Source of the DNA: Marmoricola sp. URHB0036
GTDB lineage: Bacteria > Actinomycetota > Actinomycetes > Propionibacteriales > Nocardioidaceae
DNA length: 64,000 nt
Direction: 5' to 3'
Assembly (NCBI RefSeq): GCF_000426045.1
Contig: NZ_AUEP01000016.1
Span: 1 to 64,000 of the forward strand
Shown here: one piece after another, positions 1-64,000 of the stretch
How positions within the stretch are numbered: the first letter of the stretch is position 1
Layout of the letters: every line of letters begins with the position of its first letter
Made by a program: the position numbers and the translations under genes
Notes under the pieces: model-generated
Told to the model about the DNA's origin: nothing
Databases searched by the model: none
What the model saw: the letters and a program-made list of their open reading frames with translations, nothing else

Positions 1-83
1 GCTGTTCTGTCCTTTGTCATTGCGGACAGTTCTGTCTTGGGTTGGTCCGGACACTCGAGCGGTTGTGAGCGCATGGTGCGTTC

Positions 84-1313
84 ATGGCAGACAGGGTGGT
101 TCCGGTGGACGTTCGGGCTGTCGTGGTGGCCTGGCCTGAAGATGCTCCTCGGGGGGCGGTGACGAGGTTCTGTCGGGAGGTGGGGATCTCCCGGTCACGC
201 TTCTATGAGATCAAGGCGCTGGCGAGGCGGGCCGGTGCCGAGGAGGCGATGGTTCAACGTCAGCGTTCGGTGGCTCGTTCGCCGTTGGCGATTCCCATCG
301 AGGTCGAGGAGCTCGCGGTCCGGCTCCGCAAGGAGCTGGCGGACGCGGGTTGGGACCACGGGCCGATTAGCGTGCGGTATCGGCTCCAGCAGATGGGTAT
401 CGCAGCGCCCGCGGCCTCGACGCTGGCGCGGGTTTTTGCCCGCCGGGGAATGGTGGTTCCTCAGCCGCAGAAGCGGCCCCGGTCCAGCTATCGAAGGTTC
501 GAGGCCCCGCTGGCGCATGTGTGCTGGCAGCTGGACACCTTCCAGTGGCCACTGGCCGATGCGGTGGGGTCGATCGCCAACGTCTACCAGCTCCTCGACG
601 ACAAGTCGCGGTTCATCGTCGCCAGCCATGTCGAGATCGGCGAGACCACCAGTGGCGCACTCACCGTTCTGGGCAAAGGCATCGCAGCGTTCCAGGTGCC
701 ACACCGGCTGCTCAGCGACAACGGCACCGCGTTCAACCAGACCCGGATGGGTCGACGCTCCCAGTTGGTCGAACACCTCCAAGCGCTGGGATGCAGAGCG
801 ATCACGGGCAAGCCTGGACACCCCCAGACCCAGGGCAAGGACGAACGGGTCCATGCCACCACCCAACGCTGGCTGCGAGCCCAGCCAGGAGCGCAAAGCA
901 TCAGCGAGCTGCGCGCCCAGATCGACTACTTCGACCATGCCTACAACCACGAACGGCCCCATCAGGCACTCGCAATGCGCACCCCTGCCCAGGCACTCAG
1001 CGACGGGCCTACAGCGTTGGAGCCGATCCCACCATTGCCGCCCGCGACACCCAGATCGATGCCGGTCAGCGCGAAGACCTACAAGACCGACTTCGCCGGC
1101 CGCGTCCACTTCCACCGCATCTCAGTCAACCTCAGCCGCAAGCACGCCCGGACCAAGGTCACCGTCGTCCGAAACGGCGACACCGTCAGCATCTTCGACC
1201 CCCACGGCACCCTGATCCGAAGCCAGCACCTCACCCCCGGAAAGCACTACTACGGAGTCCTGGGGGACCAAGCCCCTCGACCCAACCCGAGCGAAGTGTC
1301 CACACTGACCTGA
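84..1313 (+). CDS. IS481-family transposase (DDE integrase fold)
   Basis: This 409-residue protein cuts and joins the ends of its own insertion sequence. Residues 1-60 form a helix-turn-helix region of the kind found before integrase cores. The catalytic core follows, with acidic residues at about D151 (WQLDTFQW), D212 (LLSDNGTAF) and E254 (GKDERVH). The spacing and the HPQTQGKDERVH context are typical of the IS481/IS3-like rve superfamily. A C-terminal tail of about 90 residues after the integrase core is usual in actinobacterial members. The frame is intact with no internal stop, so the element may be active. The ATG at 84 starts the HTH region. There is no strong Shine-Dalgarno sequence, which is common for transposases. 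Confidence 0.93.
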   Translation: MADRVVPVDVRAVVVAWPEDAPRGAVTRFCREVGISRSRFYEIKALARRAGAEEAMVQRQRSVARSPLAIPIEVEELAVRLRKELADAGWDHGPISVRYRLQQMGIAAPAASTLARVFARRGMVVPQPQKRPRSSYRRFEAPLAHVCWQLDTFQWPLADAVGSIANVYQLLDDKSRFIVASHVEIGETTSGALTVLGKGIAAFQVPHRLLSDNGTAFNQTRMGRRSQLVEHLQALGCRAITGKPGHPQTQGKDERVHATTQRWLRAQPGAQSISELRAQIDYFDHAYNHERPHQALAMRTPAQALSDGPTALEPIPPLPPATPRSMPVSAKTYKTDFAGRVHFHRISVNLSRKHARTKVTVVRNGDTVSIFDPHGTLIRSQHLTPGKHYYGVLGDQAPRPNPSEVSTLT

Positions 1314-1345
1314 GACACCAACACTGTCCGGACGAACCCGAGACA
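1297..1345. repeat. Bipartite right end of the IS (two 21-bp boxes)
   Basis: Two directly repeated 21-bp boxes at 1297-1317 and 1325-1345 fit TGTC-N12-GAGACA on this strand, or TGTCTC-N10-GGACA inverted. They are 7 bp apart. The inner box overlaps the last codons and stop of the transposase. Matching boxes lie at 8-28 and 33-53. The arrangement suggests paired transposase binding sites. Confidence 0.6.
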
Positions 1346-1471
1346 TCACACGGGCACCTTGAGCGCTCTGGCGTGACACGGGCACGACGCGCAACCAGAA
1401 CGTGTGTCGTCCTGCCCCGATCACCACGCACGAGCACCCACCCTGCGTCGGATGCCCGAGAAGGACACGGG

Positions 1472-2371
1472 TCAGGGCCGGACCTGCGTCCCGGACGTGC
1501 CGGCGCAGATGGCCAGCGCCTCCTCGAGGGAACCGATGGCGGCCCGTGAGCCGCTCCTCCTCACGAACTCGCACACGGCCTCCACCTTGGGCCCCATCGA
1601 ACCGGCCGGGAAGTCGAGCGACTCCAGGTCCGAGACCGAGACCTCTCCGAGTGCCCGTTGGTCCGCCGTCCCGAAGTCCGTCATCACGGCGGGGACGTCG
1701 GTGAGGACCAGGAACAGGTCGGCACCTAGTTCCTTGGCTGCCAGTGCGGCCGCGAGATCCTTGTCCACGACCGCCTCGACACCCTCCAGCCCGTCGCGAG
1801 TCTCGACGACGGGGATGCCGCCGCCGCCGGCGAGCACGACCGTGATGCCGCTGCGCAGCAGGTGGTCCGCGGTGCCGACCTCGACGATCCGGCGGGGAGC
1901 GGGTGACGCGACGACGCGTCGCCAGCTGTCGCCGTCACGCCCGAACGTCCAGTCGTGCACCCTGGCGAGCTCCTTCGCCTCCAGCTCGTCGTACACCGAG
2001 CCGACGAACTTTGTCGGATCGGCGAACGCGGGGTCGGCGGCGTCGACGACGGTCTGGGTCACCACGGTGATGACGGGCGTCCTCAGGTGGCGGCCCAGGG
2101 CCTGCTGCAACCAGTAGCCGATCAGCCCTTGCGTCTCCGCGACGAGCTCGTCGAGCGGATAGGGGTGCGTCAGGGACGGGTCCGCAGCGCTCTCGAGTGC
2201 CAGCAGCCCCACCTGCGGTCCGTTGCCGTGGACCAGGACGACCTCGTGGGCCGCGGCCAGCTCCGCCAGTGCGCCCGCCACCCGCGCGACCTGGTCGACC
2301 TGGGGTTGCCAGTCGGGGCGTTGCCCACGTGGGAGCAGGGCGTTGCCGCCGAGGGCGATGACGACGCGCAC
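1472..2371 (-). CDS. arcC: Carbamate kinase (arginine deiminase pathway)
   Basis: The enzyme makes ATP and carbamate (then CO2 and ammonia) from carbamoyl phosphate and ADP, the last step of the arginine deiminase route. The product is 299 residues, close to the usual 310. It opens with VRVVIALGGNALLPRG, the carbamate kinase nucleotide-binding signature, followed by LVHGNGPQVG, then the glycine-rich LAGGGGIPV and TDVPAV segments. The start is taken as GTG at 2371, 1 bp after the arcB stop; the open frame runs on upstream but family similarity begins here. It is the last gene of an operon in the order permease, arcA, arcB, arcC. Transcription probably starts upstream of the permease, where a DevR-like box lies. 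Confidence 0.93.
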   Translation of the reverse strand: MRVVIALGGNALLPRGQRPDWQPQVDQVARVAGALAELAAAHEVVLVHGNGPQVGLLALESAADPSLTHPYPLDELVAETQGLIGYWLQQALGRHLRTPVITVVTQTVVDAADPAFADPTKFVGSVYDELEAKELARVHDWTFGRDGDSWRRVVASPAPRRIVEVGTADHLLRSGITVVLAGGGGIPVVETRDGLEGVEAVVDKDLAAALAAKELGADLFLVLTDVPAVMTDFGTADQRALGEVSVSDLESLDFPAGSMGPKVEAVCEFVRRSGSRAAIGSLEEALAICAGTSGTQVRP

Positions 2372-2372
2372 C

Positions 2373-3377
2373 TCAGGCTCCGAGCGTGGCGACCATGACC
2401 GCCTTGATGGTGTGCATCCGGTTCTCCGCCTGGTCGAAGACGATCGAGCTCTCCGACTCGAAGACCTCGTCGGTGACCTCGAGCTCGGCCAGCCCGGTCT
2501 TGGCGTACATCTCCTCGCCGACCACGGTCTCCCGGTTGTGGAACGCGGGCAGGCAGTGCATGAACCGCACGTCGGGATTCCCGGTCTTGTCGAGCAGGGC
2601 GCGGTTGACCTGGAAGGGCAGCAGCTGCTCGATCCGCGTGCTCCACACGGAGGCCTCCTCGCCCATGGAGACCCACACGTCGGTGTAGATGAAGTCGACC
2701 CCGTCGACACCGGAGGCGGGGTCGTCGGTCTGCGTGATCCGCGCACCCGTGGTGCGGGCAATGGTGCGTGCGGCGTCCATGGCAACCGGGGAGTTCTGCA
2801 GGCTCACCGGCCCGACCATCCGGACGTCCATGCCCATCATCGCTCCCGCGATGAGCAACGAGCTGCCGACGTTGTTTCCCGCGTCGCCGCAGTAGGCGAA
2901 GGCGATCTCACGGTCCGGCTTGTCGGTGTGTTCGCGCATCGTCAGCATGTCGCACAGCGACTGGGTGGGGTGCCACTCGTTGGTGAGGCCGTTCCAGACG
3001 GGGACGCCGGCGTATGCCGCGAGCAGCTCCACCGAGTCCTGGGAGAACCCGCGGTACTCGATGGCGTCGTACATGCGGCCCAGGACCCGAGCGGTGTCCT
3101 TGACCGACTCCTTGTGGCCCATGTGCGAACCGGAGGGGTCGAGGTAGGTGACGTGAGCGCCCTGGTGGTGGGCGGCCACCTCGAACGCGCAGCGCGTCCG
3201 GGTCGAGGCCTTCTCGAAGATGACCGCGATGTTCCGCTCGGCCAGCTGTTGCCGACGCGGCCCGGTCTGCCACTCGAGCTTCAGGTGCTGGGCGAGGGTG
3301 AGTAGCGAGCGCCACTCGTCGGGTGTGAAGTCGAGCTCCTTGAGGAAGCTCCTGCCCTTCAGGTCGGTCATGGTCAT
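2373..3377 (-). CDS. arcB: Ornithine carbamoyltransferase, catabolic context
   Basis: In this operon the enzyme runs catabolically, turning citrulline and phosphate into ornithine and carbamoyl phosphate for ArcC. The 334-residue protein has the carbamoyl-phosphate motif [12 protein letters not shown] near residue 55, the HPTQ motif ([10 protein letters not shown]) and the ornithine-binding HCLPAFH near residue 265. All are canonical. The ATG at 3377 follows the arcA stop by 1 bp, matching the arcB-arcC spacing and suggesting translational coupling. An internal ATG two codons on is an alternative start. Sequence alone does not separate anabolic ArgF from catabolic ArcB; the assignment rests on its position between arcA and arcC. 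Confidence 0.94.
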
Positions 3378-3378
3378 C

Positions 3379-4605
3379 TCAGCTCACTGCCTCTCGTTCG
3401 ATCGGACATGTCATGCACCGCGGGCCTCCGCGGCCGCGCCCGAGCTCGGAACCGACCACGGGGATGATCTCGATGCCCTGGTCGGCGAGATAGCGGTTGG
3501 TGGTGGTGTTGCGTTCGTAACCGAGGATCACTCCTGGCGACACGGCCAGGAAGTTGTTGCCGTCGTCCCACTGCTCTCGTTGGGCACCCATCCTGTCGAT
3601 CGGCGTGCGCAGCACGCGCACCTTCGCGAGACCGAGGGAGTCCGCCACCACCGCGAAGACGTCGTCGTTCTCCTCGATGGTGAAGTCCCCACCAGCGCCC
3701 TTGGAGTCGAGCGTGAAGGACCGGAGCTCCTCGGGGAGGTAGGGGAAGACGCTGAAGGCGTCGCGGTCGACCATCGTCATCGCCGTGTCCAGGTGCATGA
3801 AGGCGCGTTCGCGTGGGAGCTCGACGGCGATGACCCGGTCGACCGAACCGTGGGCGAACAAGGCCCGGGCGAGTGTCTCGACGCCCTGAGGAGTGGAGCG
3901 CTCGCCCATGCCGATCATCACGGTCCGGTTGCCGATGACGGTGACGTCGCCACCCTCGATCGTGGCGGGCTCGTGGGGCAGGGAGTCGTTGCCGTACAGG
4001 TAGGGGATCCGGGCGGCAGCGAACATGGGGTGGAAGCGGTAGACCACGCGTGAGTTGATCGTCTCCCGCCTGCGCGCCGACTTCGCCATCGGGTTGATCG
4101 ACAGGCCGTCGTACACCCAGGCCGCGTTGTCCCGCTGGAACAGGTGGTTCGGGAGGGGACGCAGCAGGAAGTCGTCGTCGCGGAGGTAGTCCATCAACAA
4201 GCTGGGCTCGCGCAGCCGGTCGGCCACGTCCGACTTCAGCACGCCGCCGATCAGCAGGTCCGCCAACGTCCGTGCCGGTGTGGAGGCCACCAGGTCGTCC
4301 AGCGGCTTGTCCAGGGCCGGACCGAACCGGGTCGCGGTCGTCAGATGGTCCTGGACGAACTCGCGGGCGCCCGGCTGGTCGAGGGCGACGGTCAGGAGGT
4401 CCGCGAACCGGTGCACCGTCACACCCTGCTGCTGGAGCTGGTGGACGAAGGTGTCGTGCTCCTGCCGGGCTCTGGCCGCCCACATGACGTCGTCGAAGAG
4501 CAGGTCGTCGACGTTGCTCGGGGTCAGGCGGTCGAGCTCGAGCCCGGGCCGGTGCACGACCACCTGCTTGAGCTGGCCGACTTCGGAGTCCACGTGGAAG
4601 GTCAT
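3379..4605 (-). CDS. arcA: Arginine deiminase
   Basis: The enzyme hydrolyses arginine to citrulline and ammonia, the first step of the pathway that yields one ATP per arginine without oxygen. At 408 residues it is full length. Visible motifs are the N-terminal VVVHRPGLE, the substrate-binding LFQRDN, TIEGGD, the catalytic AFMHLDT histidine/aspartate segment and the C-terminal [11 protein letters not shown] with the nucleophilic cysteine. All known active-site blocks are present. The gene starts 13 bp after the permease stop and ends 1 bp before arcB. Ammonia release would also buffer acid. Confidence 0.96.
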
Positions 4606-4618
4606 CTCGCGGCCCTCG

Positions 4619-6022
4619 TCACTTGTACTCGGGCACGGGGGCCGGCTCGGTCATCGAGTCGCGTTGGGCCAGGTAGACCGGGATGCCGAGCACGGCGGCT
4701 CCTCCGGCCATCAGGAACGGTCCCCAGACGACGTACCAGTTGTCGCCGCTGTTGCGGGAGTACCAGATGAAGGCGAGCGACATCACCAGCGCGACGATGG
4801 CGACCCCCATGTCGAGCGCGAAGTGCGGCGTGTGGCCGCGCTCGCGGTCCATGACCCGCCACTTGATCTGGGCGAGCGCCGAGGCGGCGTACGGGATGGC
4901 GGCGGTGATGCCCGTCATCAGGACCAGGGTGGTGAACACGGTGGCGCCGTGGGTGCCGAGGTAGCTGATCACGACGGCGACGGAGGCGAGGAAGGTCGAG
5001 GAGACGATGCCGAAGGCCGGGACTCCGCGGCCGGAGAGCTTGCCGAACCGGTGCGGGAAGAGCCCGTCCTTCGAGGCGGCGAGTGGCATCTCGGCACAGA
5101 TCATGGTCCAGCCGTTGAGGGCGCCGATGCCGGACACGATCACTGCAGCCGCGACGACGTAGCCCAGCCAGCTGCCACCGGCGATGGAGTCCGCGGCAGC
5201 GGAGTACGACGCCTGGTTGCTGTCCTGCGCCAGTGCAGAGGACGGGAGGATCCCGAAGACTGCGATGAGGGAGAGCATGTAGACGACGGCGCTGCCGAGC
5301 GTGCCGTAGATCGTGGACTTGGGAACGTTGCGCTCGGGGTTGCGCACCTTTCCGGCGGCGACGGCAGCGCATTCCACTCCGAGGTAGCTGAACAGGCAGA
5401 TCGCCATGGCGCCCCCGATGGCGGACAGGTTGGTGTCGCCACTGGTGTTCCACGGGGTGAAGTTGCCGGCCTTGATGAAGAGGAGTCCCACGGTCGCCAT
5501 CAACGCCAACGGGACGAACTTCAGGACGGTCGTCCAGAGCTGGAAGACCCCGGTGTTCCGGACGCCGGAGAGGTTCACCGCCGCGGGGATCCACAGGCCC
5601 ACGAGTGCGATCACGATCGCGCCGAAGGTGCTCCCGCCCTTGTTGACGAACTTCTCGACGTAGAAGACCCAGCCCACGGCGATGGCGGCATTGCCCGCCC
5701 ACGCGGTGATCCAGTACAGCCAGGCCTGGCTGAAGCCGAAGCCGTTGCCGAACGCGGCACGGGCGTAGGCGTACGGCCCACCCTCTGCCGGGATGCGGCG
5801 GGACAGCACGGCGAACATGAAGGCCAGCGCCACGGCGCCGACGGTGGCCAGTGCCATGGCGACCAGGCTGATCGGGCCGTACGACGCGATCGCGTACGGA
5901 AGGCTGAAGATGCCGACGCCGATGATGCTGCCCATGACGAGACTGGTCGACTGGGGCAGGTTCAGGCGCGATGTCTCGGCAGGGGTGTCGGTCGTCGGGG
6001 GACCGGTGAGCTCGGTGGTCAT
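4619..6022 (-). CDS. APC-family amino acid permease, probable arginine/ornithine exchanger
   Basis: This is a polytopic inner-membrane transporter of 467 residues with about 12 hydrophobic helices. The first helix carries the APC signature GSIIGVGIFSLPYAI, followed by ARAAFGNGFGFSQAWLYW. As first gene of the arginine deiminase operon it probably brings in arginine and exports ornithine, the ArcD role, although it belongs to the APC superfamily in general and substrate cannot be read from sequence. The start chosen is ATG 6022 (MTTELTGPP), preceded by an AGGAGG ribosome-binding site; an upstream in-frame start gives an unconvincing extension. A DevR-like site lies 54 bp upstream of the start codon, so the operon is probably induced by low oxygen. 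Confidence 0.85.
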   Translation of the reverse strand: MTTELTGPPTTDTPAETSRLNLPQSTSLVMGSIIGVGIFSLPYAIASYGPISLVAMALATVGAVALAFMFAVLSRRIPAEGGPYAYARAAFGNGFGFSQAWLYWITAWAGNAAIAVGWVFYVEKFVNKGGSTFGAIVIALVGLWIPAAVNLSGVRNTGVFQLWTTVLKFVPLALMATVGLLFIKAGNFTPWNTSGDTNLSAIGGAMAICLFSYLGVECAAVAAGKVRNPERNVPKSTIYGTLGSAVVYMLSLIAVFGILPSSALAQDSNQASYSAAADSIAGGSWLGYVVAAAVIVSGIGALNGWTMICAEMPLAASKDGLFPHRFGKLSGRGVPAFGIVSSTFLASVAVVISYLGTHGATVFTTLVLMTGITAAIPYAASALAQIKWRVMDRERGHTPHFALDMGVAIVALVMSLAFIWYSRNSGDNWYVVWGPFLMAGGAAVLGIPVYLAQRDSMTEPAPVPEYK

Positions 6023-6075
6023 GACTCCTCCTCGGTGTCGCACCCATCGGACCGGAGGGGGGTGGCTGCCGGACA

Positions 6076-6089
6076 GGGACTGCGGTCCC
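6076..6089. promoter_or_regulatory. DevR/DosR-like box upstream of the arc operon
   Basis: GGGACTGCGGTCCC is a near-perfect dyad matching the known DosR core GGGACT-WW-AGTCCC at all GGGAC/GTCCC positions. It lies 54 bp upstream of the permease start and 80 bp upstream of the divergent membrane gene at 6170, so it could serve either. No equally good second site was found 22 bp away. Confidence 0.65.
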
Positions 6090-6169
6090 ACAAGGGAGTG
6101 ACGCAGGGCCCTGACTCGTGGGTCGTCCGCGGCGGATCGTGAGGGGCGACGGCGCGACCAGGAGGCGAC

Positions 6170-6667
6170 ATGAAGGAATCGTGGGTTCGACGAGCTGCGT
6201 GGTCACCAGGTCGCGGACTGAGCACGGCCTATCGCTGGACGTGGGCTGCACTGGCCCTGTGCACTGCCATGGCCAGCGCGGTCGCGAGCCTGCAGGCTCT
6301 CACCCCCCTCGTGACCCTGCTGACGCTGGCGACCTTCCTCGGCGTCCTGGTCAGCGGGGGTGTCCTCGTGGCGTGGTCATGTGAGCAGTCGGCGTGGGCT
6401 GCCGTCGTACCGACAGCCGTTGCCTCGGTTCTCCTGACCGCGTGGGTCGCCCTCCTGGTGAGCAGCGTTGGCTGGGCCTGCCTCCTGCTGGTGCTGGTCG
6501 GGGCTTCACCTCTGGTCCTCTCGACCGCCCTTGCCCAGGTCAGTCGCCATGACGCAACCTCGGAGTACCCGACGGTCGAGCAGCTGGTGCGCGACCACGC
6601 CTGGCAGGATGCGGTCCCCGAGGACGCCAGCCGGCCAGGGACAGCGCCGGACCCGCGCGAGGGATAG
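6170..6667 (+). CDS. Hypothetical membrane protein, about four helices
   Basis: I do not recognise a family. The 165-residue product has a short basic N-terminus (MKESWVRRAAW), about four hydrophobic segments between residues 20 and 125, and a soluble acidic C-terminal tail of about 40 residues. The ATG at 6170 is preceded by AGGAGGCGAC, a strong ribosome-binding site, and codon use matches its neighbours, so it is very likely expressed. It ends 3 bp before the next gene, which is itself coupled to an NRAMP transporter, so the three probably form one transcript. The gene is divergent from the arc operon across a 147-bp gap with one DevR-like box. A role in membrane stress or ion homeostasis is possible but unproven. 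Confidence 0.7.
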   Translation: MKESWVRRAAWSPGRGLSTAYRWTWAALALCTAMASAVASLQALTPLVTLLTLATFLGVLVSGGVLVAWSCEQSAWAAVVPTAVASVLLTAWVALLVSSVGWACLLLVLVGASPLVLSTALAQVSRHDATSEYPTVEQLVRDHAWQDAVPEDASRPGTAPDPREG

Positions 6668-6670
6668 GGC

Positions 6671-8068
6671 ATGCAACATCCACTGTCGTGGCGGCGCTGG
6701 CTCGTGGTGGTGGCCGTCGGTGAGCTCGTGGGCTTCGCCGTGCCGGCTGCTGCGGGAATGCTGGCGAGCGAGCTCGTCGCGAGCGCGCAGCTGGTGGTGA
6801 TGCCTGTCGCAGGGCTCTTCGAGGGTGCGGCGCTCGGGTACGCCCAAGTGGTCGTGCTCCGGCGTTCGTGGCCCACTCTCCGCGGAGACGCCTGGGTGCG
6901 GGCCACAAGTCTGGCGGCCGCCGTGGCCTGGTTCCTCGGCATGCTGCCGTCGACCACGCACGACTGGTGGGCTACGTGGCCGGCTGCGTGGGTCGCCGTG
7001 ACGGCCACGATCCTGGGCACCGCCCTCCTCGCGACGATCGGGACCGCGCAGGCGCTCGCCATGCCACCGGGGACGCCGGGCCGGCTTGCGTGGGTGGGCT
7101 GGACGGCTCTGGGCTGGTGTGCGGGCCTCACAGCGTTCAGCCTCGTCGCACCACCGCTGTGGCAGCCCGGCCAGGCAGCGTGGCTGCTGGTTCTCATCGG
7201 CGTGGCCGGTGGTCTCGTGATGGCACTGGCGATGGCCGCCGTCACCGGCGTCGGCGCCGTTCGTCTGGTCGAGCGCGCCAGCCGCACAGACGCGGGCCGG
7301 TCCTTCATGCCGGGGCCACACCTGCTCTCGGCGATGCTCGGCACCCCCGTGTACGACGCGTCCGATGACGAGCTCGGACGTGTCCGCGACCTGGTGGCGG
7401 ACCTGGCCACTGACACCGACCACCCGGCCATCACGCATGTGGTGATCGGTACCGGCGACGGGCGCCGAGCCGTGCTCCCGTACGGAGAGCTGAAGCCGAG
7501 GAGCGGGGGAGGGCTCGGCCTCGAACGCGGCCCCGGGAAGGCCCCGGTGTCGACCCCTGGACGTCCGGCGTTGTTCCTGCGTCGTGACGTGCTCGACGCA
7601 CCCGTCGTCCTCGCCGCACCGCCGGGCCGAACACGCGTGAGCGACGTCATCGTCGAGATCGGCACCGCGGGCGCCCGTGTCATCGGAGTGGACCTCACCC
7701 CGTCGGGAATCGCGCGACGCTTCACCGGGCGCACCCCGACGGCACCACCCCGCGCGCTGCCGCTCTCGCAGGTGCACCTGGTCTCAGCGCACGGCCACGC
7801 CGCCCAGCTGGCCGCACCCGACCCGGCTGTGCTCGAGCTGCCGGCCGACGGGATGGCCGAGGTGCTGACCCGACTTCCGGTTGCGCACGCCCGTGAGATC
7901 CTCCGAGCCGCAGACGGGCGGGTGCGCGAGGACGCCGTACGGCTGCTGCACCCGCGCGTGCGCGCCCGAGTGACGGGCACGGCCGGGCCGCCCCGCCGGA
8001 TGCGTCGCCTCAGCGGCTGGCGCCTCCACCGACCTGGCACGCATCCTCCCGTCGGTGGCAGGAGATGA
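6671..8068 (+). CDS. Membrane protein with PRC-barrel-like and MgtE_N-like domains
   Basis: The 465-residue protein has three parts. Residues 1 to about 200 hold roughly six hydrophobic helices. Residues about 220-330 (GTPVYDASDDELGRVRDL and onward) resemble a PRC-barrel. The C-terminal portion has a short repeat (LPVAHAREILRAADGRVRED) like the alpha-helical intracellular MgtE_N domain that senses magnesium in MgtE channels. A basic tail ends the protein. It overlaps the NRAMP transporter by 4 bp (ATGA), so the two are translationally coupled. PRC and MgtE_N modules are known next to NRAMP-type proteins, where they may gate metal uptake; regulation of the partner is therefore inferred. The N-terminal membrane part is not recognised. 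Confidence 0.7.
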   Translation: MQHPLSWRRWLVVVAVGELVGFAVPAAAGMLASELVASAQLVVMPVAGLFEGAALGYAQVVVLRRSWPTLRGDAWVRATSLAAAVAWFLGMLPSTTHDWWATWPAAWVAVTATILGTALLATIGTAQALAMPPGTPGRLAWVGWTALGWCAGLTAFSLVAPPLWQPGQAAWLLVLIGVAGGLVMALAMAAVTGVGAVRLVERASRTDAGRSFMPGPHLLSAMLGTPVYDASDDELGRVRDLVADLATDTDHPAITHVVIGTGDGRRAVLPYGELKPRSGGGLGLERGPGKAPVSTPGRPALFLRRDVLDAPVVLAAPPGRTRVSDVIVEIGTAGARVIGVDLTPSGIARRFTGRTPTAPPRALPLSQVHLVSAHGHAAQLAAPDPAVLELPADGMAEVLTRLPVAHAREILRAADGRVREDAVRLLHPRVRARVTGTAGPPRRMRRLSGWRLHRPGTHPPVGGRR

Positions 8069-9309
8069 CCGAGGTCGTCGCCCCGCGACGGTCGGGGTCG
8101 AGATCTACTCGGCGCTACCTGCCGCTCCTGGCCGTGCTCGGCCCCGGGTTGCTGGCCGGCCTCTCCGACGATGATCCTGCCGGCATCACGACGTACTCGG
8201 TGCTGGGTGCGGACCACGGCTACGGGTTGTTGTGGGTGTTGTTGCTCTCGACCGTCGCGCTGATCGTCTTCCACGACCTCGGAGCGCGTCTGGGTGTGGT
8301 CACCGGTCAGGGCCTGATCGGTCTCATCCGGCACCGCTACGGCCTGGGTGTGGCATCGGGTGCCCTGCTCGCCCTGGTGATTGCGAACCTGGGGACAGCG
8401 ACGGCCGAGTTCGCCGGCATCGCGGCCGGGGGCGAGCTCCTGGGGATCAGCCGCTACCTCGCGGTGCCAGTGGCGGCCGCGGCCGTCTCGACGCTGGTCC
8501 TCGCCGGCAGCTTCCATCGCGTCGAGCACGTGCTGATGGCACTGGCGTCGGTGTTCCTGGCGTACGTCGCCGCGGCCGTGCTCGCACATCCGGATTGGTC
8601 CGCGGCTTTCAACGGACTGGTCACGCCCCGGATGTCCTTCGGGCACGAGGAGACGTTGATCGTGGCCGCCACCGTCGGCACCACCTTGGCGCCCTGGGGC
8701 CTGAGCTTCATCCAGTCCTACGCCGTGGACAAGAAGCTCACGGTGAAGGACCTGGGCTACGAGCGCACCGACGTCGTCATGGGGGCCCTCCTCACCGGGA
8801 TCATCGGGTTCTTCGTCGTGGTCGCCTGTGCGGCAACGCTGCACGAGACGCACACGAGCATCGTCAGTGCCGGTGATGCTGCGGCAGCGCTGGCACCCGT
8901 GGCCGGGGACCTCGCCGGCCTCTGCTTCGCCGTCGGCCTGATCGGCGCCGCTCTTCTCGCGGCAGCGATCCTGCCGCTCTCCACGGCGTACTCGATCTGC
9001 GACTTCACCGGTTCGGAGGCGGCGCTCGACTGCACGTTCTCCGAGGCCCGGCTGTTCTACCTGAGCAACGTCGTGATCACGACGGTGGCTGCGAGCGTCG
9101 TGCTGATCCCTGCCGTGCCCCTGGTGCCACTCCTCGTCTCCACACAGATGCTCAACGCGGTGCTGCTGATCCCGTTGCTGGTGCTCATGACGCGCCTCTC
9201 GCGTGACACCAGCATCGTGGGTGATCACGCGGTCTCGCGGCCGCTGGCCGCCGTACAGGCGCTCGTCGTCGTGGCCGTGGTGGCCTGCGTGGTCCTGCTG
9301 CTGGTCTGA
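8065..9309 (+). CDS. NRAMP-family divalent metal transporter
   Basis: This inner-membrane transporter of 414 residues has about 11 helices and probably takes up Mn2+, Fe2+ or Mg2+ with protons. The first helix has DDDPAGITTY near residues 35-44. Canonical NRAMP proteins have DPGN here for metal coordination, so the asparagine is replaced, as in the more distant Mg2+/unknown-substrate branches. Helix 3 has ANLGTATAEFAGIAAG, and helix 6 (TTLAPWGLSFIQSYAVDKK) lacks the methionine of the MPH motif. The altered ligands suggest it is not a standard MntH. It is translated from an ATGA overlap with the membrane/PRC/MgtE_N-like gene, which may act as its sensor. Confidence 0.85.
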   Translation: MTEVVAPRRSGSRSTRRYLPLLAVLGPGLLAGLSDDDPAGITTYSVLGADHGYGLLWVLLLSTVALIVFHDLGARLGVVTGQGLIGLIRHRYGLGVASGALLALVIANLGTATAEFAGIAAGGELLGISRYLAVPVAAAAVSTLVLAGSFHRVEHVLMALASVFLAYVAAAVLAHPDWSAAFNGLVTPRMSFGHEETLIVAATVGTTLAPWGLSFIQSYAVDKKLTVKDLGYERTDVVMGALLTGIIGFFVVVACAATLHETHTSIVSAGDAAAALAPVAGDLAGLCFAVGLIGAALLAAAILPLSTAYSICDFTGSEAALDCTFSEARLFYLSNVVITTVAASVVLIPAVPLVPLLVSTQMLNAVLLIPLLVLMTRLSRDTSIVGDHAVSRPLAAVQALVVVAVVACVVLLLV

Positions 9310-9325
9310 CGGCGTTGTCCCGGAC

Positions 9326-9361
9326 AGGCACAAGGTCCCTCGCGCGGGTGACGGCCGACCC
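9326..9361. promoter_or_regulatory. Pair of DevR-like boxes upstream of the USP-acetyltransferase operon
   Basis: The two sites are 9326-9339 (right half GGTCCC intact, left half poor) and 9348-9361 (GTGACGGCCGACCC). They begin 22 bp apart, two helical turns, as in tandem DosR sites. They lie about 90 bp upstream of the start at 9450. Each is weaker than the best sites in the window. Confidence 0.45.
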
Positions 9362-9449
9362 TGCGGAGGTGTGCTGTCTGCGCGGCAGCATGAGGTCAGG
9401 TTCCGCGACGCCACCGCGAGAACCCCCAAGACGAGGCAGGAGGTCACCG

Positions 9450-10403
9450 ATGCTGCGTCTCGAACCGGCCAAGGTCCTCATGTGCGTCAGCCCCGGGGAG
9501 GACTTCGAGGCGGCGCTCGACCTCACCGTCGCGGAGGCCACGCGTCGTGGTTGCGGCATCCACGTTGCCCTCGCCGTTCGGCCTGTGTTGTTGGGCCCGA
9601 CCGGCGTCGCGGACCTCAGCCTGGTCGAGGGGGAGTGGCGCAGGTACGGCACCGACTTCCTCGTCGACTGCGAACGTAGGGTCAGCAAGGAGATCGGGGT
9701 CGACACACCCGTGAGCAGCGAGATCATCCACGGTTCGGTCGTGCCGGCGCTGGTCGAGGTGAGCCAGAACGCCGCGATCGTCGTGATGCAGCACCACCGG
9801 ATGGACCGTGCCCGACACGTACCCACGCTGTCGGTCACCAACGGCGTTGCCGCCCGTGCGCATGCGCCGGTCGTGGCGGTGCCCGACTCCTGGCGCGAGG
9901 TCGGCCAACGCAGCGACGTGATCGTCGTGGGGGTGGAGGACGCCGTCAGCTCGTCCCACGTGACGCGGTGGGGGTTCGAGGAGGCGCAACGGCTGGGCGG
10001 CAGCGTTCGTCTGGTCCGCGCCTGGTTCTTCTCCGCGGCGTTCGACGGCGACGTGTTCGAGGGGCAGGCCGGACTCGTGCACGCGGCCTACGTCCGCGAG
10101 GAGGTACGCCGTGAGTTCGCGGATCTGGTGCAGAGCTTTCCCGACGTTCCCTGCGAGGTCGTGGCAGTGCACGGCCCGGCGGCGGACGCGCTCGTGGCGC
10201 AGTCCAGGTCTCACGACGTACGCCGCATCGTGGTCGGCCGCCACGAACCGACGCTGCCGCTGGGTTCGCACCTCGGTCCGGTGACGAGGGCTGTGCTGAA
10301 CCACTCGTCCTGTCCCGTCGTGGTCGTCGACCCGCGAGAAACGCCCGCCACGACCGCCGCCTCGAGGCGGACGCCCGAGTCCGCATCGCCACCCAGGAGC
10401 TGA
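9450..10403 (+). CDS. Tandem universal stress protein (divergent)
   Basis: This 317-residue cytoplasmic protein consists of two USP (UspA-fold) domains, about residues 8-150 and 158-300. The second starts with SDVIVVGVEDA and ends with SSCPVVVVDP, a typical closing strand. The ATP-binding signature G-x2-G-x9-G-(S/T) is degenerate in both halves (QHHRMDRARHVP and GRHEPTLPLGS), so nucleotide binding is doubtful. The start is ATG 9450, six bases after AGGAGGT. The stop overlaps the ATG of the acetyltransferase gene (TGATG). Linkage of a USP to a GNAT/acyl-CoA synthetase protein recalls the mycobacterial acetylation of universal stress proteins, so the neighbour may modify it. Confidence 0.88.
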   Translation: MLRLEPAKVLMCVSPGEDFEAALDLTVAEATRRGCGIHVALAVRPVLLGPTGVADLSLVEGEWRRYGTDFLVDCERRVSKEIGVDTPVSSEIIHGSVVPALVEVSQNAAIVVMQHHRMDRARHVPTLSVTNGVAARAHAPVVAVPDSWREVGQRSDVIVVGVEDAVSSSHVTRWGFEEAQRLGGSVRLVRAWFFSAAFDGDVFEGQAGLVHAAYVREEVRREFADLVQSFPDVPCEVVAVHGPAADALVAQSRSHDVRRIVVGRHEPTLPLGSHLGPVTRAVLNHSSCPVVVVDPRETPATTAASRRTPESASPPRS

Positions 10404-13117
10404 TGTTCGTGCTGTCTGACCAAGGCCAGACCCCCCGGGCCGCCGACGTCCTGCTGGCTGACGGCAGCGTGGCCGTCATCCGACCGATCACGGCCCAGGA
10501 CGCTGACGAGCTCCACGCGCTGCATCGAGACGTCTCCGACGACTCCGTCCGGCTCCGGTTCTTCACCGTGGGGCGGCACGCCGCGCACGAGTACGTCGAC
10601 CACCTCGTGCGCGACCATCCCCTGGCTCTCGTCGCGGAGAGAGGCGGGAAGATCCTCGCCGTCGCGACGGCCGAGGGAGTGGATGCCCGCACCGCCGAGG
10701 TGGCCTTCCTCGTGGAGGACGGCAGTCACGGGCTCGGCATCGGCAGCTTGCTGCTGGAGCACCTGGCGGCCGCCGCACGAGCAAGCGGCATCGGCACCTT
10801 CGTCGCCGAGGTCCTGATCGAGAACCGCGCCATGCTCGACGTGTTCACCGACGCGGGCTTCACCTTGACCAAGCGCATCGACGACGACGTGGTCGACGTC
10901 CGGCTCGAAACGGCCAGCACCGCCCGCGGCCAGGCGGTCGCGGATGCCAAGGACCGCCGGGCCGAAGCACGCTCCTTGAATCCGCTCCTGTATCCCCACA
11001 GCGTGGCGCTGGCGGGGGTACGCAGCGACGGGCAGGGGATCGGGCGTGCGGTCCTCGACAACATCCGCGCCGGTGGGTTCACGGGCGAGCTCTTCGTCGT
11101 GCACCCGCGCGTCCCGGTGATCGACGGGATCACTGCGGTCGCGACCTTCGCCGATCTCCCCGGCCCGGTCGACCTGGCCATCATCGCGGTTCCGGCACCC
11201 CACGTGCTCTCCGCCGTGACCGATGCTGCCGCGATCGGCGTGCCGACGGCCGTGGTGATCAGCTCCGGGTTCCAGGAGCTCGGAGCCGAGGGTGCCCGGC
11301 TCCAGGGTGAGCTGGCAGCGTTCGCGCGCGCCCACAGCATCCGGGTGGTGGGACCCAACTGCCTGGGCCTCATGAGCAACCACCCGGAGATCCAGCTCAA
11401 TGCCACGTTCACCCGCGTGCTTCCGCCGGACGGCGGGGTGGCCGTGGCGACCCAGTCCGGTGGCGTGGGGATCGTGCTGGCCGACCTCGCGCGTGAGCTC
11501 GGGCTCGGTATCGGCTCACTGGTCTCGCTCGGCAACAAGGTGGACGTGTCCGGCAACGACCTGCTCGCCGCCTGGACCGACGATCCCCGAGTCACCGCAG
11601 CAGCGCTCTACCTGGAGTCCTTCGGGAACGCACCCAAGTTCGCACGCATCGCGCGCCGCTTCTCCGAGCGCAAGCCGCTGCTGGCCGTCGTCGGTGGACG
11701 TTCCGACGGGGGACGCCGTGCCGGTGCCTCGCACACCGCGGCCGCGGCCACTCCCGCGATCGGCGTTGCGGCGCTGTTCGCCCAGGCCGGCGTGATCGGT
11801 TGTGACGGCGCCGAGGACCTCGCGGAGGCCGCACTCCTGCTGACGCGCGAACCCCTCACGGCCGGTCCTCGTGTGGGCATCGTGAGCAACGCCGGCGGCA
11901 TGGGTGTGTTGGCCGCGGACGCAGCGACCACCTGCGGCCTCGTCGTTCCCGAGCTGTCAGGGGCGACGCGTGCCCAGCTCGCCGCACACGTCCTGGGCAC
12001 CTCGGGAACGTCCAACCCTGTGGATGCTGGTGCCACCGTGTCCCCGGACGACCTGGCCACCATGGTGGAGGTCGTCCTCGAGTCCGGGGAGGTCGACGCC
12101 GTGCTCGTCGAGATCGTGGCGACCAGCCTGACCGATGTGGATGCTGCCGCGGCGGCGGTGGCACTGGCCCGGGCACGGAACCCGCGCCTGCCGGTGCTCG
12201 TCGTCGCCCAAGGACTGGGGGGCAGCCCCCTCGACCCCTGCGGCTTGACCGTCTTCGGCTCGTCCGTCGCCGCGCTGCGTGCGCTCGGTCGGGCGGCCCG
12301 GTATGCCGCCTGGCTGGCCGAGCGCGCAACGGACGTCGAGGTCGACGGCGTGGGTGCCCAGCCGGGGGGTCTGGGCGCCCTCCTGCGGCATCGGGCCGAT
12401 GCCGCGGCGTTGCTGACCGGCGGGGCGGCCGCACACGACGGTTGGATCGGTGCCGAACCCGCCGCGGGGCTGCTGGCGGACTCCGGGTTGCAGCCTGCCG
12501 GCGCCCTCGCGTGCGGCCCGGACGCCGCGGCGGCCCTGGCAGAGTCGGTCGGTTTCCCGGTGGTGATCAAGGTGGCCGACGGCGACGTCGTGCACCGCAC
12601 CGAACGCGGTCTGGTGCGCGTCGGCCTCGCCTCTTCCGACGCGGTGGCCAAGGCGGTCACGTCCTTCGAGCGAGAGCTCGGCCGATCGAACGTGCCGGTT
12701 CTCGTGCAGCCCGTCGCCTCCGGTGTGGAGATCGCGGTCGGCATGGTCCGCGACCCCTCAGTCGGACCGTTGGTGATGGTGGGTGCCGGTGGCGTGACTA
12801 CCGACCTCCTCGGCGATCGGGTCTACCTGGTGCCACCCGTGCTGCCGAGCGACGTCCGGCGTGCCTTGCGGGGACTTCGGTGCTGGCCGTTGCTCGACGG
12901 CTTCCGGGGGAGCGATCCGGTCGACGTCGACGCGCTCGTCGAGGTCGTGGTTGCCAGCGCCCGACTGGCCCAGGAGGTCCCCCTCGTGGCGGAGCTGGAC
13001 ATCAACCCCTTGATGGTGTCCGGCTCGGGGTGCGCACTCGTCGACGTGAAGCTGCGTCTGGCCAGCCCGACGGCGCCCACGTCGGACGAGCCGCGGCAGC
13101 TGCGCCGTACGATCTGA
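10403..13117 (+). CDS. Protein acetyltransferase: GNAT domain fused to NDP-forming acyl-CoA synthetase-like domains
   Basis: The 904-residue protein probably acetylates lysines of target enzymes such as acetyl-CoA synthetase, or universal stress proteins. Residues about 20-170 form a GNAT domain with the acetyl-CoA loop GSHGLGIGSLLLEHL. Residues about 190-670 resemble the CoA-binding and succinyl-CoA ligase-like domains of ADP-forming acetyl-CoA synthetase (VGPNCLGLMS, ATQSGGVG, GASHTAAAAT, the last matching the phosphohistidine loop). Residues about 680-895 look like an ATP-grasp domain, with FPVVIKVADGDVVHRTERG and ELDINPL. The GNAT-first order differs from enterobacterial Pat, where GNAT is C-terminal, but is familiar in actinobacteria. 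No cyclic-nucleotide domain is seen, unlike mycobacterial PatA. It is co-transcribed with the USP gene. Confidence 0.88.
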   Translation: MFVLSDQGQTPRAADVLLADGSVAVIRPITAQDADELHALHRDVSDDSVRLRFFTVGRHAAHEYVDHLVRDHPLALVAERGGKILAVATAEGVDARTAEVAFLVEDGSHGLGIGSLLLEHLAAAARASGIGTFVAEVLIENRAMLDVFTDAGFTLTKRIDDDVVDVRLETASTARGQAVADAKDRRAEARSLNPLLYPHSVALAGVRSDGQGIGRAVLDNIRAGGFTGELFVVHPRVPVIDGITAVATFADLPGPVDLAIIAVPAPHVLSAVTDAAAIGVPTAVVISSGFQELGAEGARLQGELAAFARAHSIRVVGPNCLGLMSNHPEIQLNATFTRVLPPDGGVAVATQSGGVGIVLADLARELGLGIGSLVSLGNKVDVSGNDLLAAWTDDPRVTAAALYLESFGNAPKFARIARRFSERKPLLAVVGGRSDGGRRAGASHTAAAATPAIGVAALFAQAGVIGCDGAEDLAEAALLLTREPLTAGPRVGIVSNAGGMGVLAADAATTCGLVVPELSGATRAQLAAHVLGTSGTSNPVDAGATVSPDDLATMVEVVLESGEVDAVLVEIVATSLTDVDAAAAAVALARARNPRLPVLVVAQGLGGSPLDPCGLTVFGSSVAALRALGRAARYAAWLAERATDVEVDGVGAQPGGLGALLRHRADAAALLTGGAAAHDGWIGAEPAAGLLADSGLQPAGALACGPDAAAALAESVGFPVVIKVADGDVVHRTERGLVRVGLASSDAVAKAVTSFERELGRSNVPVLVQPVASGVEIAVGMVRDPSVGPLVMVGAGGVTTDLLGDRVYLVPPVLPSDVRRALRGLRCWPLLDGFRGSDPVDVDALVEVVVASARLAQEVPLVAELDINPLMVSGSGCALVDVKLRLASPTAPTSDEPRQLRRTI

Positions 13118-13142
13118 TCCCTCGCCCGACGAACGGTTCTCG

Positions 13143-14078
13143 CTAGAGGCGCGGGAAGAGCCGGGTCGAGTCCTCACCGACCTCGTGTAGTGCCCTGGCC
13201 CTGCCCACGATCAGCTTGTCCGGACGCCCCACGATCCGCTTGTTCTTCTCGGGGTAGTCGAACTGGGCGAGCACGAAACGGATCGCTTCGAGTCGTGCGC
13301 GCTTCTTGTCGTTGCTCTTGATCACCGTCCACGGGGCATGGCGTGTGTCGGTGTAGAAGAACATCGCTTCCTTGGCCTCGGTGTAGGCGTCCCACTTGTC
13401 CACGCTCGCCCGGTCCGTGGGGGAGAGCTTCCACTGCTTGATGGCGTGCATGGAACGCGCAGCGAACCTGGCCGCCTGCTCCGCCTGGCTCACCGAGAAC
13501 CACAGCTTGATCAGGTGGGTTCCGGAGTCCACGAGCATCCGCTCGAACTCGGGGCAGGAGCGCATGAACTCGAGGTACTGCTCGGGTGTGCAGAAGTCCA
13601 GGACGCGTTCGACACCTACGCGGTTGTACCAGGAGCGGTCGAACAGGACGATCTCGCCACCGCTCGGCAGGTGGGCGACGTAGCGCTGGAAGTACCACTG
13701 GCTCTTCTCCACCTCGGTCGGCACCGGTAGCGCGACCACGCGGGCGCCGCGCGGGTTGACATGTTCGGTGAAACGCTTGATCGAGCCGCCCTTGCCGGCA
13801 GCGTCGCGCCCCTCGAAGAGGATCGCGACCTTCTGGCCGGTGTCCTTGATCCAGACCTGGAGCTTCAGCAGCTCGATCTGGAGCTCGCGCTTGTGGTGCT
13901 CATAGGTCCGGCGGCCGATCTTGGTGTCGTAGGGATAGCCCTCGCGCCACGCGGACCGCGCCTCCTCGCTCGCGGGCACGGCCGGGCCGCCGACCTCCTG
14001 ACGCAGGTCGACCAGCTCGTCGAGCTCGTGCTTGTGCAGCGCTGTGTAGTCGATGGCGGCTTCGGTGCTCTTCCCCAT
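13143..14078 (-). CDS. ppk2: Polyphosphate kinase 2 (class I-like)
   Basis: The enzyme moves phosphate between polyphosphate and nucleoside diphosphates, and in this family usually regenerates ATP or GTP from polyphosphate. The product is 311 residues, a single PPK2 domain. Visible are the Walker A block FEGRDAAGKGGSIKRF, the Walker B block VLFDRSWYNR and a lid segment with SPTDRASVDKWDAYTEAK. The start is ATG 14078 (MGKSTEAAIDY) with an upstream AGAGGA site; the frame continues upstream without similarity. Two strong DevR-like boxes lie 77-112 bp upstream, implying use of stored polyphosphate during hypoxia. It is convergent with the acetyltransferase gene across 25 bp. Confidence 0.94.
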   Translation of the reverse strand: MGKSTEAAIDYTALHKHELDELVDLRQEVGGPAVPASEEARSAWREGYPYDTKIGRRTYEHHKRELQIELLKLQVWIKDTGQKVAILFEGRDAAGKGGSIKRFTEHVNPRGARVVALPVPTEVEKSQWYFQRYVAHLPSGGEIVLFDRSWYNRVGVERVLDFCTPEQYLEFMRSCPEFERMLVDSGTHLIKLWFSVSQAEQAARFAARSMHAIKQWKLSPTDRASVDKWDAYTEAKEAMFFYTDTRHAPWTVIKSNDKKRARLEAIRFVLAQFDYPEKNKRIVGRPDKLIVGRARALHEVGEDSTRLFPRL

Positions 14079-14154
14079 GGTTCCTCTCCCAGGTCCTCGG
14101 CGACGATCGGCGGCCGAGGACACCACGGTGGCTGCCGGGGGGGAAGCCCGGACA

Positions 14155-14190
14155 GGGCCGCAGGTCCTTTGCTGGAGGGACGCTCGTCCC
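14155..14190. promoter_or_regulatory. Tandem DevR-like boxes upstream of ppk2
   Basis: GGGCCGCAGGTCCT (14155-14168) and GGGACGCTCGTCCC (14177-14190) begin 22 bp apart. The second is a perfect dyad in both GGGAC/GTCCC halves. They sit 77 and 99 bp upstream of ppk2. The distal one also lies just after the cydDC stop, so a minor terminator role cannot be excluded. Confidence 0.7.
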
Positions 14191-14197
14191 GGCCGGG

Positions 14198-17100
14198 CTA
14201 GAGCTCGGGCGCCGGAGCCCGCGTCGGCTGGGCCTTCGGCTCGAGCACCACCACGTCGTCGACGAGGTCGAGACCGACCCGGTCGTGGGTGATCCAGACG
14301 ATGGTGTGGCGTCGAGGCCCGGTGAGGAGCTCGGTGGCCAGCTCGGTGGCGGTCGCGTGGTCGAGGTGTGCCGTCGGTTCGTCGAGGACGAGGACCGGTT
14401 GCTCCGCGAGCAGCGACCTCGCCAGGGCGAGGCGCGCCCGCTCGCCCCCGGAGATCTGCTGGTGGCCGTCGCCGAGCCAGGTGTGCAGGCCATCGGGCAG
14501 GCCGTCGAGCCAGGCGCCCAACCTGGCGTCGCGCAGGGCCGAGTCCACCTCGTCGTCCGTGGCCCGCGGCCGAGCGAGGCGGACGTTCTCGACCAGCGTC
14601 GAGGCGAAGACGTGCGGGTCGTCATCGACCAGACCGACGACACGTCGTACCTGTTCCAGAGGCAGGTCACGCAGGTCCGACCCACCGAGCCGGACGTGAC
14701 CGCACACCGGATCGAGGAAGCGCAGCAGCAACGCGGCGAGGGTGCTCTTGCCGGAGCCCGAGCGACCCACGACAGCTGTCCGCGCGCCCGGCTCCAGGGA
14801 GATCGAGACGTCGTCGAGAGCGGTCGCGCCGCCCCAGCCGGCCCGCACGTGCTCGAGCTCGACCTGGTTCGAGACCGGCACGTCGAGACCGGGACCGTCC
14901 TGCACCGCGGGGCGCATCTGCCCGAGGGCGTCCAGGCGGCCCGCAGCCCCGGTACGTGAGGACAAGGACCCGGCATCGGCGAGCGGGAGGGCTACGTCGA
15001 GGAGGGCCAGCGGCAACAGCACCAGCAGGGCCGCCATGGGTGCACCGATGTCGCCGGCCCGCACCGCCGCACTGGCCACGCCCGCGGTGGCCGCCATCGC
15101 ACCACCGGTGGCCAGGATCAGCACGGCACGTGCGCTCGCCACCCACCGACCGGTCCGGCGCACCGCAGCTCCGAGTCGTTCACTGGCGGCCTCGACCACG
15201 GCCACGGCACGGTCGACGCGTTGCCACATGACGAGCTCGGTCCGGATCTGGAGGAGGTCCACCACGGCGTCCGAGAGCTGTGCGCGCTGCTCGACCGACT
15301 CCCGCTCGGCGTGGGCCGACCCGGTCCGGGCGAGGAGGAACGCGGCCACGGCGCAGCTGCCGCTGACGACCGCGATGACCAGCGCAGCAGCGGGCAGTGC
15401 CCAGGCCGCGAACAGCGCGGCGGCCAGGCAGACCAGGCCGAAGGACCGGACCGGCAACCGGACACGCAGCTGGTCGTCGACCACACTGTCGACGTCGTCC
15501 ACCACGGAGGCCAGCACGTCGCCACGATGCTTCCCGAGGGCTCCCGGCACCAGCGGCACGAGCGCGTCGTACGCCGCCACGCGTCTCTGGGCCAACAGGC
15601 GCAGCGCGGCGTCGTGGGACGTCAGGCGCTCGACGTAGCGCAGCGCGGGTCGAGCAAGGCCGAAGGCGCGCACGGCGACGATCGCGACCAGCAGCGTGAG
15701 TACGGCGGGCTGGGTGGAGGCCTGCACGATGAGCCACCCCGCGGTGGCCGTCAGCGCAACCCCCGAGGCCGAGGCGAGCGATCCGAGGAGGGTGGCGGGC
15801 CAGAAGCGTGCTCGCACCTCCTCCGCCCCACCCTCCGCCTCACCGGCGACGTCGGCGTCGTGCGTCGGTGCTCCTGCCGACCCCCGATCGCTGACGACCC
15901 AGGTCGTGGCGGGGGTCTCCAGGCGCAAGCGGTGGTCGGCCAGCTCGAGCATCGCAGGATCGTGGGCCACGAGGACCACACCCCGGTGGCGGCCGAGCTC
16001 CACGATGGTGTCGGCGATGACCTGTTCGGTGAGCTCGTCGAGGTGGGCCGTCGGTTCGTCCATGAGCACCCAGGGACGGTCGGACAGCACCACCCGAGCC
16101 AGGGCGAGTCGAGCCCGCTCCCCGGCCGAGAGCCGGCCGCCGTCCTCGCCGACCATGGCGTCGAGGGCGCCGGGCAGGGTCCGGACTCTCTCCTCGAGGG
16201 CCACCTCACGCAGTGCCTGCCACAGCTGGTCGGCGGTGGCGTCGGGACAGGCCAGCCTGAGGTTCTGGGCGACCGAGCCGGCGACGAAGAGTGGTCGCTG
16301 CGGCAGCCAGGCCACCTGTCGCTGCCAGGCGGGACCCAGGGCCGCTGCACCGCCGACGGTCACCCGACCCTCACGGACCGTTACCAGGCCGGCGAGGGCG
16401 CCGAGCAGGGTCGACTTCCCGCTGCCCGAGGCACCGGTCACGAGGGTGACTCCACGCGATGGAATGCGTGCCGACAGGTGCTCGACCGCGGGCGTGGTCC
16501 GGCCGGGGTAGTGGAGACTCAGGTCCTCGATGACCAGGTCCCCACTCGTCGGCGCTCCGGCAACCGGATGGGGGGCCGTCGAGTCGACCAGGCTGGAGAC
16601 CTGCTCGAAGGCGGCCACCCCCTCTGCGGCGGCGTGGAACTCCGCCCCCACCCGTCGCAGCGGCCAGTACGCCTCCGGCGCGAGGAGGAGTACGACGAGC
16701 GCGGTGTGCAGGTCGAGCCCGCCACTCGCCAGCCGTACGCCGACCGTGACGGCCACCAGCGCGACCGACAAGGTGGCCACCAGCTCGAGCACGGCGGACG
16801 AGGCGAAGGCGAGGCGGAGGGTGCGCATGCTGGCTCGCCGATAGCGGTCGGTGATGCGAGCGATGGTCGCTGACTGGGCGCCGGCCCGTCGGAACGCGAC
16901 GAGGGTCGGCAGACCGCGCATGACGTCGAGGAAGTGGCCGGAGAGCGACTCCATCGCTCGCCACTGCTCGTTCGCCCGATCGCGGGTGGCCAGACCGACC
17001 AGTGCCCCGAACACGGGCACGAGGGGGAGGGTCGCCAGCACGATCACGGCGCTCGCGACGTCCTGGGTGGCGATCGCGACCACGGTCAGCGGTGGCAGCA

Positions 17101-17506
17101 CGCACGCCAGGGCGAGGGCCGGGAGATAGCGGGTCAGATAGGGCTCGGCAGAGCTGACGCCTCGCGTGAGCAGCGCCGCGACCGCCCCCGACGAGGAGCT
17201 GGGTCCTTGCTCGATCACGGCTCTGGTCGTCACGGCCCTGAGGTGGCTGCCCACGCGAGCCGCCGCGCGCGTCGCACAGACGTCGCCGACCCACTGCACT
17301 CCAGCCCGGAGCGCCAGCGTCGCCACGACGGCCCAGCCCCAGGACGCGACCTGATCACCCTCGACGACCGCGACCAGGAGTCCGGTCACGACCCAGGCCT
17401 GGACGACGATCAGGAGACTGGACAGGAGGCCCGACACCAGCACGCCCGCGACCGGTGCGCGGGCCGGTGCCAGGAACCGACGCACGCGTGGGTCGGACGG
17501 TCTCAT
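14198..17506 (-). CDS. cydDC: Fused ABC exporter CydDC for cytochrome bd assembly
   Basis: CydDC exports thiols such as cysteine and glutathione equivalents and is needed for haem insertion into cytochrome bd. This 1102-residue protein is both half-transporters in one chain, a fusion common in actinobacteria. The first membrane domain (about 1-300) is followed by an ATPase with Walker A TGASGSGKSTLLG near residue 358, signature LSAGERARLALARV and Walker B VLMDEPTAHLD. The second membrane domain is followed by Walker A GRSGSGKSTLAALLL, signature ISGGERARLALARS and Walker B LVLDEPTAHLD. The start at 17506 (MRPSDPRVRRF) overlaps the cydB stop by ATGA; the frame stays open far upstream inside cydB, but that part is antisense-like noise. 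The gene is third in cydA-cydB-cydDC. Confidence 0.94.
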   Translation of the reverse strand: MRPSDPRVRRFLAPARAPVAGVLVSGLLSSLLIVVQAWVVTGLLVAVVEGDQVASWGWAVVATLALRAGVQWVGDVCATRAAARVGSHLRAVTTRAVIEQGPSSSSGAVAALLTRGVSSAEPYLTRYLPALALACVLPPLTVVAIATQDVASAVIVLATLPLVPVFGALVGLATRDRANEQWRAMESLSGHFLDVMRGLPTLVAFRRAGAQSATIARITDRYRRASMRTLRLAFASSAVLELVATLSVALVAVTVGVRLASGGLDLHTALVVLLLAPEAYWPLRRVGAEFHAAAEGVAAFEQVSSLVDSTAPHPVAGAPTSGDLVIEDLSLHYPGRTTPAVEHLSARIPSRGVTLVTGASGSGKSTLLGALAGLVTVREGRVTVGGAAALGPAWQRQVAWLPQRPLFVAGSVAQNLRLACPDATADQLWQALREVALEERVRTLPGALDAMVGEDGGRLSAGERARLALARVVLSDRPWVLMDEPTAHLDELTEQVIADTIVELGRHRGVVLVAHDPAMLELADHRLRLETPATTWVVSDRGSAGAPTHDADVAGEAEGGAEEVRARFWPATLLGSLASASGVALTATAGWLIVQASTQPAVLTLLVAIVAVRAFGLARPALRYVERLTSHDAALRLLAQRRVAAYDALVPLVPGALGKHRGDVLASVVDDVDSVVDDQLRVRLPVRSFGLVCLAAALFAAWALPAAALVIAVVSGSCAVAAFLLARTGSAHAERESVEQRAQLSDAVVDLLQIRTELVMWQRVDRAVAVVEAASERLGAAVRRTGRWVASARAVLILATGGAMAATAGVASAAVRAGDIGAPMAALLVLLPLALLDVALPLADAGSLSSRTGAAGRLDALGQMRPAVQDGPGLDVPVSNQVELEHVRAGWGGATALDDVSISLEPGARTAVVGRSGSGKSTLAALLLRFLDPVCGHVRLGGSDLRDLPLEQVRRVVGLVDDDPHVFASTLVENVRLARPRATDDEVDSALRDARLGAWLDGLPDGLHTWLGDGHQQISGGERARLALARSLLAEQPVLVLDEPTAHLDHATATELATELLTGPRRHTIVWITHDRVGLDLVDDVVVLEPKAQPTRAPAPEL

Positions 17507-18522
17507 CGGGTCGAGACCGGGACGATCGGGCTCGGGATGTGGTCGACCGTGATGCGCTTGCTGAAGACCCAGTACGTCCAGGCCTGGTAACCCAGCACCA
17601 CCGGCGTGAAGATCAGCGCCACGATCGTCATCACCTTCAAGGTGTACGCCGTGGCCGACGCGTTGGTCGTCGTGAGGCTCAGGCCGGTGGCGAGCGACGT
17701 CGGCATCACGTCCGGGAACAGTGCGGGGAACAGACCGGCGACACCGAGGGCGATGGCGACGAAGGTGCCCAGGAAGGCCCACCCCTCGGAGGCCCGCGTG
17801 AGTGCACCCAGCCCGGCGACCAGCGCGGCCGCCGCCAGCACGAAGGCCACGGCCGAGGCCGGCGTACCCGTGCGCGCCTGGGTCCAGGCCAGGAAGATCA
17901 CCGTGACGACCGCTCCCGCGAGGCCCAGCTTGAGGCCGAGCGCGCGGGCGGCGTGGCGGATCCGGCCGTCGGTCTTGAGGGAGATGAAGACCGCGCCGTG
18001 GGTGAGGAACAGCATCAGCGTCGTGGCTCCGCCGAGCAGCGAATAGGGGTTGAGCAGGTTGAAGAACCCACCGACGTACTCTCCGTGTCGGTCGATGGGC
18101 ACGCCGCGCAGGATGTTGGCGAAGGCGACGCCCCAGAGCACCGCGGGGACGAAGGACCCGACGATGATCGCCAGGTCCCAGCGGGCCCGCCACCTGTCGT
18201 CGTCACGCTTGGCCCGGTACTCGAAGGCCAGGCCGCGGACGATGAGCGCGACCAGGATCAGCAGCAGGGGAAGGTAGAACCCGCTGAACAGGGTGGCGTA
18301 CCACTCCGGGAACGCTGCGAAGGTCGCGCCGCCGGCGACCAGCACCCACACCTCGTTGCCGTCCCAGACGGGCCCGATCGTGTTGATCAGCACCCGGCGC
18401 TCGCGGTCGTCCTCGGCCAGCACGGGCAGCAGCATGCCGACCCCGAAGTCGAACCCCTCCAGGGTGAAGTAGCCGATCCAGAGGACGGCGATCAGGGTGA
18501 ACCAGATGGTGGTCAGTTCCAT
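17503..18522 (-). CDS. cydB: Cytochrome bd ubiquinol/menaquinol oxidase subunit II
   Basis: Subunit II of the high-affinity terminal oxidase is a 339-residue integral membrane protein with about nine helices. The N-terminus WFTLIAVLWIGYFTLEGFDFGVGMLLP and GPVWDGNEVWVLVAGG are family signatures. The start is ATG 18522 (MELTTIWF); upstream in-frame codons read into the cydA tail. It follows cydA by 16 bp and overlaps cydDC by 4 bp, so the three genes are one operon. A bd oxidase suits respiration at very low oxygen, consistent with the DevR-type context. Confidence 0.95.
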   Translation of the reverse strand: MELTTIWFTLIAVLWIGYFTLEGFDFGVGMLLPVLAEDDRERRVLINTIGPVWDGNEVWVLVAGGATFAAFPEWYATLFSGFYLPLLLILVALIVRGLAFEYRAKRDDDRWRARWDLAIIVGSFVPAVLWGVAFANILRGVPIDRHGEYVGGFFNLLNPYSLLGGATTLMLFLTHGAVFISLKTDGRIRHAARALGLKLGLAGAVVTVIFLAWTQARTGTPASAVAFVLAAAALVAGLGALTRASEGWAFLGTFVAIALGVAGLFPALFPDVMPTSLATGLSLTTTNASATAYTLKVMTIVALIFTPVVLGYQAWTYWVFSKRITVDHIPSPIVPVSTR

Positions 18523-18538
18523 GGCGGTGTCCTCGGGT

Positions 18539-19978
18539 TCAGTAGGCGAAGGCCAGCGGCCGGTCGGGGTCGTCGGTGTCGTCGTGATCGGTCGACGGCA
18601 GCTCGTCGGCACCGGCGCGGATGTAGGTCAGCATCAGGCGGACCTCGACGACGGCCAGGCCGGCGTACAGCAGGGTCAGCACGATCAGAGAGATCAGCGC
18701 CTCGGTGACGCTGACCGTGGGGGAGACGCCGTGAGCCGTGGTCATCAGGCCGAACACGGCCCACGGTTGGCGACCCATCTCGGTGAAGATCCAGCCGAAG
18801 GAGTTGGCGAACAGAGGCAGGAACGGCAACGCCATCGCCAGCCAGAGCAGCAGCCGGCTCGAGGGGGACCGGCCTCGGCGCGTCGCCCACAGGATCCAGG
18901 CGGCGATGCCGGCGGCAGCCAGGCCCAGACCGATCATCAGTCGGAAGCTCCAGTAGGTGAGCGCGATGATCGGTGTGTAGTCCCGGGGGGAGTAGTACGC
19001 CGCTCCCGGATCCTGGCCGTACTTCTTCTCGTACTGCGCACGCAGCTGGTTTATGCCCTGCACCTTGCCGTCGGTGTGGCCCGTGGCGAGGAAGGACAGC
19101 AGCCCGGGGATCTTGATGGCGAAGGTCTCCTTGCTGCCGTCCAGGGTCCCGATGGTGAGCAGGGAGAACCCCGCAGAGCTCTCGGTGTCGTAGAGACCCT
19201 CCGCAGCGGCCATCTTCATCGGCTGCACCTCGGTCATCACCTTGCCCTGGAGGTCGCCGGTGAACGCCACCCCCAGACCCGAGACGAGCACCACGACGGC
19301 GCCCGTGCGCAGGGCCGTGCGGTACATGCCGTGGTCCTCGGTCGTGCGCGCCCGACGAACCAGCTGCCAGAACGCGACGCCGACCACGAACGCAGCCCCG
19401 GTCATGTACGCCGAGAGCACCACGTGCGGGAAGGTGACGAGCTGCACCTTGTTGAGCAGCACCGCGAAGAAGTCGTTGAGCTCCGCACGACCGGTGCGTG
19501 GGTTGTAGGAGTACCCGACCGGGTGCTGCATCCAGGAGTTGGCCGCCAGGATGAAGTACGCCGAGAACAGGGTCCCGATGTGCACCAACCAGATGCAGGT
19601 CGCGTGCAGCTTCGGGGAGAGGCGGTCCCAGCCGAAGATCCACAGGCCCAGGAACGTCGACTCGAGGAAGAACGCCAGCAGGCCCTCGACGGCCAACGGC
19701 GCCCCGAAGATGTCGCCCACGAACCGCGAGTAGTCACTCCAGTTCATCCCGAACTGGAACTCCTGGACGATGCCGGTGACCACGCCGATGGCGAAGTTGA
19801 TCAGGAACAGCTTGCCGAAGAACTTCGTCAGCCGCAGCCACTGCTGGTTCCCCGTGCGCACCCAGGCCACCTCGTAGGAAGCCACCATGGCCGAGAGCCC
19901 GATCGTGATCGGCACTAACAGGAAGTGGTACAGCGTGATGATGGCGAACTGCCAGCGCGCGATGTCGAGAGTGTCCAC
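18539..19978 (-). CDS. cydA: Cytochrome bd oxidase subunit I
   Basis: This 479-residue subunit carries the quinol site and haems b558, b595 and d, and reduces oxygen to water at the cytoplasmic membrane. The N-terminus DIARWQFAIITLYHFLLVP holds the conserved haem b595 histidine near residue 18. FGMNWSDYSRFVGDIFG, the Q-loop region around residues 250-320 and GRQPWAVFG near residue 395 are family signatures. The Q-loop appears short, the CydA form found outside the long-loop enterobacterial type. The start is GTG 19978, after AGGAG. One good DevR-like site lies 88 bp upstream and a weaker one 66 bp upstream. Confidence 0.95.
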   Translation of the reverse strand: MDTLDIARWQFAIITLYHFLLVPITIGLSAMVASYEVAWVRTGNQQWLRLTKFFGKLFLINFAIGVVTGIVQEFQFGMNWSDYSRFVGDIFGAPLAVEGLLAFFLESTFLGLWIFGWDRLSPKLHATCIWLVHIGTLFSAYFILAANSWMQHPVGYSYNPRTGRAELNDFFAVLLNKVQLVTFPHVVLSAYMTGAAFVVGVAFWQLVRRARTTEDHGMYRTALRTGAVVVLVSGLGVAFTGDLQGKVMTEVQPMKMAAAEGLYDTESSAGFSLLTIGTLDGSKETFAIKIPGLLSFLATGHTDGKVQGINQLRAQYEKKYGQDPGAAYYSPRDYTPIIALTYWSFRLMIGLGLAAAGIAAWILWATRRGRSPSSRLLLWLAMALPFLPLFANSFGWIFTEMGRQPWAVFGLMTTAHGVSPTVSVTEALISLIVLTLLYAGLAVVEVRLMLTYIRAGADELPSTDHDDTDDPDRPLAFAY

Positions 19979-20043
19979 TGGGGCTCCTGGGGGCAGGTCC
20001 GGTCGTTGAGGTGACGCTAGGGAGCAAGGTGCGGGTGTGGTTA

Positions 20044-20079
20044 CGGGCCGGGGTCATCGAACGCCGGGACGAAGGTCCT
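20044..20079. promoter_or_regulatory. DevR-like box(es) upstream of cydA
   Basis: GGGACGAAGGTCCT at 20066-20079 is a strong match to the DosR core. A degenerate second site starts at 20044, 22 bp closer to cydA, and keeps only about six of the ten core bases. The region lies between the Acg-type gene stop (20108) and the cydA start, so cydA is the only gene it can serve. Confidence 0.6.
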
Positions 20080-20107
20080 GTGGCCCGAGGATCGCCAGGC
20101 CCGCGTG

Positions 20108-21082
20108 TCAGGTCAGCAGGACGTCCTCCAGCTGGCGCCGTGGTGTGCGGGGGAGGGTGGTGCGGGCGATCTCCTGCCACCCGACCCGGAGCAGCAGCTG
20201 CGGGTGTGCCATGCCGGCGAACACGTCCTCGTGCAAGCCACGGCGGGTCTCGGGGACCTCGATCACCTGGCTGAGCGGCACGATCGACAGGCCGTCGCGG
20301 GCGGCGTGCAGCCACAGGTCGCCGAGGGCCTGCCCGGCTCGGAGCCAGGAGCTCTGGTCGTCGTGACCCGTGCAGATCGCCATCAGTCCGTCCGAGCCCT
20401 CCAACGCGCGCGAGCCGCGGTTGTCAGTGTTCTCGTGGCTGAACCGGTTGGGACGTTCACCGCCACGCTCGGAGGTGGCCGGTGCTGCGTTGGAGGCGGG
20501 GACACCGTCGACCCGGCTGTGGGCGACCCAGCTGGCCTGCTCGGCGGTCAATCCCGGGTCGGCGGCCTGCACGGTCATGGCCCGCTCCAGGAGCAGCTCG
20601 GCCCGGAAGCGAGCGGTCACGTCGGTGACGGGGATGGCGTAGGCGCCCCATCCGGAGGCCGCCTCGGCGAGCTTGGTCAAGCGCGCTTCAGGCACCGGCC
20701 ACGAGGTGAATCGTCGTCGGTCGGTGCAGCGCTGCTCGATGGCCTGGAGTCGCTCTGCGGCGTCGGCCGGGGCGCGAGCGGGACCGAGCTGGATCCGCGC
20801 AAGCAGGTCGTGCCCCGGAGCTGACGTCGTGAGGTCGACCCTCGTCGACATGCCGAGTGCCCTGGCCACCTCCTGTGCGTGCTGGAGCGCGGCACCGCAG
20901 CTGATCGCGAGGTTGCGTCCTTCGGGATCGGCGATCGGGAGCTGACGAGTGCGGTCGGCGTACAGCTCCACGGTCGCCTCGCCGGCGATGCGCCAGAGCC
21001 ACGGTTGGCTGTTGTGCACGCTCGGTGCTCGACATGCCAGCTCGACCATCCGGACGAGTCGTTCACGCGTCGGCATGGTCAT
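20108..21082 (-). CDS. Acg-family nitroreductase-like protein (first copy)
   Basis: The 324-residue protein belongs to the Acg/nitroreductase-fold group found in actinobacterial dormancy regulons; mycobacterial members bind FMN but have poor nitroreductase activity and may sequester flavin. Visible are ACRAPSVHNSQPWLWRI at residues about 14-30, DPEGRNLAISCGAAL near 53, RCTDRRRFTSWPVP in the middle and the C-terminal PQLLLRVGWQEIARTTLPRTPRR. The start is ATG 21082, just after GAGGAG. It overlaps the end of the DoxX-like gene by 20 bp and is the last gene of a CBS-BON/DoxX/Acg operon. A paralogue lies at 32162-33124. Confidence 0.88.
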   Translation of the reverse strand: MTMPTRERLVRMVELACRAPSVHNSQPWLWRIAGEATVELYADRTRQLPIADPEGRNLAISCGAALQHAQEVARALGMSTRVDLTTSAPGHDLLARIQLGPARAPADAAERLQAIEQRCTDRRRFTSWPVPEARLTKLAEAASGWGAYAIPVTDVTARFRAELLLERAMTVQAADPGLTAEQASWVAHSRVDGVPASNAAPATSERGGERPNRFSHENTDNRGSRALEGSDGLMAICTGHDDQSSWLRAGQALGDLWLHAARDGLSIVPLSQVIEVPETRRGLHEDVFAGMAHPQLLLRVGWQEIARTTLPRTPRRQLEDVLLT

Positions 21083-21548
21083 GACCGCTCCTCTCGTAGG
21101 CGTCGATGGGGTCGGAACCCGACCAGCTGGTCGAGGTGTCCCGTCGGGCCAGGTGGACCAGGAGGGCGAGCGCCGGCAGGCACCAGAGCCAGACACCGAA
21201 CCCGAAGAGCATGAGGAGGAGGTGGAAGGTGATCACCCCGGCCCATCCGACCGTCGCGCAACGCCCACCGAGCAGGAGCAGGATGCCCAGGGCGGTCTCG
21301 CCTGCCGCGAGCAGGAGCCCAAAGGTCGTGGGATGGGCCATGAAGACCGCCTGCCATCCGTCACGGACGAACGCGAACAACCCGGCATCGGCGAAGTGTC
21401 GATAGGTCTCGGTGTCGGCAGCGACGAGGCCGAGATGGACACCTCCCATCGACAGGTAGAAGCCGCCCACGACGGGACCGCCCCAGTGCGGCCGGGCGGT
21501 GGTGCGGGCGGGCATCCGGTCGGTACGGGTCGACGTGGGCGAGACCAT
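21063..21548 (-). CDS. Small DoxX-like membrane protein
   Basis: This 161-residue protein has about four hydrophobic segments (starting GGPVVGGFYLSMGGVHLG) and a charged C-terminus. The pattern resembles DoxX/DoxD-like quinone-linked membrane proteins, but no catalytic residue is diagnostic. The ATG at 21548 lies 3 bp after the CBS-BON stop and the reading frame overlaps the Acg-type gene by 20 bp, so the three are co-translated. The DoxX-Acg pairing recurs at 31.4-33.1 kb, supporting a joint redox role, perhaps passing electrons between quinone and a flavin-binding partner. Function is inferred from context only. Confidence 0.65.
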   Translation of the reverse strand: MVSPTSTRTDRMPARTTARPHWGGPVVGGFYLSMGGVHLGLVAADTETYRHFADAGLFAFVRDGWQAVFMAHPTTFGLLLAAGETALGILLLLGGRCATVGWAGVITFHLLLMLFGFGVWLWCLPALALLVHLARRDTSTSWSGSDPIDAYERSGHDHADA

Positions 21549-21551
21549 GGC

Positions 21552-22142
21552 TCAGCGCACCCGGACCTTGAGGACCCCGGGGATGGTGCTGGCGATGACC
21601 TGGGCCATCGACCGATCGTTGACCGTGGTCGGTCCCTCGATCTCGACATCTCCCTCGGAGACCTCCACGAGCCAGTCCCGGTATCCCATCGACGCGAACC
21701 GCGCGCCGACCTCCCGCTCGATCACGTCGTCGGCCCGGGCGCGGACCTTGACCAGGTCGCTGCGGCTGATCACCCCGACGAGACCTTGGTCGTCGTCGAT
21801 GACAGGCAAGCACTTGACCCCGGTCGTGGTCATCAGCTCGGCGGCATCAGCGATGTCGGTGCCCTCGTGGACGGTGATGGCGTGCGGCGTCATCACGTCC
21901 TCGACCGTCTTCGGCGCCGATTGCTCTCCGTGGTCCACCGCGAACATGTGACTTCTCGGGTCGGGGACGAACGCCTCACGGATCAGGTCAGCCTCGCTCA
22001 CCACCCCGCACAGGCGGCCGTGGTCGTCGAGCACCGGCAGTGAGGAGATGTGCAGCTCCGCGAGGATCTCGGCCGCACGCTTGATGGTCGTCTCGCCGGT
22101 TGCCGTGGTGGGCTCTCGAGTCATGACTTCCTGGACCAGCAT
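21552..22142 (-). CDS. CBS-pair and BON domain protein
   Basis: The 196-residue protein has two CBS motifs and a C-terminal BON domain. The first CBS covers about residues 7-60 (LPVLDDHGRLCGVVSEADLI), the second about 82-135 (CLPVIDDDQGLVGVISRSDLV). BON occupies about 140-196 and ends IPGVLKVRVR. CBS pairs bind adenylates and sense energy charge; BON usually contacts membranes. CBS(-BON) proteins belong to DevR-type stress regulons in streptomycetes and mycobacteria. The start is ATG 22142 (MLVQEVMTRE); the open frame continues upstream antisense to devR and is not credible there. It heads an operon with the DoxX-like and Acg-type genes and is divergent from devR across a region with two DevR boxes. 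Confidence 0.9.
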   Translation of the reverse strand: MLVQEVMTREPTTATGETTIKRAAEILAELHISSLPVLDDHGRLCGVVSEADLIREAFVPDPRSHMFAVDHGEQSAPKTVEDVMTPHAITVHEGTDIADAAELMTTTGVKCLPVIDDDQGLVGVISRSDLVKVRARADDVIEREVGARFASMGYRDWLVEVSEGDVEIEGPTTVNDRSMAQVIASTIPGVLKVRVR

Positions 22143-22206
22143 GGTCGGCCACCGCCTTCGTCGTGAGGAAGGAGTCCAGCCTGACCTGCGCTTGCGGTGC
22201 AGATCA

Positions 22207-22242
22207 GGGGAGAAGGTCCCAACTCTTCGGGCCGATGACCCT
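22207..22242. promoter_or_regulatory. Tandem DevR-like boxes between CBS-BON operon and devR
   Basis: GGGGAGAAGGTCCC (22207-22220) and GGGCCGATGACCCT (22229-22242) start 22 bp apart. They lie 65 bp upstream of the CBS-BON start and end 36 bp before the devR start. They could give both activation of the operon and autoregulation of devRS. Confidence 0.65.
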
Positions 22243-22277
22243 TCGACGCTCCCATGTGCACGGACTAGATTCAGGCC

Positions 22278-22943
22278 ATGGCAGACGAGCCCATCGACAG
22301 CGCACCAGACCGCATCCGGGTCTTCCTGCTCGACGACCACGAGATCGTCCGCCGCGGCATCAAGGACCTCCTCGAGAGTGCCGGCGACATCGTGGTGGTG
22401 GGTGAGGCAGGATCCGCCGCCGAGGCGATCCGTCGAATCCCCCCGCTGCGTCCCGACGTCGCCATCCTCGACGGTCGTCTCCCAGATGGTTCCGGCATCG
22501 ACGTCTGTCGGGAGGTCCGATCCCGAAATCCCGACATCAAGGCACTCATCCTCACGTCGTACGACGATGACGAGGCGCTGTTCGCGGCGATCATGGCCGG
22601 TGCGGCCGGCTACATCCTCAAGCAGGTCGGCGGCAACGACTTCGTCGAGACCGTACGCCGGGTCGCGGCCGGGCAGTCGATGCTGGACCCCGCCGTCACG
22701 GCGCAGGTCCTCGAGCGAGTGCGGCAGGGGCCGAAGGCCGATCCCGCTCTCGAGCACCTGACCGACCAGGAGCTGCGCATCCTCGAGCTCATCGGAGAAG
22801 GCATGACCAACCGCCAGATGGCTGAGGCGATGTTCCTCGCGGAGAAGACGGTGAAGAACTACGTGTCCTCGATGCTGGCCAAGCTCGGTCTGGACAGTCG
22901 GACGCAGGCGGCGATCTTCTCCCTCAAGCACCCGCAGGACTGA
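22278..22943 (+). CDS. devR: DevR/DosR-type response regulator (NarL/LuxR family)
   Basis: This 221-residue transcription factor is activated by phosphorylation and binds GGGAC-type dyads as a dimer. Residues 13-130 form the receiver, with acidic pocket DD at 19-20, phosphoacceptor D65 in AILDGRLPDGSGID, the switch threonine in ILTSYDDDEA and the lysine in YILKQVGG. Residues about 155-217 form the LuxR helix-turn-helix (LTDQELRILELIGEGMTNRQ), with recognition helix AEKTVKNYVSSMLAKLG nearly identical to mycobacterial DosR, including its Lys and Asn base-contacting residues. That identity predicts the same DNA target, which indeed recurs through the window. It is followed after 125 bp by devS. 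Orthologues include DosR and, I believe, OsdR of Streptomyces coelicolor. Confidence 0.93.
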   Translation: MADEPIDSAPDRIRVFLLDDHEIVRRGIKDLLESAGDIVVVGEAGSAAEAIRRIPPLRPDVAILDGRLPDGSGIDVCREVRSRNPDIKALILTSYDDDEALFAAIMAGAAGYILKQVGGNDFVETVRRVAAGQSMLDPAVTAQVLERVRQGPKADPALEHLTDQELRILELIGEGMTNRQMAEAMFLAEKTVKNYVSSMLAKLGLDSRTQAAIFSLKHPQD

Positions 22944-23068
22944 ATCGATCGCGCTCGGGCCGGCCAAGCCAGTGTGCGGCACGCTCCGACGCACTAGCGT
23001 GGCATCATCCGAACGTCTGGACCTCGCGTTCCTGGTGCGGGACGCGACGCCCACGGAGGAGATCGGCG

Positions 23069-24763
23069 ATGCCGGAGCAGGACCGTACGACACTCGCGGA
23101 GGCTGACTTCGAGGACCTGCTCCGAGAGGTCCTGGCGCGTGTCAACGGCGCGCTCGACGAACAGGCCCGGTTGCGGCTGCTCCTCGATGCGGTGGTGACG
23201 ATGGCGGCCGATCTCACGCTGGACGGTGTGCTGGCCCGCATCGTGGAGATCTCGCGACACCTCACCGGGGCGCAGTACGCCGCGCTCGGCGTACTCAACT
23301 CCGGCCCGAGGAAGGGTCTGCGGACGTTCGTCCACCACGGCATGACTCCGGTCCAGGTCGAGGAGATCGGTGAACTGCCGACCGGCCACGGCATCCTGGG
23401 CCTGCTCATCGACCGGCCCGAGCCGTTGCGCCTGCACGACATCTCGGCCCACCCGGAGTCCTACGGGTTCCCCCCGCACCATCCGCCGATGAGCTCCTTC
23501 CTCGGGGTGCCGGTGCGCATCCGTGACCAGGTCTTCGGCAACCTCTACCTGACCGAGAAACCGGGTGGCGACTTCACCCCGGAGGACGAAGAGATCGTGG
23601 TGGCGCTCGCTGCTGCGGCCGGCGTCGCGATCGAGAACGCTCGCCTCTACGAGGAGGCCGGCCGCCGTGAGGAGTGGCTGGAGGCCACGGCGGAGATCAG
23701 CGGCCTGCTCTCCGGGTCGGGTGTCGTCGAGGATGCCTTGCAGGTGGTGGCGGATCGAGCCCGGCAGGTCTCCGGGGCCGACGTGGCCTGGCTGGCCACT
23801 GGGACGCCCGACGATGTCGAGCTCCGGGCGCTCTCGGGCCCGGCGGTCACCTTGGCGGACATGCGCGACCTGTCGATGGACAAGTCCCTGTCGCGCGAGG
23901 TGATGGTGACCGGCGAGCCGATCTCGAGCGACGACATGACGCAGGACCGTCGGGCGATGACGATGGACCACATCGCCGGGTGGCCCACGATCGGTCCGGC
24001 CATCGTCGTGCCGCTGCGCGCTGCGTCCGAGGTGGTGGGCGCTCTGGCCCTCGGCTGGACGCCCGAGCACTCCTACGAGTACCACCGCGTCGACCCCCGG
24101 CTCCCGGCCAGCTTTGCGGAGCAGGCGGCACTCGCGCTCCAGCTCGTGCGATCCAGGGAGAACGAGCGGCGGCTGGCGCTCTTCGAGGACCGCGACCGGA
24201 TCGGTCGGGACCTCCACGACCTGGTGATCCAGCGGTTGTTCGCGGTCGGGCTCAGCCTGCAGAGCATCAGCAGGGTCAGCGACGTGCCCCAGGTGAACGA
24301 GCGGATCGAGGCCGCGGTCGACGATCTGGACGCCACCATCAAGGACATCAGGCGCTCGATCTTCGCGCTCGGGTCCTCCGAGGCGGCCGCGGACATCCAG
24401 ACCGAGATCACGCACCTCGTCGAGCGGGCCGCCTCCACCCTGAAGTTCCGGCCCACGCTCGAGATCGACGGCCCGGTGCGCTCGACGGTGAGTGAGGAGG
24501 TGGCGCCCCACCTGCTCGCCGTGCTCGGCGAGACGCTCTCCAACGCGATCCGGCATTCCGGTGCCACGACCATCGATGTGCGCGTCCGGGCAGGTGATCG
24601 ACTCGACCTGACTGTCTGTGACAACGGGGGCGGGCTGCCCGGCGACGTCCACGAAAGCGGGCTGAAGAACGTGCGAGACCGAGCCACCAGGCTCGGGGGG
24701 ACCTGTGAGGTGGTGTCGTCCCCGGACGGCACCACGGTCACCTGGTCGGTGCCGTTCGGCTGA
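23069..24763 (+). CDS. devS: DevS/DosS-type GAF-GAF sensor histidine kinase
   Basis: The 564-residue cytoplasmic kinase phosphorylates DevR. The first GAF domain (about 45-195) holds [18 protein letters not shown] at 133-150, the segment that in DosS and DosT carries the proximal haem histidine, so H137 or H138 should bind haem and sense O2, NO or CO. A second GAF domain spans about 215-360. The HisKA_3 dimerisation helix has phosphoacceptor H383 in [17 protein letters not shown]. The HATPase domain has N-box [10 protein letters not shown] (N492) and G-box CDNGGGLPG. There is no membrane segment. The start at ATG 23069 follows a GGAGG-type site (GGAGGAGATCGGCG). The haem-site conservation makes redox or oxygen sensing likely. 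Confidence 0.92.
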
Positions 24764-24847
24764 GGATCAGGACGACCAGAACGCCGCCGAGACCGCGACG
24801 GTCACGACGTACACCAGGAAGCTGCGGCGGTGACGAGCCGCACGTCA

Positions 24848-24884
24848 GGGCGCAAGGACCGGGGAACCATGGGACCAAAGACCC
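24848..24884. promoter_or_regulatory. DevR-like boxes upstream of phosphoketolase
   Basis: GGGACCAAAGACCC at 24871-24884 is a good match, and GGGCGCAAGGACCG at 24848-24861, 23 bp upstream, a weaker one. The proximal site ends 62 bp before the phosphoketolase start at 24946. Confidence 0.6.
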
Positions 24885-24945
24885 TGAGGGAGCACGATGG
24901 GGCGTGATGGCCTTTCGTTCTACCGACGGCCGATGGAGGCACCAC

Positions 24946-27396
24946 ATGACCAGGCGAGACGACGCGACTCGGAGCACGATCAAGGGACGACCGTTGAGCC
25001 CGGCCGACCTTCGGCGGATCGACGCCTGGTGGAGGGCTGCGAACTACCTCTCGGTGGGCCAGATCTACCTGATGGACAACCCGCTGCTGCGCGAACCGCT
25101 CCTGCCCGAGCACGTCAAACCACGCTTGCTCGGGCACTGGGGCACCACCCCCGGCCTCAACTTCGTCTACGCCCACCTCAACCGGGCCATCACCGCACGC
25201 GACCTGGACATGATGTACGTCATCGGGCCGGGACACGGTGGGCCGGGCCTGGTGGCCTCGGCGTGGCTGGAGGGGACCTACGGCGAGGTCTACCCAGACA
25301 TGAGCAACGACGCCGAGGGCATGCGCAAGCTGTTCCGCCAGTTCAGCTTCCCCGGCGGCATCCCGAGCCACGTCGCACCGGAGACACCCGGCTCGATCCA
25401 CGAAGGTGGGGAGCTCGGCTACTCGCTGTCCCACGCGTACGGCGCAGCCTTCGACAACCCCGGTCTCGTGGTGGCCGCGATCGTCGGTGACGGAGAGGCC
25501 GAGACGGGTCCGCTCGCGACGAGCTGGCACTCCACCAAGTTCGTCGACCCGCGTCGCGACGGGGCGGTGCTGCCGATCCTGCACCTCAACGGCTACAAGA
25601 TCGCCAACCCGACCATCCTCGCGCGCATCCCCGCTGAGGAGCTGGAGAGCCTCTTGCGCGGGTACGGCCATGCGCCGTACGTCGTCGAGGGCTCCGATCC
25701 CACGGAGATGCACCAGGCGTTCGCGGCGACGCTGGACCACTGCCTCGACCAGATCAGGGAGATCCAGGACGAGGCACGGACCTCGAGGAAGCAACCCGTC
25801 GTACGCCGATCGTGGCCGATGATCGTGCTGCGCTCGCCGAAGGGATGGACCGGTCCGAAGGAGGTCGACGGACAGCGCGTCGAGGGCTACTGGCGCTCCC
25901 ACCAGGTCCCGTTCGCCAACGCACGCGGAGACGCCTCGCACCGTGCGGTGCTGGAGGAGTGGATGCGCAGCTACCGCCCCGACGAGCTCTTCGATGCAGA
26001 CGGGGGACCCGTGGCGGAGATCGCCGACCTGCATCCCGTCGGGGAGCGTCGGATGAGTGCCAGCCCGCACGCCAACGGCGGCGTACTGCTCCGCGACCTG
26101 AAGATGCCCGACTTCCGCGAGTACGCCGTCGAGGTGGCCCACCCCGGCACGGGCGCTGTCGAGGCGACCCGGGTGCTGGGGCGCTTCCTGCGCGACGTGA
26201 TGGCGCGCAACATGGACAACTTTCGGATGTTCTCGCCGGACGAGAACAACTCCAACCGGCTCCAGGACGTGCTGGAGGTCACCGACCGCGCCTGGAACGC
26301 CGAGACCCTGTCGTACGACGACCACCTCGCCGTCGATGGTCGGGTGATGGAGATCCTCTCCGAGCACACCTGTGAGGGCTGGCTCGAGGGCTACCTGCTG
26401 ACCGGGCGCCACGGGCTGTTCTCCTGCTACGAGGCGTTCATCCACCTCGTCGACTCGATGTTCAACCAGCACGCGAAGTGGCTGAAGGTCACCGACGACA
26501 TCCCGTGGCGCCGTCCGATCGCGTCGCTGAACTACCTGCTGACCTCTCACGTCTGGCGGCAGGACCACAACGGCTTCTCCCACCAGGACCCCGGCTTCAT
26601 CGACCACGTCATCAACAAGAAGGCCGAGGTGGTGCGCGTGTACCTGCCGCCGGACGCCAACACCTTGTTGTCGGTGGCCGACCACTGCCTGCGCAGCCGC
26701 CAGTACGTCAACGTCGTGGTGGCCGGCAAGCAGCCCGCCATCCAGTACCTCACGATGGACGAGGCGATCGTGCACACCACGAAGGGCATCGGCATCTGGG
26801 ACTGGGCCAGCACCGACGACGGCGCGGAGCCGGACGTGGTGATGGCCTGTGCCGGCGACGTACCGACCCAGGAGACCCTCGCGGCCGTCGACCTCCTGCG
26901 AGGATTCTTTCCGGACCTGAAGATCCGCGTTGTCAACGTCGTTGACCTGATGCGCCTGCAGGACGACCGTGAGCATCCGCACGGCCTGTCCCGGTCCGAC
27001 TTCGACGCGCTGTTCACCCGCGACAGGCCCGTGATCTTCGCCTACCACGGCTATCCGACGCTGATCCATCGACTGACCTACCGGCGTACCAATCACGAGA
27101 ACGTGCACGTGCGCGGCTACAAGGAGGAAGGCACCACGACCACACCCTTCGACATGTGCGTGATGAACCAGATCGATCGGTTCAACCTGGCCATGGACGT
27201 GATCGACCGGGTGGAGCGGCTCCAGGCCACCTCGGGATCGGCTCGCGAGGCGCTGAAGAACAAGCTGATCGAGCACCGGATCTACGTGCGGGCACACGGA
27301 GAGGACCTGCCGGAGATCCGGGACTGGCAGTGGACGCCGGCAGCTGGCCCGACCGTGGTCACCGAGGAGCCGGCTCGCACCACTCCCGAGGCCTAG
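24946..27396 (+). CDS. xfp: Xylulose-5-phosphate/fructose-6-phosphate phosphoketolase
   Basis: This TPP enzyme cleaves xylulose 5-phosphate (and often fructose 6-phosphate) with inorganic phosphate to acetyl phosphate plus glyceraldehyde 3-phosphate or erythrose 4-phosphate. The product is 816 residues, the normal family length. Signatures include [31 protein letters not shown], the TPP block [15 protein letters not shown] and later [16 protein letters not shown]. The start is ATG 24946 (MTRRDD) with GGAGG six bases upstream; ATGs at 24904 and 24907 have no such site. It is followed after 2 bp by ackA, which converts the acetyl phosphate to acetate and ATP. DevR-like sites upstream place this fermentative route in the low-oxygen programme. 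Confidence 0.96.
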
Positions 27397-27398
27397 CC

Positions 27399-28487
27399 GT
27401 GCGCGTCCTCGTGGTCAACGCCGGCTCCAGCAGCCTGAAGCTGGCCGTTGTCGACCACGAACGCACGGTTCTCGCGACCACCGTCGAGGCGTGGGAGGGC
27501 GAGGAGCACCTGGAGCCGCTGCGGGAGTTCATCGCGGAGGCCGGGACGGTCGACGCCGTCGGGCACCGCGTGGTCCATGGCGGCCCGCGCCACACCGAGT
27601 CGGTGGTCGTGGACGACGAACTCCTTGACTATCTCCTCGCCATCGCCGAGCTGGCTCCGCTGCACAACCCACGCGCGGTGGCCGGGATCCGCGCCGTACG
27701 CGCGCTCAGGGCGGACCTGCCCGAGGTCGCCTGCTTCGACACCAGCTTCCACACCGACCTGCCTCCGGCGGCGCACACCTACGCGCTGCCGCGCGAATGG
27801 AACGAGCGCTGGCAGCTGCGACGCTACGGCTTCCACGGCCTGAGCCACGCCTACGCCGTACGCCGGGCGGCGGAGATTCTCGACCGGGAGCTGGCCGATC
27901 TTCGTGTCGTGTCCTGCCATCTCGGAGCCGGGGCCTCGGTCACCGCTGTCCTGGGTGGGCGCTCGGTCGACACCAGCATGGGCTTCACTCCCGTCGAAGG
28001 ACTGGTGATGGCGACGAGGTCCGGCTCGGTGGACCCCGGCCTGCTGCTGTGGTTGCTGGCGGAGGGCCGCGTCTCGCGCGAGGAGCTGGGGGAGGTGCTC
28101 GAGCACCGGGCCGGGCTGAGGGGCCTCTCGGGCACCGACGACCTGCGCGAGGTGCTGCACGGTCGCGCAGCCGGTGACAAGGACGCTGCCCTGGCCTTCG
28201 ACGTCTTCGTGCACCGACTCTGTCGCGAGATCGGGGGAATGGCCGCGAGTGCCGGAGGCATCGACGTGCTGGTGATGACGGGCGGGATCGGGGAGAACTC
28301 AGCAGAAGTGCGCGCGGCGGCTGCCGACGGGCTCGGGTGGCTCGGCGTGGCCCTCGACGACCAGGCGAACGCAGCAGGCCGCCCCGACACCGACGTCAGC
28401 GCGGACGGAGCAAGGGTGCGCACCGTGGTCGTCGCCGCGTCGGAGGAGTCAGAGATCGCGCGCGAGACTCGCCGTCTGCTCACCTGA
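27399..28487 (+). CDS. ackA: Acetate kinase
   Basis: The enzyme makes ATP and acetate from acetyl phosphate supplied by the phosphoketolase. The 362-residue protein is shorter than the approximately 400-residue enterobacterial enzyme but keeps all blocks: VLVVNAGSSSLKLAV at the N-terminus, VGHRVVHGG, CFDTSFHTDLP, SCHLGAGASVTAV, MGFTPVEGLVMATRSGSVDPG and TGGIGENSAEVR. The GTG at 27399 follows the phosphoketolase stop by 2 bp and directly precedes the family's first residues, so the genes are co-translated. No phosphotransacetylase is present nearby, as expected for a phosphoketolase pathway. Its 3' end overlaps the convergent stress gene by 39 bp. Confidence 0.95.
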   Translation: MRVLVVNAGSSSLKLAVVDHERTVLATTVEAWEGEEHLEPLREFIAEAGTVDAVGHRVVHGGPRHTESVVVDDELLDYLLAIAELAPLHNPRAVAGIRAVRALRADLPEVACFDTSFHTDLPPAAHTYALPREWNERWQLRRYGFHGLSHAYAVRRAAEILDRELADLRVVSCHLGAGASVTAVLGGRSVDTSMGFTPVEGLVMATRSGSVDPGLLLWLLAEGRVSREELGEVLEHRAGLRGLSGTDDLREVLHGRAAGDKDAALAFDVFVHRLCREIGGMAASAGGIDVLVMTGGIGENSAEVRAAAADGLGWLGVALDDQANAAGRPDTDVSADGARVRTVVVAASEESEIARETRRLLT

Positions 28488-29414
28488 GTCCGTGGTGCGC
28501 GCCGGCTCGGTCTCGGGGACCGTCGACAGAGGCACGGCAGCCACCGGGCAGGATGCGTGCTCCACCAACCAGACCGCTGTTGCGCCGAAGGTGAGCTCGG
28601 CCGCGCGTCCGCGACGGTGGATCCCGACCACGAGGAGTCGTACCTCATCGGCGAGGTCGACCAGCAGTCCACCGGGTGTGCCGTGCCGGATGACGCTGCT
28701 CACGACGACGTCGGGGTACCGTCGCCGCCGGTCCTGGATGGCTGCCGGCACGTCGAGGTGGTCCCCGTCGGCCCAGCTCGGCTCGGCGTACGGATCATCG
28801 GTCGGAGACGTCGGTCGGAAGTGCTGGGCATGCACGACATTCAGCGGCTCGCCGTGCAGCTGTGCCTGGGCGAAGGCGAAGTCGAGCACCTGCCCGGCCT
28901 CGTGGCTGTCGTCCACACCGACCGCGATGCCGTGGCGCGGCAACGGGACGGGGTCTGCCCGATGAACGACCACGGGGCAGCGAGCATGCCGGACCAAGGC
29001 CACTGCCGTCGATCCGAGGAGGAGAGTGCGTATGGGGCCTCGGCCTCGCGAACCCACGACCACGAGCTCGGCAATGACCGACACCTCAGGCAACACGACA
29101 CTGGGATCACCGATGCGGACCAGGTGGTGGATGGGCACGCCCGAGTGCGCGACGTTCGACTCCTGGAGGACGTGCTCGAGCAGCTCGGTGCCCTTGCGCA
29201 GCAAGGCTCGCCGGTGGGCGGTGCTCGGATCAGGTGCTCCCGGCTCCTGCCACGCCCGTGTGAGCGGGTGGATCGCGTGGAGCAGCGTGAGGGAGCGGCC
29301 CTCGATCCCGGCCTGCTCCAACGCCCAGTCCAGCGCGTTCCGCGAGGCGGGCGAGCCGTCGATCCCGACAACGATGGTCGCGGGTTCGACGTGTTGCTCG
29401 CCCTGGGGGGTCAC
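28449..29414 (-). CDS. Tandem universal stress protein
   Basis: This 321-residue protein has two UspA-fold domains. The first (about 12-155) starts with ATIVVGIDGSPASRNALDWA and ends with the nucleotide-binding signature VVGSRGRGPIRTLLLGSTA, so the first half should bind ATP. The second (about 163-300) ends LVVGIHRRGRAAELTFGATA, also close to consensus. The GTG at 29414 overlaps the stop of the upstream USP gene (GTGA) and is the start consistent with operon structure, though a slightly later start cannot be excluded. It is the last of three USP genes transcribed together. Its last 39 bp overlap the ackA 3' end on the other strand. Confidence 0.88.
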   Translation of the reverse strand: MTPQGEQHVEPATIVVGIDGSPASRNALDWALEQAGIEGRSLTLLHAIHPLTRAWQEPGAPDPSTAHRRALLRKGTELLEHVLQESNVAHSGVPIHHLVRIGDPSVVLPEVSVIAELVVVGSRGRGPIRTLLLGSTAVALVRHARCPVVVHRADPVPLPRHGIAVGVDDSHEAGQVLDFAFAQAQLHGEPLNVVHAQHFRPTSPTDDPYAEPSWADGDHLDVPAAIQDRRRRYPDVVVSSVIRHGTPGGLLVDLADEVRLLVVGIHRRGRAAELTFGATAVWLVEHASCPVAAVPLSTVPETEPARTTDSGEQTASLARDL

Positions 29415-30301
29415 GGCCTCGGGGCCGTCTCGCCCGCGGGGTGCACCTCGAGTGGGCAACGCGCCTCGTTGAGGAGGGCGCGCGCGACGTTGCCGAGGTG
29501 ATGGAGCGCGAGGCCGTGCCGCGGACGGGAGATGAGGAGCCGGTCCGCGTCGGCGGAGGCGTTCACGAGCGCGTGTGCGGCCTGGGCGTGCACGACCTCG
29601 GTTCGCACCTTGACGTCCGGGTGCTCGTCGCGACCTGCCTGCACGAGTCCGTCCAGCAGGTCTCGCTGTCTGCGGGCGTACTCGTCGCCTTCCGTGCGGT
29701 TGACGATGATGTCGTCGTAGCCCGATGGCGCCTTCCAGGCGTGCAGCACGACGAGTTCCGCGCCCAGCTCGTCCGCCAGGGCCAAACCGGCGCCGACGAG
29801 GTCGCCTGCGTGCTCCGGGTCCTTCACCCCCACGACGATGCGGCCGTGCTCGTGCGTCGGCTCCCACTCGGGTGCGACCACGACCACCGGGCACGCTGCT
29901 CGGGCCGCGACCCCCGCCACGATGTCACCGGTCCAGACGCGGCCGGCGAAAGATCGCCGCTCGGCGCCGAGAACCAGGAGGCTCGCCTCGTCGGAGCTTC
30001 CGGCGAGGGCTTGCACGCTGGTGTTGCCGGTGACCAGGTTCGTCTCGACCTCCAGCTCGGGAACCACGGTCTGGGCATGCTTGCGGGCGTGTTCGAGCAG
30101 CTGGAAGCCGTAGGACCGCAGGACATCTTCCGGCACGGCTGGGAGGCCGGCTGCCGGGGTGTAGCCCGGCGTCACGTGCAGGACCGAGAGCCGCGTGCTG
30201 ATCCTCCGAGCCTCGAGTGCGGCGTACTGCACGCCCTTCTGCGCGGCCGGGGTCTCATCGACCCCCACCGCCACGGGCGCGGTGTGCTGGTTGTTCGTCA
30301 T
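29411..30301 (-). CDS. Tandem universal stress protein (divergent nucleotide site)
   Basis: This 296-residue protein has two USP domains. Domain 1 begins HTAPVAVGVDETPAAQKGVQYA, domain 2 begins GRIVVGVKDPEHAGDL. The usual G-x2-G-x9-G-S segment is replaced by LGAERRSFAGRVWTGDIVAG in the first domain and ISRPRHGLALHHLGNVAR in the second, so ATP binding is uncertain, as in the copy at 9450. The start is ATG 30301 after GAGGAGATCGCC. The upstream gene ends 10 bp before it and the downstream gene overlaps it by 4 bp. The triplet probably responds together to DevR. Confidence 0.88.
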   Translation of the reverse strand: MTNNQHTAPVAVGVDETPAAQKGVQYAALEARRISTRLSVLHVTPGYTPAAGLPAVPEDVLRSYGFQLLEHARKHAQTVVPELEVETNLVTGNTSVQALAGSSDEASLLVLGAERRSFAGRVWTGDIVAGVAARAACPVVVVAPEWEPTHEHGRIVVGVKDPEHAGDLVGAGLALADELGAELVVLHAWKAPSGYDDIIVNRTEGDEYARRQRDLLDGLVQAGRDEHPDVKVRTEVVHAQAAHALVNASADADRLLISRPRHGLALHHLGNVARALLNEARCPLEVHPAGETAPRP

Positions 30302-30311
30302 GGCGATCTCC

Positions 30312-31199
30312 TCAGTGAGTTCTGGCAACGGGGACGACGGCGACCGGGACACCGGCGTTCTCGACCACCGCCACCGAGACCGAGCCGTAGAAGGCTTGGG
30401 CGAGGCGGCTGTCCTGGTGGGCCCCGACGACGATCAGGTTCATCCGTTCACCGAGCCGGACGAGAGCCTCCTGGGGGATCCCGCGGGCCATCGTGGTGGT
30501 GACGTGTACGTCGGGGTACTTCTCGGTCATGCCGGCCACGGCCTCGGAGAGGGCGATGCGCTCGTCCTGGAGGTCGGCGGGGCTGTCGGACACCACGTAG
30601 GCACCCATGGTCCCGGCGTGGATGTCCCACACGCAGTCGAGGATGGTGAGCGGCAGGCCGTGCAGCGAGGCCTGGCGGAACGCGAGCTCGAGCACGGGCT
30701 GCGACCCGGCGGAGGCGTCCACGCCGACCAGGATCCCGTTGCGGACCTTGCCGGCGTTCGTCGGGCGCACCACCACGACGGGGCAATGCGCGTGCCGCAC
30801 GAGGAAGACACTCGCCGAGCCCAGGAGCAGGCTGCGCAGCTGTCCGCGACCGCGCGATCCGACGACGAGCATGGCGGCGTGCTCGGAGAGCTGCAGCAGC
30901 GCCTCTCGGGGGTCGACGAGGTCGAAGACCTCGTGGACCTCGAGGTCAGGGGCTGTTGCCTCGACCTTGGCGCGAGCCTCGCTGAGCACCTCGTGTCCCG
31001 CGGCGTCCAGGATCGAGCGCGAGTCCCGGGAGTCGACGATGGCGGCATCCAGGAACGCCGGGGTGACCGAGTTGACGGTGTGGACCAGCGTCAGGGGGCG
31101 GTGCTCGGCCACCGCCTGCCCGATGGCCCAGTGGAGGGCACGCATCGAGTGGGGGGAGCCGTCGACACCGACGACGATGCTTCCGGGTTTGCTGTGCAT
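30312..31199 (-). CDS. Tandem universal stress protein, ATP-binding type
   Basis: This 295-residue protein is the first gene of the three-gene USP operon. It has two UspA-fold domains: the first begins PGSIVVGVDGSPHSMRALHWA and ends LVVGSRGRGQLRSLLLGSAS, a full nucleotide-binding signature; the second begins GILVGVDASAGSQP and has the weaker VGAHQDSRLAQAFYGSVS. The start is ATG 31199 (MHSKPGS) with AGGAGGAG upstream; the open frame upstream runs through the promoter and is rejected. Two or three DevR-like sites begin 57-98 bp upstream. Similar double USPs (Rv2623 type) belong to the mycobacterial DosR regulon. Confidence 0.92.
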   Translation of the reverse strand: MHSKPGSIVVGVDGSPHSMRALHWAIGQAVAEHRPLTLVHTVNSVTPAFLDAAIVDSRDSRSILDAAGHEVLSEARAKVEATAPDLEVHEVFDLVDPREALLQLSEHAAMLVVGSRGRGQLRSLLLGSASVFLVRHAHCPVVVVRPTNAGKVRNGILVGVDASAGSQPVLELAFRQASLHGLPLTILDCVWDIHAGTMGAYVVSDSPADLQDERIALSEAVAGMTEKYPDVHVTTTMARGIPQEALVRLGERMNLIVVGAHQDSRLAQAFYGSVSVAVVENAGVPVAVVPVARTH

Positions 31200-31255
31200 G
31201 ACTCCTCCTGGCTTCGAGATCGGGCGCGACTCGGTCGCTGCCTCCACCTTGCTCG

Positions 31256-31310
31256 GGGACCAGCTGTCCTCGGCAGGGCTCAACGTCCCGGGTCTCGGGA
31301 CCTCCGACCC
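31256..31310. promoter_or_regulatory. Row of DevR-like boxes upstream of the USP operon
   Basis: GGGCTCAACGTCCC (31276-31289) and GGGACCTCCGACCC (31297-31310) start 21 bp apart. A third, irregular dyad GGGACCAGCTGTCC lies at 31256-31269. The proximal standard site begins 77 bp upstream of the USP start codon, the same distance as at ppk2, the DoxX-like gene and the gene at 33863. Confidence 0.6.
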
Positions 31311-31349
31311 TGACCTCTCGGGACGCCTGGAGTCGCCCCGCACATGCAG

Positions 31350-31383
31350 AAGGCCGGTCACCGCAGCTGCGATGACCGGCCTT
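31350..31383 (-). terminator. Probable rho-independent terminator of the DoxX-like gene
   Basis: AAGGCCGGTCA (31350-31360) pairs perfectly with TGACCGGCCTT (31373-31383) around a 12-nt loop. It begins 12 bp after the DoxX-like stop, reading on the minus strand. The following tract is only weakly T-rich. It would insulate the USP promoter downstream. Confidence 0.65.
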
Positions 31384-31395
31384 CGCCCGGGGGTC

Positions 31396-32013
31396 CTACC
31401 GGAGGGCGGGGAAGCGTTCCACGGCCTCGGTCCTGGTCCACCAGCGGCCCAGGCCCCAGGTGTCGCCGGCGTTGGTCAGCGCCAGGGCGACGACCGTGAT
31501 GGCGCCGAGGACGTGCTCGTCGATGATCGGGTTGTTGGCCGGCGGCAGGACCACACTCCACATCAGCACGTAGAGCAGTCCACCGGCGACCGCCGCGAAC
31601 CGCATGCCCACCCCGAAGGTGAGTGCAGTTCCGATACCGAGCAGACCGAGCATGAACGCCCAGTCGGCCCAGGCTGCTCCCGCAATCGAGTGGTAGAAGT
31701 CCGTGAACGGACCATCGGCACCGAAGGCCAGGAAGCCCTTGGTGGGGCTGCCGCCATGGATCCAGGCCGCGTCGCCGAAGCGATCGACGGTCCCGTTCGG
31801 CGCGCGTCCGGTGGCGAACCCGAGGGCCAGGAGCTTGTCGAAGAACGCCCACAGGAACGTGAATCCGAAGGCGATGCGCAGGACCGCCAGTACGCGGCGT
31901 GCCGCAGTGGTCAGGGGGGCGGTGCCCGTGTTCTCGGCATCCGTCGTGGTGTGGGCCGCGTGGTGCGGGTGCGGCACGTCCAGGTGATCCATGGGGCTGT
32001 GACCGACGGGCAT
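31396..32013 (-). CDS. DoxX-family membrane protein
   Basis: This 205-residue protein has a histidine-rich, soluble N-terminus (MDHLDVPHPHHAAH) followed by about four hydrophobic helices with DoxX-type features (LRIAFGFTFLWAFFDKLLALG, GIGTALTFGVGMR). DoxX/DoxD proteins are subunits or relatives of thiosulfate:quinone oxidoreductase and of a mycobacterial membrane oxidoreductase complex. The histidine-rich leader might bind metal; that is speculative. The start is ATG 32013 after AGGAGG. It has its own paired DevR-like boxes and a terminator, so it is transcribed alone. It lies next to the second Acg-type gene, echoing the DoxX-Acg pair near 21 kb. Confidence 0.85.
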   Translation of the reverse strand: MPVGHSPMDHLDVPHPHHAAHTTTDAENTGTAPLTTAARRVLAVLRIAFGFTFLWAFFDKLLALGFATGRAPNGTVDRFGDAAWIHGGSPTKGFLAFGADGPFTDFYHSIAGAAWADWAFMLGLLGIGTALTFGVGMRFAAVAGGLLYVLMWSVVLPPANNPIIDEHVLGAITVVALALTNAGDTWGLGRWWTRTEAVERFPALR

Positions 32014-32088
32014 GACGTCCGCCTCCTTCGGTTGATCAGACAGTTGACCTTGTGACCTCAGGCTTTCGCGCGACGGGGACGGGTGGCA

Positions 32089-32124
32089 GAGCCGATGGTC
32101 ACTGATGTCGGGGGACTAGGTCCC
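32089..32124. promoter_or_regulatory. Tandem DevR-like boxes upstream of the DoxX-family gene
   Basis: GAGCCGATGGTCAC (32089-32102) and GGGGACTAGGTCCC (32111-32124) start 22 bp apart, 76 and 98 bp upstream of the start at 32013. The distal one is the better dyad. Confidence 0.6.
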
Positions 32125-32161
32125 GGTCGTGCGGGGGAGGGAACCGACCGGCAGCCCCGGG

Positions 32162-33124
32162 TCAGGGGAGCAGCACGTCCTCGAGATCTCGGCGAGGCGT
32201 GGGGACCTGCGGTGGACGCGAGCTCTCCTGCCATCCGACGTGGACCAGGACCTGCGGATGCCCGAGGTCGTCGAGCAGGCTGTGGCGCAGCTGCTGCCGG
32301 GTGCGCGCGACCTCGATCACCTGGGTCTCCGGCGTCAGGGACAGGCCACCCTGCGCAGCGAGGATCCAGATGGCGCTCAGCGCCTGGCCAGTGGCGAGCC
32401 AGGCCGACTGGTCGTCAGCCGAGGTGAACAGGAGCAGCAAGGCGTCGCTCGATCCCGTCCGTGCTGAGGAGGCACCGGGGTTGAAACGGTCCGGCGAACG
32501 CTCGACACCGCCGCTGGGGCGAGGCGAAGCGTTGCTGACGGGGACGCCGTCCACCGGGCTGTGTGCGATCCAGTCCTCCTGCTCCGTGGCGATGTCGGTG
32601 TTCTCGCGCTCTTCGCGCCCGGCCTCCTCGACGAGCGTCCCGACCCGCACCGCGAGTCCTGGGTCGGTGACGGGCAGCGCGTGGGCGCCCCAGCCGGTTG
32701 CCGCGTCGGCCAGGTGGTGCAGACGCGTGCCCGGGACCTCCCAGTCGGTGAATCCGCGACGGTCGGTCATCCGGTTCTCCAGTGCGGCCATCGTCTGCAC
32801 CGATGCGTCGGTGGTCTCACCGGGTTCGAGGTGGATGCGTGCCAGGAAGTCAGCGTTGTCGGGATCGGGTCGCAGGTGCGTCCCGGCCACGAGCCCGAAC
32901 CCCTCGGCGGCCACGACCAGGTGATGCAGCGCGGCGCCACAGCTGATCGTGAGCGCGCGGCCCTCGGGGTCGATCTGGTCGAGCTGGCGCCCGCGGTCGG
33001 CGTACAGCTCGACGGTGTCCGCGGCGGTCAGGCGCCACGCCCACGGTTGGGTGTTGTGGATGCTCGGTGCGCGACAGGCCATCCGGACGAGCTCGCGGGT
33101 CACCTTCATGGTCGGGGCAGTCAT
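32162..33124 (-). CDS. Acg-family nitroreductase-like protein (second copy)
   Basis: This 320-residue paralogue of the protein at 20108-21082 shares ACRAPSIHNTQPWAWRL, DPEGRALTISCGAALHH, NRMTDRRGFTDWEVPG and the C-terminal PQVLVHVGWQESSRPPQ. It should bind FMN in the Acg manner. The ATG at 33124 (MTAPTMKVTRE) has no visible ribosome-binding site, nor does the ATG five codons on. A DevR-like site lies only 37 bp upstream, where a DosR site would overlap the -35 element of a leaderless transcript, so leaderless translation from 33124 is plausible. The C-terminus PRRDLEDVLLP closely matches the PRRQLEDVLLT end of the first copy. Confidence 0.88.
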   Translation of the reverse strand: MTAPTMKVTRELVRMACRAPSIHNTQPWAWRLTAADTVELYADRGRQLDQIDPEGRALTISCGAALHHLVVAAEGFGLVAGTHLRPDPDNADFLARIHLEPGETTDASVQTMAALENRMTDRRGFTDWEVPGTRLHHLADAATGWGAHALPVTDPGLAVRVGTLVEEAGREERENTDIATEQEDWIAHSPVDGVPVSNASPRPSGGVERSPDRFNPGASSARTGSSDALLLLFTSADDQSAWLATGQALSAIWILAAQGGLSLTPETQVIEVARTRQQLRHSLLDDLGHPQVLVHVGWQESSRPPQVPTPRRDLEDVLLP

Positions 33125-33160
33125 GGTCTGATGGTGACGTGCACACGGTGGGCGCTGACA

Positions 33161-33196
33161 GAGACCGCAGACCCGTCACGTGTGGACCCAGGTCCC
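33161..33196. promoter_or_regulatory. Tandem DevR-like boxes upstream of the second Acg gene
   Basis: GAGACCGCAGACCC (33161-33174) and TGGACCCAGGTCCC (33183-33196) start 22 bp apart. The second contains the perfect dyad GGACC-CA-GGTCC. The first begins 37 bp upstream of the start codon, closer than at the other promoters. Confidence 0.6.
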
Positions 33197-33263
33197 GGCA
33201 CAGACATGGGAAAGTCTCCCGGGGCCGTGGCGCCCTGGGAGACCTTCGCACGAATCTCTGCAC

Positions 33264-33863
33264 TCAGACGGGTTGGGGCACCTTCTCCTCGGCCACGGGC
33301 ATGGGGGAGGACTCCTCAGCGCGGCGAGCGTGCCACAGGCCGAGCCCGGCGAGCAGGAGCAGGACCGCCGCACCGGCGAAGGCGGCGATGGCGGCGAAGC
33401 CGGCGATGGTCCCGATGGTGGCGAAGGCGTAGCCGTAGAGGAGCAGGCCTCGCAGGGTGTCGCCCATGAAGAGCGTCTGGCGCAGCTGACCCAGAGCCTG
33501 ACCATCAGGACTGGCCTTCTGGGCGTCGCTGAGTGCGATGAACTTCCCGCTGACCTGCTCGTAGGTCTGGCCCTGGGACGCCTCGTTCATGTGGGCGAGG
33601 ATGTAGTGGTCCGCGAACGCCTTGGCCTCGGGGCCGGTGTCCAACGCGCTGCCGCCGTACTGCTTGAGGGCTGCGGCATCGGCCTTCGGAAGGCCGCTGA
33701 GCGCCTCGCCCTCGGGCATCGTGATGCCCTGCATCGTGAGCTGGTTGTTCACCTGGTCGCCGATGAAGTTGTGTGCCCACAGGAGCAGGCCGCCGGCGAC
33801 GAGCAGGACCCCGACGAGGACCAGTCCCGTCGCTGAGATGAGCTTGTCGAATGCTGATCGCAT
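33264..33863 (-). CDS. Hypothetical membrane protein with two helices
   Basis: I do not recognise a named family. The 199-residue product has an N-terminal hydrophobic helix (LISATGLVLVGVLLVAGGLLLW, about residues 8-29), a predicted extracytoplasmic domain of about 100 residues with few hydrophobic stretches, and a second membrane region at about 140-180, ending in a short acidic tail. Similar small membrane proteins occur in actinobacterial stress clusters. The start is ATG 33863 (MRSAFDK) after GGAG; the frame upstream is rejected. DevR-like sites begin 79 bp upstream, so it is likely a member of the regulon. It may act in envelope maintenance, but nothing in the sequence proves it. Confidence 0.75.
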   Translation of the reverse strand: MRSAFDKLISATGLVLVGVLLVAGGLLLWAHNFIGDQVNNQLTMQGITMPEGEALSGLPKADAAALKQYGGSALDTGPEAKAFADHYILAHMNEASQGQTYEQVSGKFIALSDAQKASPDGQALGQLRQTLFMGDTLRGLLLYGYAFATIGTIAGFAAIAAFAGAAVLLLLAGLGLWHARRAEESSPMPVAEEKVPQPV

Positions 33864-33941
33864 GAGTTCTCCAGGGTCGTGGCGGTGAACTGCTGTCTCC
33901 GCGGTGCTGCTGACCCTAGAAAGGGGAGAGCTCGACGAGCA

Positions 33942-33978
33942 GGGTCGGACGACCCGACTCGGAGGTGCAGAAAGTCCC
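33942..33978. promoter_or_regulatory. DevR-like boxes upstream of the gene at 33863
   Basis: GGGTCGGACGACCC (33942-33955) is a perfect dyad in form GGGTCG-GA-CGACCC. A half-conserved site at 33965-33978, GTGCAGAAAGTCCC, starts 23 bp further on. The first begins 79 bp upstream of the start codon. Confidence 0.5.
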
Positions 33979-34000
33979 GTGGAGAGCGGCCCGAGCATCC

Positions 34001-34066
34001 GTGACCTTCGGCCCTTCGGGTGCAGTTCCTCCACGCGCGAGGCTCGAACCGAGGGTCCCCGGTCCG
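34001..34066. promoter_or_regulatory. DevR-like sites upstream of the E2-like acyltransferase
   Basis: GTGACCTTCGGCCC (34001-34014) and GGGTCCCCGGTCCG (34053-34066) match the core loosely. They are 52 bp apart, not the usual 22. The second ends 22 bp before the start at 34089, close for an activator site, so it may be coincidental. Confidence 0.35.
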
Positions 34067-34088
34067 GGATCCCGGACAGGAGCCCGTG

Positions 34089-34946
34089 ATGGTGTCACCC
34101 ATGCTGCAAGGTCGGACTGCACCCCCGCGAACCCGTCGTGGCACCAAGCTGCACGGGTGGCGCAAGCTGGCCGGGTCGTTCTGGGACCCGCCCGACGATC
34201 CGCAGTTCTACGGCGATCTCGAGCTCGATGCCGGCAACCTGATGGAGTACCTCCACGGGCTGCGTCAGCGAACGGGGACCCACGTCACCGTGACGCACGC
34301 CGTCGGGCGTGCTGTCGCGCACGGGCTCGACTGTGTGCCCGACCTGCGGGTGCGCCTTGCTCGGGGCCGTGAGTACGAGCGGGAGAGCACGGACGTCTTC
34401 TTCATCGTCGCTGCCGAAGGCGGAGAGCTCACCGGGTGCAAGGTGGAGCGGGCGAACGAGAAGTCCCTCGTCGAGATCGCCGACGAGCTGGGCTCCTCGC
34501 GACAGTCGATCTCGAGCGGGACCGACACCTCCTTCGGCAAGGCCAAGAAGATATTGGACCTGCTGCCTCCCCGGCTGCTGCGTTCGGCCATGAACCTCAG
34601 CGCCTGGCTCACCTCCGACCTGAATCTCGACCTGCCCGCCCTGGGCGTACGCCGACAGGCGTTCGGCGGCGCGATGATCACCTCGGTCGGGATGTGGGGG
34701 ATCACGCGGGCGTACTCGCCCCTGGCGGGCTACTACCGGGTGCCCGTACTGGTCCTCGTCGGGGCGGTCACCCAGCGGCCGGTCGCCGCCGCGGGTGAGG
34801 TCGTGATCCGGCCGATGCTGACCCTGACCGCGACGTTCGACCATCGGTACGCCGATGGCTTCCAGGCAGCGAAGTTCGCCCAGGCCGTGCAGGCCTACTG
34901 CGCCGACCCCTCAGCCTTCGAGCCGTCCGACGGGCCGGTCCGCTAG
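34089..34946 (+). CDS. Lipoyl-less 2-oxo acid dehydrogenase E2-like acyltransferase
   Basis: This 285-residue protein corresponds to the C-terminal catalytic domain of E2 (dihydrolipoamide acyltransferase), a chloramphenicol-acetyltransferase fold. It has no lipoyl or peripheral-subunit-binding domain; the N-terminus RTRRGTKLHGWRKL leads directly into the fold. The E2 catalytic motif is kept as TFDHRYADGFQAAKF with H252 and D256, and the preceding FGGAMITSVGMWGI segment fits the CoA channel. It may transfer acyl groups to a non-lipoyl acceptor or serve a structural role. The start is ATG 34089 after AGGAG; a GTG one codon earlier is possible. It is convergent with ppdK over 7 bp and lies near E1 genes 3.5 kb away, but shares no operon with them. 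Confidence 0.78.
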   Translation: MVSPMLQGRTAPPRTRRGTKLHGWRKLAGSFWDPPDDPQFYGDLELDAGNLMEYLHGLRQRTGTHVTVTHAVGRAVAHGLDCVPDLRVRLARGREYERESTDVFFIVAAEGGELTGCKVERANEKSLVEIADELGSSRQSISSGTDTSFGKAKKILDLLPPRLLRSAMNLSAWLTSDLNLDLPALGVRRQAFGGAMITSVGMWGITRAYSPLAGYYRVPVLVLVGAVTQRPVAAAGEVVIRPMLTLTATFDHRYADGFQAAKFAQAVQAYCADPSAFEPSDGPVR

Positions 34947-34953
34947 CTTCCCG

Positions 34954-37626
34954 TCAGCGCCGGGCGTCGCCGCGCAGCACCGCTCGCGCGGCTTCGAGGC
35001 GAGCGACGGGGAGGCGGAAAGGTGAGCACGAGACGTAGTCGAGTCCTGCGCTCTCGAAGAACTGGATCGAGTCGGGGTCTCCTCCGTGCTCGCCGCAGAC
35101 GCCGAGGGCGAGGTTGGGTCGCACCTGGCGACCCTTGGCCACCGCGGTGGTGATGAGCGAGCCGACGCCCTCGGTGTCGAGCGACTCGAAGGGCGAGACT
35201 GCCAGGACTCCCTCGGCGAGGTACGCCGGGAAGAACGCCGCCTCCACGTCGTCGCGGGAGAAGCCCCACGTCATCTGGGTCAGGTCGTTGGTCCCGAACG
35301 AGAAGAAGTCGGCTTCGCTCGCGATCTGGTCGGCGGTCAGGGCGGCGCGGGGCACTTCGATCATCGTGCCGACGCGGTGGGGAACGGCGAAGCCGCGCCT
35401 GGACTCCACCTCCTCGGCAACACCGGCCAGGACCTGACGCATGCGGGCCAGCTCTCCAACCGTCGAGACCAGGGGCACCATGATCTCCGGCCTCGGATCG
35501 CCGCCCACCGCCAGACGATCGGCCGCGGCCTCCAGGATCGCTCGCGCCTGCATGGCGACCAGACCGGGGATGACCAGTCCGAGGCGCACACCGCGTAGAC
35601 CCAGCATCGGGTTCTGCTCGTGGGCGGCACGCACGGCGGCCAGGAGTCGGTGCCGGGTGGGGTTGCCGCGGCCCTGCTCGTCGTCGAGGGCCACCTCGAC
35701 CGACAGCTGGGTCAGGTCCGGCAGGAACTCGTGCAGGGGCGGGTCGATCAACCGGATCGTGACCGGCAGGCCATCCATCTCGGCGAGGATCCGGGTGAAG
35801 TCCTCGCGCTGAAGCGGAAGCATCTCGGCCAGCGCCGCGTCCCGCTCCGAGTCGTTGGTGGCCAGCACCAGCCTCTCGACCAGCACCCGGCGCGGGCCGA
35901 GGAACATATGCTCGGTACGGCACAACCCGATGCCCTGTGCACCGAACCGGCGGGCCCGTGCGGCGTCCTCGGGGGTGTCGGCGTTCGCGTGCACCTCCAT
36001 CCGGCGTACACCGTCGGCATGGGTCAGCAAGGCCGCCACTGCATCGACCACGGGATCCTCGACCGCCTTGCCGTCGAAGTACCTGACGACGGCCGAGTCG
36101 ACGACCGGAACCGCGCCGGCGTAGACCTCTCCCGTCGTCCCGTCGAGAGAGACGACGTCCCCCTCGTGGAGGACCGGCCCCCCACGCACCTGGACCTGCC
36201 TCTGCACGAGATCGACGAGCAGGGCCTCCGCTCCGCAGACGCACGGTCGTCCCATCCCACGCGCCACCACGGCGGCATGCGAGGTCTTGCCGCCTCGACT
36301 GGTCAGGGTGCCGCACGCTGCGACCATGCCTTGGAGGTCGTCCGGGTTCGTCTCCTCGCGGACCAGGATGACGTCTTCGCCCCGCTCGCTCCACGTCACG
36401 GCGGTCCCGGCGTCGAGCACGACCCGGCCGACGGCAGCGCCTGGGGACGCGCCGATCCCGACGGTGAGGCTCTGCTTGGCGACTGCATCGTCGAAGCGCG
36501 GGAACATGAGGCGCGCCAGCTGCGCTCCGGTCACTCGGAGGACCGCTTCGTCGAGATCCACGAGTCCTTCACCGGCCATGGCGTGCGCGATCCGGAACGC
36601 GGCCTCCGGCGTGCGTTTGCCGACCCGGGTCTGGAGCATCCAGAGCTTGCCTGCCTCGATGGTGAACTCGATGTCGCACATGTCCCGGTAGTGGCGCTCG
36701 AGAGCGGCCATGTTCCTCAGCAGCTCTTCGTACGACGGCTTGTCCAGCTCGATGAGGTCACTGAGAGGCACCGTGTTGCGGATGCCCGAGACGACGTCCT
36801 CGCCCTGTGCGTGCTGCAGGTAGTCGCCGTACACCCCGCTCGCGCCCGTGGCAGGGTCGCGGGTGAACGCCACGCCGGAGCCGGAGGATGCGCCGCGGTT
36901 GCCGAAGACCATGGCCTGCACGTTGACTGCCGTGCCCAGGTCCTCGGAGATGTGCTCGCGCTGCCGGTAGAAGGTGGCGCGCGGCGTGTGCCAGGAGTCG
37001 AAGACAGCCCGGACGGCGAGGTCGAGCTGCTCCCGGGGATCCTGGGGAAACCCGCGCCCGGCGTGCTGCAGCACCAAACCCTGGTAGGTGCTCACCAGCT
37101 CGCGCAGGTCGTCAACGGCGAGGCCGGCATCGTCGACGCTCGATCGGTCGTCCTTGAGCTCGGCGAGCGCGGTGGCGAACACCTTGGGCTCGATCCCGAG
37201 CACGGTGCTGCCGAACATCTGGATGAGACGCCGGTAGGAGTCGAGGGCGAAGCGCTCGCCACCGTGGCGCGCCAGTCCGTTCACGGAGTCGTCGTTCAGT
37301 CCTACGTCGAGGACGGTCTCCATCATGCCCGGCATCGAGAACTTGGAGCCTGACCGGACCGAGACGAGCAGGGGATCTGAGGGGTCACCGAGTCGGCGGT
37401 CCATCTGCCGTTCGAGCCGGGCGAGGTGCTCGCCCACCTCCGTGTCGAGGCCGTCTGGCACCACACCGTCGCGCAGGTACGCGCGGCAGGCCTCGGTGGT
37501 GATGGTGAATCCCGGCGGAACCGGTAGCCCGAGCCGGCACATCTCGGCAAGGTTGGCGCCCTTGCCTCCCAGCAGGTCCGCCTGGGATCGGTCGCCTTCT
37601 GCGAAGTCACGTACGAAGCCGGTCAC
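34954..37626 (-). CDS. ppdK: Pyruvate, phosphate dikinase
   Basis: PPDK interconverts pyruvate, ATP and phosphate with phosphoenolpyruvate, AMP and diphosphate; in anaerobic settings it can spend diphosphate to make ATP in glycolysis. The protein is 890 residues, full length. The N-terminal ATP-grasp region opens FAEGDRSQADLLGGKGANLAEM, the central phosphohistidine is in TLTSRGGKTSHAAVVARGMG and the C-terminal PEP domain has LRGVRLGL and the active-site cysteine in GVCGEHGGDP. The start is GTG 37626, the position of the family N-terminus, with no obvious ribosome-binding site; a 38-codon open frame ends 10 bp upstream and might couple translation. A DevR-like box lies upstream of that small frame. 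Confidence 0.96.
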   Translation of the reverse strand: MTGFVRDFAEGDRSQADLLGGKGANLAEMCRLGLPVPPGFTITTEACRAYLRDGVVPDGLDTEVGEHLARLERQMDRRLGDPSDPLLVSVRSGSKFSMPGMMETVLDVGLNDDSVNGLARHGGERFALDSYRRLIQMFGSTVLGIEPKVFATALAELKDDRSSVDDAGLAVDDLRELVSTYQGLVLQHAGRGFPQDPREQLDLAVRAVFDSWHTPRATFYRQREHISEDLGTAVNVQAMVFGNRGASSGSGVAFTRDPATGASGVYGDYLQHAQGEDVVSGIRNTVPLSDLIELDKPSYEELLRNMAALERHYRDMCDIEFTIEAGKLWMLQTRVGKRTPEAAFRIAHAMAGEGLVDLDEAVLRVTGAQLARLMFPRFDDAVAKQSLTVGIGASPGAAVGRVVLDAGTAVTWSERGEDVILVREETNPDDLQGMVAACGTLTSRGGKTSHAAVVARGMGRPCVCGAEALLVDLVQRQVQVRGGPVLHEGDVVSLDGTTGEVYAGAVPVVDSAVVRYFDGKAVEDPVVDAVAALLTHADGVRRMEVHANADTPEDAARARRFGAQGIGLCRTEHMFLGPRRVLVERLVLATNDSERDAALAEMLPLQREDFTRILAEMDGLPVTIRLIDPPLHEFLPDLTQLSVEVALDDEQGRGNPTRHRLLAAVRAAHEQNPMLGLRGVRLGLVIPGLVAMQARAILEAAADRLAVGGDPRPEIMVPLVSTVGELARMRQVLAGVAEEVESRRGFAVPHRVGTMIEVPRAALTADQIASEADFFSFGTNDLTQMTWGFSRDDVEAAFFPAYLAEGVLAVSPFESLDTEGVGSLITTAVAKGRQVRPNLALGVCGEHGGDPDSIQFFESAGLDYVSCSPFRLPVARLEAARAVLRGDARR

Positions 37627-37636
37627 GTCAGCGCTC

Positions 37637-37753
37637 TCAGTGTCGGGGCGAGCGCGTCGTCGGCGTGCCTGCCAGATGACGGCACAGGATCGCGCGGGAC
37701 CTGGTCAGCGAGGTCGGTCGCGCGGCGAGACGGGGCGAGGTGGATGTGCTCAT
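37637..37753 (-). CDS. Putative 38-residue leader peptide before ppdK
   Basis: A short frame starts at ATG 37753, nine bases after GGAGG, and ends 10 bp before the ppdK GTG. The product is basic and rich in Ser, Thr and Arg (MSTSTSPRLAARPTSLTRSR at its N-terminus), with one cysteine and no recognised family. Its good ribosome-binding site, contrasted with none at ppdK, suggests that ribosomes load here and reinitiate at ppdK. It lies 56 bp downstream of a DevR-like box, so it would be in the same transcript. It could equally be a chance frame. Confidence 0.4.
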   Translation of the reverse strand: MSTSTSPRLAARPTSLTRSRAILCRHLAGTPTTRSPRH

Positions 37754-37808
37754 GGTGGAGTGCCTCCTTGATTGGTCTGAGCCTCGCGGCCAGGCGCGGA
37801 GGTCGGCA

Positions 37809-37822
37809 GGGTCGTAGGTCCC
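37809..37822. promoter_or_regulatory. DevR-like box upstream of ppdK
   Basis: GGGTCGTAGGTCCC matches nine of the ten GGGAC/GTCCC core positions. It is 56 bp upstream of the putative leader start and 183 bp upstream of the ppdK start. No second site was seen 22 bp away. Confidence 0.55.
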
Positions 37823-37901
37823 GATCGGACAGGCAGATGAGGCACCCCGCCACGTCGCAGACGGTGGCGAACCCGTAGCGGCACGGGATGATCCGACACA
37901 G

Positions 37902-38123
37902 CTACGCGGCACGGGCGACCAGTCGCGAACTGCGGGTGCTTGAGGGCCGGTGGACGTCACCCGTCAGCACACGTTCCGCGGTTGACTGAAGAATCGGCAG
38001 CGGATCTTTCTCACCGCCGGCCACAGCAATGATCAACACCGTGGCTGCGGCCTCGACAGGGGAGACACCCAGCCGGCGCGATGTGCTGGCCGATTGCGTG
38101 CTCGTGTACAGCGGCGGATTCAC
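37902..38123 (-). CDS. Hypothetical 73-residue protein (doubtful)
   Basis: An open frame in the gap upstream of ppdK encodes 73 residues, with a moderately hydrophobic middle (EAAATVLIIAVAGGEKDPLP) and a basic tail. Third-position GC is about 75%, lower than in neighbouring genes, and no ribosome-binding site is clear. I do not recognise a family. It may be a real small gene or a degraded one. It runs toward ppdK and ends about 80 bp before the DevR-like box. Confidence 0.3.
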   Translation of the reverse strand: MNPPLYTSTQSASTSRRLGVSPVEAAATVLIIAVAGGEKDPLPILQSTAERVLTGDVHRPSSTRSSRLVARAA

Positions 38124-38449
38124 CGAGTCTTCACGTGGACCGGACCGAAGTGCGCGTCAGAGGTGTCCACGGGCCCGACGGACTGACCGGTCGGCGGGTA
38201 GCCATCCACTAGGCGCCGCGGCGGGGGAATCCTGGGAAAGAGAGGACCGGCGGGGTGCGCCTGTGCAAACCCGCTGGCACGAGCGGAACCCCAGTTGACG
38301 CGGTGTCGGCCTCTCGGGTGCATAGTCTGAGCACGCGGTGGCCCGCTGGGCGGGTTTCGGTGACGGTCCCGCCCGCGCGGGGTGGGGGAGAGGGACGGGC
38401 GCCGCGTCGAGGCGCCGATGAGCACTGGAGCGTCATCACGGGAGGACAG
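38124..38449. other. Noncoding gap before the E1 genes
   Basis: No convincing gene was found. A TTGACG at 38295-38300 followed by CATAGT at 38321 could be a weak sigma-A promoter with a spacer about two bases too long. No good DevR-like dyad is seen; the only candidate, ending GGTCCC at 38370, has no left half. This marks the right edge of the presumed DevR island. Confidence 0.4.
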
Positions 38450-39433
38450 ATGGACGTCGGGCGCGACGTGACGCTGCTCGAGGCCACGCGCCGGGCGTTG
38501 GTCGACGCCATGGAGGCCAGCGAACGAGTGGTCCTCCTGGGGCAGGACGTGGGACGGCTCGGTGGGGTCTTCCGGGCCACCGAGGGCCTGCTCGAGCGCT
38601 TCCCCGGCCGCGTCTTCGACACCCCTCTCGCGGAGGGCGGCATCGTCGGCGCCTCGGTCGGGCTCGCCATCGGCGGGTTGGTGCCGGTCGCGGAGATCCA
38701 GTTCGCGGGCTTCCTCCACCAGGCCTTCCACCAGATCACGCAGCAGCTGGCGCGCTACCGGTTCCGGTCCCGTGGTCGGTTCCACCTGCCTGTCACCATC
38801 CGCGCGCCGTACGGCGGCGGCCTGCGGATGCCTGAGTTCCACCCGGACTCCCTGGAGGCCCAGCTCGCCAACGTCCCGGGGCTCAAGGTGTTCGCACCGG
38901 CCTTTCCCGACGATGCCTACGCGCTGCTGCGCGAAGCCGTTCGGGACCCTGACCCGGTGCTGTTCCTGGAACCGCAACGGCTCTACCGTTCCGTGCGCGG
39001 CCCCCTGCACCTCGACGACACGGGTTCCTCTGCCGCCCGGCTTCGCCGCGAAGGGGACGACGTCCTGCTCGTGAGCTGGGGGCCGGCCGTGCACACCTGC
39101 CTGACCGCAGCCCAGGAGCTCGAGACCGGTCACGGCGTCCAGGCTGCGGTGCTCGACCTGCGACGCCTGAGCCCGATCGACGACCGAGGCCTGTGCGAGG
39201 CGGCCGCGGCGCGGAGGCGAGTCGTCGTGGTGCACGAGGGCGTACGGACGGCGGGTCTGGGGGCCGAGGTGGTGGCGCGTCTCCAGGAGGCGTTGGCCGA
39301 CACGATCTCGCTGCCGATCCTGCGCGTCGCGGCGCCGGACACGCCGTACCCGCCCGGGCGCCTCGAGGACCATTTCCTGCCCTCGACCGGCAAGGTCGTG
39401 GCAGCTGCCCTCAGGGCGGTGCACGGACGATGA
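38450..39433 (+). CDS. 2-oxo acid dehydrogenase E1 component, beta subunit
   Basis: With the alpha subunit this forms the TPP-dependent heterotetramer that decarboxylates pyruvate or branched-chain 2-oxo acids and acylates E2 lipoate. The 327-residue protein has LGQDVGRLGGVFRATEGL, FDTPLAEGGIVGASVGLA (E1-beta glutamate), QFAGFLHQAFHQI and the C-terminal VVVVHEGVRTAGLGAEV. It is standard length. The start is ATG 38450 after GGGAGGAC. Unusually the beta gene comes before alpha, with which it overlaps by ATGA. Substrate cannot be decided: sequence features fit both pyruvate and branched-chain types. No E2 with lipoyl domain or E3 lies in the window. Confidence 0.92.
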   Translation: MDVGRDVTLLEATRRALVDAMEASERVVLLGQDVGRLGGVFRATEGLLERFPGRVFDTPLAEGGIVGASVGLAIGGLVPVAEIQFAGFLHQAFHQITQQLARYRFRSRGRFHLPVTIRAPYGGGLRMPEFHPDSLEAQLANVPGLKVFAPAFPDDAYALLREAVRDPDPVLFLEPQRLYRSVRGPLHLDDTGSSAARLRREGDDVLLVSWGPAVHTCLTAAQELETGHGVQAAVLDLRRLSPIDDRGLCEAAAARRRVVVVHEGVRTAGLGAEVVARLQEALADTISLPILRVAAPDTPYPPGRLEDHFLPSTGKVVAAALRAVHGR

Positions 39434-40488
39434 CCGCGACACGAGACTGGGCTCGCGAGTGGGCGGAGGGCGACGGCCAGCCCCTGCAGCTCCTGGGCCA
39501 CGACGGACGGATCCTTCGCCCGGAGGTCGCACGTCCGCCGGACGACCTGGTGCGCGAGGGGCTGCGACTCATGCTGCTGTCGCGTGCGATCGACGAGCGG
39601 TGCACCAACCTCCAACGGCAAGGGCGGCTCGGGCTGTACGCGCCCGTGCTCGGCCAGGAGGCCGCCGTGGTCGGCTCGCACCTGGCGATCGACCCAGCGG
39701 TGGACTGGCTGGTGCCGGCCTCGCGGGAGCAACCCGCGATGCTGCGGCACGGCTGGCCCCTCGACCGGATGCTGGCGTTGATGCTCGGCAGGTTCGAGGC
39801 CGCCCGGATCCCTGACGACGTCCGGATGCTGCCGCGACAGCAGTCGATCGGCAGCCAGCTGCCGCACGCCGTGGGCATCGCGTGGTCGGCGTCCATCGAA
39901 AGACGCGACGACGTCACCCTCGCCTACTGCGGGGACGGCGCCACCTCGGAGGGCGACTTCCATGAGGCCTGCAACCTCGCCGGCGTGATGCAGGTGCCCC
40001 TCGTCCTGGTCGTCATCAACAACCAGTACGCGATCTCGACCCCGATCGCGAAGCAGACCCGTGCTGCTCGCCTGGCCGACCGGGCTCGTGGCTACGGGTT
40101 CCCCGGGGTGGCCGTCGACGGCAACGACCTCCTGGCGGTGCACGAGGTCACCAGCCAGGCTGTGGAGCGCGCCCGCAGCGGTCAGGGACCGACCATGATC
40201 GAGGCGGTGACCTACCGGCTCGGTTTCCACAACACCTCTGACAACCCGTCGCTGTACCGGGAGCCGGCCGAGGTGGCCCGGGCCGAGGAGCTCGATCCAG
40301 TGGCCCGCGTCGTGGCGTACGCCGAGACCCAGGGGCTCGTGGACGCGGCCGCCGTCGAGGCGCAGGTGCTCGAGGCGCGGGCCGAGGTCGCGACCGCGCT
40401 CGAGCGCGCCCTGACCTACCCGACACCCGGTCCCGATGACGTCTTCCGGCACGTCTCCGCCGAGGAGGACCAGCGCGCGTCAGAGTGA
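39430..40488 (+). CDS. 2-oxo acid dehydrogenase E1 component, alpha subunit
   Basis: The 352-residue subunit carries the TPP-binding motif GDGATSEGDFHEACNLAG through VVINNQYAIS, and the phosphorylation-loop region YRLGFHNTSDNPSLYR, whose HNTSD is close to the branched-chain E1 HSTSDD pattern. That tilts the guess toward a branched-chain substrate. The N-terminal region has RQGRLGLYAPVLGQEAAVVG. The ATG at 39430 overlaps the beta stop by 4 bp; a longer frame upstream lies within the beta gene and is rejected. Its end overlaps the convergent LysR gene by 9 bp. Confidence 0.92.
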   Translation: MTATRDWAREWAEGDGQPLQLLGHDGRILRPEVARPPDDLVREGLRLMLLSRAIDERCTNLQRQGRLGLYAPVLGQEAAVVGSHLAIDPAVDWLVPASREQPAMLRHGWPLDRMLALMLGRFEAARIPDDVRMLPRQQSIGSQLPHAVGIAWSASIERRDDVTLAYCGDGATSEGDFHEACNLAGVMQVPLVLVVINNQYAISTPIAKQTRAARLADRARGYGFPGVAVDGNDLLAVHEVTSQAVERARSGQGPTMIEAVTYRLGFHNTSDNPSLYREPAEVARAEELDPVARVVAYAETQGLVDAAAVEAQVLEARAEVATALERALTYPTPGPDDVFRHVSAEEDQRASE

Positions 40489-41385
40489 GCGTTCGCGCGC
40501 CGTCTGGCGGATCGCGGCCAGCATCGGCTCGGCCAGCGGCAGGTGCTTCACGTTCTGCGCGGTGACGGCGTACAGGAGCCGCGTGGGCTCGCCCGTGATG
40601 CGGTAGTGGCGTACGCCGGACAACGTCAGGCGCGCGGTCGCCGGCACGATCGCGACTGCCACGCCCGCCGACACCAGGGCCTGGGCGACCTGGAACGACT
40701 CGGTCTCGAACGTGACGCGGGGGACGAAGCCGAAGCCGGCGGCCAGCACATCGAGCTGCACCCGGTGCCGGCGACCCGGAGCTCCACTCACCCAGGCGTC
40801 GTCCTCCAGCTCACGGAGGTCGACCGTGGCGCGCGCGTGCGCGGCGAGCGCGTGGTCGTCGGGTACGGCGAGCAGCAGCTCGTCGACCGACAGCTCGTGG
40901 AGCGCGAGCCCTTCGTGGGCGGGGACGGTGCCGTAGCCCGCGACCACGGCCAGGTCGAGGCTTCCGTCGGCGACCAGCTCGACGCCGGTGTCGGAGCCGA
41001 CCTCGACGACGGAGAGCTCGCTGTCCGGGTAGCGCAGCCGGATCGTCGCCAGCGCGTCCGCGAGGATCGGCTGCACGGTCGACGCGACGGCGCCGACTCG
41101 GAGGCGTCGGGCGTGCCGGCCGAGCAGCCGGTCGGAGTCCTCGGCGGCGGCCTCCACGTGGTCGGTGATGGCGCGCCCGTGCTCCGCGAGCGCGACCCCC
41201 AGCTCGGTCAGGGAGGCGCCGCGCGAGCCGCGGCTGACCACCGCGACGCCGAGCTCGTCCTCGACCCGGGCGACCTGCTGGGAGACGGCCGGCGGGCTGA
41301 CGCCCAGGGCCCGCGCCGCGCCGGCCAGGCTGCCGGCCCGCTGCACCTCACCGAGAAGCTGGAGGTGGAAGGCGCTGAGGGGCAT
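40480..41385 (-). CDS. LysR-family transcriptional regulator
   Basis: The 301-residue protein has an N-terminal winged helix-turn-helix (residues about 3-62; GSLAGAARALGVSPPAVSQQ) and a periplasmic-binding-protein-like effector domain (about 90-295). It is divergent from the split TPP decarboxylase operon, so it most likely controls that operon, and possibly the catabolic genes beyond, in response to a pathway intermediate. The intergenic region of about 90 bp holds a short dyad AACG-GTT-CGTT at 41413-41423 that may be its binding site. The ATG at 41385 begins the family HTH (MPLSAFHLQLLGEVQRAGSL). Confidence 0.92.
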   Translation of the reverse strand: MPLSAFHLQLLGEVQRAGSLAGAARALGVSPPAVSQQVARVEDELGVAVVSRGSRGASLTELGVALAEHGRAITDHVEAAAEDSDRLLGRHARRLRVGAVASTVQPILADALATIRLRYPDSELSVVEVGSDTGVELVADGSLDLAVVAGYGTVPAHEGLALHELSVDELLLAVPDDHALAAHARATVDLRELEDDAWVSGAPGRRHRVQLDVLAAGFGFVPRVTFETESFQVAQALVSAGVAVAIVPATARLTLSGVRHYRITGEPTRLLYAVTAQNVKHLPLAEPMLAAIRQTARERSL

Positions 41386-41412
41386 GAAGCGGACCTTATC
41401 GCTCCGCTCGCC

Positions 41413-41423
41413 AACGGTTCGTT
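41413..41423. promoter_or_regulatory. Short dyad, candidate LysR operator
   Basis: AACG-GTT-CGTT is an interrupted palindrome midway between the divergent LysR gene and the decarboxylase operon. LysR regulators often bind T-N11-A dyads, which this does not clearly match. Confidence 0.25.
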
Positions 41424-41477
41424 CCCTATCGACCGGGGATTGGGGATCCTGTGACCACCGAGCGACGAGGACGTGGG

Positions 41478-42011
41478 ATGAGCACAGCGGTGGCAGCGAC
41501 GACGTGGCAGGAGTCCGTCTTCCGGGGTCTGAAGAAGGCGGGGGTCCGGCAGGTCGCCTACGTCCCCGACGCGGGGCACGCGCACGCGATCCAGCAGGCC
41601 AAGGACGACCCCGAGATCCGCGACGTCGTGCTGACCACCGAGGAGGAGGGCGTCGCGCTGGTGTGCGGCGCCTGGCTCGGCGGCGACCGGGCCGTGCTCC
41701 TGATGCAGAGCAGCGGTGTCGGCAACTGCGTCAACATGTTCTCGCTGCTCGAGTCGTGCCGGTTCCCGTTCCTGACGATCGTGACGATGCGGGGGGAGTA
41801 CGCCGAGTTCAACCCGTGGCAGGGGCCGATGGGACGGGCCACTCAACGCGCGCTGGAGCTGATGGGCGTCACGGTGATGCGGGTCGAGGACCCCGACGAG
41901 GTCGAGGCCACGATCAGCGCCGCCGCCGACTCGGTGTTCCTCGCAGGCGAGCGGGTCGCCGTACTCCTCGGGCAGAAGATGATCGGCCGCAAGAAGTGGG
42001 AGCAGGACTGA
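41478..42011 (+). CDS. TPP-dependent decarboxylase, alpha (N-terminal-type) subunit
   Basis: This 177-residue protein is the pyrimidine-binding half of a split TPP enzyme, related to ComD of sulfopyruvate decarboxylase and the N-terminal half of phosphonopyruvate decarboxylase. It has TTEEEGVALVCGAWLGG with the catalytic glutamate, and LLMQSSGVGNCVNMFSLLESCR. Such enzymes decarboxylate short 2-oxo acids to aldehydes. The start is placed at ATG 41478 (MSTAVAATTW) after GAGGA; a GTG at 41451 would add nine residues. The stop overlaps the next ATG (TGATG). With the downstream aldehyde dehydrogenase, a 2-oxo acid would go to an aldehyde and then an acid. Sulfopyruvate itself is not implied. Confidence 0.85.
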   Translation: MSTAVAATTWQESVFRGLKKAGVRQVAYVPDAGHAHAIQQAKDDPEIRDVVLTTEEEGVALVCGAWLGGDRAVLLMQSSGVGNCVNMFSLLESCRFPFLTIVTMRGEYAEFNPWQGPMGRATQRALELMGVTVMRVEDPDEVEATISAAADSVFLAGERVAVLLGQKMIGRKKWEQD

Positions 42012-42592
42012 TGACGGACCTGCTCGAACGCCGCAGTGCCGTCTCCACGTTGCTCGACCGGCTGCCCGACGCGCTCGTCGTCACCGGGCTCGGATCGCCG
42101 ACGTACGACGTGTACGCCGCCGGCCAGCGCGACACGAACTTCTACCTCTGGGGTGCCATGGGTGGTGCCGTGCCGCTGGCGCTCGGCCTCGCCCTCGCAC
42201 AGTCGGACCGGTCGGTGCTGGCCGTCACCGGCGACGGCGAGCAGCTGATGGGCATCGGTTCGCTGGCCAGCGTGGCCGCGTGCGCCCCGCCCAACCTGAC
42301 GATCGTCGTGCTCGACAACGGCCACTTCGGCGAGACCGGGATGCAGGCCAGCCACACCAGCCTCGGGACCGACCTGGCGGCGGTGGCCCGCGGCTTCGGG
42401 ATCGCGCGTGCGCGCACCGTCGAGACCACCGAGCAGCTGGTCGAGCTGACAGACGTGGCTGCTCAACGCTCGGGGACGACGTTCGCCTGCGTGCGGGTCG
42501 GGCTGCATGAGAACGCCCGGGCGATGCCGCCTCGTGACGGGGTCGCGAACAAGCACAGCTTCCGGGCCGCGCTCGGGCTCACCACGTTCTAG
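42011..42592 (+). CDS. TPP-dependent decarboxylase, beta (C-terminal-type) subunit
   Basis: This 193-residue partner carries the diphosphate-binding half. The TPP/Mg2+ motif is GDGEQLMGIGSLASVAACAP ending in VVLDN. WGAMGGAVPLALGLALAQ precedes it, as in ComE and phosphonopyruvate decarboxylase. Both halves are needed for an active site, and the 1-bp overlap with the alpha gene secures equal expression. The frame upstream of ATG 42011 is rejected because it lies in the alpha gene. It ends 25 bp before the aldehyde dehydrogenase gene. Confidence 0.87.
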   Translation: MTDLLERRSAVSTLLDRLPDALVVTGLGSPTYDVYAAGQRDTNFYLWGAMGGAVPLALGLALAQSDRSVLAVTGDGEQLMGIGSLASVAACAPPNLTIVVLDNGHFGETGMQASHTSLGTDLAAVARGFGIARARTVETTEQLVELTDVAAQRSGTTFACVRVGLHENARAMPPRDGVANKHSFRAALGLTTF

Positions 42593-42617
42593 ATCCCATC
42601 TTGGAAGGAGCCAGGAG

Positions 42618-44096
42618 ATGCAGAGCTTCCCGATGCACATCGGCGGGGCGGCGCACGAGCCGCTGGGAAAGGACTGGTTCGAGACCGAGGATCCCTTCCT
42701 CGGCGAGGCCTGGGCCCAGGTGGCCAGGGGCAATGCGGACGACGTCGACGCCGCCGTGACCGCGGCGCACACCGCGTTCACGAGCGGACCGTGGCCCGAG
42801 ATGACGGCCACCCAACGCGGTGCGCTGATGCGCACGCTCGGCGACGCCGTTGCCGACCACGCCGCCGAGCTCGCCGAGACCGAGGTGCGCGACAACGGCA
42901 AGCTCTGGGTGGAGATGTTCGGGCAGCTGAGCTACCTGCCGCAGTGGTTCCACTACTACGGCGGGCTCGCCGACAAGCTCGACGGGTCGGTGCTGCCCTT
43001 GGACAAGAAGGGCTTCTTCGCCTACACCCGCAGGGAGCCGGTCGGCGTCACGGCGATCATCACCCCCTGGAACTCGCCGCTGCTGCTGCTCGCGTGGAAG
43101 CTGGCCCCGGCCCTTGCCGCCGGCTGCACCGTGGTCATCAAGCCGTCGGAGTTCACCTCGGTGAGCACGCTGCAGCTGGTCACGGTGCTCGAGGAGGCCG
43201 GCCTGCCACCCGGTGTGGTCAACGTGGTCACCGGTTTCGGCGCCGAGGTGGGCAGCGCGCTGGTGACCCACCCGCTCGTGCGCAAGATCAGCTTCACCGG
43301 CTCCGACGTCACCGGGCGCCGGATCAACGAGCTCGCGGCACCACTGCTCAAGCACGTGAGTCTCGAGCTCGGCGGCAAGTCGCCCAACATCGTGTTCGAG
43401 GACGCCGACCTCGAGTCCGCGGTCAACGGTGTCGTCTCGGGGATCTTCGCCGCGACGGGGCAGACCTGTCTGGCCGGTTCGCGACTGCTCGTCCAGGAGA
43501 CGGTCCACGACGACGTCGTACGACGGGTGGTCGAGCTCGCGGGCACGGCCAAGATGGGCAACCCGCGCGAGGAGACGACCCAGGTCGGGCCGATCGCGAC
43601 GCGTCCCCAGCTCGCCAAGGTGCTGGAGTACATCGACATCGCCCAGCATGAGGGCGCGCACCCCGTGCTCGGAGGCGGGCGCGCCGACCGGCCCGAATGT
43701 GGCGACGGCTGGTTCGTCGAGCCGACGATCTTCACCGGCGTGGACAACTCGATGCGCATTGCGCAGGAGGAGGTCTTCGGCCCGGTGCTGGCGGTGATCC
43801 CGTTCGAGGACGAGGACGACGCGGTCAGGATCGCGAACGACTCCCGGTTCGGCCTCGGCGCCGGCGTGTGGACCAGCGACATCGGTCGTGCGTTCCGGAT
43901 GTCGGAGCGGATCCAGTCCGGCACCGTGTGGGTGAACACCTACCGGGCGGTGAGCTTCATGGCTCCGTTCGGCGGGGTGAAGGACTCAGGGCTCGGACGC
44001 GAGAACGGCGCCGAGGCGATCGAGGCCTACCTCGAGACGAAGACGGTCTGGGTGAACACCGGCGCTCCGTCGGGCAACCCGTTCGTGATGCGCTGA
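42618..44096 (+). CDS. NAD(P)-dependent aldehyde dehydrogenase
   Basis: This 492-residue ALDH-superfamily enzyme oxidises an aldehyde to the acid. Visible motifs are the NAD-binding TPWNSPLLLLAWKLAPALAA, KPSEFTSVSTLQ, FTGSDVTGR, the general-base glutamate in LELGGKSPNIVFED and the nucleophile in ATGQTCLAGSRL. Downstream of the split TPP decarboxylase in the same operon, it most likely oxidises the aldehyde that enzyme releases; oxidation of aldehydes such as succinic, methylsuccinic or other semialdehydes is possible. The start is ATG 42618 with GGAAGGAG seven bases upstream. The gene ends 4 bp before the convergent FAD oxidase gene. Confidence 0.94.
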   Translation: MQSFPMHIGGAAHEPLGKDWFETEDPFLGEAWAQVARGNADDVDAAVTAAHTAFTSGPWPEMTATQRGALMRTLGDAVADHAAELAETEVRDNGKLWVEMFGQLSYLPQWFHYYGGLADKLDGSVLPLDKKGFFAYTRREPVGVTAIITPWNSPLLLLAWKLAPALAAGCTVVIKPSEFTSVSTLQLVTVLEEAGLPPGVVNVVTGFGAEVGSALVTHPLVRKISFTGSDVTGRRINELAAPLLKHVSLELGGKSPNIVFEDADLESAVNGVVSGIFAATGQTCLAGSRLLVQETVHDDVVRRVVELAGTAKMGNPREETTQVGPIATRPQLAKVLEYIDIAQHEGAHPVLGGGRADRPECGDGWFVEPTIFTGVDNSMRIAQEEVFGPVLAVIPFEDEDDAVRIANDSRFGLGAGVWTSDIGRAFRMSERIQSGTVWVNTYRAVSFMAPFGGVKDSGLGRENGAEAIEAYLETKTVWVNTGAPSGNPFVMR

Positions 44097-44100
44097 GCCG

Positions 44101-45261
44101 TCAGATCACCATGTCGAGCCCGTGGATCCCATCGACGAAGCGTTCGGGCCCCAGGGAGCTGACGTCGAGGCTGGTGATGGCGCCGCCGGTGACCTGCTCG
44201 GCAACCAGGCGGCCGACCTCCGGGGCCTGCATGACGCCGTGGCCCGAGAACCCGCAAGCGTGGATCCAACCGGGTCGCGAGGGCTCCGGTCCGATGAGCG
44301 GCTTGGCGTCGGGCGTGTTCTCGTAGGTGCCGGCCCAGCAGGCACGCGAGTCGAGGGGCAGGTCGGCGAGCCACGGGAAGCGCTCGCTGCCGATCGTGAG
44401 CAGGTTCTCCAGCCAGTCCCAGTCGACCTCGGTGTCGTAGCCGTCGGTCTGGCGCGGGTTGGACAGACCGAACAGCAGGCGGTCGCCGTCGGAACGCATG
44501 TAGACGCCCGTCGCCATGTCGCACGTCATCGGGATGTCGCGGTCGATCGCCCCGGACGCGCTGGCGTAGACGTTGCGCTTGCTGTGCACGACCGGAGCGC
44601 TGATCCCGGCGAGGGCCGCGGTCTCCGCACTCCATCCGCCGGCAGCGTTCACGACGTGCGGGGCGTGCACCGTGCCCTTCGCGGTGTGCACCAACCACGC
44701 GCCGTCGGGGTCGTTGTCGATCGCGATCACCGGCGAGCCGAAGTGCACCGAGGCGCCGTGTCCGCGCGCCAGCTCGAGGAAGGCGCCGGTCGCGATGTGC
44801 GGGTCGATGCGGCCGTCCTGCGGGCCGAACGTCGTACCCGCGACACCGTGGGTCTCGAAGGCGACGAACCGCTGGGCAGCCGCCGGGTCGAGCACGTCCA
44901 CGGGTACGCCGTGCCGCCGCTGGAGGGCGACCGCCTCCAGCTGACGCGCCCAGACGCTCTCGTCCCAGAGGAGCAGGTAGCCGGTCGGGCGGTAGCCGAC
45001 GTCGATGCCGTGCTTCTCCTCGAACCTCTGGTAGGTGCGGATGCTGTTCCACGACAGGTCGATGGACAGGTCGTCGGCCCACTGCGAACGCACCGAGGCG
45101 AAGGACCGGCCACTGCTGCCCTCGGCGTACCCGGACCGCGCCTCGAGCACGGTGACGGTGTGCCCGGCAGCGGCCAGGTGGTAGGCGCTGCTCGCACCGA
45201 TGATGCCCGCGCCGATGACGACGGCATCGACGCGCGTATCGACGTTCGGGGGGTGATCCAT
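44101..45261 (-). CDS. FAD-dependent amine/amino-acid oxidase (DAO family)
   Basis: The 386-residue protein has a Rossmann FAD-binding N-terminus (AVVIGAGIIGASSAYHLAAA) and a C-terminal FAD motif (ACGFSGHGVMQAPEVG), as in sarcosine oxidase, D-amino acid dehydrogenase and related DAO enzymes. It probably oxidises an amine, N-methyl or D-amino acid to an imine and then a 2-oxo acid or aldehyde. Beside a split TPP decarboxylase and 5-oxoprolinase genes, an amino acid from 5-oxoproline hydrolysis is a plausible substrate. The start is ATG 45261 (MDHPPNVDTRVD); the frame upstream covers the promoter region and is rejected. It is convergent with the aldehyde dehydrogenase and divergent from pxpA. 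Confidence 0.85.
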   Translation of the reverse strand: MDHPPNVDTRVDAVVIGAGIIGASSAYHLAAAGHTVTVLEARSGYAEGSSGRSFASVRSQWADDLSIDLSWNSIRTYQRFEEKHGIDVGYRPTGYLLLWDESVWARQLEAVALQRRHGVPVDVLDPAAAQRFVAFETHGVAGTTFGPQDGRIDPHIATGAFLELARGHGASVHFGSPVIAIDNDPDGAWLVHTAKGTVHAPHVVNAAGGWSAETAALAGISAPVVHSKRNVYASASGAIDRDIPMTCDMATGVYMRSDGDRLLFGLSNPRQTDGYDTEVDWDWLENLLTIGSERFPWLADLPLDSRACWAGTYENTPDAKPLIGPEPSRPGWIHACGFSGHGVMQAPEVGRLVAEQVTGGAITSLDVSSLGPERFVDGIHGLDMVI

Positions 45262-45448
45262 GGGCGGTCGACCTTCTCGCTGCAGGGTGGTGGAAACCGT
45301 GACACGTCGAGGGCGGCGCAGCCAAGCCACCGTGCCGTGCGCCAGCGGCAGCGCTAAGCCAGACTTCACTCGAGCGATCGGGGCGGCGCGACCGGGCCGG
45401 GCTGCGTAACGTGGGGTCGGCAGGGTGCGGACCAGGAAAGGGGCAGCT

Positions 45449-46204
45449 GTGACCACCATCGACCTCAGTGCCGACGTCGGCGAGAGCTTCGGCTCCCACC
45501 AGATGGGTGACGACGAGCGGTTGCTCGGCGCGCTGAGCTCGGCCAACATCGCGTGCGGCTTCCACTCCGGCGACCCGCTGACCATGGAGCGCACGGTGCG
45601 GCTCTGCCTCGAGCAGGACGTCGCCATGGGTGCCCATCCGGGGTTCCGCGACCTCGTCGGCTTCGGCCGCCGCGCGATCGAGATGTCACGCGCCGAGGTG
45701 CGCGCCGACGTGCTCTACCAGCTCGGCGCACTGCACGCGTTCGTGGTTGCCCAGGGCGGCCGTCTCGCGCACGTGTCCCCGCACGGACGGCTCGGCAACC
45801 TGACCACCACTGACGAGGTGTACGCCGCCGGCGTGCTCGACGCCGTCGAGGCCTTCGACCCCTCGCTCGTGGTCGTCGGGCAGTCCGGGCTCATCCACGA
45901 CCTGGCCGACGAGCGGGGACTGCGCACCGGCCGGCTGGGCTTCCCCGACCGCGCCTACCAGCCCGACGGAGCGCTGGTCTCCCGGCGCGAACCCCACGCG
46001 GTGCTGCACGACATCGACGTGATCACCGAGCGGGCCGTGACGATGGCGCTCAAGGGCGTCGTGCTCGCGACCGACGGCGTGGAGATACCGGTGCAGTGCG
46101 ACTCCATCCTGCTGCACGGCGACAACGCCGCGTCCGTCGACGCAGCGCTCCAGGTGCGCCAGGCGCTCGAGGAGGCCGGCCTGGAGATCGCTGCTCGCCT
46201 CTAG
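45449..46204 (+). CDS. pxpA: 5-oxoprolinase subunit A (LamB/YcsF family)
   Basis: PxpA with PxpB and PxpC hydrolyses 5-oxo-L-proline to glutamate using ATP. The 251-residue protein starts with TTIDLSADVGESFG, followed by SSANIACGFHSGDP, MGAHPGFRDLVGFGRR and VSPHGRLGN, all family blocks, and ends near HGDNAASVDAALQVRQAL. The normal motif here is VKPHGALYN; the Lys to Ser and Ala to Arg changes (VSPHGRLGN) hint at an altered substrate. The start is GTG 45449 with GGAAAGGGG upstream. Its stop shares the palindrome CTAG with the convergent pxpC stop. The A subunit is on the opposite strand from B and C, which is uncommon. Confidence 0.87.
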   Translation: MTTIDLSADVGESFGSHQMGDDERLLGALSSANIACGFHSGDPLTMERTVRLCLEQDVAMGAHPGFRDLVGFGRRAIEMSRAEVRADVLYQLGALHAFVVAQGGRLAHVSPHGRLGNLTTTDEVYAAGVLDAVEAFDPSLVVVGQSGLIHDLADERGLRTGRLGFPDRAYQPDGALVSRREPHAVLHDIDVITERAVTMALKGVVLATDGVEIPVQCDSILLHGDNAASVDAALQVRQALEEAGLEIAARL

Positions 46205-47196
46205 GAGAGGAGTCCGCTCGCACCGAGGGCCGTGCGGGCGCGCTCCGCGACCTCGGCCAGCTCCCGGCGTACGCCGAGCAGCTGCTTGACCGCACTCGGC
46301 TCGTCGGTCACCCGGAGCACGAGCTCGTCGCCGGGTCGCACCTGACCGAGCGTGTCCAACGAGACGGTGGTCGCGACGTACGGCACCGGATAGCCGGCAG
46401 TGAGCAGCCGGCCATAGAGCAGCACCAGGAGTCCTCCGCTCGGCGGCACCTGCACGGCACCGACTGGAACCCCGCGAGACAGGATCTCCGTGGCCGCACT
46501 GCGCTTCGGGGTCGGTCCCTCCGCCCTGAGCCCGACCTGGTCGGACTGGGGCGACACCTGCCAGGGTCCGCGCAGCGCCGACGCATCGAACTCGTCGAGC
46601 TCCGGTCCGGGCGTGACGTCCACGACGGCGGTCGACGGCCACGACGGTCGTCGCGCACCGAGCCGCCAGAGCGGCTGACCGAAGTGGGGGTGCCGGAACC
46701 CGCACACGCAGGAGCTCAGCTCGAGCTGGTCGCCACGGCTGAGGCGTCGGCCCACCTCGAGCATCGAGTCGGGTGCGACGCTGCCGAGCAGGGGTTCGCC
46801 GGGCAGACCGCCGGCCACCGCCAGGTAGGTCCGCCAGCCGCGTTCGGGCGTCGGCAGCTCGAGGGTGGCACCGGCCTCGACGATGAACGGGTCGTACGTC
46901 GGCACGGCACGTCCCGCCACGGTCGGCTGTGCCGAAGCTCCGGTGATGGCGACGAGCGTGTCCGCGTCGAAGCGCAGCGTCGTGGCCGATCCGGCCGTCT
47001 CCAGGAGGGGAGCGCCCACGTCGTTGCCGACGAGGGCGTTGGCCAGCCGCGCCGACCCGCGGTCGCTCGCCCCGTTGATGGAGATGCCCTGCTCACCGTG
47101 GCCGGGTCGGCCGAGGTCCTGCACGACGGCCAGCCCGGCCGACTCGACAGTGATCCGTGGGGGCTCGTGCTCGTGGCCGGGATGGTGCGCCGTCAC
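46201..47196 (-). CDS. pxpC: 5-oxoprolinase subunit C (biotin-dependent carboxylase-like)
   Basis: This 331-residue subunit has the family opening ITVESAGLAVVQDLGRPGH and QGISINGASDRGSARLANALVGN, with LETAGSATTLRFDAD and YLAVAGGLPG. These are standard PxpC (allophanate hydrolase subunit 2-like) motifs. The GTG at 47196 overlaps the PxpB stop (GTGA), so B and C are co-translated. It faces pxpA tail to tail. The subunit joins PxpB to bind and activate the lactam carbonyl with ATP. Confidence 0.9.
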   Translation of the reverse strand: MTAHHPGHEHEPPRITVESAGLAVVQDLGRPGHGEQGISINGASDRGSARLANALVGNDVGAPLLETAGSATTLRFDADTLVAITGASAQPTVAGRAVPTYDPFIVEAGATLELPTPERGWRTYLAVAGGLPGEPLLGSVAPDSMLEVGRRLSRGDQLELSSCVCGFRHPHFGQPLWRLGARRPSWPSTAVVDVTPGPELDEFDASALRGPWQVSPQSDQVGLRAEGPTPKRSAATEILSRGVPVGAVQVPPSGGLLVLLYGRLLTAGYPVPYVATTVSLDTLGQVRPGDELVLRVTDEPSAVKQLLGVRRELAEVAERARTALGASGLLS

Positions 47197-47906
47197 GACT
47201 CGGCGTCCAGTCGCGCACCTTGCTGCTCGAGCTCGGCGAACCGGTCCTCGTCGATGGGCACGTACTCGAGCAGGTCACCGGCGCGGTAGGCGACGAATTC
47301 GTCGGCGACAGGATCGACGAGCCGCAGCGGCGTACGACCGAGGAGGCGCCAGCCGCCGGGTGACTTGACCGGGTAGATGATGCTCTGGCTCCCACTGACC
47401 GCGATCGAGCCTGGAGGCACCGCCACGCGCGGCTCCTTCATCCGCGGGATGCTGACGTCCCAGTCAGTTCGGTCGGTGAACGGCGTGCCCACCGGCGAGG
47501 CGACGAAGCGCACTCGCCACGGCCCGGCCGTGAGCCGCTCGACCAGGGCGTCCGCGGACAGGTCGAGCTCGTCGGCCACGTCGTCCAGGTCGGGTCCGGA
47601 CTCGCCACCGAACAGGACCGGTACCCGGAACGTGCGGGCCTCCGGCATCGCGGCCGCCTCGTCCAGGGACTCGCCCACCTGCTCCAGCCAGCTCTGGACA
47701 CCGGCGTGGTCGGACCCTCCCGGGTCGAAGGTGACGAACACGTGGTCGTAGGTCGCGACCAGGTCGACCAGCCAGGACGGCCGTGCCTCGCGTACGGCGA
47801 CGGCGAGCGCCTGCGTGGTGCGCCACCGCGACTCGTAGTCGTCCCCGAGCACACCCGCCAGCAGACCGGTGTCGCCGTAGGGCCGCAGCTCGAGCCGTGC
47901 ACTCAC
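47193..47906 (-). CDS. pxpB: 5-oxoprolinase subunit B (allophanate hydrolase subunit 1-like)
   Basis: The 237-residue protein matches PxpB (KipI family): LRPYGDTGLLAGVLGD at the N-terminus, VPVLFGGESGPDLDDVADELDLS, FVASPVGTPFTDRTDW and the C-terminal GSQSIIYPVKSPGGWRLLGRTP, where usual members have GxQTGIYPxxSPGGW. The central motif is normally FxPGFPYL; here it reads ASPVGTPFT, a departure that may affect activity or specificity. The start is GTG 47906, 7 bp downstream of the SDR stop, and the open frame upstream lies in the SDR gene. It is followed by pxpC with a 4-bp overlap. Confidence 0.88.
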   Translation of the reverse strand: MSARLELRPYGDTGLLAGVLGDDYESRWRTTQALAVAVREARPSWLVDLVATYDHVFVTFDPGGSDHAGVQSWLEQVGESLDEAAAMPEARTFRVPVLFGGESGPDLDDVADELDLSADALVERLTAGPWRVRFVASPVGTPFTDRTDWDVSIPRMKEPRVAVPPGSIAVSGSQSIIYPVKSPGGWRLLGRTPLRLVDPVADEFVAYRAGDLLEYVPIDEDRFAELEQQGARLDAES

Positions 47907-47913
47907 CGTCGGC

Positions 47914-48720
47914 TCAGATGCTGTCGCGTGCGGGGTAGTCCTCGGGACGCAGCGTGTCGACCTGGGGACTGCGCTGCTGCGCGAGCACGCCGCCGTCGAC
48001 GAGCAGCTTGGCGCCGGTGACGTAGGCCGCGTCGTCGGAGACCAGGAACAGGGCCGGACCGGCGAGGTCCTCGGCGACGCCGCCGCGTCCCATCGGGACG
48101 GTGGCGTCACGCCGGTCGAGCGACCACTGCGGCTCGTCGGGGCTGGTGGCGATCAGGCCGGGCACGAGGGTGTTGACCCGGATGCCGTACGGCGCGAGCT
48201 CGACGGCCGTCGTACGTGTGAGGGCCTCGGTGCCGCCCTTGGACGCGTCGTACGCCACCATGCCGCGGTGGGCTCGGGTGGCGCCGCCACTCGAGACGTT
48301 GACGATGGAGCCGCCGTTGTTGCGGGCCATGATGCGAGCAGCCCGGTCGATGCAGAGGTACTGGCTCTTCAGGTTGGTGCGGAGGAACAGGTCCCACCAC
48401 TCCTCGTTGCCGTCGAAGAAATGGCGTTGGTCGGTGACCAGCCCGGCGTTGTTGACCAGGATGTCGACGGGTCCGAACTCGCTGCTCGTCCGCTCGAAGA
48501 GGGCGTCGACGTTCGCGGCGATGCCGATGTCGCCGGTGACGGCGATGGCCCGGCCACCCGCGTCGGCAATGGACCGGGCTGCTGCCTCGACGGTCTCTTT
48601 GTCGATGTCGGCCAGTACGACGCGGGCACCCTCGCGCGCGAAGCGCTCGGCGATGGCGAACCCGATGCCGCGTCCTGCCCCGGTGATCACGGCGATCTTG
48701 CCGTCGAGCCTGCCTGCCAT
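47914..48720 (-). CDS. Short-chain dehydrogenase/reductase
   Basis: This 268-residue SDR has the NAD-binding motif VITGAGRGIGFAIAERFA, the acidic residue after beta-2 (LADIDKET) that favours NAD(H), the structural NNAGLV and the catalytic YDASKGG with Tyr and Lys. It is the first gene of an SDR-pxpB-pxpC operon and would interconvert an alcohol and ketone in the pathway. The start is ATG 48720 after GGAGG. The actual substrate cannot be read from sequence. It is divergent from the acyl-CoA dehydrogenase operon over 200 bp. Confidence 0.92.
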   Translation of the reverse strand: MAGRLDGKIAVITGAGRGIGFAIAERFAREGARVVLADIDKETVEAAARSIADAGGRAIAVTGDIGIAANVDALFERTSSEFGPVDILVNNAGLVTDQRHFFDGNEEWWDLFLRTNLKSQYLCIDRAARIMARNNGGSIVNVSSGGATRAHRGMVAYDASKGGTEALTRTTAVELAPYGIRVNTLVPGLIATSPDEPQWSLDRRDATVPMGRGGVAEDLAGPALFLVSDDAAYVTGAKLLVDGGVLAQQRSPQVDTLRPEDYPARDSI

Positions 48721-48920
48721 GGTGTGTCGCCTCCAGAAGTGGTGTGCGGTCGTAGGACGTATTGGTGAGTCAGAACGATGTCACGAGATCGCGCGCCGAC
48801 GGGCCGGACATGTAGGTGTCGTTAAGGCCCTGTGCAGCGGGGTCGACTTCTGCGGCCCCCGTTTACGCGTTTGGGTGGCACCGACGAGCATGTCAGGGTG
48901 CGCGCGACCGGAGGGTGACC

Positions 48921-50093
48921 ATGCTGGACCTCAAGGAGCTCGAGCTCGACGCCGAGGAGACGGCGATCGTCGAGGTCGTCCGCGACTTCGTCGACCGGGA
49001 GGTCCGTCCCCAGGCGCGGGAGCTCGACCACGGCAACACCTATCCCGAGCGGCTGATCGAGCAGATGAAGGAGCTCGGTGTCTTCGGCCTGGCGATCCCC
49101 GAGCCGTGGGGTGCGGTCGGCGTCTCGGCACCCTGCTACGCCGCGGTCACCGAGGAGCTGGCCCGCGGCTGGATGAGCCTCGCCGGCGCCATGGGCGGCC
49201 ACAGCGTCGTGTCCAAGCTGCTCGTCGCCTACGGCAGCAAGGCGCAGCAGGACCGCTACCTGCCACGGCTGGCGACGGGCGAGCTCCGCGCCACGATGGC
49301 GCTCACCGAGCCCGGCGGCGGCTCGGACCTCCAGGCCCTCCGCACCACGGCCCGGCGCGACGGCGACGACTACGTCGTCAACGGATCGAAGACGTGGATC
49401 ACCAACGCACGCAGGTCGGACCTCGTCGCGCTGCTGTGCCGAACCGACCCTGACGCCGAGCCGGCCCATCGCGGCATCAGCATCCTGCTCGCGGAGAAGG
49501 GGCCGGGTTTCGAGATCTCGCGCGACCTGCCCAAGCTCGGCTACAAGGGAGTGGAGAGCTGTGAGCTCTCCTTCGACGACTTCCGCACCCCCTCCACGAG
49601 CCTGCTCGGCGACGAGGAGGGCCACGGGTTCGCCCAGATGATGCGGGGTCTCGAGATCGGCCGTATCCAGGTGGCTGCCCGTGCGCTCGGCGTCGGACGG
49701 GCCGCCCTCGAGGACTCGCTCGCCTACGCCCAGGAGCGGGAGAGCTTCGGCCGGCCGATCTGGCAGCACCAGTCGATCGGCAACTACCTCGCCGACATGG
49801 CGACCTCGCTGACGGCTGCCCGGCAGCTGGTCATGTACGCCGCCCGGCGCTACGAGTCGGGACAACGGGCCGATCTCGAAGCCGGGATGGCCAAGCTGTT
49901 CGCCTCGGAGACTGCCATGAAGATCGCGCTGGACGCCGTCCGTATCCACGGCGGCTACGGCTACTCCACCGAGTTCGACGTCGAGCGCTACTTCCGCGAC
50001 GCACCGCTGATGATCGTGGGGGAGGGCACCAACGAGATCCAACGCAACGTGATCGCCCGACAGCTCGTCAAGCGCCACCCGGTGCGACCGTGA
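48921..50093 (+). CDS. Acyl-CoA dehydrogenase
   Basis: The 390-residue flavoenzyme introduces an alpha-beta double bond into an acyl-CoA and passes electrons to ETF. Visible are MALTEPGGGSDLQALRT for FAD binding, SKTWITNA, GRPIWQHQSIGNYLADM and the C-terminal IHGGYGYSTEFDVERYFRDA with GEGTNEIQRNVIARQ; the catalytic glutamate is the E of GEGTNEIQ. Its length is standard. In the context of a CitE-like lyase, CoA transferase and MaoC hydratase, it may act on a branched C4-C5 dicarboxyl-CoA such as methylsuccinyl-CoA, but this is inferred. The start is ATG 48921 after GGAGGG; it is first in a four-gene operon with overlaps of 4, 4 and 1 bp. Confidence 0.93.
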   Translation: MLDLKELELDAEETAIVEVVRDFVDREVRPQARELDHGNTYPERLIEQMKELGVFGLAIPEPWGAVGVSAPCYAAVTEELARGWMSLAGAMGGHSVVSKLLVAYGSKAQQDRYLPRLATGELRATMALTEPGGGSDLQALRTTARRDGDDYVVNGSKTWITNARRSDLVALLCRTDPDAEPAHRGISILLAEKGPGFEISRDLPKLGYKGVESCELSFDDFRTPSTSLLGDEEGHGFAQMMRGLEIGRIQVAARALGVGRAALEDSLAYAQERESFGRPIWQHQSIGNYLADMATSLTAARQLVMYAARRYESGQRADLEAGMAKLFASETAMKIALDAVRIHGGYGYSTEFDVERYFRDAPLMIVGEGTNEIQRNVIARQLVKRHPVRP

Positions 50094-50908
50094 CGCGCAC
50101 CCAGCGCGGCGCCGAGTCGGTGACCTGGCTGTTCGTCCCAGGCAGCCGCGGGGACCGCTTCGACCGAGCCGCCGGGTCCGGAGCCGACGAGGTGATCCTC
50201 GACCTCGAGGACGCCGTCTCACCCGCCGACAAGGGCGGTGCTCGTGAGCAGGTCGCGACGTGGCTCGACGCGAACGGCTCCGGCTGGGTCCGCATCAACG
50301 GCTCCGGGACGGACTGGCACGACGAGGACCTCGCGACGCTCGGCGGCCGCACGGGCCTGAGAGGAGTCGTGGTGCCCAAGTCCGAGGACCCGGCGGCACT
50401 CTCCGCCGTACGCGATCGACTGCCGGACGAGGTCGGGCTGGTCGCCCTGGTCGAGTCGGCGCTCGGCGTCGACCGGTCCCGTGAGCTGGCGACGTGCGAC
50501 GCGGTGAGCCGGCTCGCGTTCGGCTCGATCGACTACGCGCTGGACATCGGTGCCGAGGAGACCGATGAGGCGCTGCTGCTCGCCCGCAGCTCCCTCGTCA
50601 TGGCGTCACGGCTCGGTGAGCTGCCGGCACCGTTGGACGGCGTCACGGTCTCGACCTCCGACAGCGACACGACGCGAGAGGCCGCGGTCCGTGCGCGCAG
50701 GCTCGGCTTCGGCGGCAAGCTCTGCATCCATCCCCACCAGGTCGCGCCCGTGGCGGAGGGCTTCCGGCCGACCGCCGAGCAGCTCGACTGGGCCACGCGC
50801 GTGGTGGAGGCGGGCGTCGGGGTCGGCGTCCTCGACGGGCAGATGGTCGACCGTCCGGTGGTGGCGAGGGCCCGGTCGATCCTGGCCCGGGGCGGCGTAC
50901 GCCCATGA
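50090..50908 (+). CDS. CitE-like CoA-ester lyase (HpcH/HpaI family)
   Basis: This 272-residue protein resembles the citrate lyase beta subunit and the malyl/citramalyl-CoA lyases: LFVPGSRGDRFDRA, DEVILDLEDAVSPADK with the Mg2+-binding acidic residues, VRINGSGTDWH, VALVESALGV and GKLCIHPHQVAPV. Such enzymes cleave or form C-C bonds in beta-hydroxyacyl-CoA esters, giving acetyl-CoA plus glyoxylate or pyruvate. Following an acyl-CoA dehydrogenase and preceding a class III CoA transferase and a MaoC-type hydratase, the best guess is citramalyl-CoA lyase giving acetyl-CoA and pyruvate. The GTG at 50090 overlaps the previous stop by 4 bp. Confidence 0.88.
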   Translation: MTRTQRGAESVTWLFVPGSRGDRFDRAAGSGADEVILDLEDAVSPADKGGAREQVATWLDANGSGWVRINGSGTDWHDEDLATLGGRTGLRGVVVPKSEDPAALSAVRDRLPDEVGLVALVESALGVDRSRELATCDAVSRLAFGSIDYALDIGAEETDEALLLARSSLVMASRLGELPAPLDGVTVSTSDSDTTREAAVRARRLGFGGKLCIHPHQVAPVAEGFRPTAEQLDWATRVVEAGVGVGVLDGQMVDRPVVARARSILARGGVRP

Positions 50909-52065
50909 CGACGCAGCAGGCACTCCCGCTCGACGGCATCACCGTCGTCGCGCTCGAGCACGCAGTGGCGGCGCCGTTCACCACGCGCCACCTCGCCGAC
51001 CTCGGCGCGCGGGTCCTCAAGGTCGAGCGGCCGGGAAAGGGCGACTTCGCCCGCGAGTACGACCGCAGCGTGCACGGCGAGGCGAGCTACTTCGTCTGGC
51101 TCAACCGCGGGAAGGAGAGCATCGAGCTCGACCTGAAGTCCGCGTCCGACCTGGCGCTCCTGCACGCGATGCTCGACCAGGCCGACGTGCTCGTGCAGAA
51201 CCTGCTCCCCGGCGCGGTCGACCGGCTGGGCCTCGATGCAGGCACGCTGCGTGCCCGGCGCCCGGAGCTGATCCACTGCTCGATCTCGGGGTACGGCGCC
51301 GAGGGGCCGTACGCCGGCAAGAAGGCCTACGACCTGCTGGTGCAGTGCGAGTCGGGCCTGCTCAGCACGACGGGCAGCCCGCAGGAACCGGCGAAGGTGG
51401 GCATCTCCGTCGTGGACATCGCGACAGGGATGTACGCCTTCTCCGGCATCCTCGCGGCTCTCTACGAGCGCGAGCGGACCGGTGTCGGGGCGACCCTGAG
51501 CGTCGCCATGCTCGATGCCATCGGGGAGTGGATGATGCAACCCACGTACCTCAGCGTGTACGGCGGCAAGCCCTTCGAGCGCACCGAGGCGAGGCACGCC
51601 TCCATCGCTCCCTACGGTCCCTACCGGTGTGCCGACGGCACGGTCTTCATCGGGGTGCAGAGCGACCGTGAGTGGGCGCTGCTGTGCAGCGACATCCTTG
51701 GCCGCTCGGATCTGGTCGAGGACGAGCGCTGTGCCCGCAACACCGAGCGGGTGGCGCACAACGAGATGATCACCGGCGTCATCGAGGCGGTGCTGGTGCG
51801 CCAACAGGTCGACGACGTGGTGCACGACCTCGAGCGCTGCGGCATCGCCTGTGCGCGGATGCGCACGCCGCACGAGTTCTACGACCACCCGCAACTGGCC
51901 GCTCGCGACCGCTGGCGCGAGGTCGACTCGCCCGGAGGCCCGGTGCAGGCCCTGCTGCCGCCCGTCGTGATGGAAGGTCGCGAGGCGGCCATGGGCGACG
52001 TACCGGCGCTGGGAGAGCACTCGGACTCACTCCGCCAGGAGTTCGGGGTGGGGGAGCTGACCTGA
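50905..52065 (+). CDS. Class III (CaiB/BaiF) CoA transferase
   Basis: The 386-residue enzyme moves CoA between carboxylic acids without a free intermediate. It has ITVVALEHAVAAPFTTRHLADLG, KVERPGKGDFAREYD containing the catalytic aspartate region, FVWLNRGKESIELDLKS and ISGYGAEGPYAGKKAYDLLVQ. Length and motifs are standard. Its place between the CitE-like lyase and the MaoC-type hydratase fits activation of a dicarboxylate such as mesaconate or itaconate with succinyl-CoA or acetyl-CoA as donor. The ATG at 50905 overlaps the lyase stop as ATGA. Confidence 0.93.
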   Translation: MTTQQALPLDGITVVALEHAVAAPFTTRHLADLGARVLKVERPGKGDFAREYDRSVHGEASYFVWLNRGKESIELDLKSASDLALLHAMLDQADVLVQNLLPGAVDRLGLDAGTLRARRPELIHCSISGYGAEGPYAGKKAYDLLVQCESGLLSTTGSPQEPAKVGISVVDIATGMYAFSGILAALYERERTGVGATLSVAMLDAIGEWMMQPTYLSVYGGKPFERTEARHASIAPYGPYRCADGTVFIGVQSDREWALLCSDILGRSDLVEDERCARNTERVAHNEMITGVIEAVLVRQQVDDVVHDLERCGIACARMRTPHEFYDHPQLAARDRWREVDSPGGPVQALLPPVVMEGREAAMGDVPALGEHSDSLRQEFGVGELT

Positions 52066-52907
52066 TGGCCGACGTCGTCGAGCGAACCGAGCTGATCGGT
52101 CCCGAGCCGGCCATTGCGCTGGCCGACCTGCTCGACGTACCGCTGCCCGACCTGGCTGGAGGGGAGGGGCTGCCGCTGACCTGGCACTGGGTCTACTTGC
52201 TGGACCGACCTCGGCAGCAGGACCTGGCGGAGGACGGACACCCGGTACGCAACGCCGTACTCGCCCCGCCCCGTCCGGGACTCCGACGCATGTGGGCCGG
52301 CGGGAGCGTGCGGACGGTGGCGCCCCTGCGCGTCGGCGCGGAGGCCACCAGACGCACCGCGGTGGTGGACACCAGCGAGAAGGATGGCCGCAGCGGTCGC
52401 CTCACCTTCGTGACCGTCGGCCACACGATCCTCCAGCACGGCGAGGTCGCGATCGAGGAACGCCAGCACATCGTCTACCGCGAGTCGGCCGGCGCTCCTT
52501 CCGGGGAGACCGACGAGATGCGTCCGCTCCCTCGGTGGGAGGTCGGTCGAGACGAGTGGTCGATCCGGGTCACTCCCACCCTGTTGTTCCGCTTCTCCGC
52601 GCTGACCTGCAACGCCCACCGCATCCACTACGACCGCGACTACGCCCGCCACCACGAGGGCTACCCGGGCCTCGTGGTCCACGGCCCCCTCCAGGCCGTG
52701 GCCATGGCCGAGGCTGCCCGCCGCAGCGGCGTCACCAACTCCCCTGGAACTCTCTTCGAGTACCGCCTGGTGGCGCCGCTGTTCGAGCGCCAGGGACTCG
52801 TCGCGCGACCAGACGTGGAGGCCGCGGGAGTGCGTACGACGGTGCGCGACGACTGGGGTCGGATGACCGCTGAAGGTCGTGTCGTGGGCAGGCCGGCGGC
52901 CACCTGA
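52065..52907 (+). CDS. MaoC-type hydratase, FAS1-like/mesaconyl-C4-CoA hydratase type
   Basis: The 280-residue protein has an N-terminal FAS1-like dehydratase domain (RRMWAGGSVRTVAPLRVG through FVTVGHTI) and a C-terminal hot-dog domain with catalytic FSALTCNAHRIHYDRDYA, a variant of the MaoC hydratase motif, and GLVVHGPLQAVAM. Proteins of this shape include the mesaconyl-C4-CoA hydratase of the 3-hydroxypropionate bicycle, and related HTD2-type enzymes. It would hydrate an unsaturated dicarboxyl-CoA to citramalyl-CoA for the CitE-like lyase two genes upstream. The ATG at 52065 overlaps the CoA transferase stop (TGATG). It is the last gene of the operon. Confidence 0.85.
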   Translation: MADVVERTELIGPEPAIALADLLDVPLPDLAGGEGLPLTWHWVYLLDRPRQQDLAEDGHPVRNAVLAPPRPGLRRMWAGGSVRTVAPLRVGAEATRRTAVVDTSEKDGRSGRLTFVTVGHTILQHGEVAIEERQHIVYRESAGAPSGETDEMRPLPRWEVGRDEWSIRVTPTLLFRFSALTCNAHRIHYDRDYARHHEGYPGLVVHGPLQAVAMAEAARRSGVTNSPGTLFEYRLVAPLFERQGLVARPDVEAAGVRTTVRDDWGRMTAEGRVVGRPAAT

Positions 52908-53109
52908 TCCGCTCGGGGCTCGTCACGAGGAGCACGGCGCCGGAGAAATCCCAGGCAGGGCTGGCTTTACCTGCACGTCGGAGGCCCCGGCTCGAGACCT
53001 CACCTGCTGCGCAGCACCCGTGAAAGACGCTCGGAATAGATCCGGATCCCCCGTTGCCAATGTCGGCGACGAGGAGCACTGTGAACTGTCTCGGGAAAGA
53101 GGTCGCACC

Positions 53110-54897
53110 ATGGCATCTGTACGCCGCATCGCAACGACCACCGCGCTGGTCCTCCTCACCAGCCTCGGCCTCACGGCGTACGTCGGCCCCTCGGCGTCCG
53201 CGTCGTCGAAGCCACCGCCGACCGACCCCGGGCGACACCAGTCGAACAGGTCGAAGCTCGCCCCCGCCCCCGACCATCGTCGTAACCCAGGACTCAAGGC
53301 GATCCTGTCCGAGAAGGACGCCGATCGGGGTGTCGAGGACCCGTCCCTTTCCGCCCTGTGCCAGGCCGGCGTCGGCAAACCCAACCCGTACCGCAACCCG
53401 TTCCCCAACGTGGACCAGATCGTCGGCGACACGACCGTCACCGTCGGGAGCCAGACCGGCTGCAGCTCGGCGCAGAACGAGAACACGATTGCCGTCAACC
53501 CGGAAAATCCGCGCAACCTCGTCGCCGGCACCAATGACTACCGCGTGTTCAACACGCGCGAGCAGCGCAACGACTCCTCGGGATGGGCCTACACCTCCTT
53601 CGACGGCGGCAAGACGTGGAGGAACGTGCAGCTGCCGCACCTGACTTTCCAGACCGGCGGCACCGGTGCGTTCGCGCAGATGGACTCGGCCGGTGACCCG
53701 GTCGTGGCGTTCGGCCCGCACAACACCGTCTACTACGGCAACATCGTCTTCAGCCGAGGGGTGCCGACCGGGGACGGCACCGAGGCCGCCAACGGCATCG
53801 CCCTCAACGTCTCCCACGACGGGGGACTGCACTGGAGCGAACCGCTCCTCATCCAGGCAGACGGAGTGACCCGGTCCGGCACGCTGACCCCCAGCACGAT
53901 CTTCAACGACAAGATCTGGCTGGCGGCGGACAAGCACAGTGGGCGGGTCTACGTCACGTGGACCCGGTTCGCGGACACCCCCGACGGGGGCTACCTCGAG
54001 TCGCCGATCGTGGTCGCTGCGAGCACCGACTACGGCCGTTCGTTCGGTCCCGTACGCCGGGTCGACTCCACCTTGGCCCAGTTCAAGCCGAGAGGGCTCA
54101 CGCCGTACTCGCAGGGCTCGAACCCACAGGTCGGCCGCGACGGCACGCTCTACATCGCCTACGAGGGGGAGCAGTGCGACACCTTGGCCTGCGACCAGGT
54201 CGGCACGACGGACCGCGACGTGACGGTCGTGGCGACGTCGAAGGACCACGGCCACACCTTTACCAAGGACATCGTGGACACCAACTACGACTTCCCGTTC
54301 AACGAGCCGCTCGGAACCCCGACCCTCACCGGCGAGAACTTCCGGATCAACAGCTACCCCCAGCTCGCCTACGACGAGCCCAGCGACCGGCTGGCCGTGA
54401 CGTGGGACGACGACCGCAACGGCAGTTACGACCGCCAGACCGGGGAGTCGCTCCGGTCGAACGGCGACAACATCCTGGCGCTGACCAACGGCGGCGGGCG
54501 ATGGATGAAGCCACGCGTGCTCGGAACGCCGCAGGACGAGGTGTTCGGCGCGGTGGCGATGCGGGACGGAGCAGTCGCGGTGTCGTCGTACACCCGCCAC
54601 TACGCCGGTTCGAGCAGCGTCGACCTCGACTACGCGCTCTGGTCCTCGACGAAGGGGCACGGATCCGGCCCCTTCCAGTTGCGGCGCGTGACGACGCAGT
54701 CCTCCGACCCGCAGGTCCAGTTCGTCGGGGCTGACGACGAGGGCAACGAGGTGCAGGGGTTGTTCATCGGCGACTACACCGCGCTGGCGCTCGGCAACGA
54801 CGGATTGCTGCACCCCAACTGGACCGACTTCCGAGGCAACCCGGGCAAGACCACGCCGAACCAGGATGCCTACAGCCAGTCGCTCGGAATCGGCTGA
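53110..54897 (+). CDS. Secreted BNR/Asp-box beta-propeller protein
   Basis: This 595-residue protein has a Sec signal peptide (about residues 1-32, cleavage near SASA/SS). The mature part shows four or more BNR/Asp-box-like elements: TSFDGGKTWRNV, VSHDGGLHWSEP, ASTDYGRSFGPV and TSKDHGHTFTKD, spaced along the chain as in the sialidase-type propeller. Catalytic residues of sialidases (arginine triad and FRIP motif) are not evident, so it is not called a sialidase; it may be a binding protein or unrelated hydrolase. The start is ATG 53110 (MASVRRIATTT), preceded by AGAGGTCG; upstream in-frame codons encode no signal. It stands alone between the catabolic operon and a possible integration scar. 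Confidence 0.82.
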   Translation: MASVRRIATTTALVLLTSLGLTAYVGPSASASSKPPPTDPGRHQSNRSKLAPAPDHRRNPGLKAILSEKDADRGVEDPSLSALCQAGVGKPNPYRNPFPNVDQIVGDTTVTVGSQTGCSSAQNENTIAVNPENPRNLVAGTNDYRVFNTREQRNDSSGWAYTSFDGGKTWRNVQLPHLTFQTGGTGAFAQMDSAGDPVVAFGPHNTVYYGNIVFSRGVPTGDGTEAANGIALNVSHDGGLHWSEPLLIQADGVTRSGTLTPSTIFNDKIWLAADKHSGRVYVTWTRFADTPDGGYLESPIVVAASTDYGRSFGPVRRVDSTLAQFKPRGLTPYSQGSNPQVGRDGTLYIAYEGEQCDTLACDQVGTTDRDVTVVATSKDHGHTFTKDIVDTNYDFPFNEPLGTPTLTGENFRINSYPQLAYDEPSDRLAVTWDDDRNGSYDRQTGESLRSNGDNILALTNGGGRWMKPRVLGTPQDEVFGAVAMRDGAVAVSSYTRHYAGSSSVDLDYALWSSTKGHGSGPFQLRRVTTQSSDPQVQFVGADDEGNEVQGLFIGDYTALALGNDGLLHPNWTDFRGNPGKTTPNQDAYSQSLGIG

Positions 54898-54933
54898 GCA
54901 GGAGCTTGCCGGTCGGCGGGCCCGACGAGAACG

Positions 54934-54963
54934 GCCCCTGCCACGGGTTCGCGGGTCAGGGGC
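54934..54963 (+). terminator. Possible terminator after the BNR protein
   Basis: GCCCCTG (54934-54940) and CAGGGGC (54957-54963) form a 7-bp stem with a 16-nt loop. It lies 37 bp after the stop at 54897. It has no T-tract, so strength is uncertain. Confidence 0.4.
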
Positions 54964-54984
54964 GGTTCGGGTCCTACGACGTGC

Positions 54985-55010
54985 TCAGATGCCGTAGTAG
55001 AGCTCGAACT
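54985..55010 (-). repeat. Copy of the glnA 3' end (left), att-like
   Basis: These 26 bp match 59619-59644, the last codons and stop of glnA, at 25 of 26 positions (C for T at the seventh base). Read on the minus strand the copy encodes QFELYYGI and stop, against the real EFELYYDI. Upstream sequence diverges within a few codons, so only the gene tip is duplicated. A short duplication of a gene 3' end is typical of an integration site. No integrase was found between the copies. Confidence 0.6.
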
Positions 55011-55151
55011 GCTCCCGTGTTGGTGACAGTCCTGCGGACTGGCTGCGGACTAGAGCCGCCCGTCCCCGCGTGCCCACCCCGCATTCACACGGGTACTTTT
55101 GTAGAGCCGCGCGTAAGCCCAGACCCCGCTTGCGGCTTCGGAGTGAGTCCC

Positions 55152-55424
55152 ATGTCCAGAACCCCTCAAGATGGTGCTCAGCAGGCCGTTGACCTGATGA
55201 ATGCGTGGCTCGATAAACCCGACGGTCCACCGGACCACTTCGTCGCGTGTCTCCAGCGACATCTCGACGCGGGGCGGCCAGAGGATCGCCTCCCAGCCGC
55301 AGTAGAACTCGTCATGGGTATGACACACCTGAGCGGCGCGCTACTGGTGCTAGTCGAAGAAGCCACGGGCTCAGATGCACGCGACACCTTGCAGGCGTTC
55401 GCCCACCTCTACAACCCAGTCTGA
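55152..55424 (+). CDS. Hypothetical 90-residue protein
   Basis: I do not recognise this protein. It is 90 residues, soluble and acidic, with two likely helices (AQQAVDLMNAWLDKP and LPAAVELVMGMTHLSGALLV) and the ending LQAFAHLYNPV. The ATG at 55152 follows GGAGTGAGTCCC; an open frame extends upstream through the glnA-tip copy, but family-like sequence is absent there. The gene lies just inside the left repeat and near remnants of other genes, so it may be part of an inserted element. Base composition is somewhat lower in GC than in flanking genes. Confidence 0.5.
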   Translation: MSRTPQDGAQQAVDLMNAWLDKPDGPPDHFVACLQRHLDAGRPEDRLPAAVELVMGMTHLSGALLVLVEEATGSDARDTLQAFAHLYNPV

Positions 55425-55784
55425 CCCGGAGGTCATCGTCATCCCTGCGCGGGCTACGTTCGCCTGACCGTCGCGGACATGATTCGATCCGGGCGATGGT
55501 GGGTGCGGCGGGGTCGGCTCGAGCAGCTGCCGGACACGTGGTGGTGGCGGGTGAACAGGCGGGGTCTCGGCCCAGGACACCTACCGACTAGGACCCGCTG
55601 CTGGAGCCCAGGACAGTTATCGCGCGGGCGCCCCCCGATTCGAGCCCGACCCGATGCGATCGCCTGGCGAGCGTATCGCAGGTATCTCGGCGGTTCCATC
55701 AAGAGATCAGGCAGCGGGATGCGGTCTAGGACGCAACTCCCCAACCCGTTACAGCCGCCCTACCATGGGTGAACCGCTCCAGAC

Positions 55785-55911
55785 CTCGGCGGCACCTGAC
55801 ACGGCACACACTTTGGTGGTGCCGCCGAGGGCACAGCGGCGGATACCTGTCGCCCAGGCCCCCGGCTGGCGTCCCCCGGTCCGGCACGTGAGGGCGTGGG
55901 CGACAGGTATC
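55785..55911. repeat. Two long perfect inverted repeats in a noncoding stretch
   Basis: The 578 bp from 55425 to 56002 hold no convincing gene. Inside, CTCGGCGGCACC (55785-55796) pairs with 55818-55829 around 21 nt, and GATACCTGTCGCCC (55842-55855) pairs with 55898-55911 around 42 nt. Both stems are perfect (12 and 14 bp). Two tandem stem-loops suggest a structured RNA, a recombination or nicking site, or the scar of an element. An excisionase-like HTH gene starts 92 bp downstream. Confidence 0.6.
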
Positions 55912-56002
55912 GCACACCAACCCTCGCCGTCACCGGATCTGCCAGACAGAATTATCCGTGGACAGCGCCCTCGGAGCCGCTGACCCGTCCTGACCTCGCT
56001 GC

Positions 56003-56218
56003 ATGGAATCGCGATTCCTCACCAAGGCGCAGGTCGCCGAGGAACTCAACATCAACGGCGACGCCCAGCTCTACGCGCTGATTCGCCGCGGCGAAATCCG
56101 ACACATCAAGGTCGGCGGCCGCGGTGTCCAGCGCATCGAACGGACCGAGCTAGAGAAGTACATCCTGCTGGCATACGAGGAAACGGCGCGGTGGATCGAG
56201 CCGCGACCCACCACCTGA
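56003..56218 (+). CDS. Small excisionase/MerR-like helix-turn-helix protein
   Basis: The 71-residue protein has the short HTH seen in phage/plasmid excisionases and BldC-like regulators: RFLTKAQVAEELNINGDAQL (residues 4-23), then YALIRRGEIRHIKVGGRG, a wing, and a basic C-terminal segment. Such proteins bend DNA for excision or act as regulators. It is intact, but has no clear ribosome-binding site at ATG 56003. It lies just downstream of two long inverted repeats, and just before a truncated kinase gene. Position within the glnA-tip repeats supports an excision or control role in a mobile element, though no integrase is present. Confidence 0.65.
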   Translation: MESRFLTKAQVAEELNINGDAQLYALIRRGEIRHIKVGGRGVQRIERTELEKYILLAYEETARWIEPRPTT

Positions 56219-56220
56219 GC

Positions 56221-56577
56221 ATGGTGCTGGTGGAGGGCAACAGGCACTGGCTCGACGTCGCGCTGCGCAACCTTGTCTCCAACGCTCTGCGGTACGGCGA
56301 GGGCACCGTGTCCATCACCGCCACGCAGTTCGGCGAGCGCGTCCTGCTCACCGTCAGCGACGAGGGCCCCGGTTTCCCGCCCGAGTTCATCGAGAAGGCC
56401 TTCGACCGTTTCTCCCGCGCGGAGTCCAGCCGGACCAGCCCAGGAACAGGTCTGGGCCTGTCCCTGGTCCAGGCAGTGGTCGAGGCCCACGCAGGCACCG
56501 CAGCCATCGTCGGCAGCAGCGTGACCCTCGACCTCCCTGCGCGCCCGTCACGGGCAGGGCAGGATCCCGGCCGCTGA
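56221..56577 (+). pseudogene. Truncated sensor histidine kinase (ATPase domain only)
   Basis: About 115 codons encode only a HATPase_c domain: N-box DVALRNLVSNALRYG, G1-box SDEGPGFPPEFIE, F-box and G2-box FDRFSRAESSRTSPGTGLGL. No HisKA domain, sensor part or paired response regulator is present, and the frame just opens into the preceding HTH gene. An ATG at 56221 exists but lacks a ribosome-binding site. It is best read as the 3' end of a lost kinase, left behind by a deletion or insertion event. Confidence 0.75.
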
Positions 56578-56605
56578 TCCACCGGGTTCGCGGAGGCGCG
56601 TCTAC

Positions 56606-56637
56606 GTCACCAGATGTTCACCCAAACATCGTTCACA
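56606..56637 (+). promoter_or_regulatory. PHO-box-like direct repeats before the polyphosphate operon
   Basis: TCACC occurs at 56607 and again at 56618, exactly 11 bp apart, within GTTCACC-type units, and a third TTCAC at 56633. Eleven-bp GTTCACC repeats are bound by PhoP in actinobacteria. The third repeat is off phase by four bases. They lie about 70-100 bp before the DUF4956 start. Confidence 0.3.
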
Positions 56638-56707
56638 TTTCCCTCATGTTGGCTCCCTAAGGTCTGCCCGGACCGCCGAACACCTCGGCACCAAGGGAGC
56701 GACAGCA

Positions 56708-57337
56708 GTGACCGCATCGACACTCACCGGACTCGGCATCGACGTGCTGGCCCTGTTCACCCTCGTGGGCTGGCTCTACCGCCGACGCGCCGCCGCACCC
56801 GAGATGACGATGGTCTTCGTCACTCTCAACATCGGCCTGGTCGCCGCATTGACGGCGATCACGGCCGGGCACTTCCCCGCCGGCGTCGGGTTCGGGCTCT
56901 TCGGCCTGCTCAGCCTGGTCCGGTTGCGCAGCGCTGCCTTCAGCATCAAGGACGTCGCCTACACGTTCTCCGCGCTCGTCCTGGGCCTGGTCAACGGGCT
57001 CCCCGACCGCCACCTGGCACTCATCGTCGCGCTGAACGTCCTCGTGCTGGCTGCCGTCTGGCTCGTCGACGACTCCAAGACCCGGGTGCCGACCAGGGTG
57101 CTGCGCCTGACCCTCGACCAGGCCCTGGTCGCGCCCGACGAGGTGCGGGCCGAGGTCGCCAGACGCCTGGGACACCAGCCGATCGCCGTGGTGGTCGAGC
57201 AGGTCGACTTCGTCAGGGAGACCACCGTGGTCGCCGTACGCCACCAGGTCGAGGAGGGGTGGGCCAGCCTGTCCACCCTGCGCGACACCACTGACCTCGA
57301 GCCGGACGTGACGAACGAGGTGACAGCCCGTGCCTGA
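56708..57337 (+). CDS. DUF4956 membrane protein
   Basis: The 209-residue protein has about four hydrophobic segments in residues 10-125 (GIDVLALFTLVGWLYRR, MTMVFVTLNIGLVAALTAI, FGLFGLLSLVRLRS, ALIVALNVLVLAAVWLV), then a cytoplasmic C-terminal domain. The segment FGLLSLVRLRSAAFSIKD is the family signature of DUF4956, a domain often located next to VTC and CotH-like genes. In fungi VTC complexes have membrane subunits, and DUF4956 may be the membrane partner for a bacterial VTC. The start is GTG 56708 after AGGGAG. The stop overlaps the VTC start by 8 bp, so they are translationally coupled. Confidence 0.85.
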   Translation: MTASTLTGLGIDVLALFTLVGWLYRRRAAAPEMTMVFVTLNIGLVAALTAITAGHFPAGVGFGLFGLLSLVRLRSAAFSIKDVAYTFSALVLGLVNGLPDRHLALIVALNVLVLAAVWLVDDSKTRVPTRVLRLTLDQALVAPDEVRAEVARRLGHQPIAVVVEQVDFVRETTVVAVRHQVEEGWASLSTLRDTTDLEPDVTNEVTARA

Positions 57338-58160
57338 CTTGCCCGGACTGGAGTCACTGCCCCTGATCACACTTCCCGAGGTGCTCGCCACAGCGCCCGC
57401 GACCACGCGCGTTGACCGCAAGTACCTCGTGCCGACCGGACGTGGCGAGAGGTTCCTCGACCAGCTGCCCGGATCGATGCGGTTGCTCAGCATCGACGGA
57501 CGACTCACCACGTCCTACCGCAGCACCTACTTCGACACCGCCGACCTGCTCACCTGCCGGGCACACATCCAGGGCCGACGGCGCCGATGGAAGGCACGCA
57601 GCCGCCTCTACGTCGAGGACCGCCTGTGCCGGCTCGAGCTCAAGGTGCGCGACGGCAGCGGGCTGACCCGCAAGTTCTTCCACCTGACCGAACCTGATGC
57701 CTACGGCCACATGACCGGCGATGCCGCGGAGTTCTTCGGCACCCAGTTGCGGGCACACGGGCTGCTGCTCGCACCGCGCCTCGCACCGGCCGTCGAGGTG
57801 AGCTACACGCGCGCCACGTTGGCTGACCCGGCGACCGGTGCCCGCGTGACCATCGACCTCGGGGTCCGCGCCACCCGCGGAGACCACGCGGTCGAGCTCG
57901 ACCCGGGCCACCTCGTCGTCGAGACCAAGGGCACCCGGACACCCGGGACCGCCGACAAGCTCCTCAAGGAGCTCGGCGCCCGCCCGGTCTCCTTCAGCAA
58001 GTACGCCGCCTCGGCCTCCCTGATGGACGCACGTATCGCCGACAACGACGTACGCCACCTGCTGGGCCGCCAGCTCCGGCTCACCACCCCGGCCGCTGCA
58101 CCAGGCGAAACCACGCCCAGCACCCAGCTTGCCCACCCAAGCCTCCGGAGAAGCGCATGA
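57330..58160 (+). CDS. VTC-domain protein, probable polyphosphate polymerase
   Basis: The 276-residue protein is a single VTC (vacuolar transporter chaperone) domain, a tunnel-shaped fold of the CYTH/TTM superfamily. Characteristic residues include DRKYLVP near residue 29, YRSTYFDT, the RRRRWKARSRLY basic strand, CRLELKVRDG, the acidic VVETKG and SFSKY at the end. In yeast the equivalent residues bind ATP and phosphate and synthesise polyphosphate. It follows DUF4956 and precedes a PAP2-like phosphatase with a 4-bp overlap (ATGA). The three probably make, move or trim polyphosphate at the membrane. Confidence 0.88.
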   Translation: MPDLPGLESLPLITLPEVLATAPATTRVDRKYLVPTGRGERFLDQLPGSMRLLSIDGRLTTSYRSTYFDTADLLTCRAHIQGRRRRWKARSRLYVEDRLCRLELKVRDGSGLTRKFFHLTEPDAYGHMTGDAAEFFGTQLRAHGLLLAPRLAPAVEVSYTRATLADPATGARVTIDLGVRATRGDHAVELDPGHLVVETKGTRTPGTADKLLKELGARPVSFSKYAASASLMDARIADNDVRHLLGRQLRLTTPAAAPGETTPSTQLAHPSLRRSA

Positions 58161-59128
58161 GCACCCCCGACACACGACCCGACACACGACCCGACACACG
58201 GCCCGAGACACGCCCCGCCGCGACTCCAGGCGGTCCGAGCGGCCGAACGCGTCCGAGGCAGAGCACACGCACCCCGAACCGCCGCTTCGTCGCCGTCGCG
58301 CTGCTCGCCGTCGTGGCCATCCTGGCCGGTCTTGTCGGCCCCACTGTCTGGGCCAAGGTCACCGGAACAACGTCGGGCAACACCTCCGCGAAGGACAGGA
58401 TCGCCGCCGCCCCACCTCCGCTGCTGTTCGCCGCCAGCCAGGTGGCCACCACAGCCACCGACGTCGCAGCTCAGCACCAGCAGGCCTCCGAGCTCATCGC
58501 GAGCTGGGCCTCGGCACACGGCACCCGGACCGACGACAAAGCGTTCGTGGCCTGGCTCGAGCAGGTCTTCCCGGCACCGCCACCCTCCCTGGCCTCCGAG
58601 ATGCCCACCGTGGTCGCGCTGGACCGGGCCCGCACGGCCCCTGGGGTTGCGGCCGCGACCTGGCTGGAGACCTACGGCAAGAAGGACATCTGGAAGCTCT
58701 ACGCCCACGACCAGAAGGAAGTCCTCGACCCCTCGACCGGCAAGGACCGCAAGGCCGAGGAGAAGGCGGTGCTGAAGATGTCCAAGCAGGTGGCCGACGA
58801 CCTCGGCACCCGGTACGGCTCCTCCGCCCCCTACGTTCGGATGCCGTCGCTCCGCAAGGACCACACCGTCACCTCCGGCCAGAAGTGCCCGTGCTCCTAC
58901 CCCTCCCGCCACGCAGCAGCCGCGGCAGCATCACGCACCGTGCTCGGCACACTGATGCCGGACCGCGTCGCGCAGTATCGCGCCATGGAGTCACAGGTCG
59001 ACTACTCCCGCGTCTACATGGCCGGCCACTTCCCCGGTGACATCCGCGCCGGCGCACTGCTCGGCGACGTCATCGGCGACTACTTCCTGATCACCCGTAA
59101 CGACGTGGCCCCGAGCAGACTGGGTTGA
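58157..59128 (+). CDS. Membrane-anchored PAP2-type phosphatase
   Basis: The 323-residue protein has a cytoplasmic N-terminal tail of four DTRP/ETRP repeats, one transmembrane helix (FVAVALLAVVAILAGLVGP, residues about 45-63) and an extracytoplasmic domain with the PAP2 motifs SYPSRHAAAAA (first histidine) and SRVYMAGHFPGDIRAG (second histidine and aspartate). These residues form the phosphatase active site of the vanadium-peroxidase/PAP2 group. It could hydrolyse polyphosphate or a lipid phosphate. The ATG at 58157 overlaps the VTC stop by ATGA. The repeat tail arises from tandem GACACACGACCC units and may vary between strains. Confidence 0.85.
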   Translation: MSTPDTRPDTRPDTRPETRPAATPGGPSGRTRPRQSTRTPNRRFVAVALLAVVAILAGLVGPTVWAKVTGTTSGNTSAKDRIAAAPPPLLFAASQVATTATDVAAQHQQASELIASWASAHGTRTDDKAFVAWLEQVFPAPPPSLASEMPTVVALDRARTAPGVAAATWLETYGKKDIWKLYAHDQKEVLDPSTGKDRKAEEKAVLKMSKQVADDLGTRYGSSAPYVRMPSLRKDHTVTSGQKCPCSYPSRHAAAAAASRTVLGTLMPDRVAQYRAMESQVDYSRVYMAGHFPGDIRAGALLGDVIGDYFLITRNDVAPSRLG

Positions 59129-59157
59129 GTCTCCGTCTCCATGACGAGCCGAGCGGA

Positions 59158-59200
59158 GACCTCGGCGAGTAGGGCGCGGCAAGCCCATCTCGCCGAGGTC
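59158..59200. terminator. Hairpin between the PAP2 gene and MFS remnant
   Basis: GACCTCGGCGAG (59158-59169) and CTCGCCGAGGTC (59189-59200) form a perfect 12-bp stem with a 19-nt loop. It lies 30 bp after the PAP2 stop and 14 bp beyond the convergent MFS remnant's stop, so it can terminate both directions. Confidence 0.65.
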
Positions 59201-59213
59201 GAAGGTGTCCGTC

Positions 59214-59489
59214 TCAGTGCATGTGCATGTTTCCGCCGCCGCCGATCACCTTGGTGGCCGGCATCCGAAGCATCGCGAAGACCGCACCGATCGCTGCGGC
59301 GCCGATGAACCCAGCTGAGAACGCATCGGCTGCACCAGTCGTGGTGGCCAGCGACCCGGCGCTGGACGCGACCGCGGACAGGATGGCGACACCCAGCGCA
59401 GCCCCGATTTCGTGGCCGGTCATCAGGAACCCGGAGGCGACTCCGGCGTGGGAGGCCCGCACCCGACACGGCCTGGTGCTGCTCACCAC
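59214..59489 (-). pseudogene. C-terminal fragment of an MFS (DHA2-type) drug exporter
   Basis: About 90 codons encode the last helices of a DHA2-family exporter: GVASGFLMTGHEIGAALGVA, then a helix-turn ending MHMH. The N-terminal 12 helices are missing; the frame starts at a random GTG near 59489 and no gene continues upstream. It is therefore a remnant, left between the polyphosphate operon and glnA, and supports a history of insertion and deletion here. Confidence 0.8.
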
Positions 59490-59594
59490 CAGCTACGCCC
59501 ACGCTCAGACCGAGGAGGGTCAGCGCGAGGTCATTCGGCCCCCGCCGGGGGAATCTGGGGGAAACCCTGGCGGGGGCCGTGCGTTCTCGCAGGT

Positions 59595-59614
59595 CAGGGC
59601 CGCAATTGGCCCTG
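59595..59614 (-). terminator. glnA terminator hairpin
   Basis: CAGGGCC-GCAATT-GGCCCTG (59595-59614) forms a 7-bp perfect stem with a 6-nt loop, starting 5 bp beyond the glnA stop on the minus strand. It would terminate glnA. Confidence 0.65.
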
Positions 59615-59618
59615 TCTG

Positions 59619-59644
59619 TCAGATGTCGTAGTAGAGCTCGAACT
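59619..59644 (-). repeat. glnA 3' end, right copy of the att-like repeat
   Basis: This is the intact end of glnA (EFELYYDI and stop), matching 54985-55010 at 25 of 26 bases. The two copies are 4.6 kb apart in direct orientation and bracket the remnant-rich segment. Confidence 0.6.
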
Positions 59645-61037
59645 CGTGCGGGTGCGGGCGCAGCTGCACGGGCAGGATCTCCTGGGTGCGCTTGAAGTCG
59701 ATCCAGGTCTCGATCAGGTCGGGCGTGAACACGTTGCCCTCGGTGAGGAAGTCGTGGTCGCGCTCGAGGTTGTCGAGTACGGCGTTGAGCGAGGTCGGCA
59801 CCTGGTCGATCTCGGCCATCTCGTCCGGCGGGAGCTCGTAGATGTCCTTGTCGATCGGCTCCGAGGGCTCGATCTTGTTCTTGATGCCGTCGAGGCCGGC
59901 GAGCAGCAGCGCCGAGAAGGCTAGGTAGGGGTTCGCCGACGGGTCGGGGCAGCGGAACTCGATGCGCTTGGCCTTCGGGTTCGAGCCGGTGATCGGGATG
60001 CGGACGCAGGCCGAGCGGTTGCGCTGGGAGTACACCAGCGAGATCGGCGCCTCGAAGCCCGGCACCAGGCGGTGGTAGGAGTTCACCGTCGGGTTGGTGA
60101 ACGCCAGCAGCGACGGCGCGTGCTTGAGGATGCCGCCGATGTAGTGGCGGGCCATGTCGGAGAGGCCGGCGTAGCCGGTCTCGTCGTAGAAGAGCGGCTC
60201 ACCCTCGTTCCAGATGGACTGGTGGCAGTGCATGCCGGACCCGTTGTCGCCGAAGATCGGCTTGGGCATGAAGGTCGCGGTCTTGTCGTTGCGCCACGCG
60301 ACGTTCTTGATGATGTACTTGAACTTCATCACGTCGTCGGCTGCCTTGAGCAGCTCGTCGAACTTGTAGTTGATCTCGGCCTGGCCGGCGGTGCCGACCT
60401 CGTGGTGGGCCCGCTCGACGACCAGCCCGGACTTCTCCAGCTCGATGACCATCTCGTCGCGCAACTCGCCGAAGTGGTCGTACGGCGCGACGGGGAAGTA
60501 GCCGCCCTTGTACTTCACCTTGTAGCCGCGGTTGTTGTCCTCGGAACCGGAGTTCCAGGCGCCGGCCTCGGAGTCGATCTCGTAGAAGCCGGTGTTGGCC
60601 TTGGTCTCGAAGCGCACGTTGTCGAAGACGTAGAACTCAGCCTCGGGGGCGAAGTACGCCTTGTCGCCGATGCCGGTGCTCGCGAGGTAGGCCATCGCCT
60701 TGCGCGCGATGTTGCGCGGGTCGCGCGAGTAGGCCTCGCCGGTGATCGGGTCGTGGATGAAGAAGTTGACGACCAGGGTCTTGGCGACGCGGAAGGGGTC
60801 GAGGTACGCCGTGGTCGGGTCGGGGAACAGCGACATGTCCGACTCGTGGATGGCCTGGAAGCCGCGGATAGAGGACCCGTCGAAGTTCAGACCGTCGTCG
60901 AAGACCGACTGGTCGAAGGAGGACACCGGCACCGTGAAGTGCTGCATCACACCCGGCAGGTCACAGAAACGGACGTCGACCATCTCGACGCCCTCGTCCT
61001 TGACGTACTTCAGCAGCTCTTCGCTGTTCTGGAACAT
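59619..61037 (-). CDS. glnA: Glutamine synthetase type I
   Basis: GlnA makes glutamine from glutamate, ammonia and ATP and is the main ammonia-assimilating enzyme. The 472-residue protein is GSI-beta length. Motifs include FDGSSIRGF, the metal-site glutamates in [53 protein letters not shown] and the adenylylation segment [10 protein letters not shown], whose tyrosine is the regulatory site. The start is ATG 61037 after AAGGAGG; the open frame upstream lies over the promoter. A GlnR-type site is 119 bp upstream. A 26-bp copy of its 3' end occurs at 54985-55010. Confidence 0.97.
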
Positions 61038-61155
61038 TCGTCCTCCTTGGCCGCTCGGGGCGACCGCTGACATCGGTGAGTTGTCGCGTGCCCGACGTGT
61101 GCGCCCGCGACGATGCGAACCTACGGATGGGCCGTTGCACGACCGTATCCACTTT

Positions 61156-61171
61156 GTTTCACCGATGTTAC
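61156..61171 (-). promoter_or_regulatory. GlnR binding site upstream of glnA
   Basis: On the minus strand the sequence reads GTAAC-ATCGGT-GAAAC, an exact match to the actinobacterial GlnR consensus GTNAC-N6-GNAAC. It is 119 bp before the glnA start, on the expected side. GlnR activates glnA under nitrogen limitation. Confidence 0.75.
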
Positions 61172-61235
61172 GGGCGTCCGATGGCTGGCGTCGGGGCCCG
61201 GAGTCGGCCCAGCGGCGCCCGGATAGGGTCCCTTT

Positions 61236-61604
61236 GTGCTCGAGTACGCCTCCTGGCCGCGACGGATCGCCGCCCTGGTCATCGACTGGTTCGTCTCGAG
61301 CCTGGTCACCATCGGCATCGTCGGCCTCGGTGACTACGGCCGTCAGGGCAGCAGCTCCAGCTGGGTGGTGCTCGGTGTCTTCGCCCTCGAGGTCGCGGTG
61401 CTGACCACCCTGGCCGGCGGCTCGTTCGGCCAGCTCATCGTGCGGATCCGGGTGCTCACCACCGAGGGCCGTCCGCTCAGTCTGTTGGTGGCGATCGCGC
61501 GCACGCTGCTGATCTGCGTGGTCGTCCCGCCGCTGATCTTCGAGAACGCCACCGGACGTGGGCTGCACGACCGCTGGACCCGTTCAGCGGCGTACGTCCG
61601 GTGA
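61236..61604 (+). CDS. RDD-family membrane protein
   Basis: The 122-residue protein has three hydrophobic helices with the RDD signature: N-terminal [17 protein letters not shown] (Arg and Asp) and the later [18 protein letters not shown] (the second Asp). RDD proteins are small membrane proteins, some of which exchange Na+ for H+; actinobacterial glnA neighbours commonly include one. The start is GTG 61236; no strong ribosome-binding site. It is divergent from glnA and lies upstream of the lipoprotein gene. Confidence 0.88.
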
Positions 61605-61676
61605 CTGGCGCAATCCTCGGCGGACGGGCCGCGCTCGCCGTACTCTGATCCCAGAATCGGGACAAACGGGGGAACC

Positions 61677-62483
61677 ATGACATCGCGCACGTGCCTGCTC
61701 ACACGCACGCTGGCCGCCACACTGACGCTCGGAGTGGCGCTGACCGTCGCCGGCTGCGGCAACGAGAACACCGGGCCGGGCTACGACAACTCCACGTCGA
61801 ACTCCGGGGGAGTGGCCTACGCCGACCCGGAACTCGACAAGACCGACATCATGCGCGTGGCCTACGACGCGGCCAAGAAGGCCGGCACCGCCCACATCGC
61901 GATGACCATGACCGGGAAGTCCTCGTTCTCGGCCAAGGGCGACGTGGCCTACGGCCAGGCGCAGCCCCGCATGAGCATGTCGATGTCGATGCCCCAGCTG
62001 GGCAAGGGCCGGATCGAGATGCGCTACGTCGGCAAGGTGCTCTACATGCAGATCCCCGGCGTCACCCCGGCCGGGAAGTACGTCGCCATCGACCCGTCCG
62101 ACAAGAACTCCCCGCTCGCCAAGAGCTTTGCCGGCACCACCGACCAGATGGACCCGCTGCAGAGCATCAAGGCGATGGAGTCGGCCGTGCGCAGCTCGGA
62201 GCGGGTGGGCAAGCAGACGATGGACGGGGTGACCGTCGAGCACTACAAGCTCACCGTCGACACCGCGGCCCTGGTCAAGGGCCTCTCGACGGCCCAGCTT
62301 GCACAGGCCAAGGTGCCGAAGAGCATCACCTACGACCTCTGGCTCGACGAGCAGCACCGTCTCCACCGGACGAGCTTCGACATGTCCGGTGAGCACTTCG
62401 AGGCGACGATGTCGAAGTGGGGCCAGCCTGTGAAGGTCGACGCTCCGCCCCACGCCCAGATCATGGCGATGCCGGGCGCCTGA
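61677..62483 (+). CDS. LppX/LprG-like lipoprotein
   Basis: The 268-residue protein has a lipoprotein signal peptide: basic N-terminus (MTSRTCLLTR), hydrophobic core and lipobox LTVAGC, with the lipidated Cys at residue 27. The mature part is a beta-rich domain with MTMTGKSSFSAKGDVAYG and KQTMDGVTVEHYKLTVDT, resembling the LppX_LprAFG fold that in mycobacteria carries lipids across the periplasm. The stop at 62483 precedes the convergent nuclease-like gene by 22 bp. The start is ATG 61677, with GGGGGAACC upstream. Confidence 0.85.
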   Translation: MTSRTCLLTRTLAATLTLGVALTVAGCGNENTGPGYDNSTSNSGGVAYADPELDKTDIMRVAYDAAKKAGTAHIAMTMTGKSSFSAKGDVAYGQAQPRMSMSMSMPQLGKGRIEMRYVGKVLYMQIPGVTPAGKYVAIDPSDKNSPLAKSFAGTTDQMDPLQSIKAMESAVRSSERVGKQTMDGVTVEHYKLTVDTAALVKGLSTAQLAQAKVPKSITYDLWLDEQHRLHRTSFDMSGEHFEATMSKWGQPVKVDAPPHAQIMAMPGA

Positions 62484-62505
62484 CGAGGTCAGCGGCCGAG
62501 GTGGC

Positions 62506-63768
62506 TCATCTCGGCAGCTGGAAGTAGGCGAAGACCAGGTTGTGGTCGCTCGGCGGCACGCGGGTCCCGGGCATGAAGAAGTTCGCGACGTTCACGTAGC
62601 GCGTGGTGCCGTGGATGTGCCGCAGGAAGATCCCGTCCGCCCGGCTGGCGACCGTCGAGGTGGGCCGCTGCACGCGTCGCCCGTTGGTGGTCGAGTAGCG
62701 CACCCCGAGCCGGGACATCGAGGCCATGGCGTCCCACCAGCCGGCGCGGACGAACGTCGGCTGCGGCGGGTTCGGGTCACCCCACACGCCGTAGCCGGCC
62801 GCGAAGTCACCGGCGATCGCCGCCGGTTCGGAGGTGCTGGTCAGCCGGTTCAGCGCCGCCAGCACCGCACGTGCCGTCGCGCCGGTCTGCTTGTTGCCGG
62901 TGCGGTTGGGTCCCAGCTGCGGCTTGGCGGGGCCGAAGTGGACCGAGACCACGGTGAAGGTCCTGCTCGAACCAGCGGGGCGGAGGCGGGCGTACGGCGT
63001 GGGGATGACCTTGCCGGTACGGTAGCTGTGGATCGACTGGCCCGAGGGGCTGTAGCTGTTGAGCAGTCCGCTGCTACGCAGGCTGAACCGGCCGGCGTCG
63101 TACAGGATGCGACCCTCGGACACCCCGGTCGGGGCGACCTTCCAGGTGCGGTGGGTCAGGCTGGTCAACCGGGCGGCGATGCCACCGCCATTGGTGTTCA
63201 TCGTCTCCTGGAGAGCGACGACGTTGAGGTTGCGAGCCGCGATGTTGCGCGCGATGCGAGGCATCCGCCTGGCCCAGTTGGTGGTGCCGGCGAGCATCAC
63301 GTTGTAGGTGCCGAGACGAACGCCGTCACCCGAGTCGGGTTGGGAGACCCGCGGCCAGATGGCACGGGTGGCTGACCACGGCCCGAGCCGGGAGCCGTAG
63401 GCCGTCTGGACCCGTGCGAAGACCGGGTTGCCGTAGGGCACCGCGGTCATGGTCGTGTCGTGCGCGGCGTCGGTGGACACGGCACGGGTGCTCGAGCGGG
63501 TCGAGGCAGGCAACCAAGCGGTGTACCTCGTGGTGCTCGGCCACTTGTCCCACGGGGCGTAGGCCCACTTGACGCGGTACCGGTTCGCGCCGGCCGCCGG
63601 GCGCCAGGAGATCCGTACCGCGTTGTCGAGGCCGGACACGCCGGTCACGGCGCGGGCGGGCGCGGCCTTGCGGGCAGGTGCGGCGCCCTCGGCCGGCAAG
63701 GTGGCCACGGAGAGCGCGAGCAGCGCGGAGAGCGGCAGGGAGCACAGGACCAACGGACGACGGCGCAT
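62506..63768 (-). CDS. Secreted endonuclease/exonuclease/phosphatase-fold protein
   Basis: The 420-residue protein has a Sec signal peptide (residues 1 to about 29, MRRRPLVLCSLPLSALLAL to AEGAA), a short fibronectin-III-like segment (about 40-145; LDNAVRISWRPAAGANRYRV) and an EEP catalytic domain: GTYNVMLA, NVVALQETM (metal Glu), VVSVHFG, AIAGDFAAG and PPSDHNLVFAYF (catalytic His). All EEP residues appear present, so a secreted nuclease or phosphodiesterase is expected. The ATG at 63768 follows GAGGTG. An AT-rich dyad lies upstream. Confidence 0.88.
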   Translation of the reverse strand: MRRRPLVLCSLPLSALLALSVATLPAEGAAPARKAAPARAVTGVSGLDNAVRISWRPAAGANRYRVKWAYAPWDKWPSTTRYTAWLPASTRSSTRAVSTDAAHDTTMTAVPYGNPVFARVQTAYGSRLGPWSATRAIWPRVSQPDSGDGVRLGTYNVMLAGTTNWARRMPRIARNIAARNLNVVALQETMNTNGGGIAARLTSLTHRTWKVAPTGVSEGRILYDAGRFSLRSSGLLNSYSPSGQSIHSYRTGKVIPTPYARLRPAGSSRTFTVVSVHFGPAKPQLGPNRTGNKQTGATARAVLAALNRLTSTSEPAAIAGDFAAGYGVWGDPNPPQPTFVRAGWWDAMASMSRLGVRYSTTNGRRVQRPTSTVASRADGIFLRHIHGTTRYVNVANFFMPGTRVPPSDHNLVFAYFQLPR

Positions 63769-63813
63769 GGTGGAAACACCTCGGGGGAGGAGGGGCGGGG
63801 GATTTCCACTTTA

Positions 63814-63835
63814 CGACATTTGTTGGTAAATGTCG
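63814..63835. promoter_or_regulatory. AT-rich dyad upstream of the nuclease-like gene
   Basis: CGACATTT-GTTGGT-AAATGTCG is a perfect 8-bp inverted repeat with a 6-nt centre, 46 bp before the EEP start codon and 22 bp after the DUF4191-like stop. It could be an operator or a terminator of the upstream gene; no T-tract follows. Confidence 0.4.
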
Positions 63836-63856
63836 CTATTACCGATTGTGGGAGAA

Positions 63857-64000
63857 TCAGCGCCCGCGCAGATTACCGCGCATTCCCTTCATCGACGTCG
63901 GCACGGGTCCCTTCGGCATCGGGATGGCGGATCTGTTGGCGTCCAGCGCCTTGATCCGCTGCAGCACGTCGGTCATCTGGGCCGGCTTGATCTCGCGGCC
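63857..64000 (-). CDS. C-terminal end of a probable DUF4191 protein (runs off window)
   Basis: The last 47 codons of a minus-strand gene enter from the right edge. The peptide contains VLQRIKALDANRSAIPMPKG and ends NLRGR, basic and proline-containing, as in the tail of the actinobacterial DUF4191 membrane protein usually found near glnA and RDD genes. The assignment rests on this tail and on synteny, so it is tentative. Confidence 0.4.
   Translation of the reverse strand, partial: GREIKPAQMTDVLQRIKALDANRSAIPMPKGPVPTSMKGMRGNLRGR

Follow-up and report, generated by a model that had tools for sequence, protein, structure and literature searches.

The DosR regulator has been studied mainly in mycobacteria and, under the name OsdR, in Streptomyces. 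In M. tuberculosis, DevR (DosR) binds cooperatively to two or more close-packed sites, the proximal of which overlaps the -35 element, as described in the sections used here (PMC3029386). For S. coelicolor, the corresponding sections report that OsdR recognizes the box AGGGCCGATCGGCCCT, regulates its own gene and has a cluster of targets around that gene, among them USP (universal stress protein) and nitroreductase genes and ppdK (SCO0208), the last as a prediction; nitrate reductase appears in Table 1 of that report, and arginine deiminase, cyd, PPK2 and phosphoketolase do not (PMC5069765). In Rhodococcus equi, a regulon was computed using the DosR consensus, and arginine deiminase and phosphoketolase are mentioned without DosR in the sections covered (PMC2947987). 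In the literature surveyed, each source being covered in part, no description of DosR in Nocardioides or of DosR control of an arc operon was found.

The window (the whole 64-kb stretch of DNA that was analysed) very probably contains a hypoxia regulon island governed by DevR, of the DosR/OsdR type, in a Nocardioides-like actinomycete that is distantly related to the tuberculosis bacillus. This reading, proposed as a 32-kb DevR regulon in the initial annotation, is supported by the homology of DevR and DevS, the palindrome upstream of devR, the promoter-like positions of the boxes and the overlap with the OsdR core, and we infer that DevR binds the island and induces it in hypoxia. The overlap comprises USP, nitroreductase, ppdK and osdR itself, as far as Table 1 of the OsdR report goes (PMC5069765), and here, too, USP, Acg/nitroreductase and ppdK genes adjoin the regulator. 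No nitrate reductase was detected among the window ORFs scanned, which were part of all ORFs. The island resembles the M. tuberculosis DevR/DosR system in its DevR and DevS relatives, its GGG-C-N4-G-CCC-type palindrome and its Acg and USP members; unlike the M. tuberculosis DosR regulon, the 36-kb island, whose hypoxic induction is predicted, carries arcDABC, cytochrome bd, PPK2 and phosphoketolase. The switch itself is of a known kind, and the gene set and exact spacing are new. A further likeness is to PolS-PolR of Microlunatus phosphovorus (presumably of the same order as the host of the island), a DevSR-like system tied to oxygen and polyphosphate. Unlike that system, for which the sections used give the PolR site GTTCACnnnnnGTTCaC and two ppk2 promoters tested with no binding (PMC6754071), ppk2 here has a DosR-type box pair. 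The GTTCACnnnnnGTTCaC direct repeat was not found in the 64-kb window with fewer than two mismatches, and three matches had two mismatches, counted without a shuffled control.

Table 1. Genes and putative DevR boxes of the island. Box scores (bits, held-out matrix) follow the order in which the box positions are named.
Feature	Coordinates	Strand	Evidence or box scores	-10-like hexamer
arcDABC: permease/antiporter-like, arginine deiminase, ornithine carbamoyltransferase, carbamate kinase	1478..6022	-		
arcC	1478-2368	-	NF009008 389.2 (cut-off 361); TIGR00746 350.6, below 358.25	
Putative box pair (6076, 6098), arcD (-)/gene 6170 (+)	6076..6111	.	9.3, 5.9	GATCGT 6135-6140, mirror hexamer facing + gene 6170; arcD side without NAnnnT
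Membrane protein (6170-6667), PRC-barrel protein, Nramp transporter; divergent from arc	6170..9309	+		
Putative box 9326, weak partner 9348, before USP/GNAT-acyl-CoA synthetase	9326..9361	+	12.2, -5.0	CAGCAT 9386-9391
USP and GNAT/ADP-forming acetyl-CoA synthetase-like protein	9450..13117	+		
ppk2, polyphosphate kinase 2	13143..14078	-	TIGR03707 363.9 bits (cut-off 301.8)	
Putative box pair (14177, 14155) before ppk2	14155..14190	-	13.4, 11.6	CACCGT 14125-14130
cydA, cydB, cydDC: cytochrome bd oxidase and CydDC-like ABC transporter	14198..19978	-		
Putative box 20066 (best of the window), partner 20089, before cydA	20066..20102	-	19.1, -8.4	
Acg-family FMN oxidoreductase 1	20108..21085	-	NF047509 284.5 bits (cut-off 199)	
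CBS-domain protein, weak BON match	21552..22154	-	Pfam	
Putative box pair (22207, 22229) between CBS-BON gene and devR	22207..22242	.	7.8, 5.6	TAGATT 22266-22271 (+); CAGGCT 22178-22183 (-)
devR, NarL/LuxR-type response regulator	22278..22943	+	Pfam Response_reg and GerE; PDB 3c3w	
devS, GAF-GAF-HisKA_3-HATPase sensor kinase	23069..24763	+	Pfam; GAF-A alignment	
Putative box pair (24848, 24871) before phosphoketolase	24848..24884	+	1.3, 12.1	none on ruler
xfp, phosphoketolase	24946..27396	+		
Three universal stress protein genes	28449..31236	-		
Putative box pair (31297, 31276) before three USPs	31276..31310	-	9.6, 14.6	CAAGGT 31246-31251
Membrane protein, DoxX-like	31396..32013	-	Pfam E 0.32	
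Putative box pair (32111, 32089) before DoxX-like gene	32089..32124	-	10.0, 9.5	AAGCCT 32060-32065
Acg-family FMN oxidoreductase 2	32162..33124	-	NF047509 265.8 bits	
Putative box pair (33183, 33161) before Acg 2	33161..33196	-	7.4, 1.9	CACCAT 33131-33136
Putative box pair (33965, 33942) before gene 33863	33942..33978	-	1.6, 0.7 (low)	TAGGGT 33913-33918
Putative box 34001, weak partner 33979, before + strand acyltransferase-domain gene	33979..34014	+	11.4, -7.2	GAGGCT 34039-34044
ppdK, pyruvate phosphate dikinase	34954..37626	-		
Putative box before ppdK	37809..37822	-	14.5; partner position -12.5	GAGGCT 37780-37785

The best solved relative of the window's DevR is M. tuberculosis DevR (3c3w, E 9.5e-70). 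The equivalent of Asp54 is kept (residue 65 aligned with it), and the recognition helix, described initially as nearly that of DosR, contains the stretch AEKTVKNYVS, identical to M. tuberculosis DevR. The GAF-A domain of DevS aligns to DosT (2vzw) and DevS (2y8h) with the HPPM stretch kept, which we take to hold the haem-ligand His. The genome contains 77 DevR matches, the nearest only 43% identical, and the 7 other DevS matches begin at residue 314 or later; there is no close paralogue of either protein.

The initial annotation listed 19 14-mers as sites of the form GGGNC-N4-GNCCC. All 19 lie at the positions given for them, and the consensus is exact in 6/19, with 8/19 matching at 7/8 and 5/19 at 6/8 fixed bases. 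The literal pattern was rejected as a statistic: shuffling predicts 6.96 occurrences in the window and 7 are present, i.e. there is no excess, and the pattern has no statistical power alone. All seven occurrences are below 38 kb (the one at 18146 lies within cydB), and genome-wide there are 230 occurrences versus 429 of the reversed control pattern. Pairs of sites scored by match count at 22 bp were moderately in excess (11 in 1-38 kb; 5.68 per 64 kb of Markov sequence), and a matrix was therefore trained outside the window. De novo, the regions preceding devR in the 22 closest relatives yielded a palindrome, and the devR promoters of these 22 other loci (L005-L026), with the window left out, served as the source of the matrix; they were chosen after viewing 24 upstream regions, in which L027 and L028 had no convincing box.

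The initial annotation had proposed scanning a weight matrix built from its sites against the genome and shuffled controls. With thresholds that were picked after viewing, the held-out matrix yielded 21 matches of at least 7 bits in 1-38 kb and 0 in 38-64 kb; 400 kb from elsewhere in the genome had 43, and first-order Markov sequence averaged 9.98 per 64 kb (maximum 15, 40 runs). Binomial and Poisson values for the counts use these thresholds and presume independence. At 5 bits, the counts were 31 (1-38 kb), 8 (38-64 kb) and 98 (400 kb elsewhere in the genome); the claim that sites are nearly absent from 38-64 kb thus stands at 7 bits, and that region is not free of weak matches. The listed sites reached at least 7 bits in 13/19 cases, those below being 9348, 22229, 24848, 33161, 33942 and 33965 (scores in Table 1). 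By a gene map made by us from ORFs and family matches, 14/21 matches of at least 7 bits are intergenic, intergenic DNA being 9% of the sequence, and 7/21 lie within genes. The repeated dyads of 1-38 kb are therefore a real observation, though the literal consensus fails to show them. That the boxes are a by-product of high G+C content and palindromes, without regulatory meaning, would fit the absent excess of the literal pattern and the column-permuted palindromic matrices, which sometimes equalled the raw 1-38 kb count (35, 12, 2 and 6 of 300 at 5, 7, 9 and 11 bits); it is scarcely credible in view of the own-genome background of 4.08 per 38 kb and of the intergenic placement, pair spacing and -10 phasing found with the held-out matrix.

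Most sites are halves of pairs spaced by 21-23 bp. A -10-like hexamer, NAnnnT, lies 30.5 or 31.5 bp from the centre of the proximal box in 9/12 window promoters, with a chance per promoter of 7.7% in intergenic sequence, the offset of this ruler having been noticed prior to testing in the window. Neither the pairing nor the fixed ruler was part of the earlier reading. Requiring a pair, a hexamer on the ruler and one box of at least 7 bits left 14 rows, counted by us as 10 distinct places, in 1-38 kb; there were none in 38-64 kb and 2 in 400 kb of the genome. Around 165 strong boxes of 80 relatives, partner boxes were found at 21, 22 and 23 bp (8, 13 and 5 cases) and TAnnnT at 30.5 (5), 52.5 (15), 53.5 (7) and 54.5 bp (4); the permuted-matrix controls, with 12 and 44 boxes, are too small to be a strong control. 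Among the 12 window promoters, arcD, cydA and xfp have no NAnnnT at the ruler position; as to pairing, no partner box at ppdK is credible, and the partner at cydA is very weak. In a mirror test, 5/12 hexamers were on the upstream side: two belong to the shared devR/CBS promoters, one faces gene 6170, and the remaining two, next to xfp and gene 33863, are not accounted for. Together, the box pair and the ruler predict DevR at about -64 and -42, in tandem as has been reported for DevR of M. tuberculosis. Close-packed boxes, with the proximal one predicted over the -35 region, are thus the rule, with ppdK, cydA, arcD and xfp as exceptions.

The box upstream of devR is present in 21/22 closest relatives, which are the training set (in-sample). 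Among the more distant loci L027-L084, 12/58 devR upstreams reached at least 7 bits, compared with 5.5% of 2320 random windows, and the devR box is therefore not general. Binding of the boxes by another LuxR-type regulator, or their sharing between DevR and a paralogue, appears improbable. The palindrome does not accompany devR in most of these 58 loci, DevR matches are numerous in the genome, and a search of 8 loci with one pattern met a similar helix, VEKTVRNHVTRML, in a paralogue at C2:157256 (L115); against this, it is devR itself that the palindrome precedes in the closest relatives, the nearest paralogue is 43% identical, and the C2 locus has one strong single box (14.5 bits).

If its promoter is right, the USP gene probably starts at 9450 rather than 9390, and Acg 2 is predicted to be leaderless. 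The 33863 promoter has its hexamer on the ruler despite low box scores. Box 34001 was outside both the initial list and the 12 ruler-tested promoters. Cytochrome bd is present in the cluster as claimed, with cydA, cydB and cydDC (Table 1). In the gene named CBS-BON, the CBS domain is secure (117.5 bits) and the BON match, at 21.7 bits, is below the gathering score of 27. The name DoxX rests on a non-significant Pfam match; homologues of this gene occur in 24/80 devR loci.

The arginine deiminase operon is complete, as first described, with arcC beside the ADI, OTC and permease genes. ADI scored 498 bits with NF002381 (cut-off 414) and 454.5 with TIGR01078, below 489.1, and OTC scored 389.9 with TIGR00658 (cut-off 280.85); arcD is a permease by Pfam, and antiporter models stayed below their cut-offs. 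The genome carries four ADI matches. The placing of a second arcD in an ADI-less operon was rejected, an ADI gene being located nearby on the opposite strand. Near the remaining arc and ADI loci of the genome no box pair was seen; single boxes (9.6 and 8.8 bits) do occur at L238, and sole control of the window arc copy is therefore not proven.

Conservation was examined with related genomes that are not independent. Matches with <38% identity (except USP), a match start after residue 45 or <120 bp upstream were dropped from the cydA, CBS, cydDC and OTC test. Relative to the 95% level of a null that includes true boxes, the upstream box scored higher in 17/18 relatives for cydA and 7/8 for CBS, and the internal negatives in 1/16 (cydDC) and 0/6 (OTC). 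Boxes of at least 7 bits precede 7/29 xfp orthologues (among the matches listed, 29 of 77) and 6/29 ppk2 orthologues (among the matches listed, 29 of 60); the ppk2 pair and hexamer recur in L147 and L150. For ppdK, 7/36 reached at least 7 bits versus 6.1% of gene-body windows, and 6/36 at least 12 bits versus 0.3%, in a sample of the matches listed (29 of 94) plus 7 named loci. The totals of 77, 60 and 94 include the window's own row, and L138, without upstream sequence, was dropped. L220 and L011 carry an identical ppdK box and may be one genome. Boxes are widely conserved at cydA and only patchily at arc, ppk2, xfp and ppdK. At other places in the genome, the strong boxes (L105-L109 and L111) have no full element; L110 is the cydA box.

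It is possible, if rather doubtful, that DevR governs only a core (devR, CBS, cyd, USP, ppk2, DoxX-like, Acg) and that arc, xfp, ppdK and the 33863 gene lie next to a real regulon, their boxes being due to chance or decay. The arcD, xfp and 33863 promoters have weak scores or a missing hexamer, the xfp and ppdK boxes are patchily conserved, and arcD boxes of relatives mostly lack a partner and hexamer (a hexamer near the ruler in only 5/15 arcD rows, for the most part other rows than those whose boxes score best). However, arcD upstreams of relatives reached at least 7 bits in 7/15 rows versus 0/75 gene-body windows, the arc boxes of the window form a pair at 22 bp, and ppdK has its hexamer on the ruler and is the Streptomyces OsdR target predicted in the cited sections (PMC5069765).

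In the wider DevR regulon that we favour, falling oxygen would lead the haem-GAF sensor kinase DevS to phosphorylate DevR, as suggested by homology. DevR dimers would then bind a primary and a secondary 14-bp palindrome cooperatively, on the same DNA face and 21-23 bp apart, at the positions set by the ruler, with the proximal dimer covering the -35 region, so that DevR may recruit RNA polymerase to weak -10 elements. DevR would activate its own gene, the CBS protein gene and the cytochrome bd operon and, in this lineage, would also control arcDABC (arginine fermentation), polyphosphate kinase, the USPs, the Acg oxidoreductases, ppdK and probably phosphoketolase. The outcome of this programme would be ATP without oxygen.

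The island is a system of the DosR/OsdR kind with an unusual energy-metabolism cargo. Tentatively, the DosR circuit of Nocardioidaceae may be a general oxygen-free energy switch, combining arginine fermentation, phosphoketolase, polyphosphate and a high-affinity oxidase, more than a host-dormancy programme; genes would join it via one promoter module (box - 22 bp - box - 30.5 bp - weak -10), and its ancestral job may have been fermentation. If so, regulon membership would be readable by geometry alone, since the module is fixed. A compact DosR island outside mycobacteria and Streptomyces, together with a quantitative ruler, would provide a model for transcription activation by DevR, and it makes testable which metabolic genes the DosR circuit gains and loses across actinomycetes.

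The initial annotation had proposed a DevR regulon of about 32 kb from 19 sites of the form GGGNC-N4-GNCCC. Taken literally, this consensus is no better than chance (7 matches in the window vs. 6.96 expected), and therefore a palindromic matrix was learned elsewhere, by EM, from the 250-bp devR upstream regions of the 22 closest relatives; the window itself contributed no sequence to it. The matrix settled on ccGGGACCATGGTCCCgg, with A or T at the two central positions. At ≥7 bits it recovered 13 of the 19 sites and gave 21 matches in 1–38 kb, none in 38–64 kb and 43 in 400 kb of the same genome (sampled as twenty stretches of 20 kb), i.e. a background of 4.08 per 38 kb. The respective numbers were 8, 0 and 7 at ≥11 bits, and 31, 8 and 98 at ≥5 bits. 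The sites of the left part thus exceed both 38–64 kb and the own-genome background, and the observation of repeated dyads is confirmed with a better statistic, though not in its literal form; their near-absence from 38–64 kb holds at ≥7 bits but not at ≥5 bits. Since, with thresholds of 5, 7, 9 and 11 bits, column-permuted palindromes reached the 1–38 kb counts in 35, 12, 2 and 6 of 300 trials, respectively, the raw count is sometimes mimicked by composition, and it is placement and geometry that carry the argument. According to our gene map, 14 of the 21 matches at ≥7 bits and all 8 at ≥11 bits are intergenic, the intergenic share of the sequence being 9%.

Eight of the 11 site groups had originally been listed as pairs. 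A partner likewise exists for the arc site (position 6098, 5.9 bits), that of cydA is very weak (20089, −8.4 bits), and no credible partner box was found for ppdK (position 37831 scores −12.5 bits). Box-to-box spacings are 21, 22 or 23 bp. With a pair defined as one box of ≥7 bits plus a partner of ≥−9 bits, tallied in 40-bp bins, 12 pairs were detected in 1–38 kb, none in 38–64 kb and 11 in 400 kb of the genome.

A −10-like hexamer, NAnnnT (A at position 2, T at position 6), begins 30.5 or 31.5 bp past the centre of the proximal box in 9 of 12 promoters (see the table below), and at 18.5–29.5 or 32.5–38.5 bp in none of the 12. In 2000 random draws of 12 positions, with three offsets allowed, the mean was 0.76 and the maximum 5; the chance per promoter in intergenic sequence alone is 7.7%. 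Pairs with the hexamer and one box of ≥7 bits occupy 14 rows (10 distinct places) in 1–38 kb, compared to 0 in 38–64 kb and 2 in 400 kb. In the arc box pair (6076–6170), GATCGT lies at the same distance, facing the divergent membrane protein/PRC/Nramp genes, and this pair looks bidirectional from its sequence. The short frame preceding ppdK encodes either a leader peptide or nothing.

Genes and frames left of 38 kb, presence of the hexamer at the fixed distance, and number of upstreams in relatives that exceed the 95% null from random windows (the acg and usp rows are not all separate, some having one promoter region or one paralogue in common)
Feature	Coordinates	Hexamer	Upstreams above null
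rve IS-type transposase (contig end, adjoining arcC)	84–1313		
arcDABC	1478–6022	absent (arcD)	arcD 0/2; arcA 2/5; OTC (negative) 0/6
Membrane protein/PRC/Nramp set (divergent)			
USP + GNAT-acyl-CoA synthetase		present (usp-A)	uspA 2/9; acyl-CoA synthetase 4/6
ppk2		present	
cydA-cydB-cydDC		absent (cydA; TAACCA one base closer, read by eye)	cydA 17/18; cydDC (negative) 1/16
Acg oxidoreductase, first copy			acg1 13/17
CBS protein		present	7/8 (box common to devR training regions)
devR-devS	22278–22943 (+), 23069–24763 (+)	present (devR)	devS 9/58
Phosphoketolase (xfp)		absent	1/5
Three USP genes		present	usp1 23/37; usp2 13/25; usp3 24/40
DoxX-like membrane protein		present	16/22
Acg, second copy		present	acg2 10/15
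Membrane protein	33863	present	1/3
Acyltransferase-domain gene			
ppdK	GTG at 37626	present	
Open frame, ~38 codons (between ppdK promoter and GTG)	37637–37753 (−)		

Since the offset had been noticed before its test in the window, the check in relatives matters. It comprised 165 strong boxes at 80 devR loci (330 orientations); the boxes of 22 of these loci had trained the matrix, while partners and hexamers took no part in training. Partner boxes of ≥3 bits peaked at 21, 22 and 23 bp (8, 13 and 5 of 330; 0–5 at other offsets), and TAnnnT at 30.5 (5), 52.5 (15), 53.5 (7) and 54.5 bp (4), with 0–2 elsewhere.

Assuming that the hexamer serves as the −10 element, with its first base at −12, the proximal box would be centred at about −42.5 and the distal one at about −64.5. 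These predicted positions fit the arrangement of Mycobacterium tuberculosis DevR, whose close-packed, cooperative sites overlap the −35 region (PMC3029386). Many of the hexamers have C, A or G in place of the usual T at −12, which may make them activator-dependent. The devR and acg2 transcripts would probably be leaderless, and the predicted start of the USP gene near 9.4 kb moves to 9450.

DevR matches 3c3w across 204 residues, with the equivalent of Asp54 and, as proposed, a DosR-like recognition helix retained, and DevS matches the GAF-A and kinase domains of DosT/DevS. Among 77 DevR matches in the genome (4.83 Mb, 22 contigs, the window being C15:1–64000) the next best shares 43% identity, and all 7 further DevS matches start at residue 314 or later; therefore, neither protein has a close paralogue there.

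The named genomes with the closest DevR loci are mostly Nocardioides. Boxes of ≥10 bits precede devR in 21 of the 22 closest loci, which trained the matrix; among 58 more distant ones, 12 reach ≥7 bits within 250 bp upstream and 46 fall below (random windows, 5.5%). The devR box is thus a trait of the nearest clade and of a minority farther out. Wider searches (197 genomes of the family each), counting only the loci tested, gave upstreams of ≥7 bits for arcD in 7/15 (gene-body windows of the same loci, 0%), ppk2 in 6/29 (1.1%), xfp in 7/29 (1.5%) and ppdK in 7/36 (6.1%). At ppk2, pair and hexamer are kept in two loci (L147, L150), and box and hexamer in three (L149, L152, L156). The position of arcD boxes varies, with a hexamer near the fixed distance in only 5 of 15 rows (L135, L137, L139, L140, L142). 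By these counts and those of the table, cyd is a near-constant member in devR-linked loci, the others having been gained or lost by lineage.

The genome contains four arginine deiminase matches and a second arcD-OTC-arcC set, whose arcD is 83% identical and has an upstream below 7 bits (contig C6, 49.3–56.2 kb (L237, L145); C8:105118 (L239); C10:115631 (L238)). These loci showed no adjacent DevR box pair, though L238 has two single boxes (9.6 and 8.8 bits). A strong single box, GGGACATAGGTCCC, lies at C2:153511 (L236:4512) among genes named flagellin-like by eye; a DevR paralogue whose recognition helix is similar lies 4 kb away.

PolR of Microlunatus, described as similar to DevR, is reported to bind GTTCACnnnnnGTTCaC but none of the ppk2 promoters assayed (PMC6754071). 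This published site is wholly unlike the palindrome that precedes devR in the closest Nocardioides relatives, and the window has no match to it with fewer than two mismatches. The regulon is of the DosR/OsdR type, an interpretation that is supported. As the initial annotation held, its gene content resembles that of OsdR clusters; the two systems have in common USP, nitroreductase and ppdK targets close to the regulator, and also box type and autoregulation (PMC5069765). In contrast, arcDABC, cydABDC, PPK2 and phosphoketolase, present here, are absent from Table 1 of that report. Literature searches for DosR with Nocardioides and with arginine deiminase yielded no description of such a regulon. 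DevR binding, phosphorylation, haem and hypoxic induction would presumably operate in this system. Pairing and promoter geometry constitute a rule missed by the initial annotation, and the cargo and the sharp promoter ruler are what is new here.
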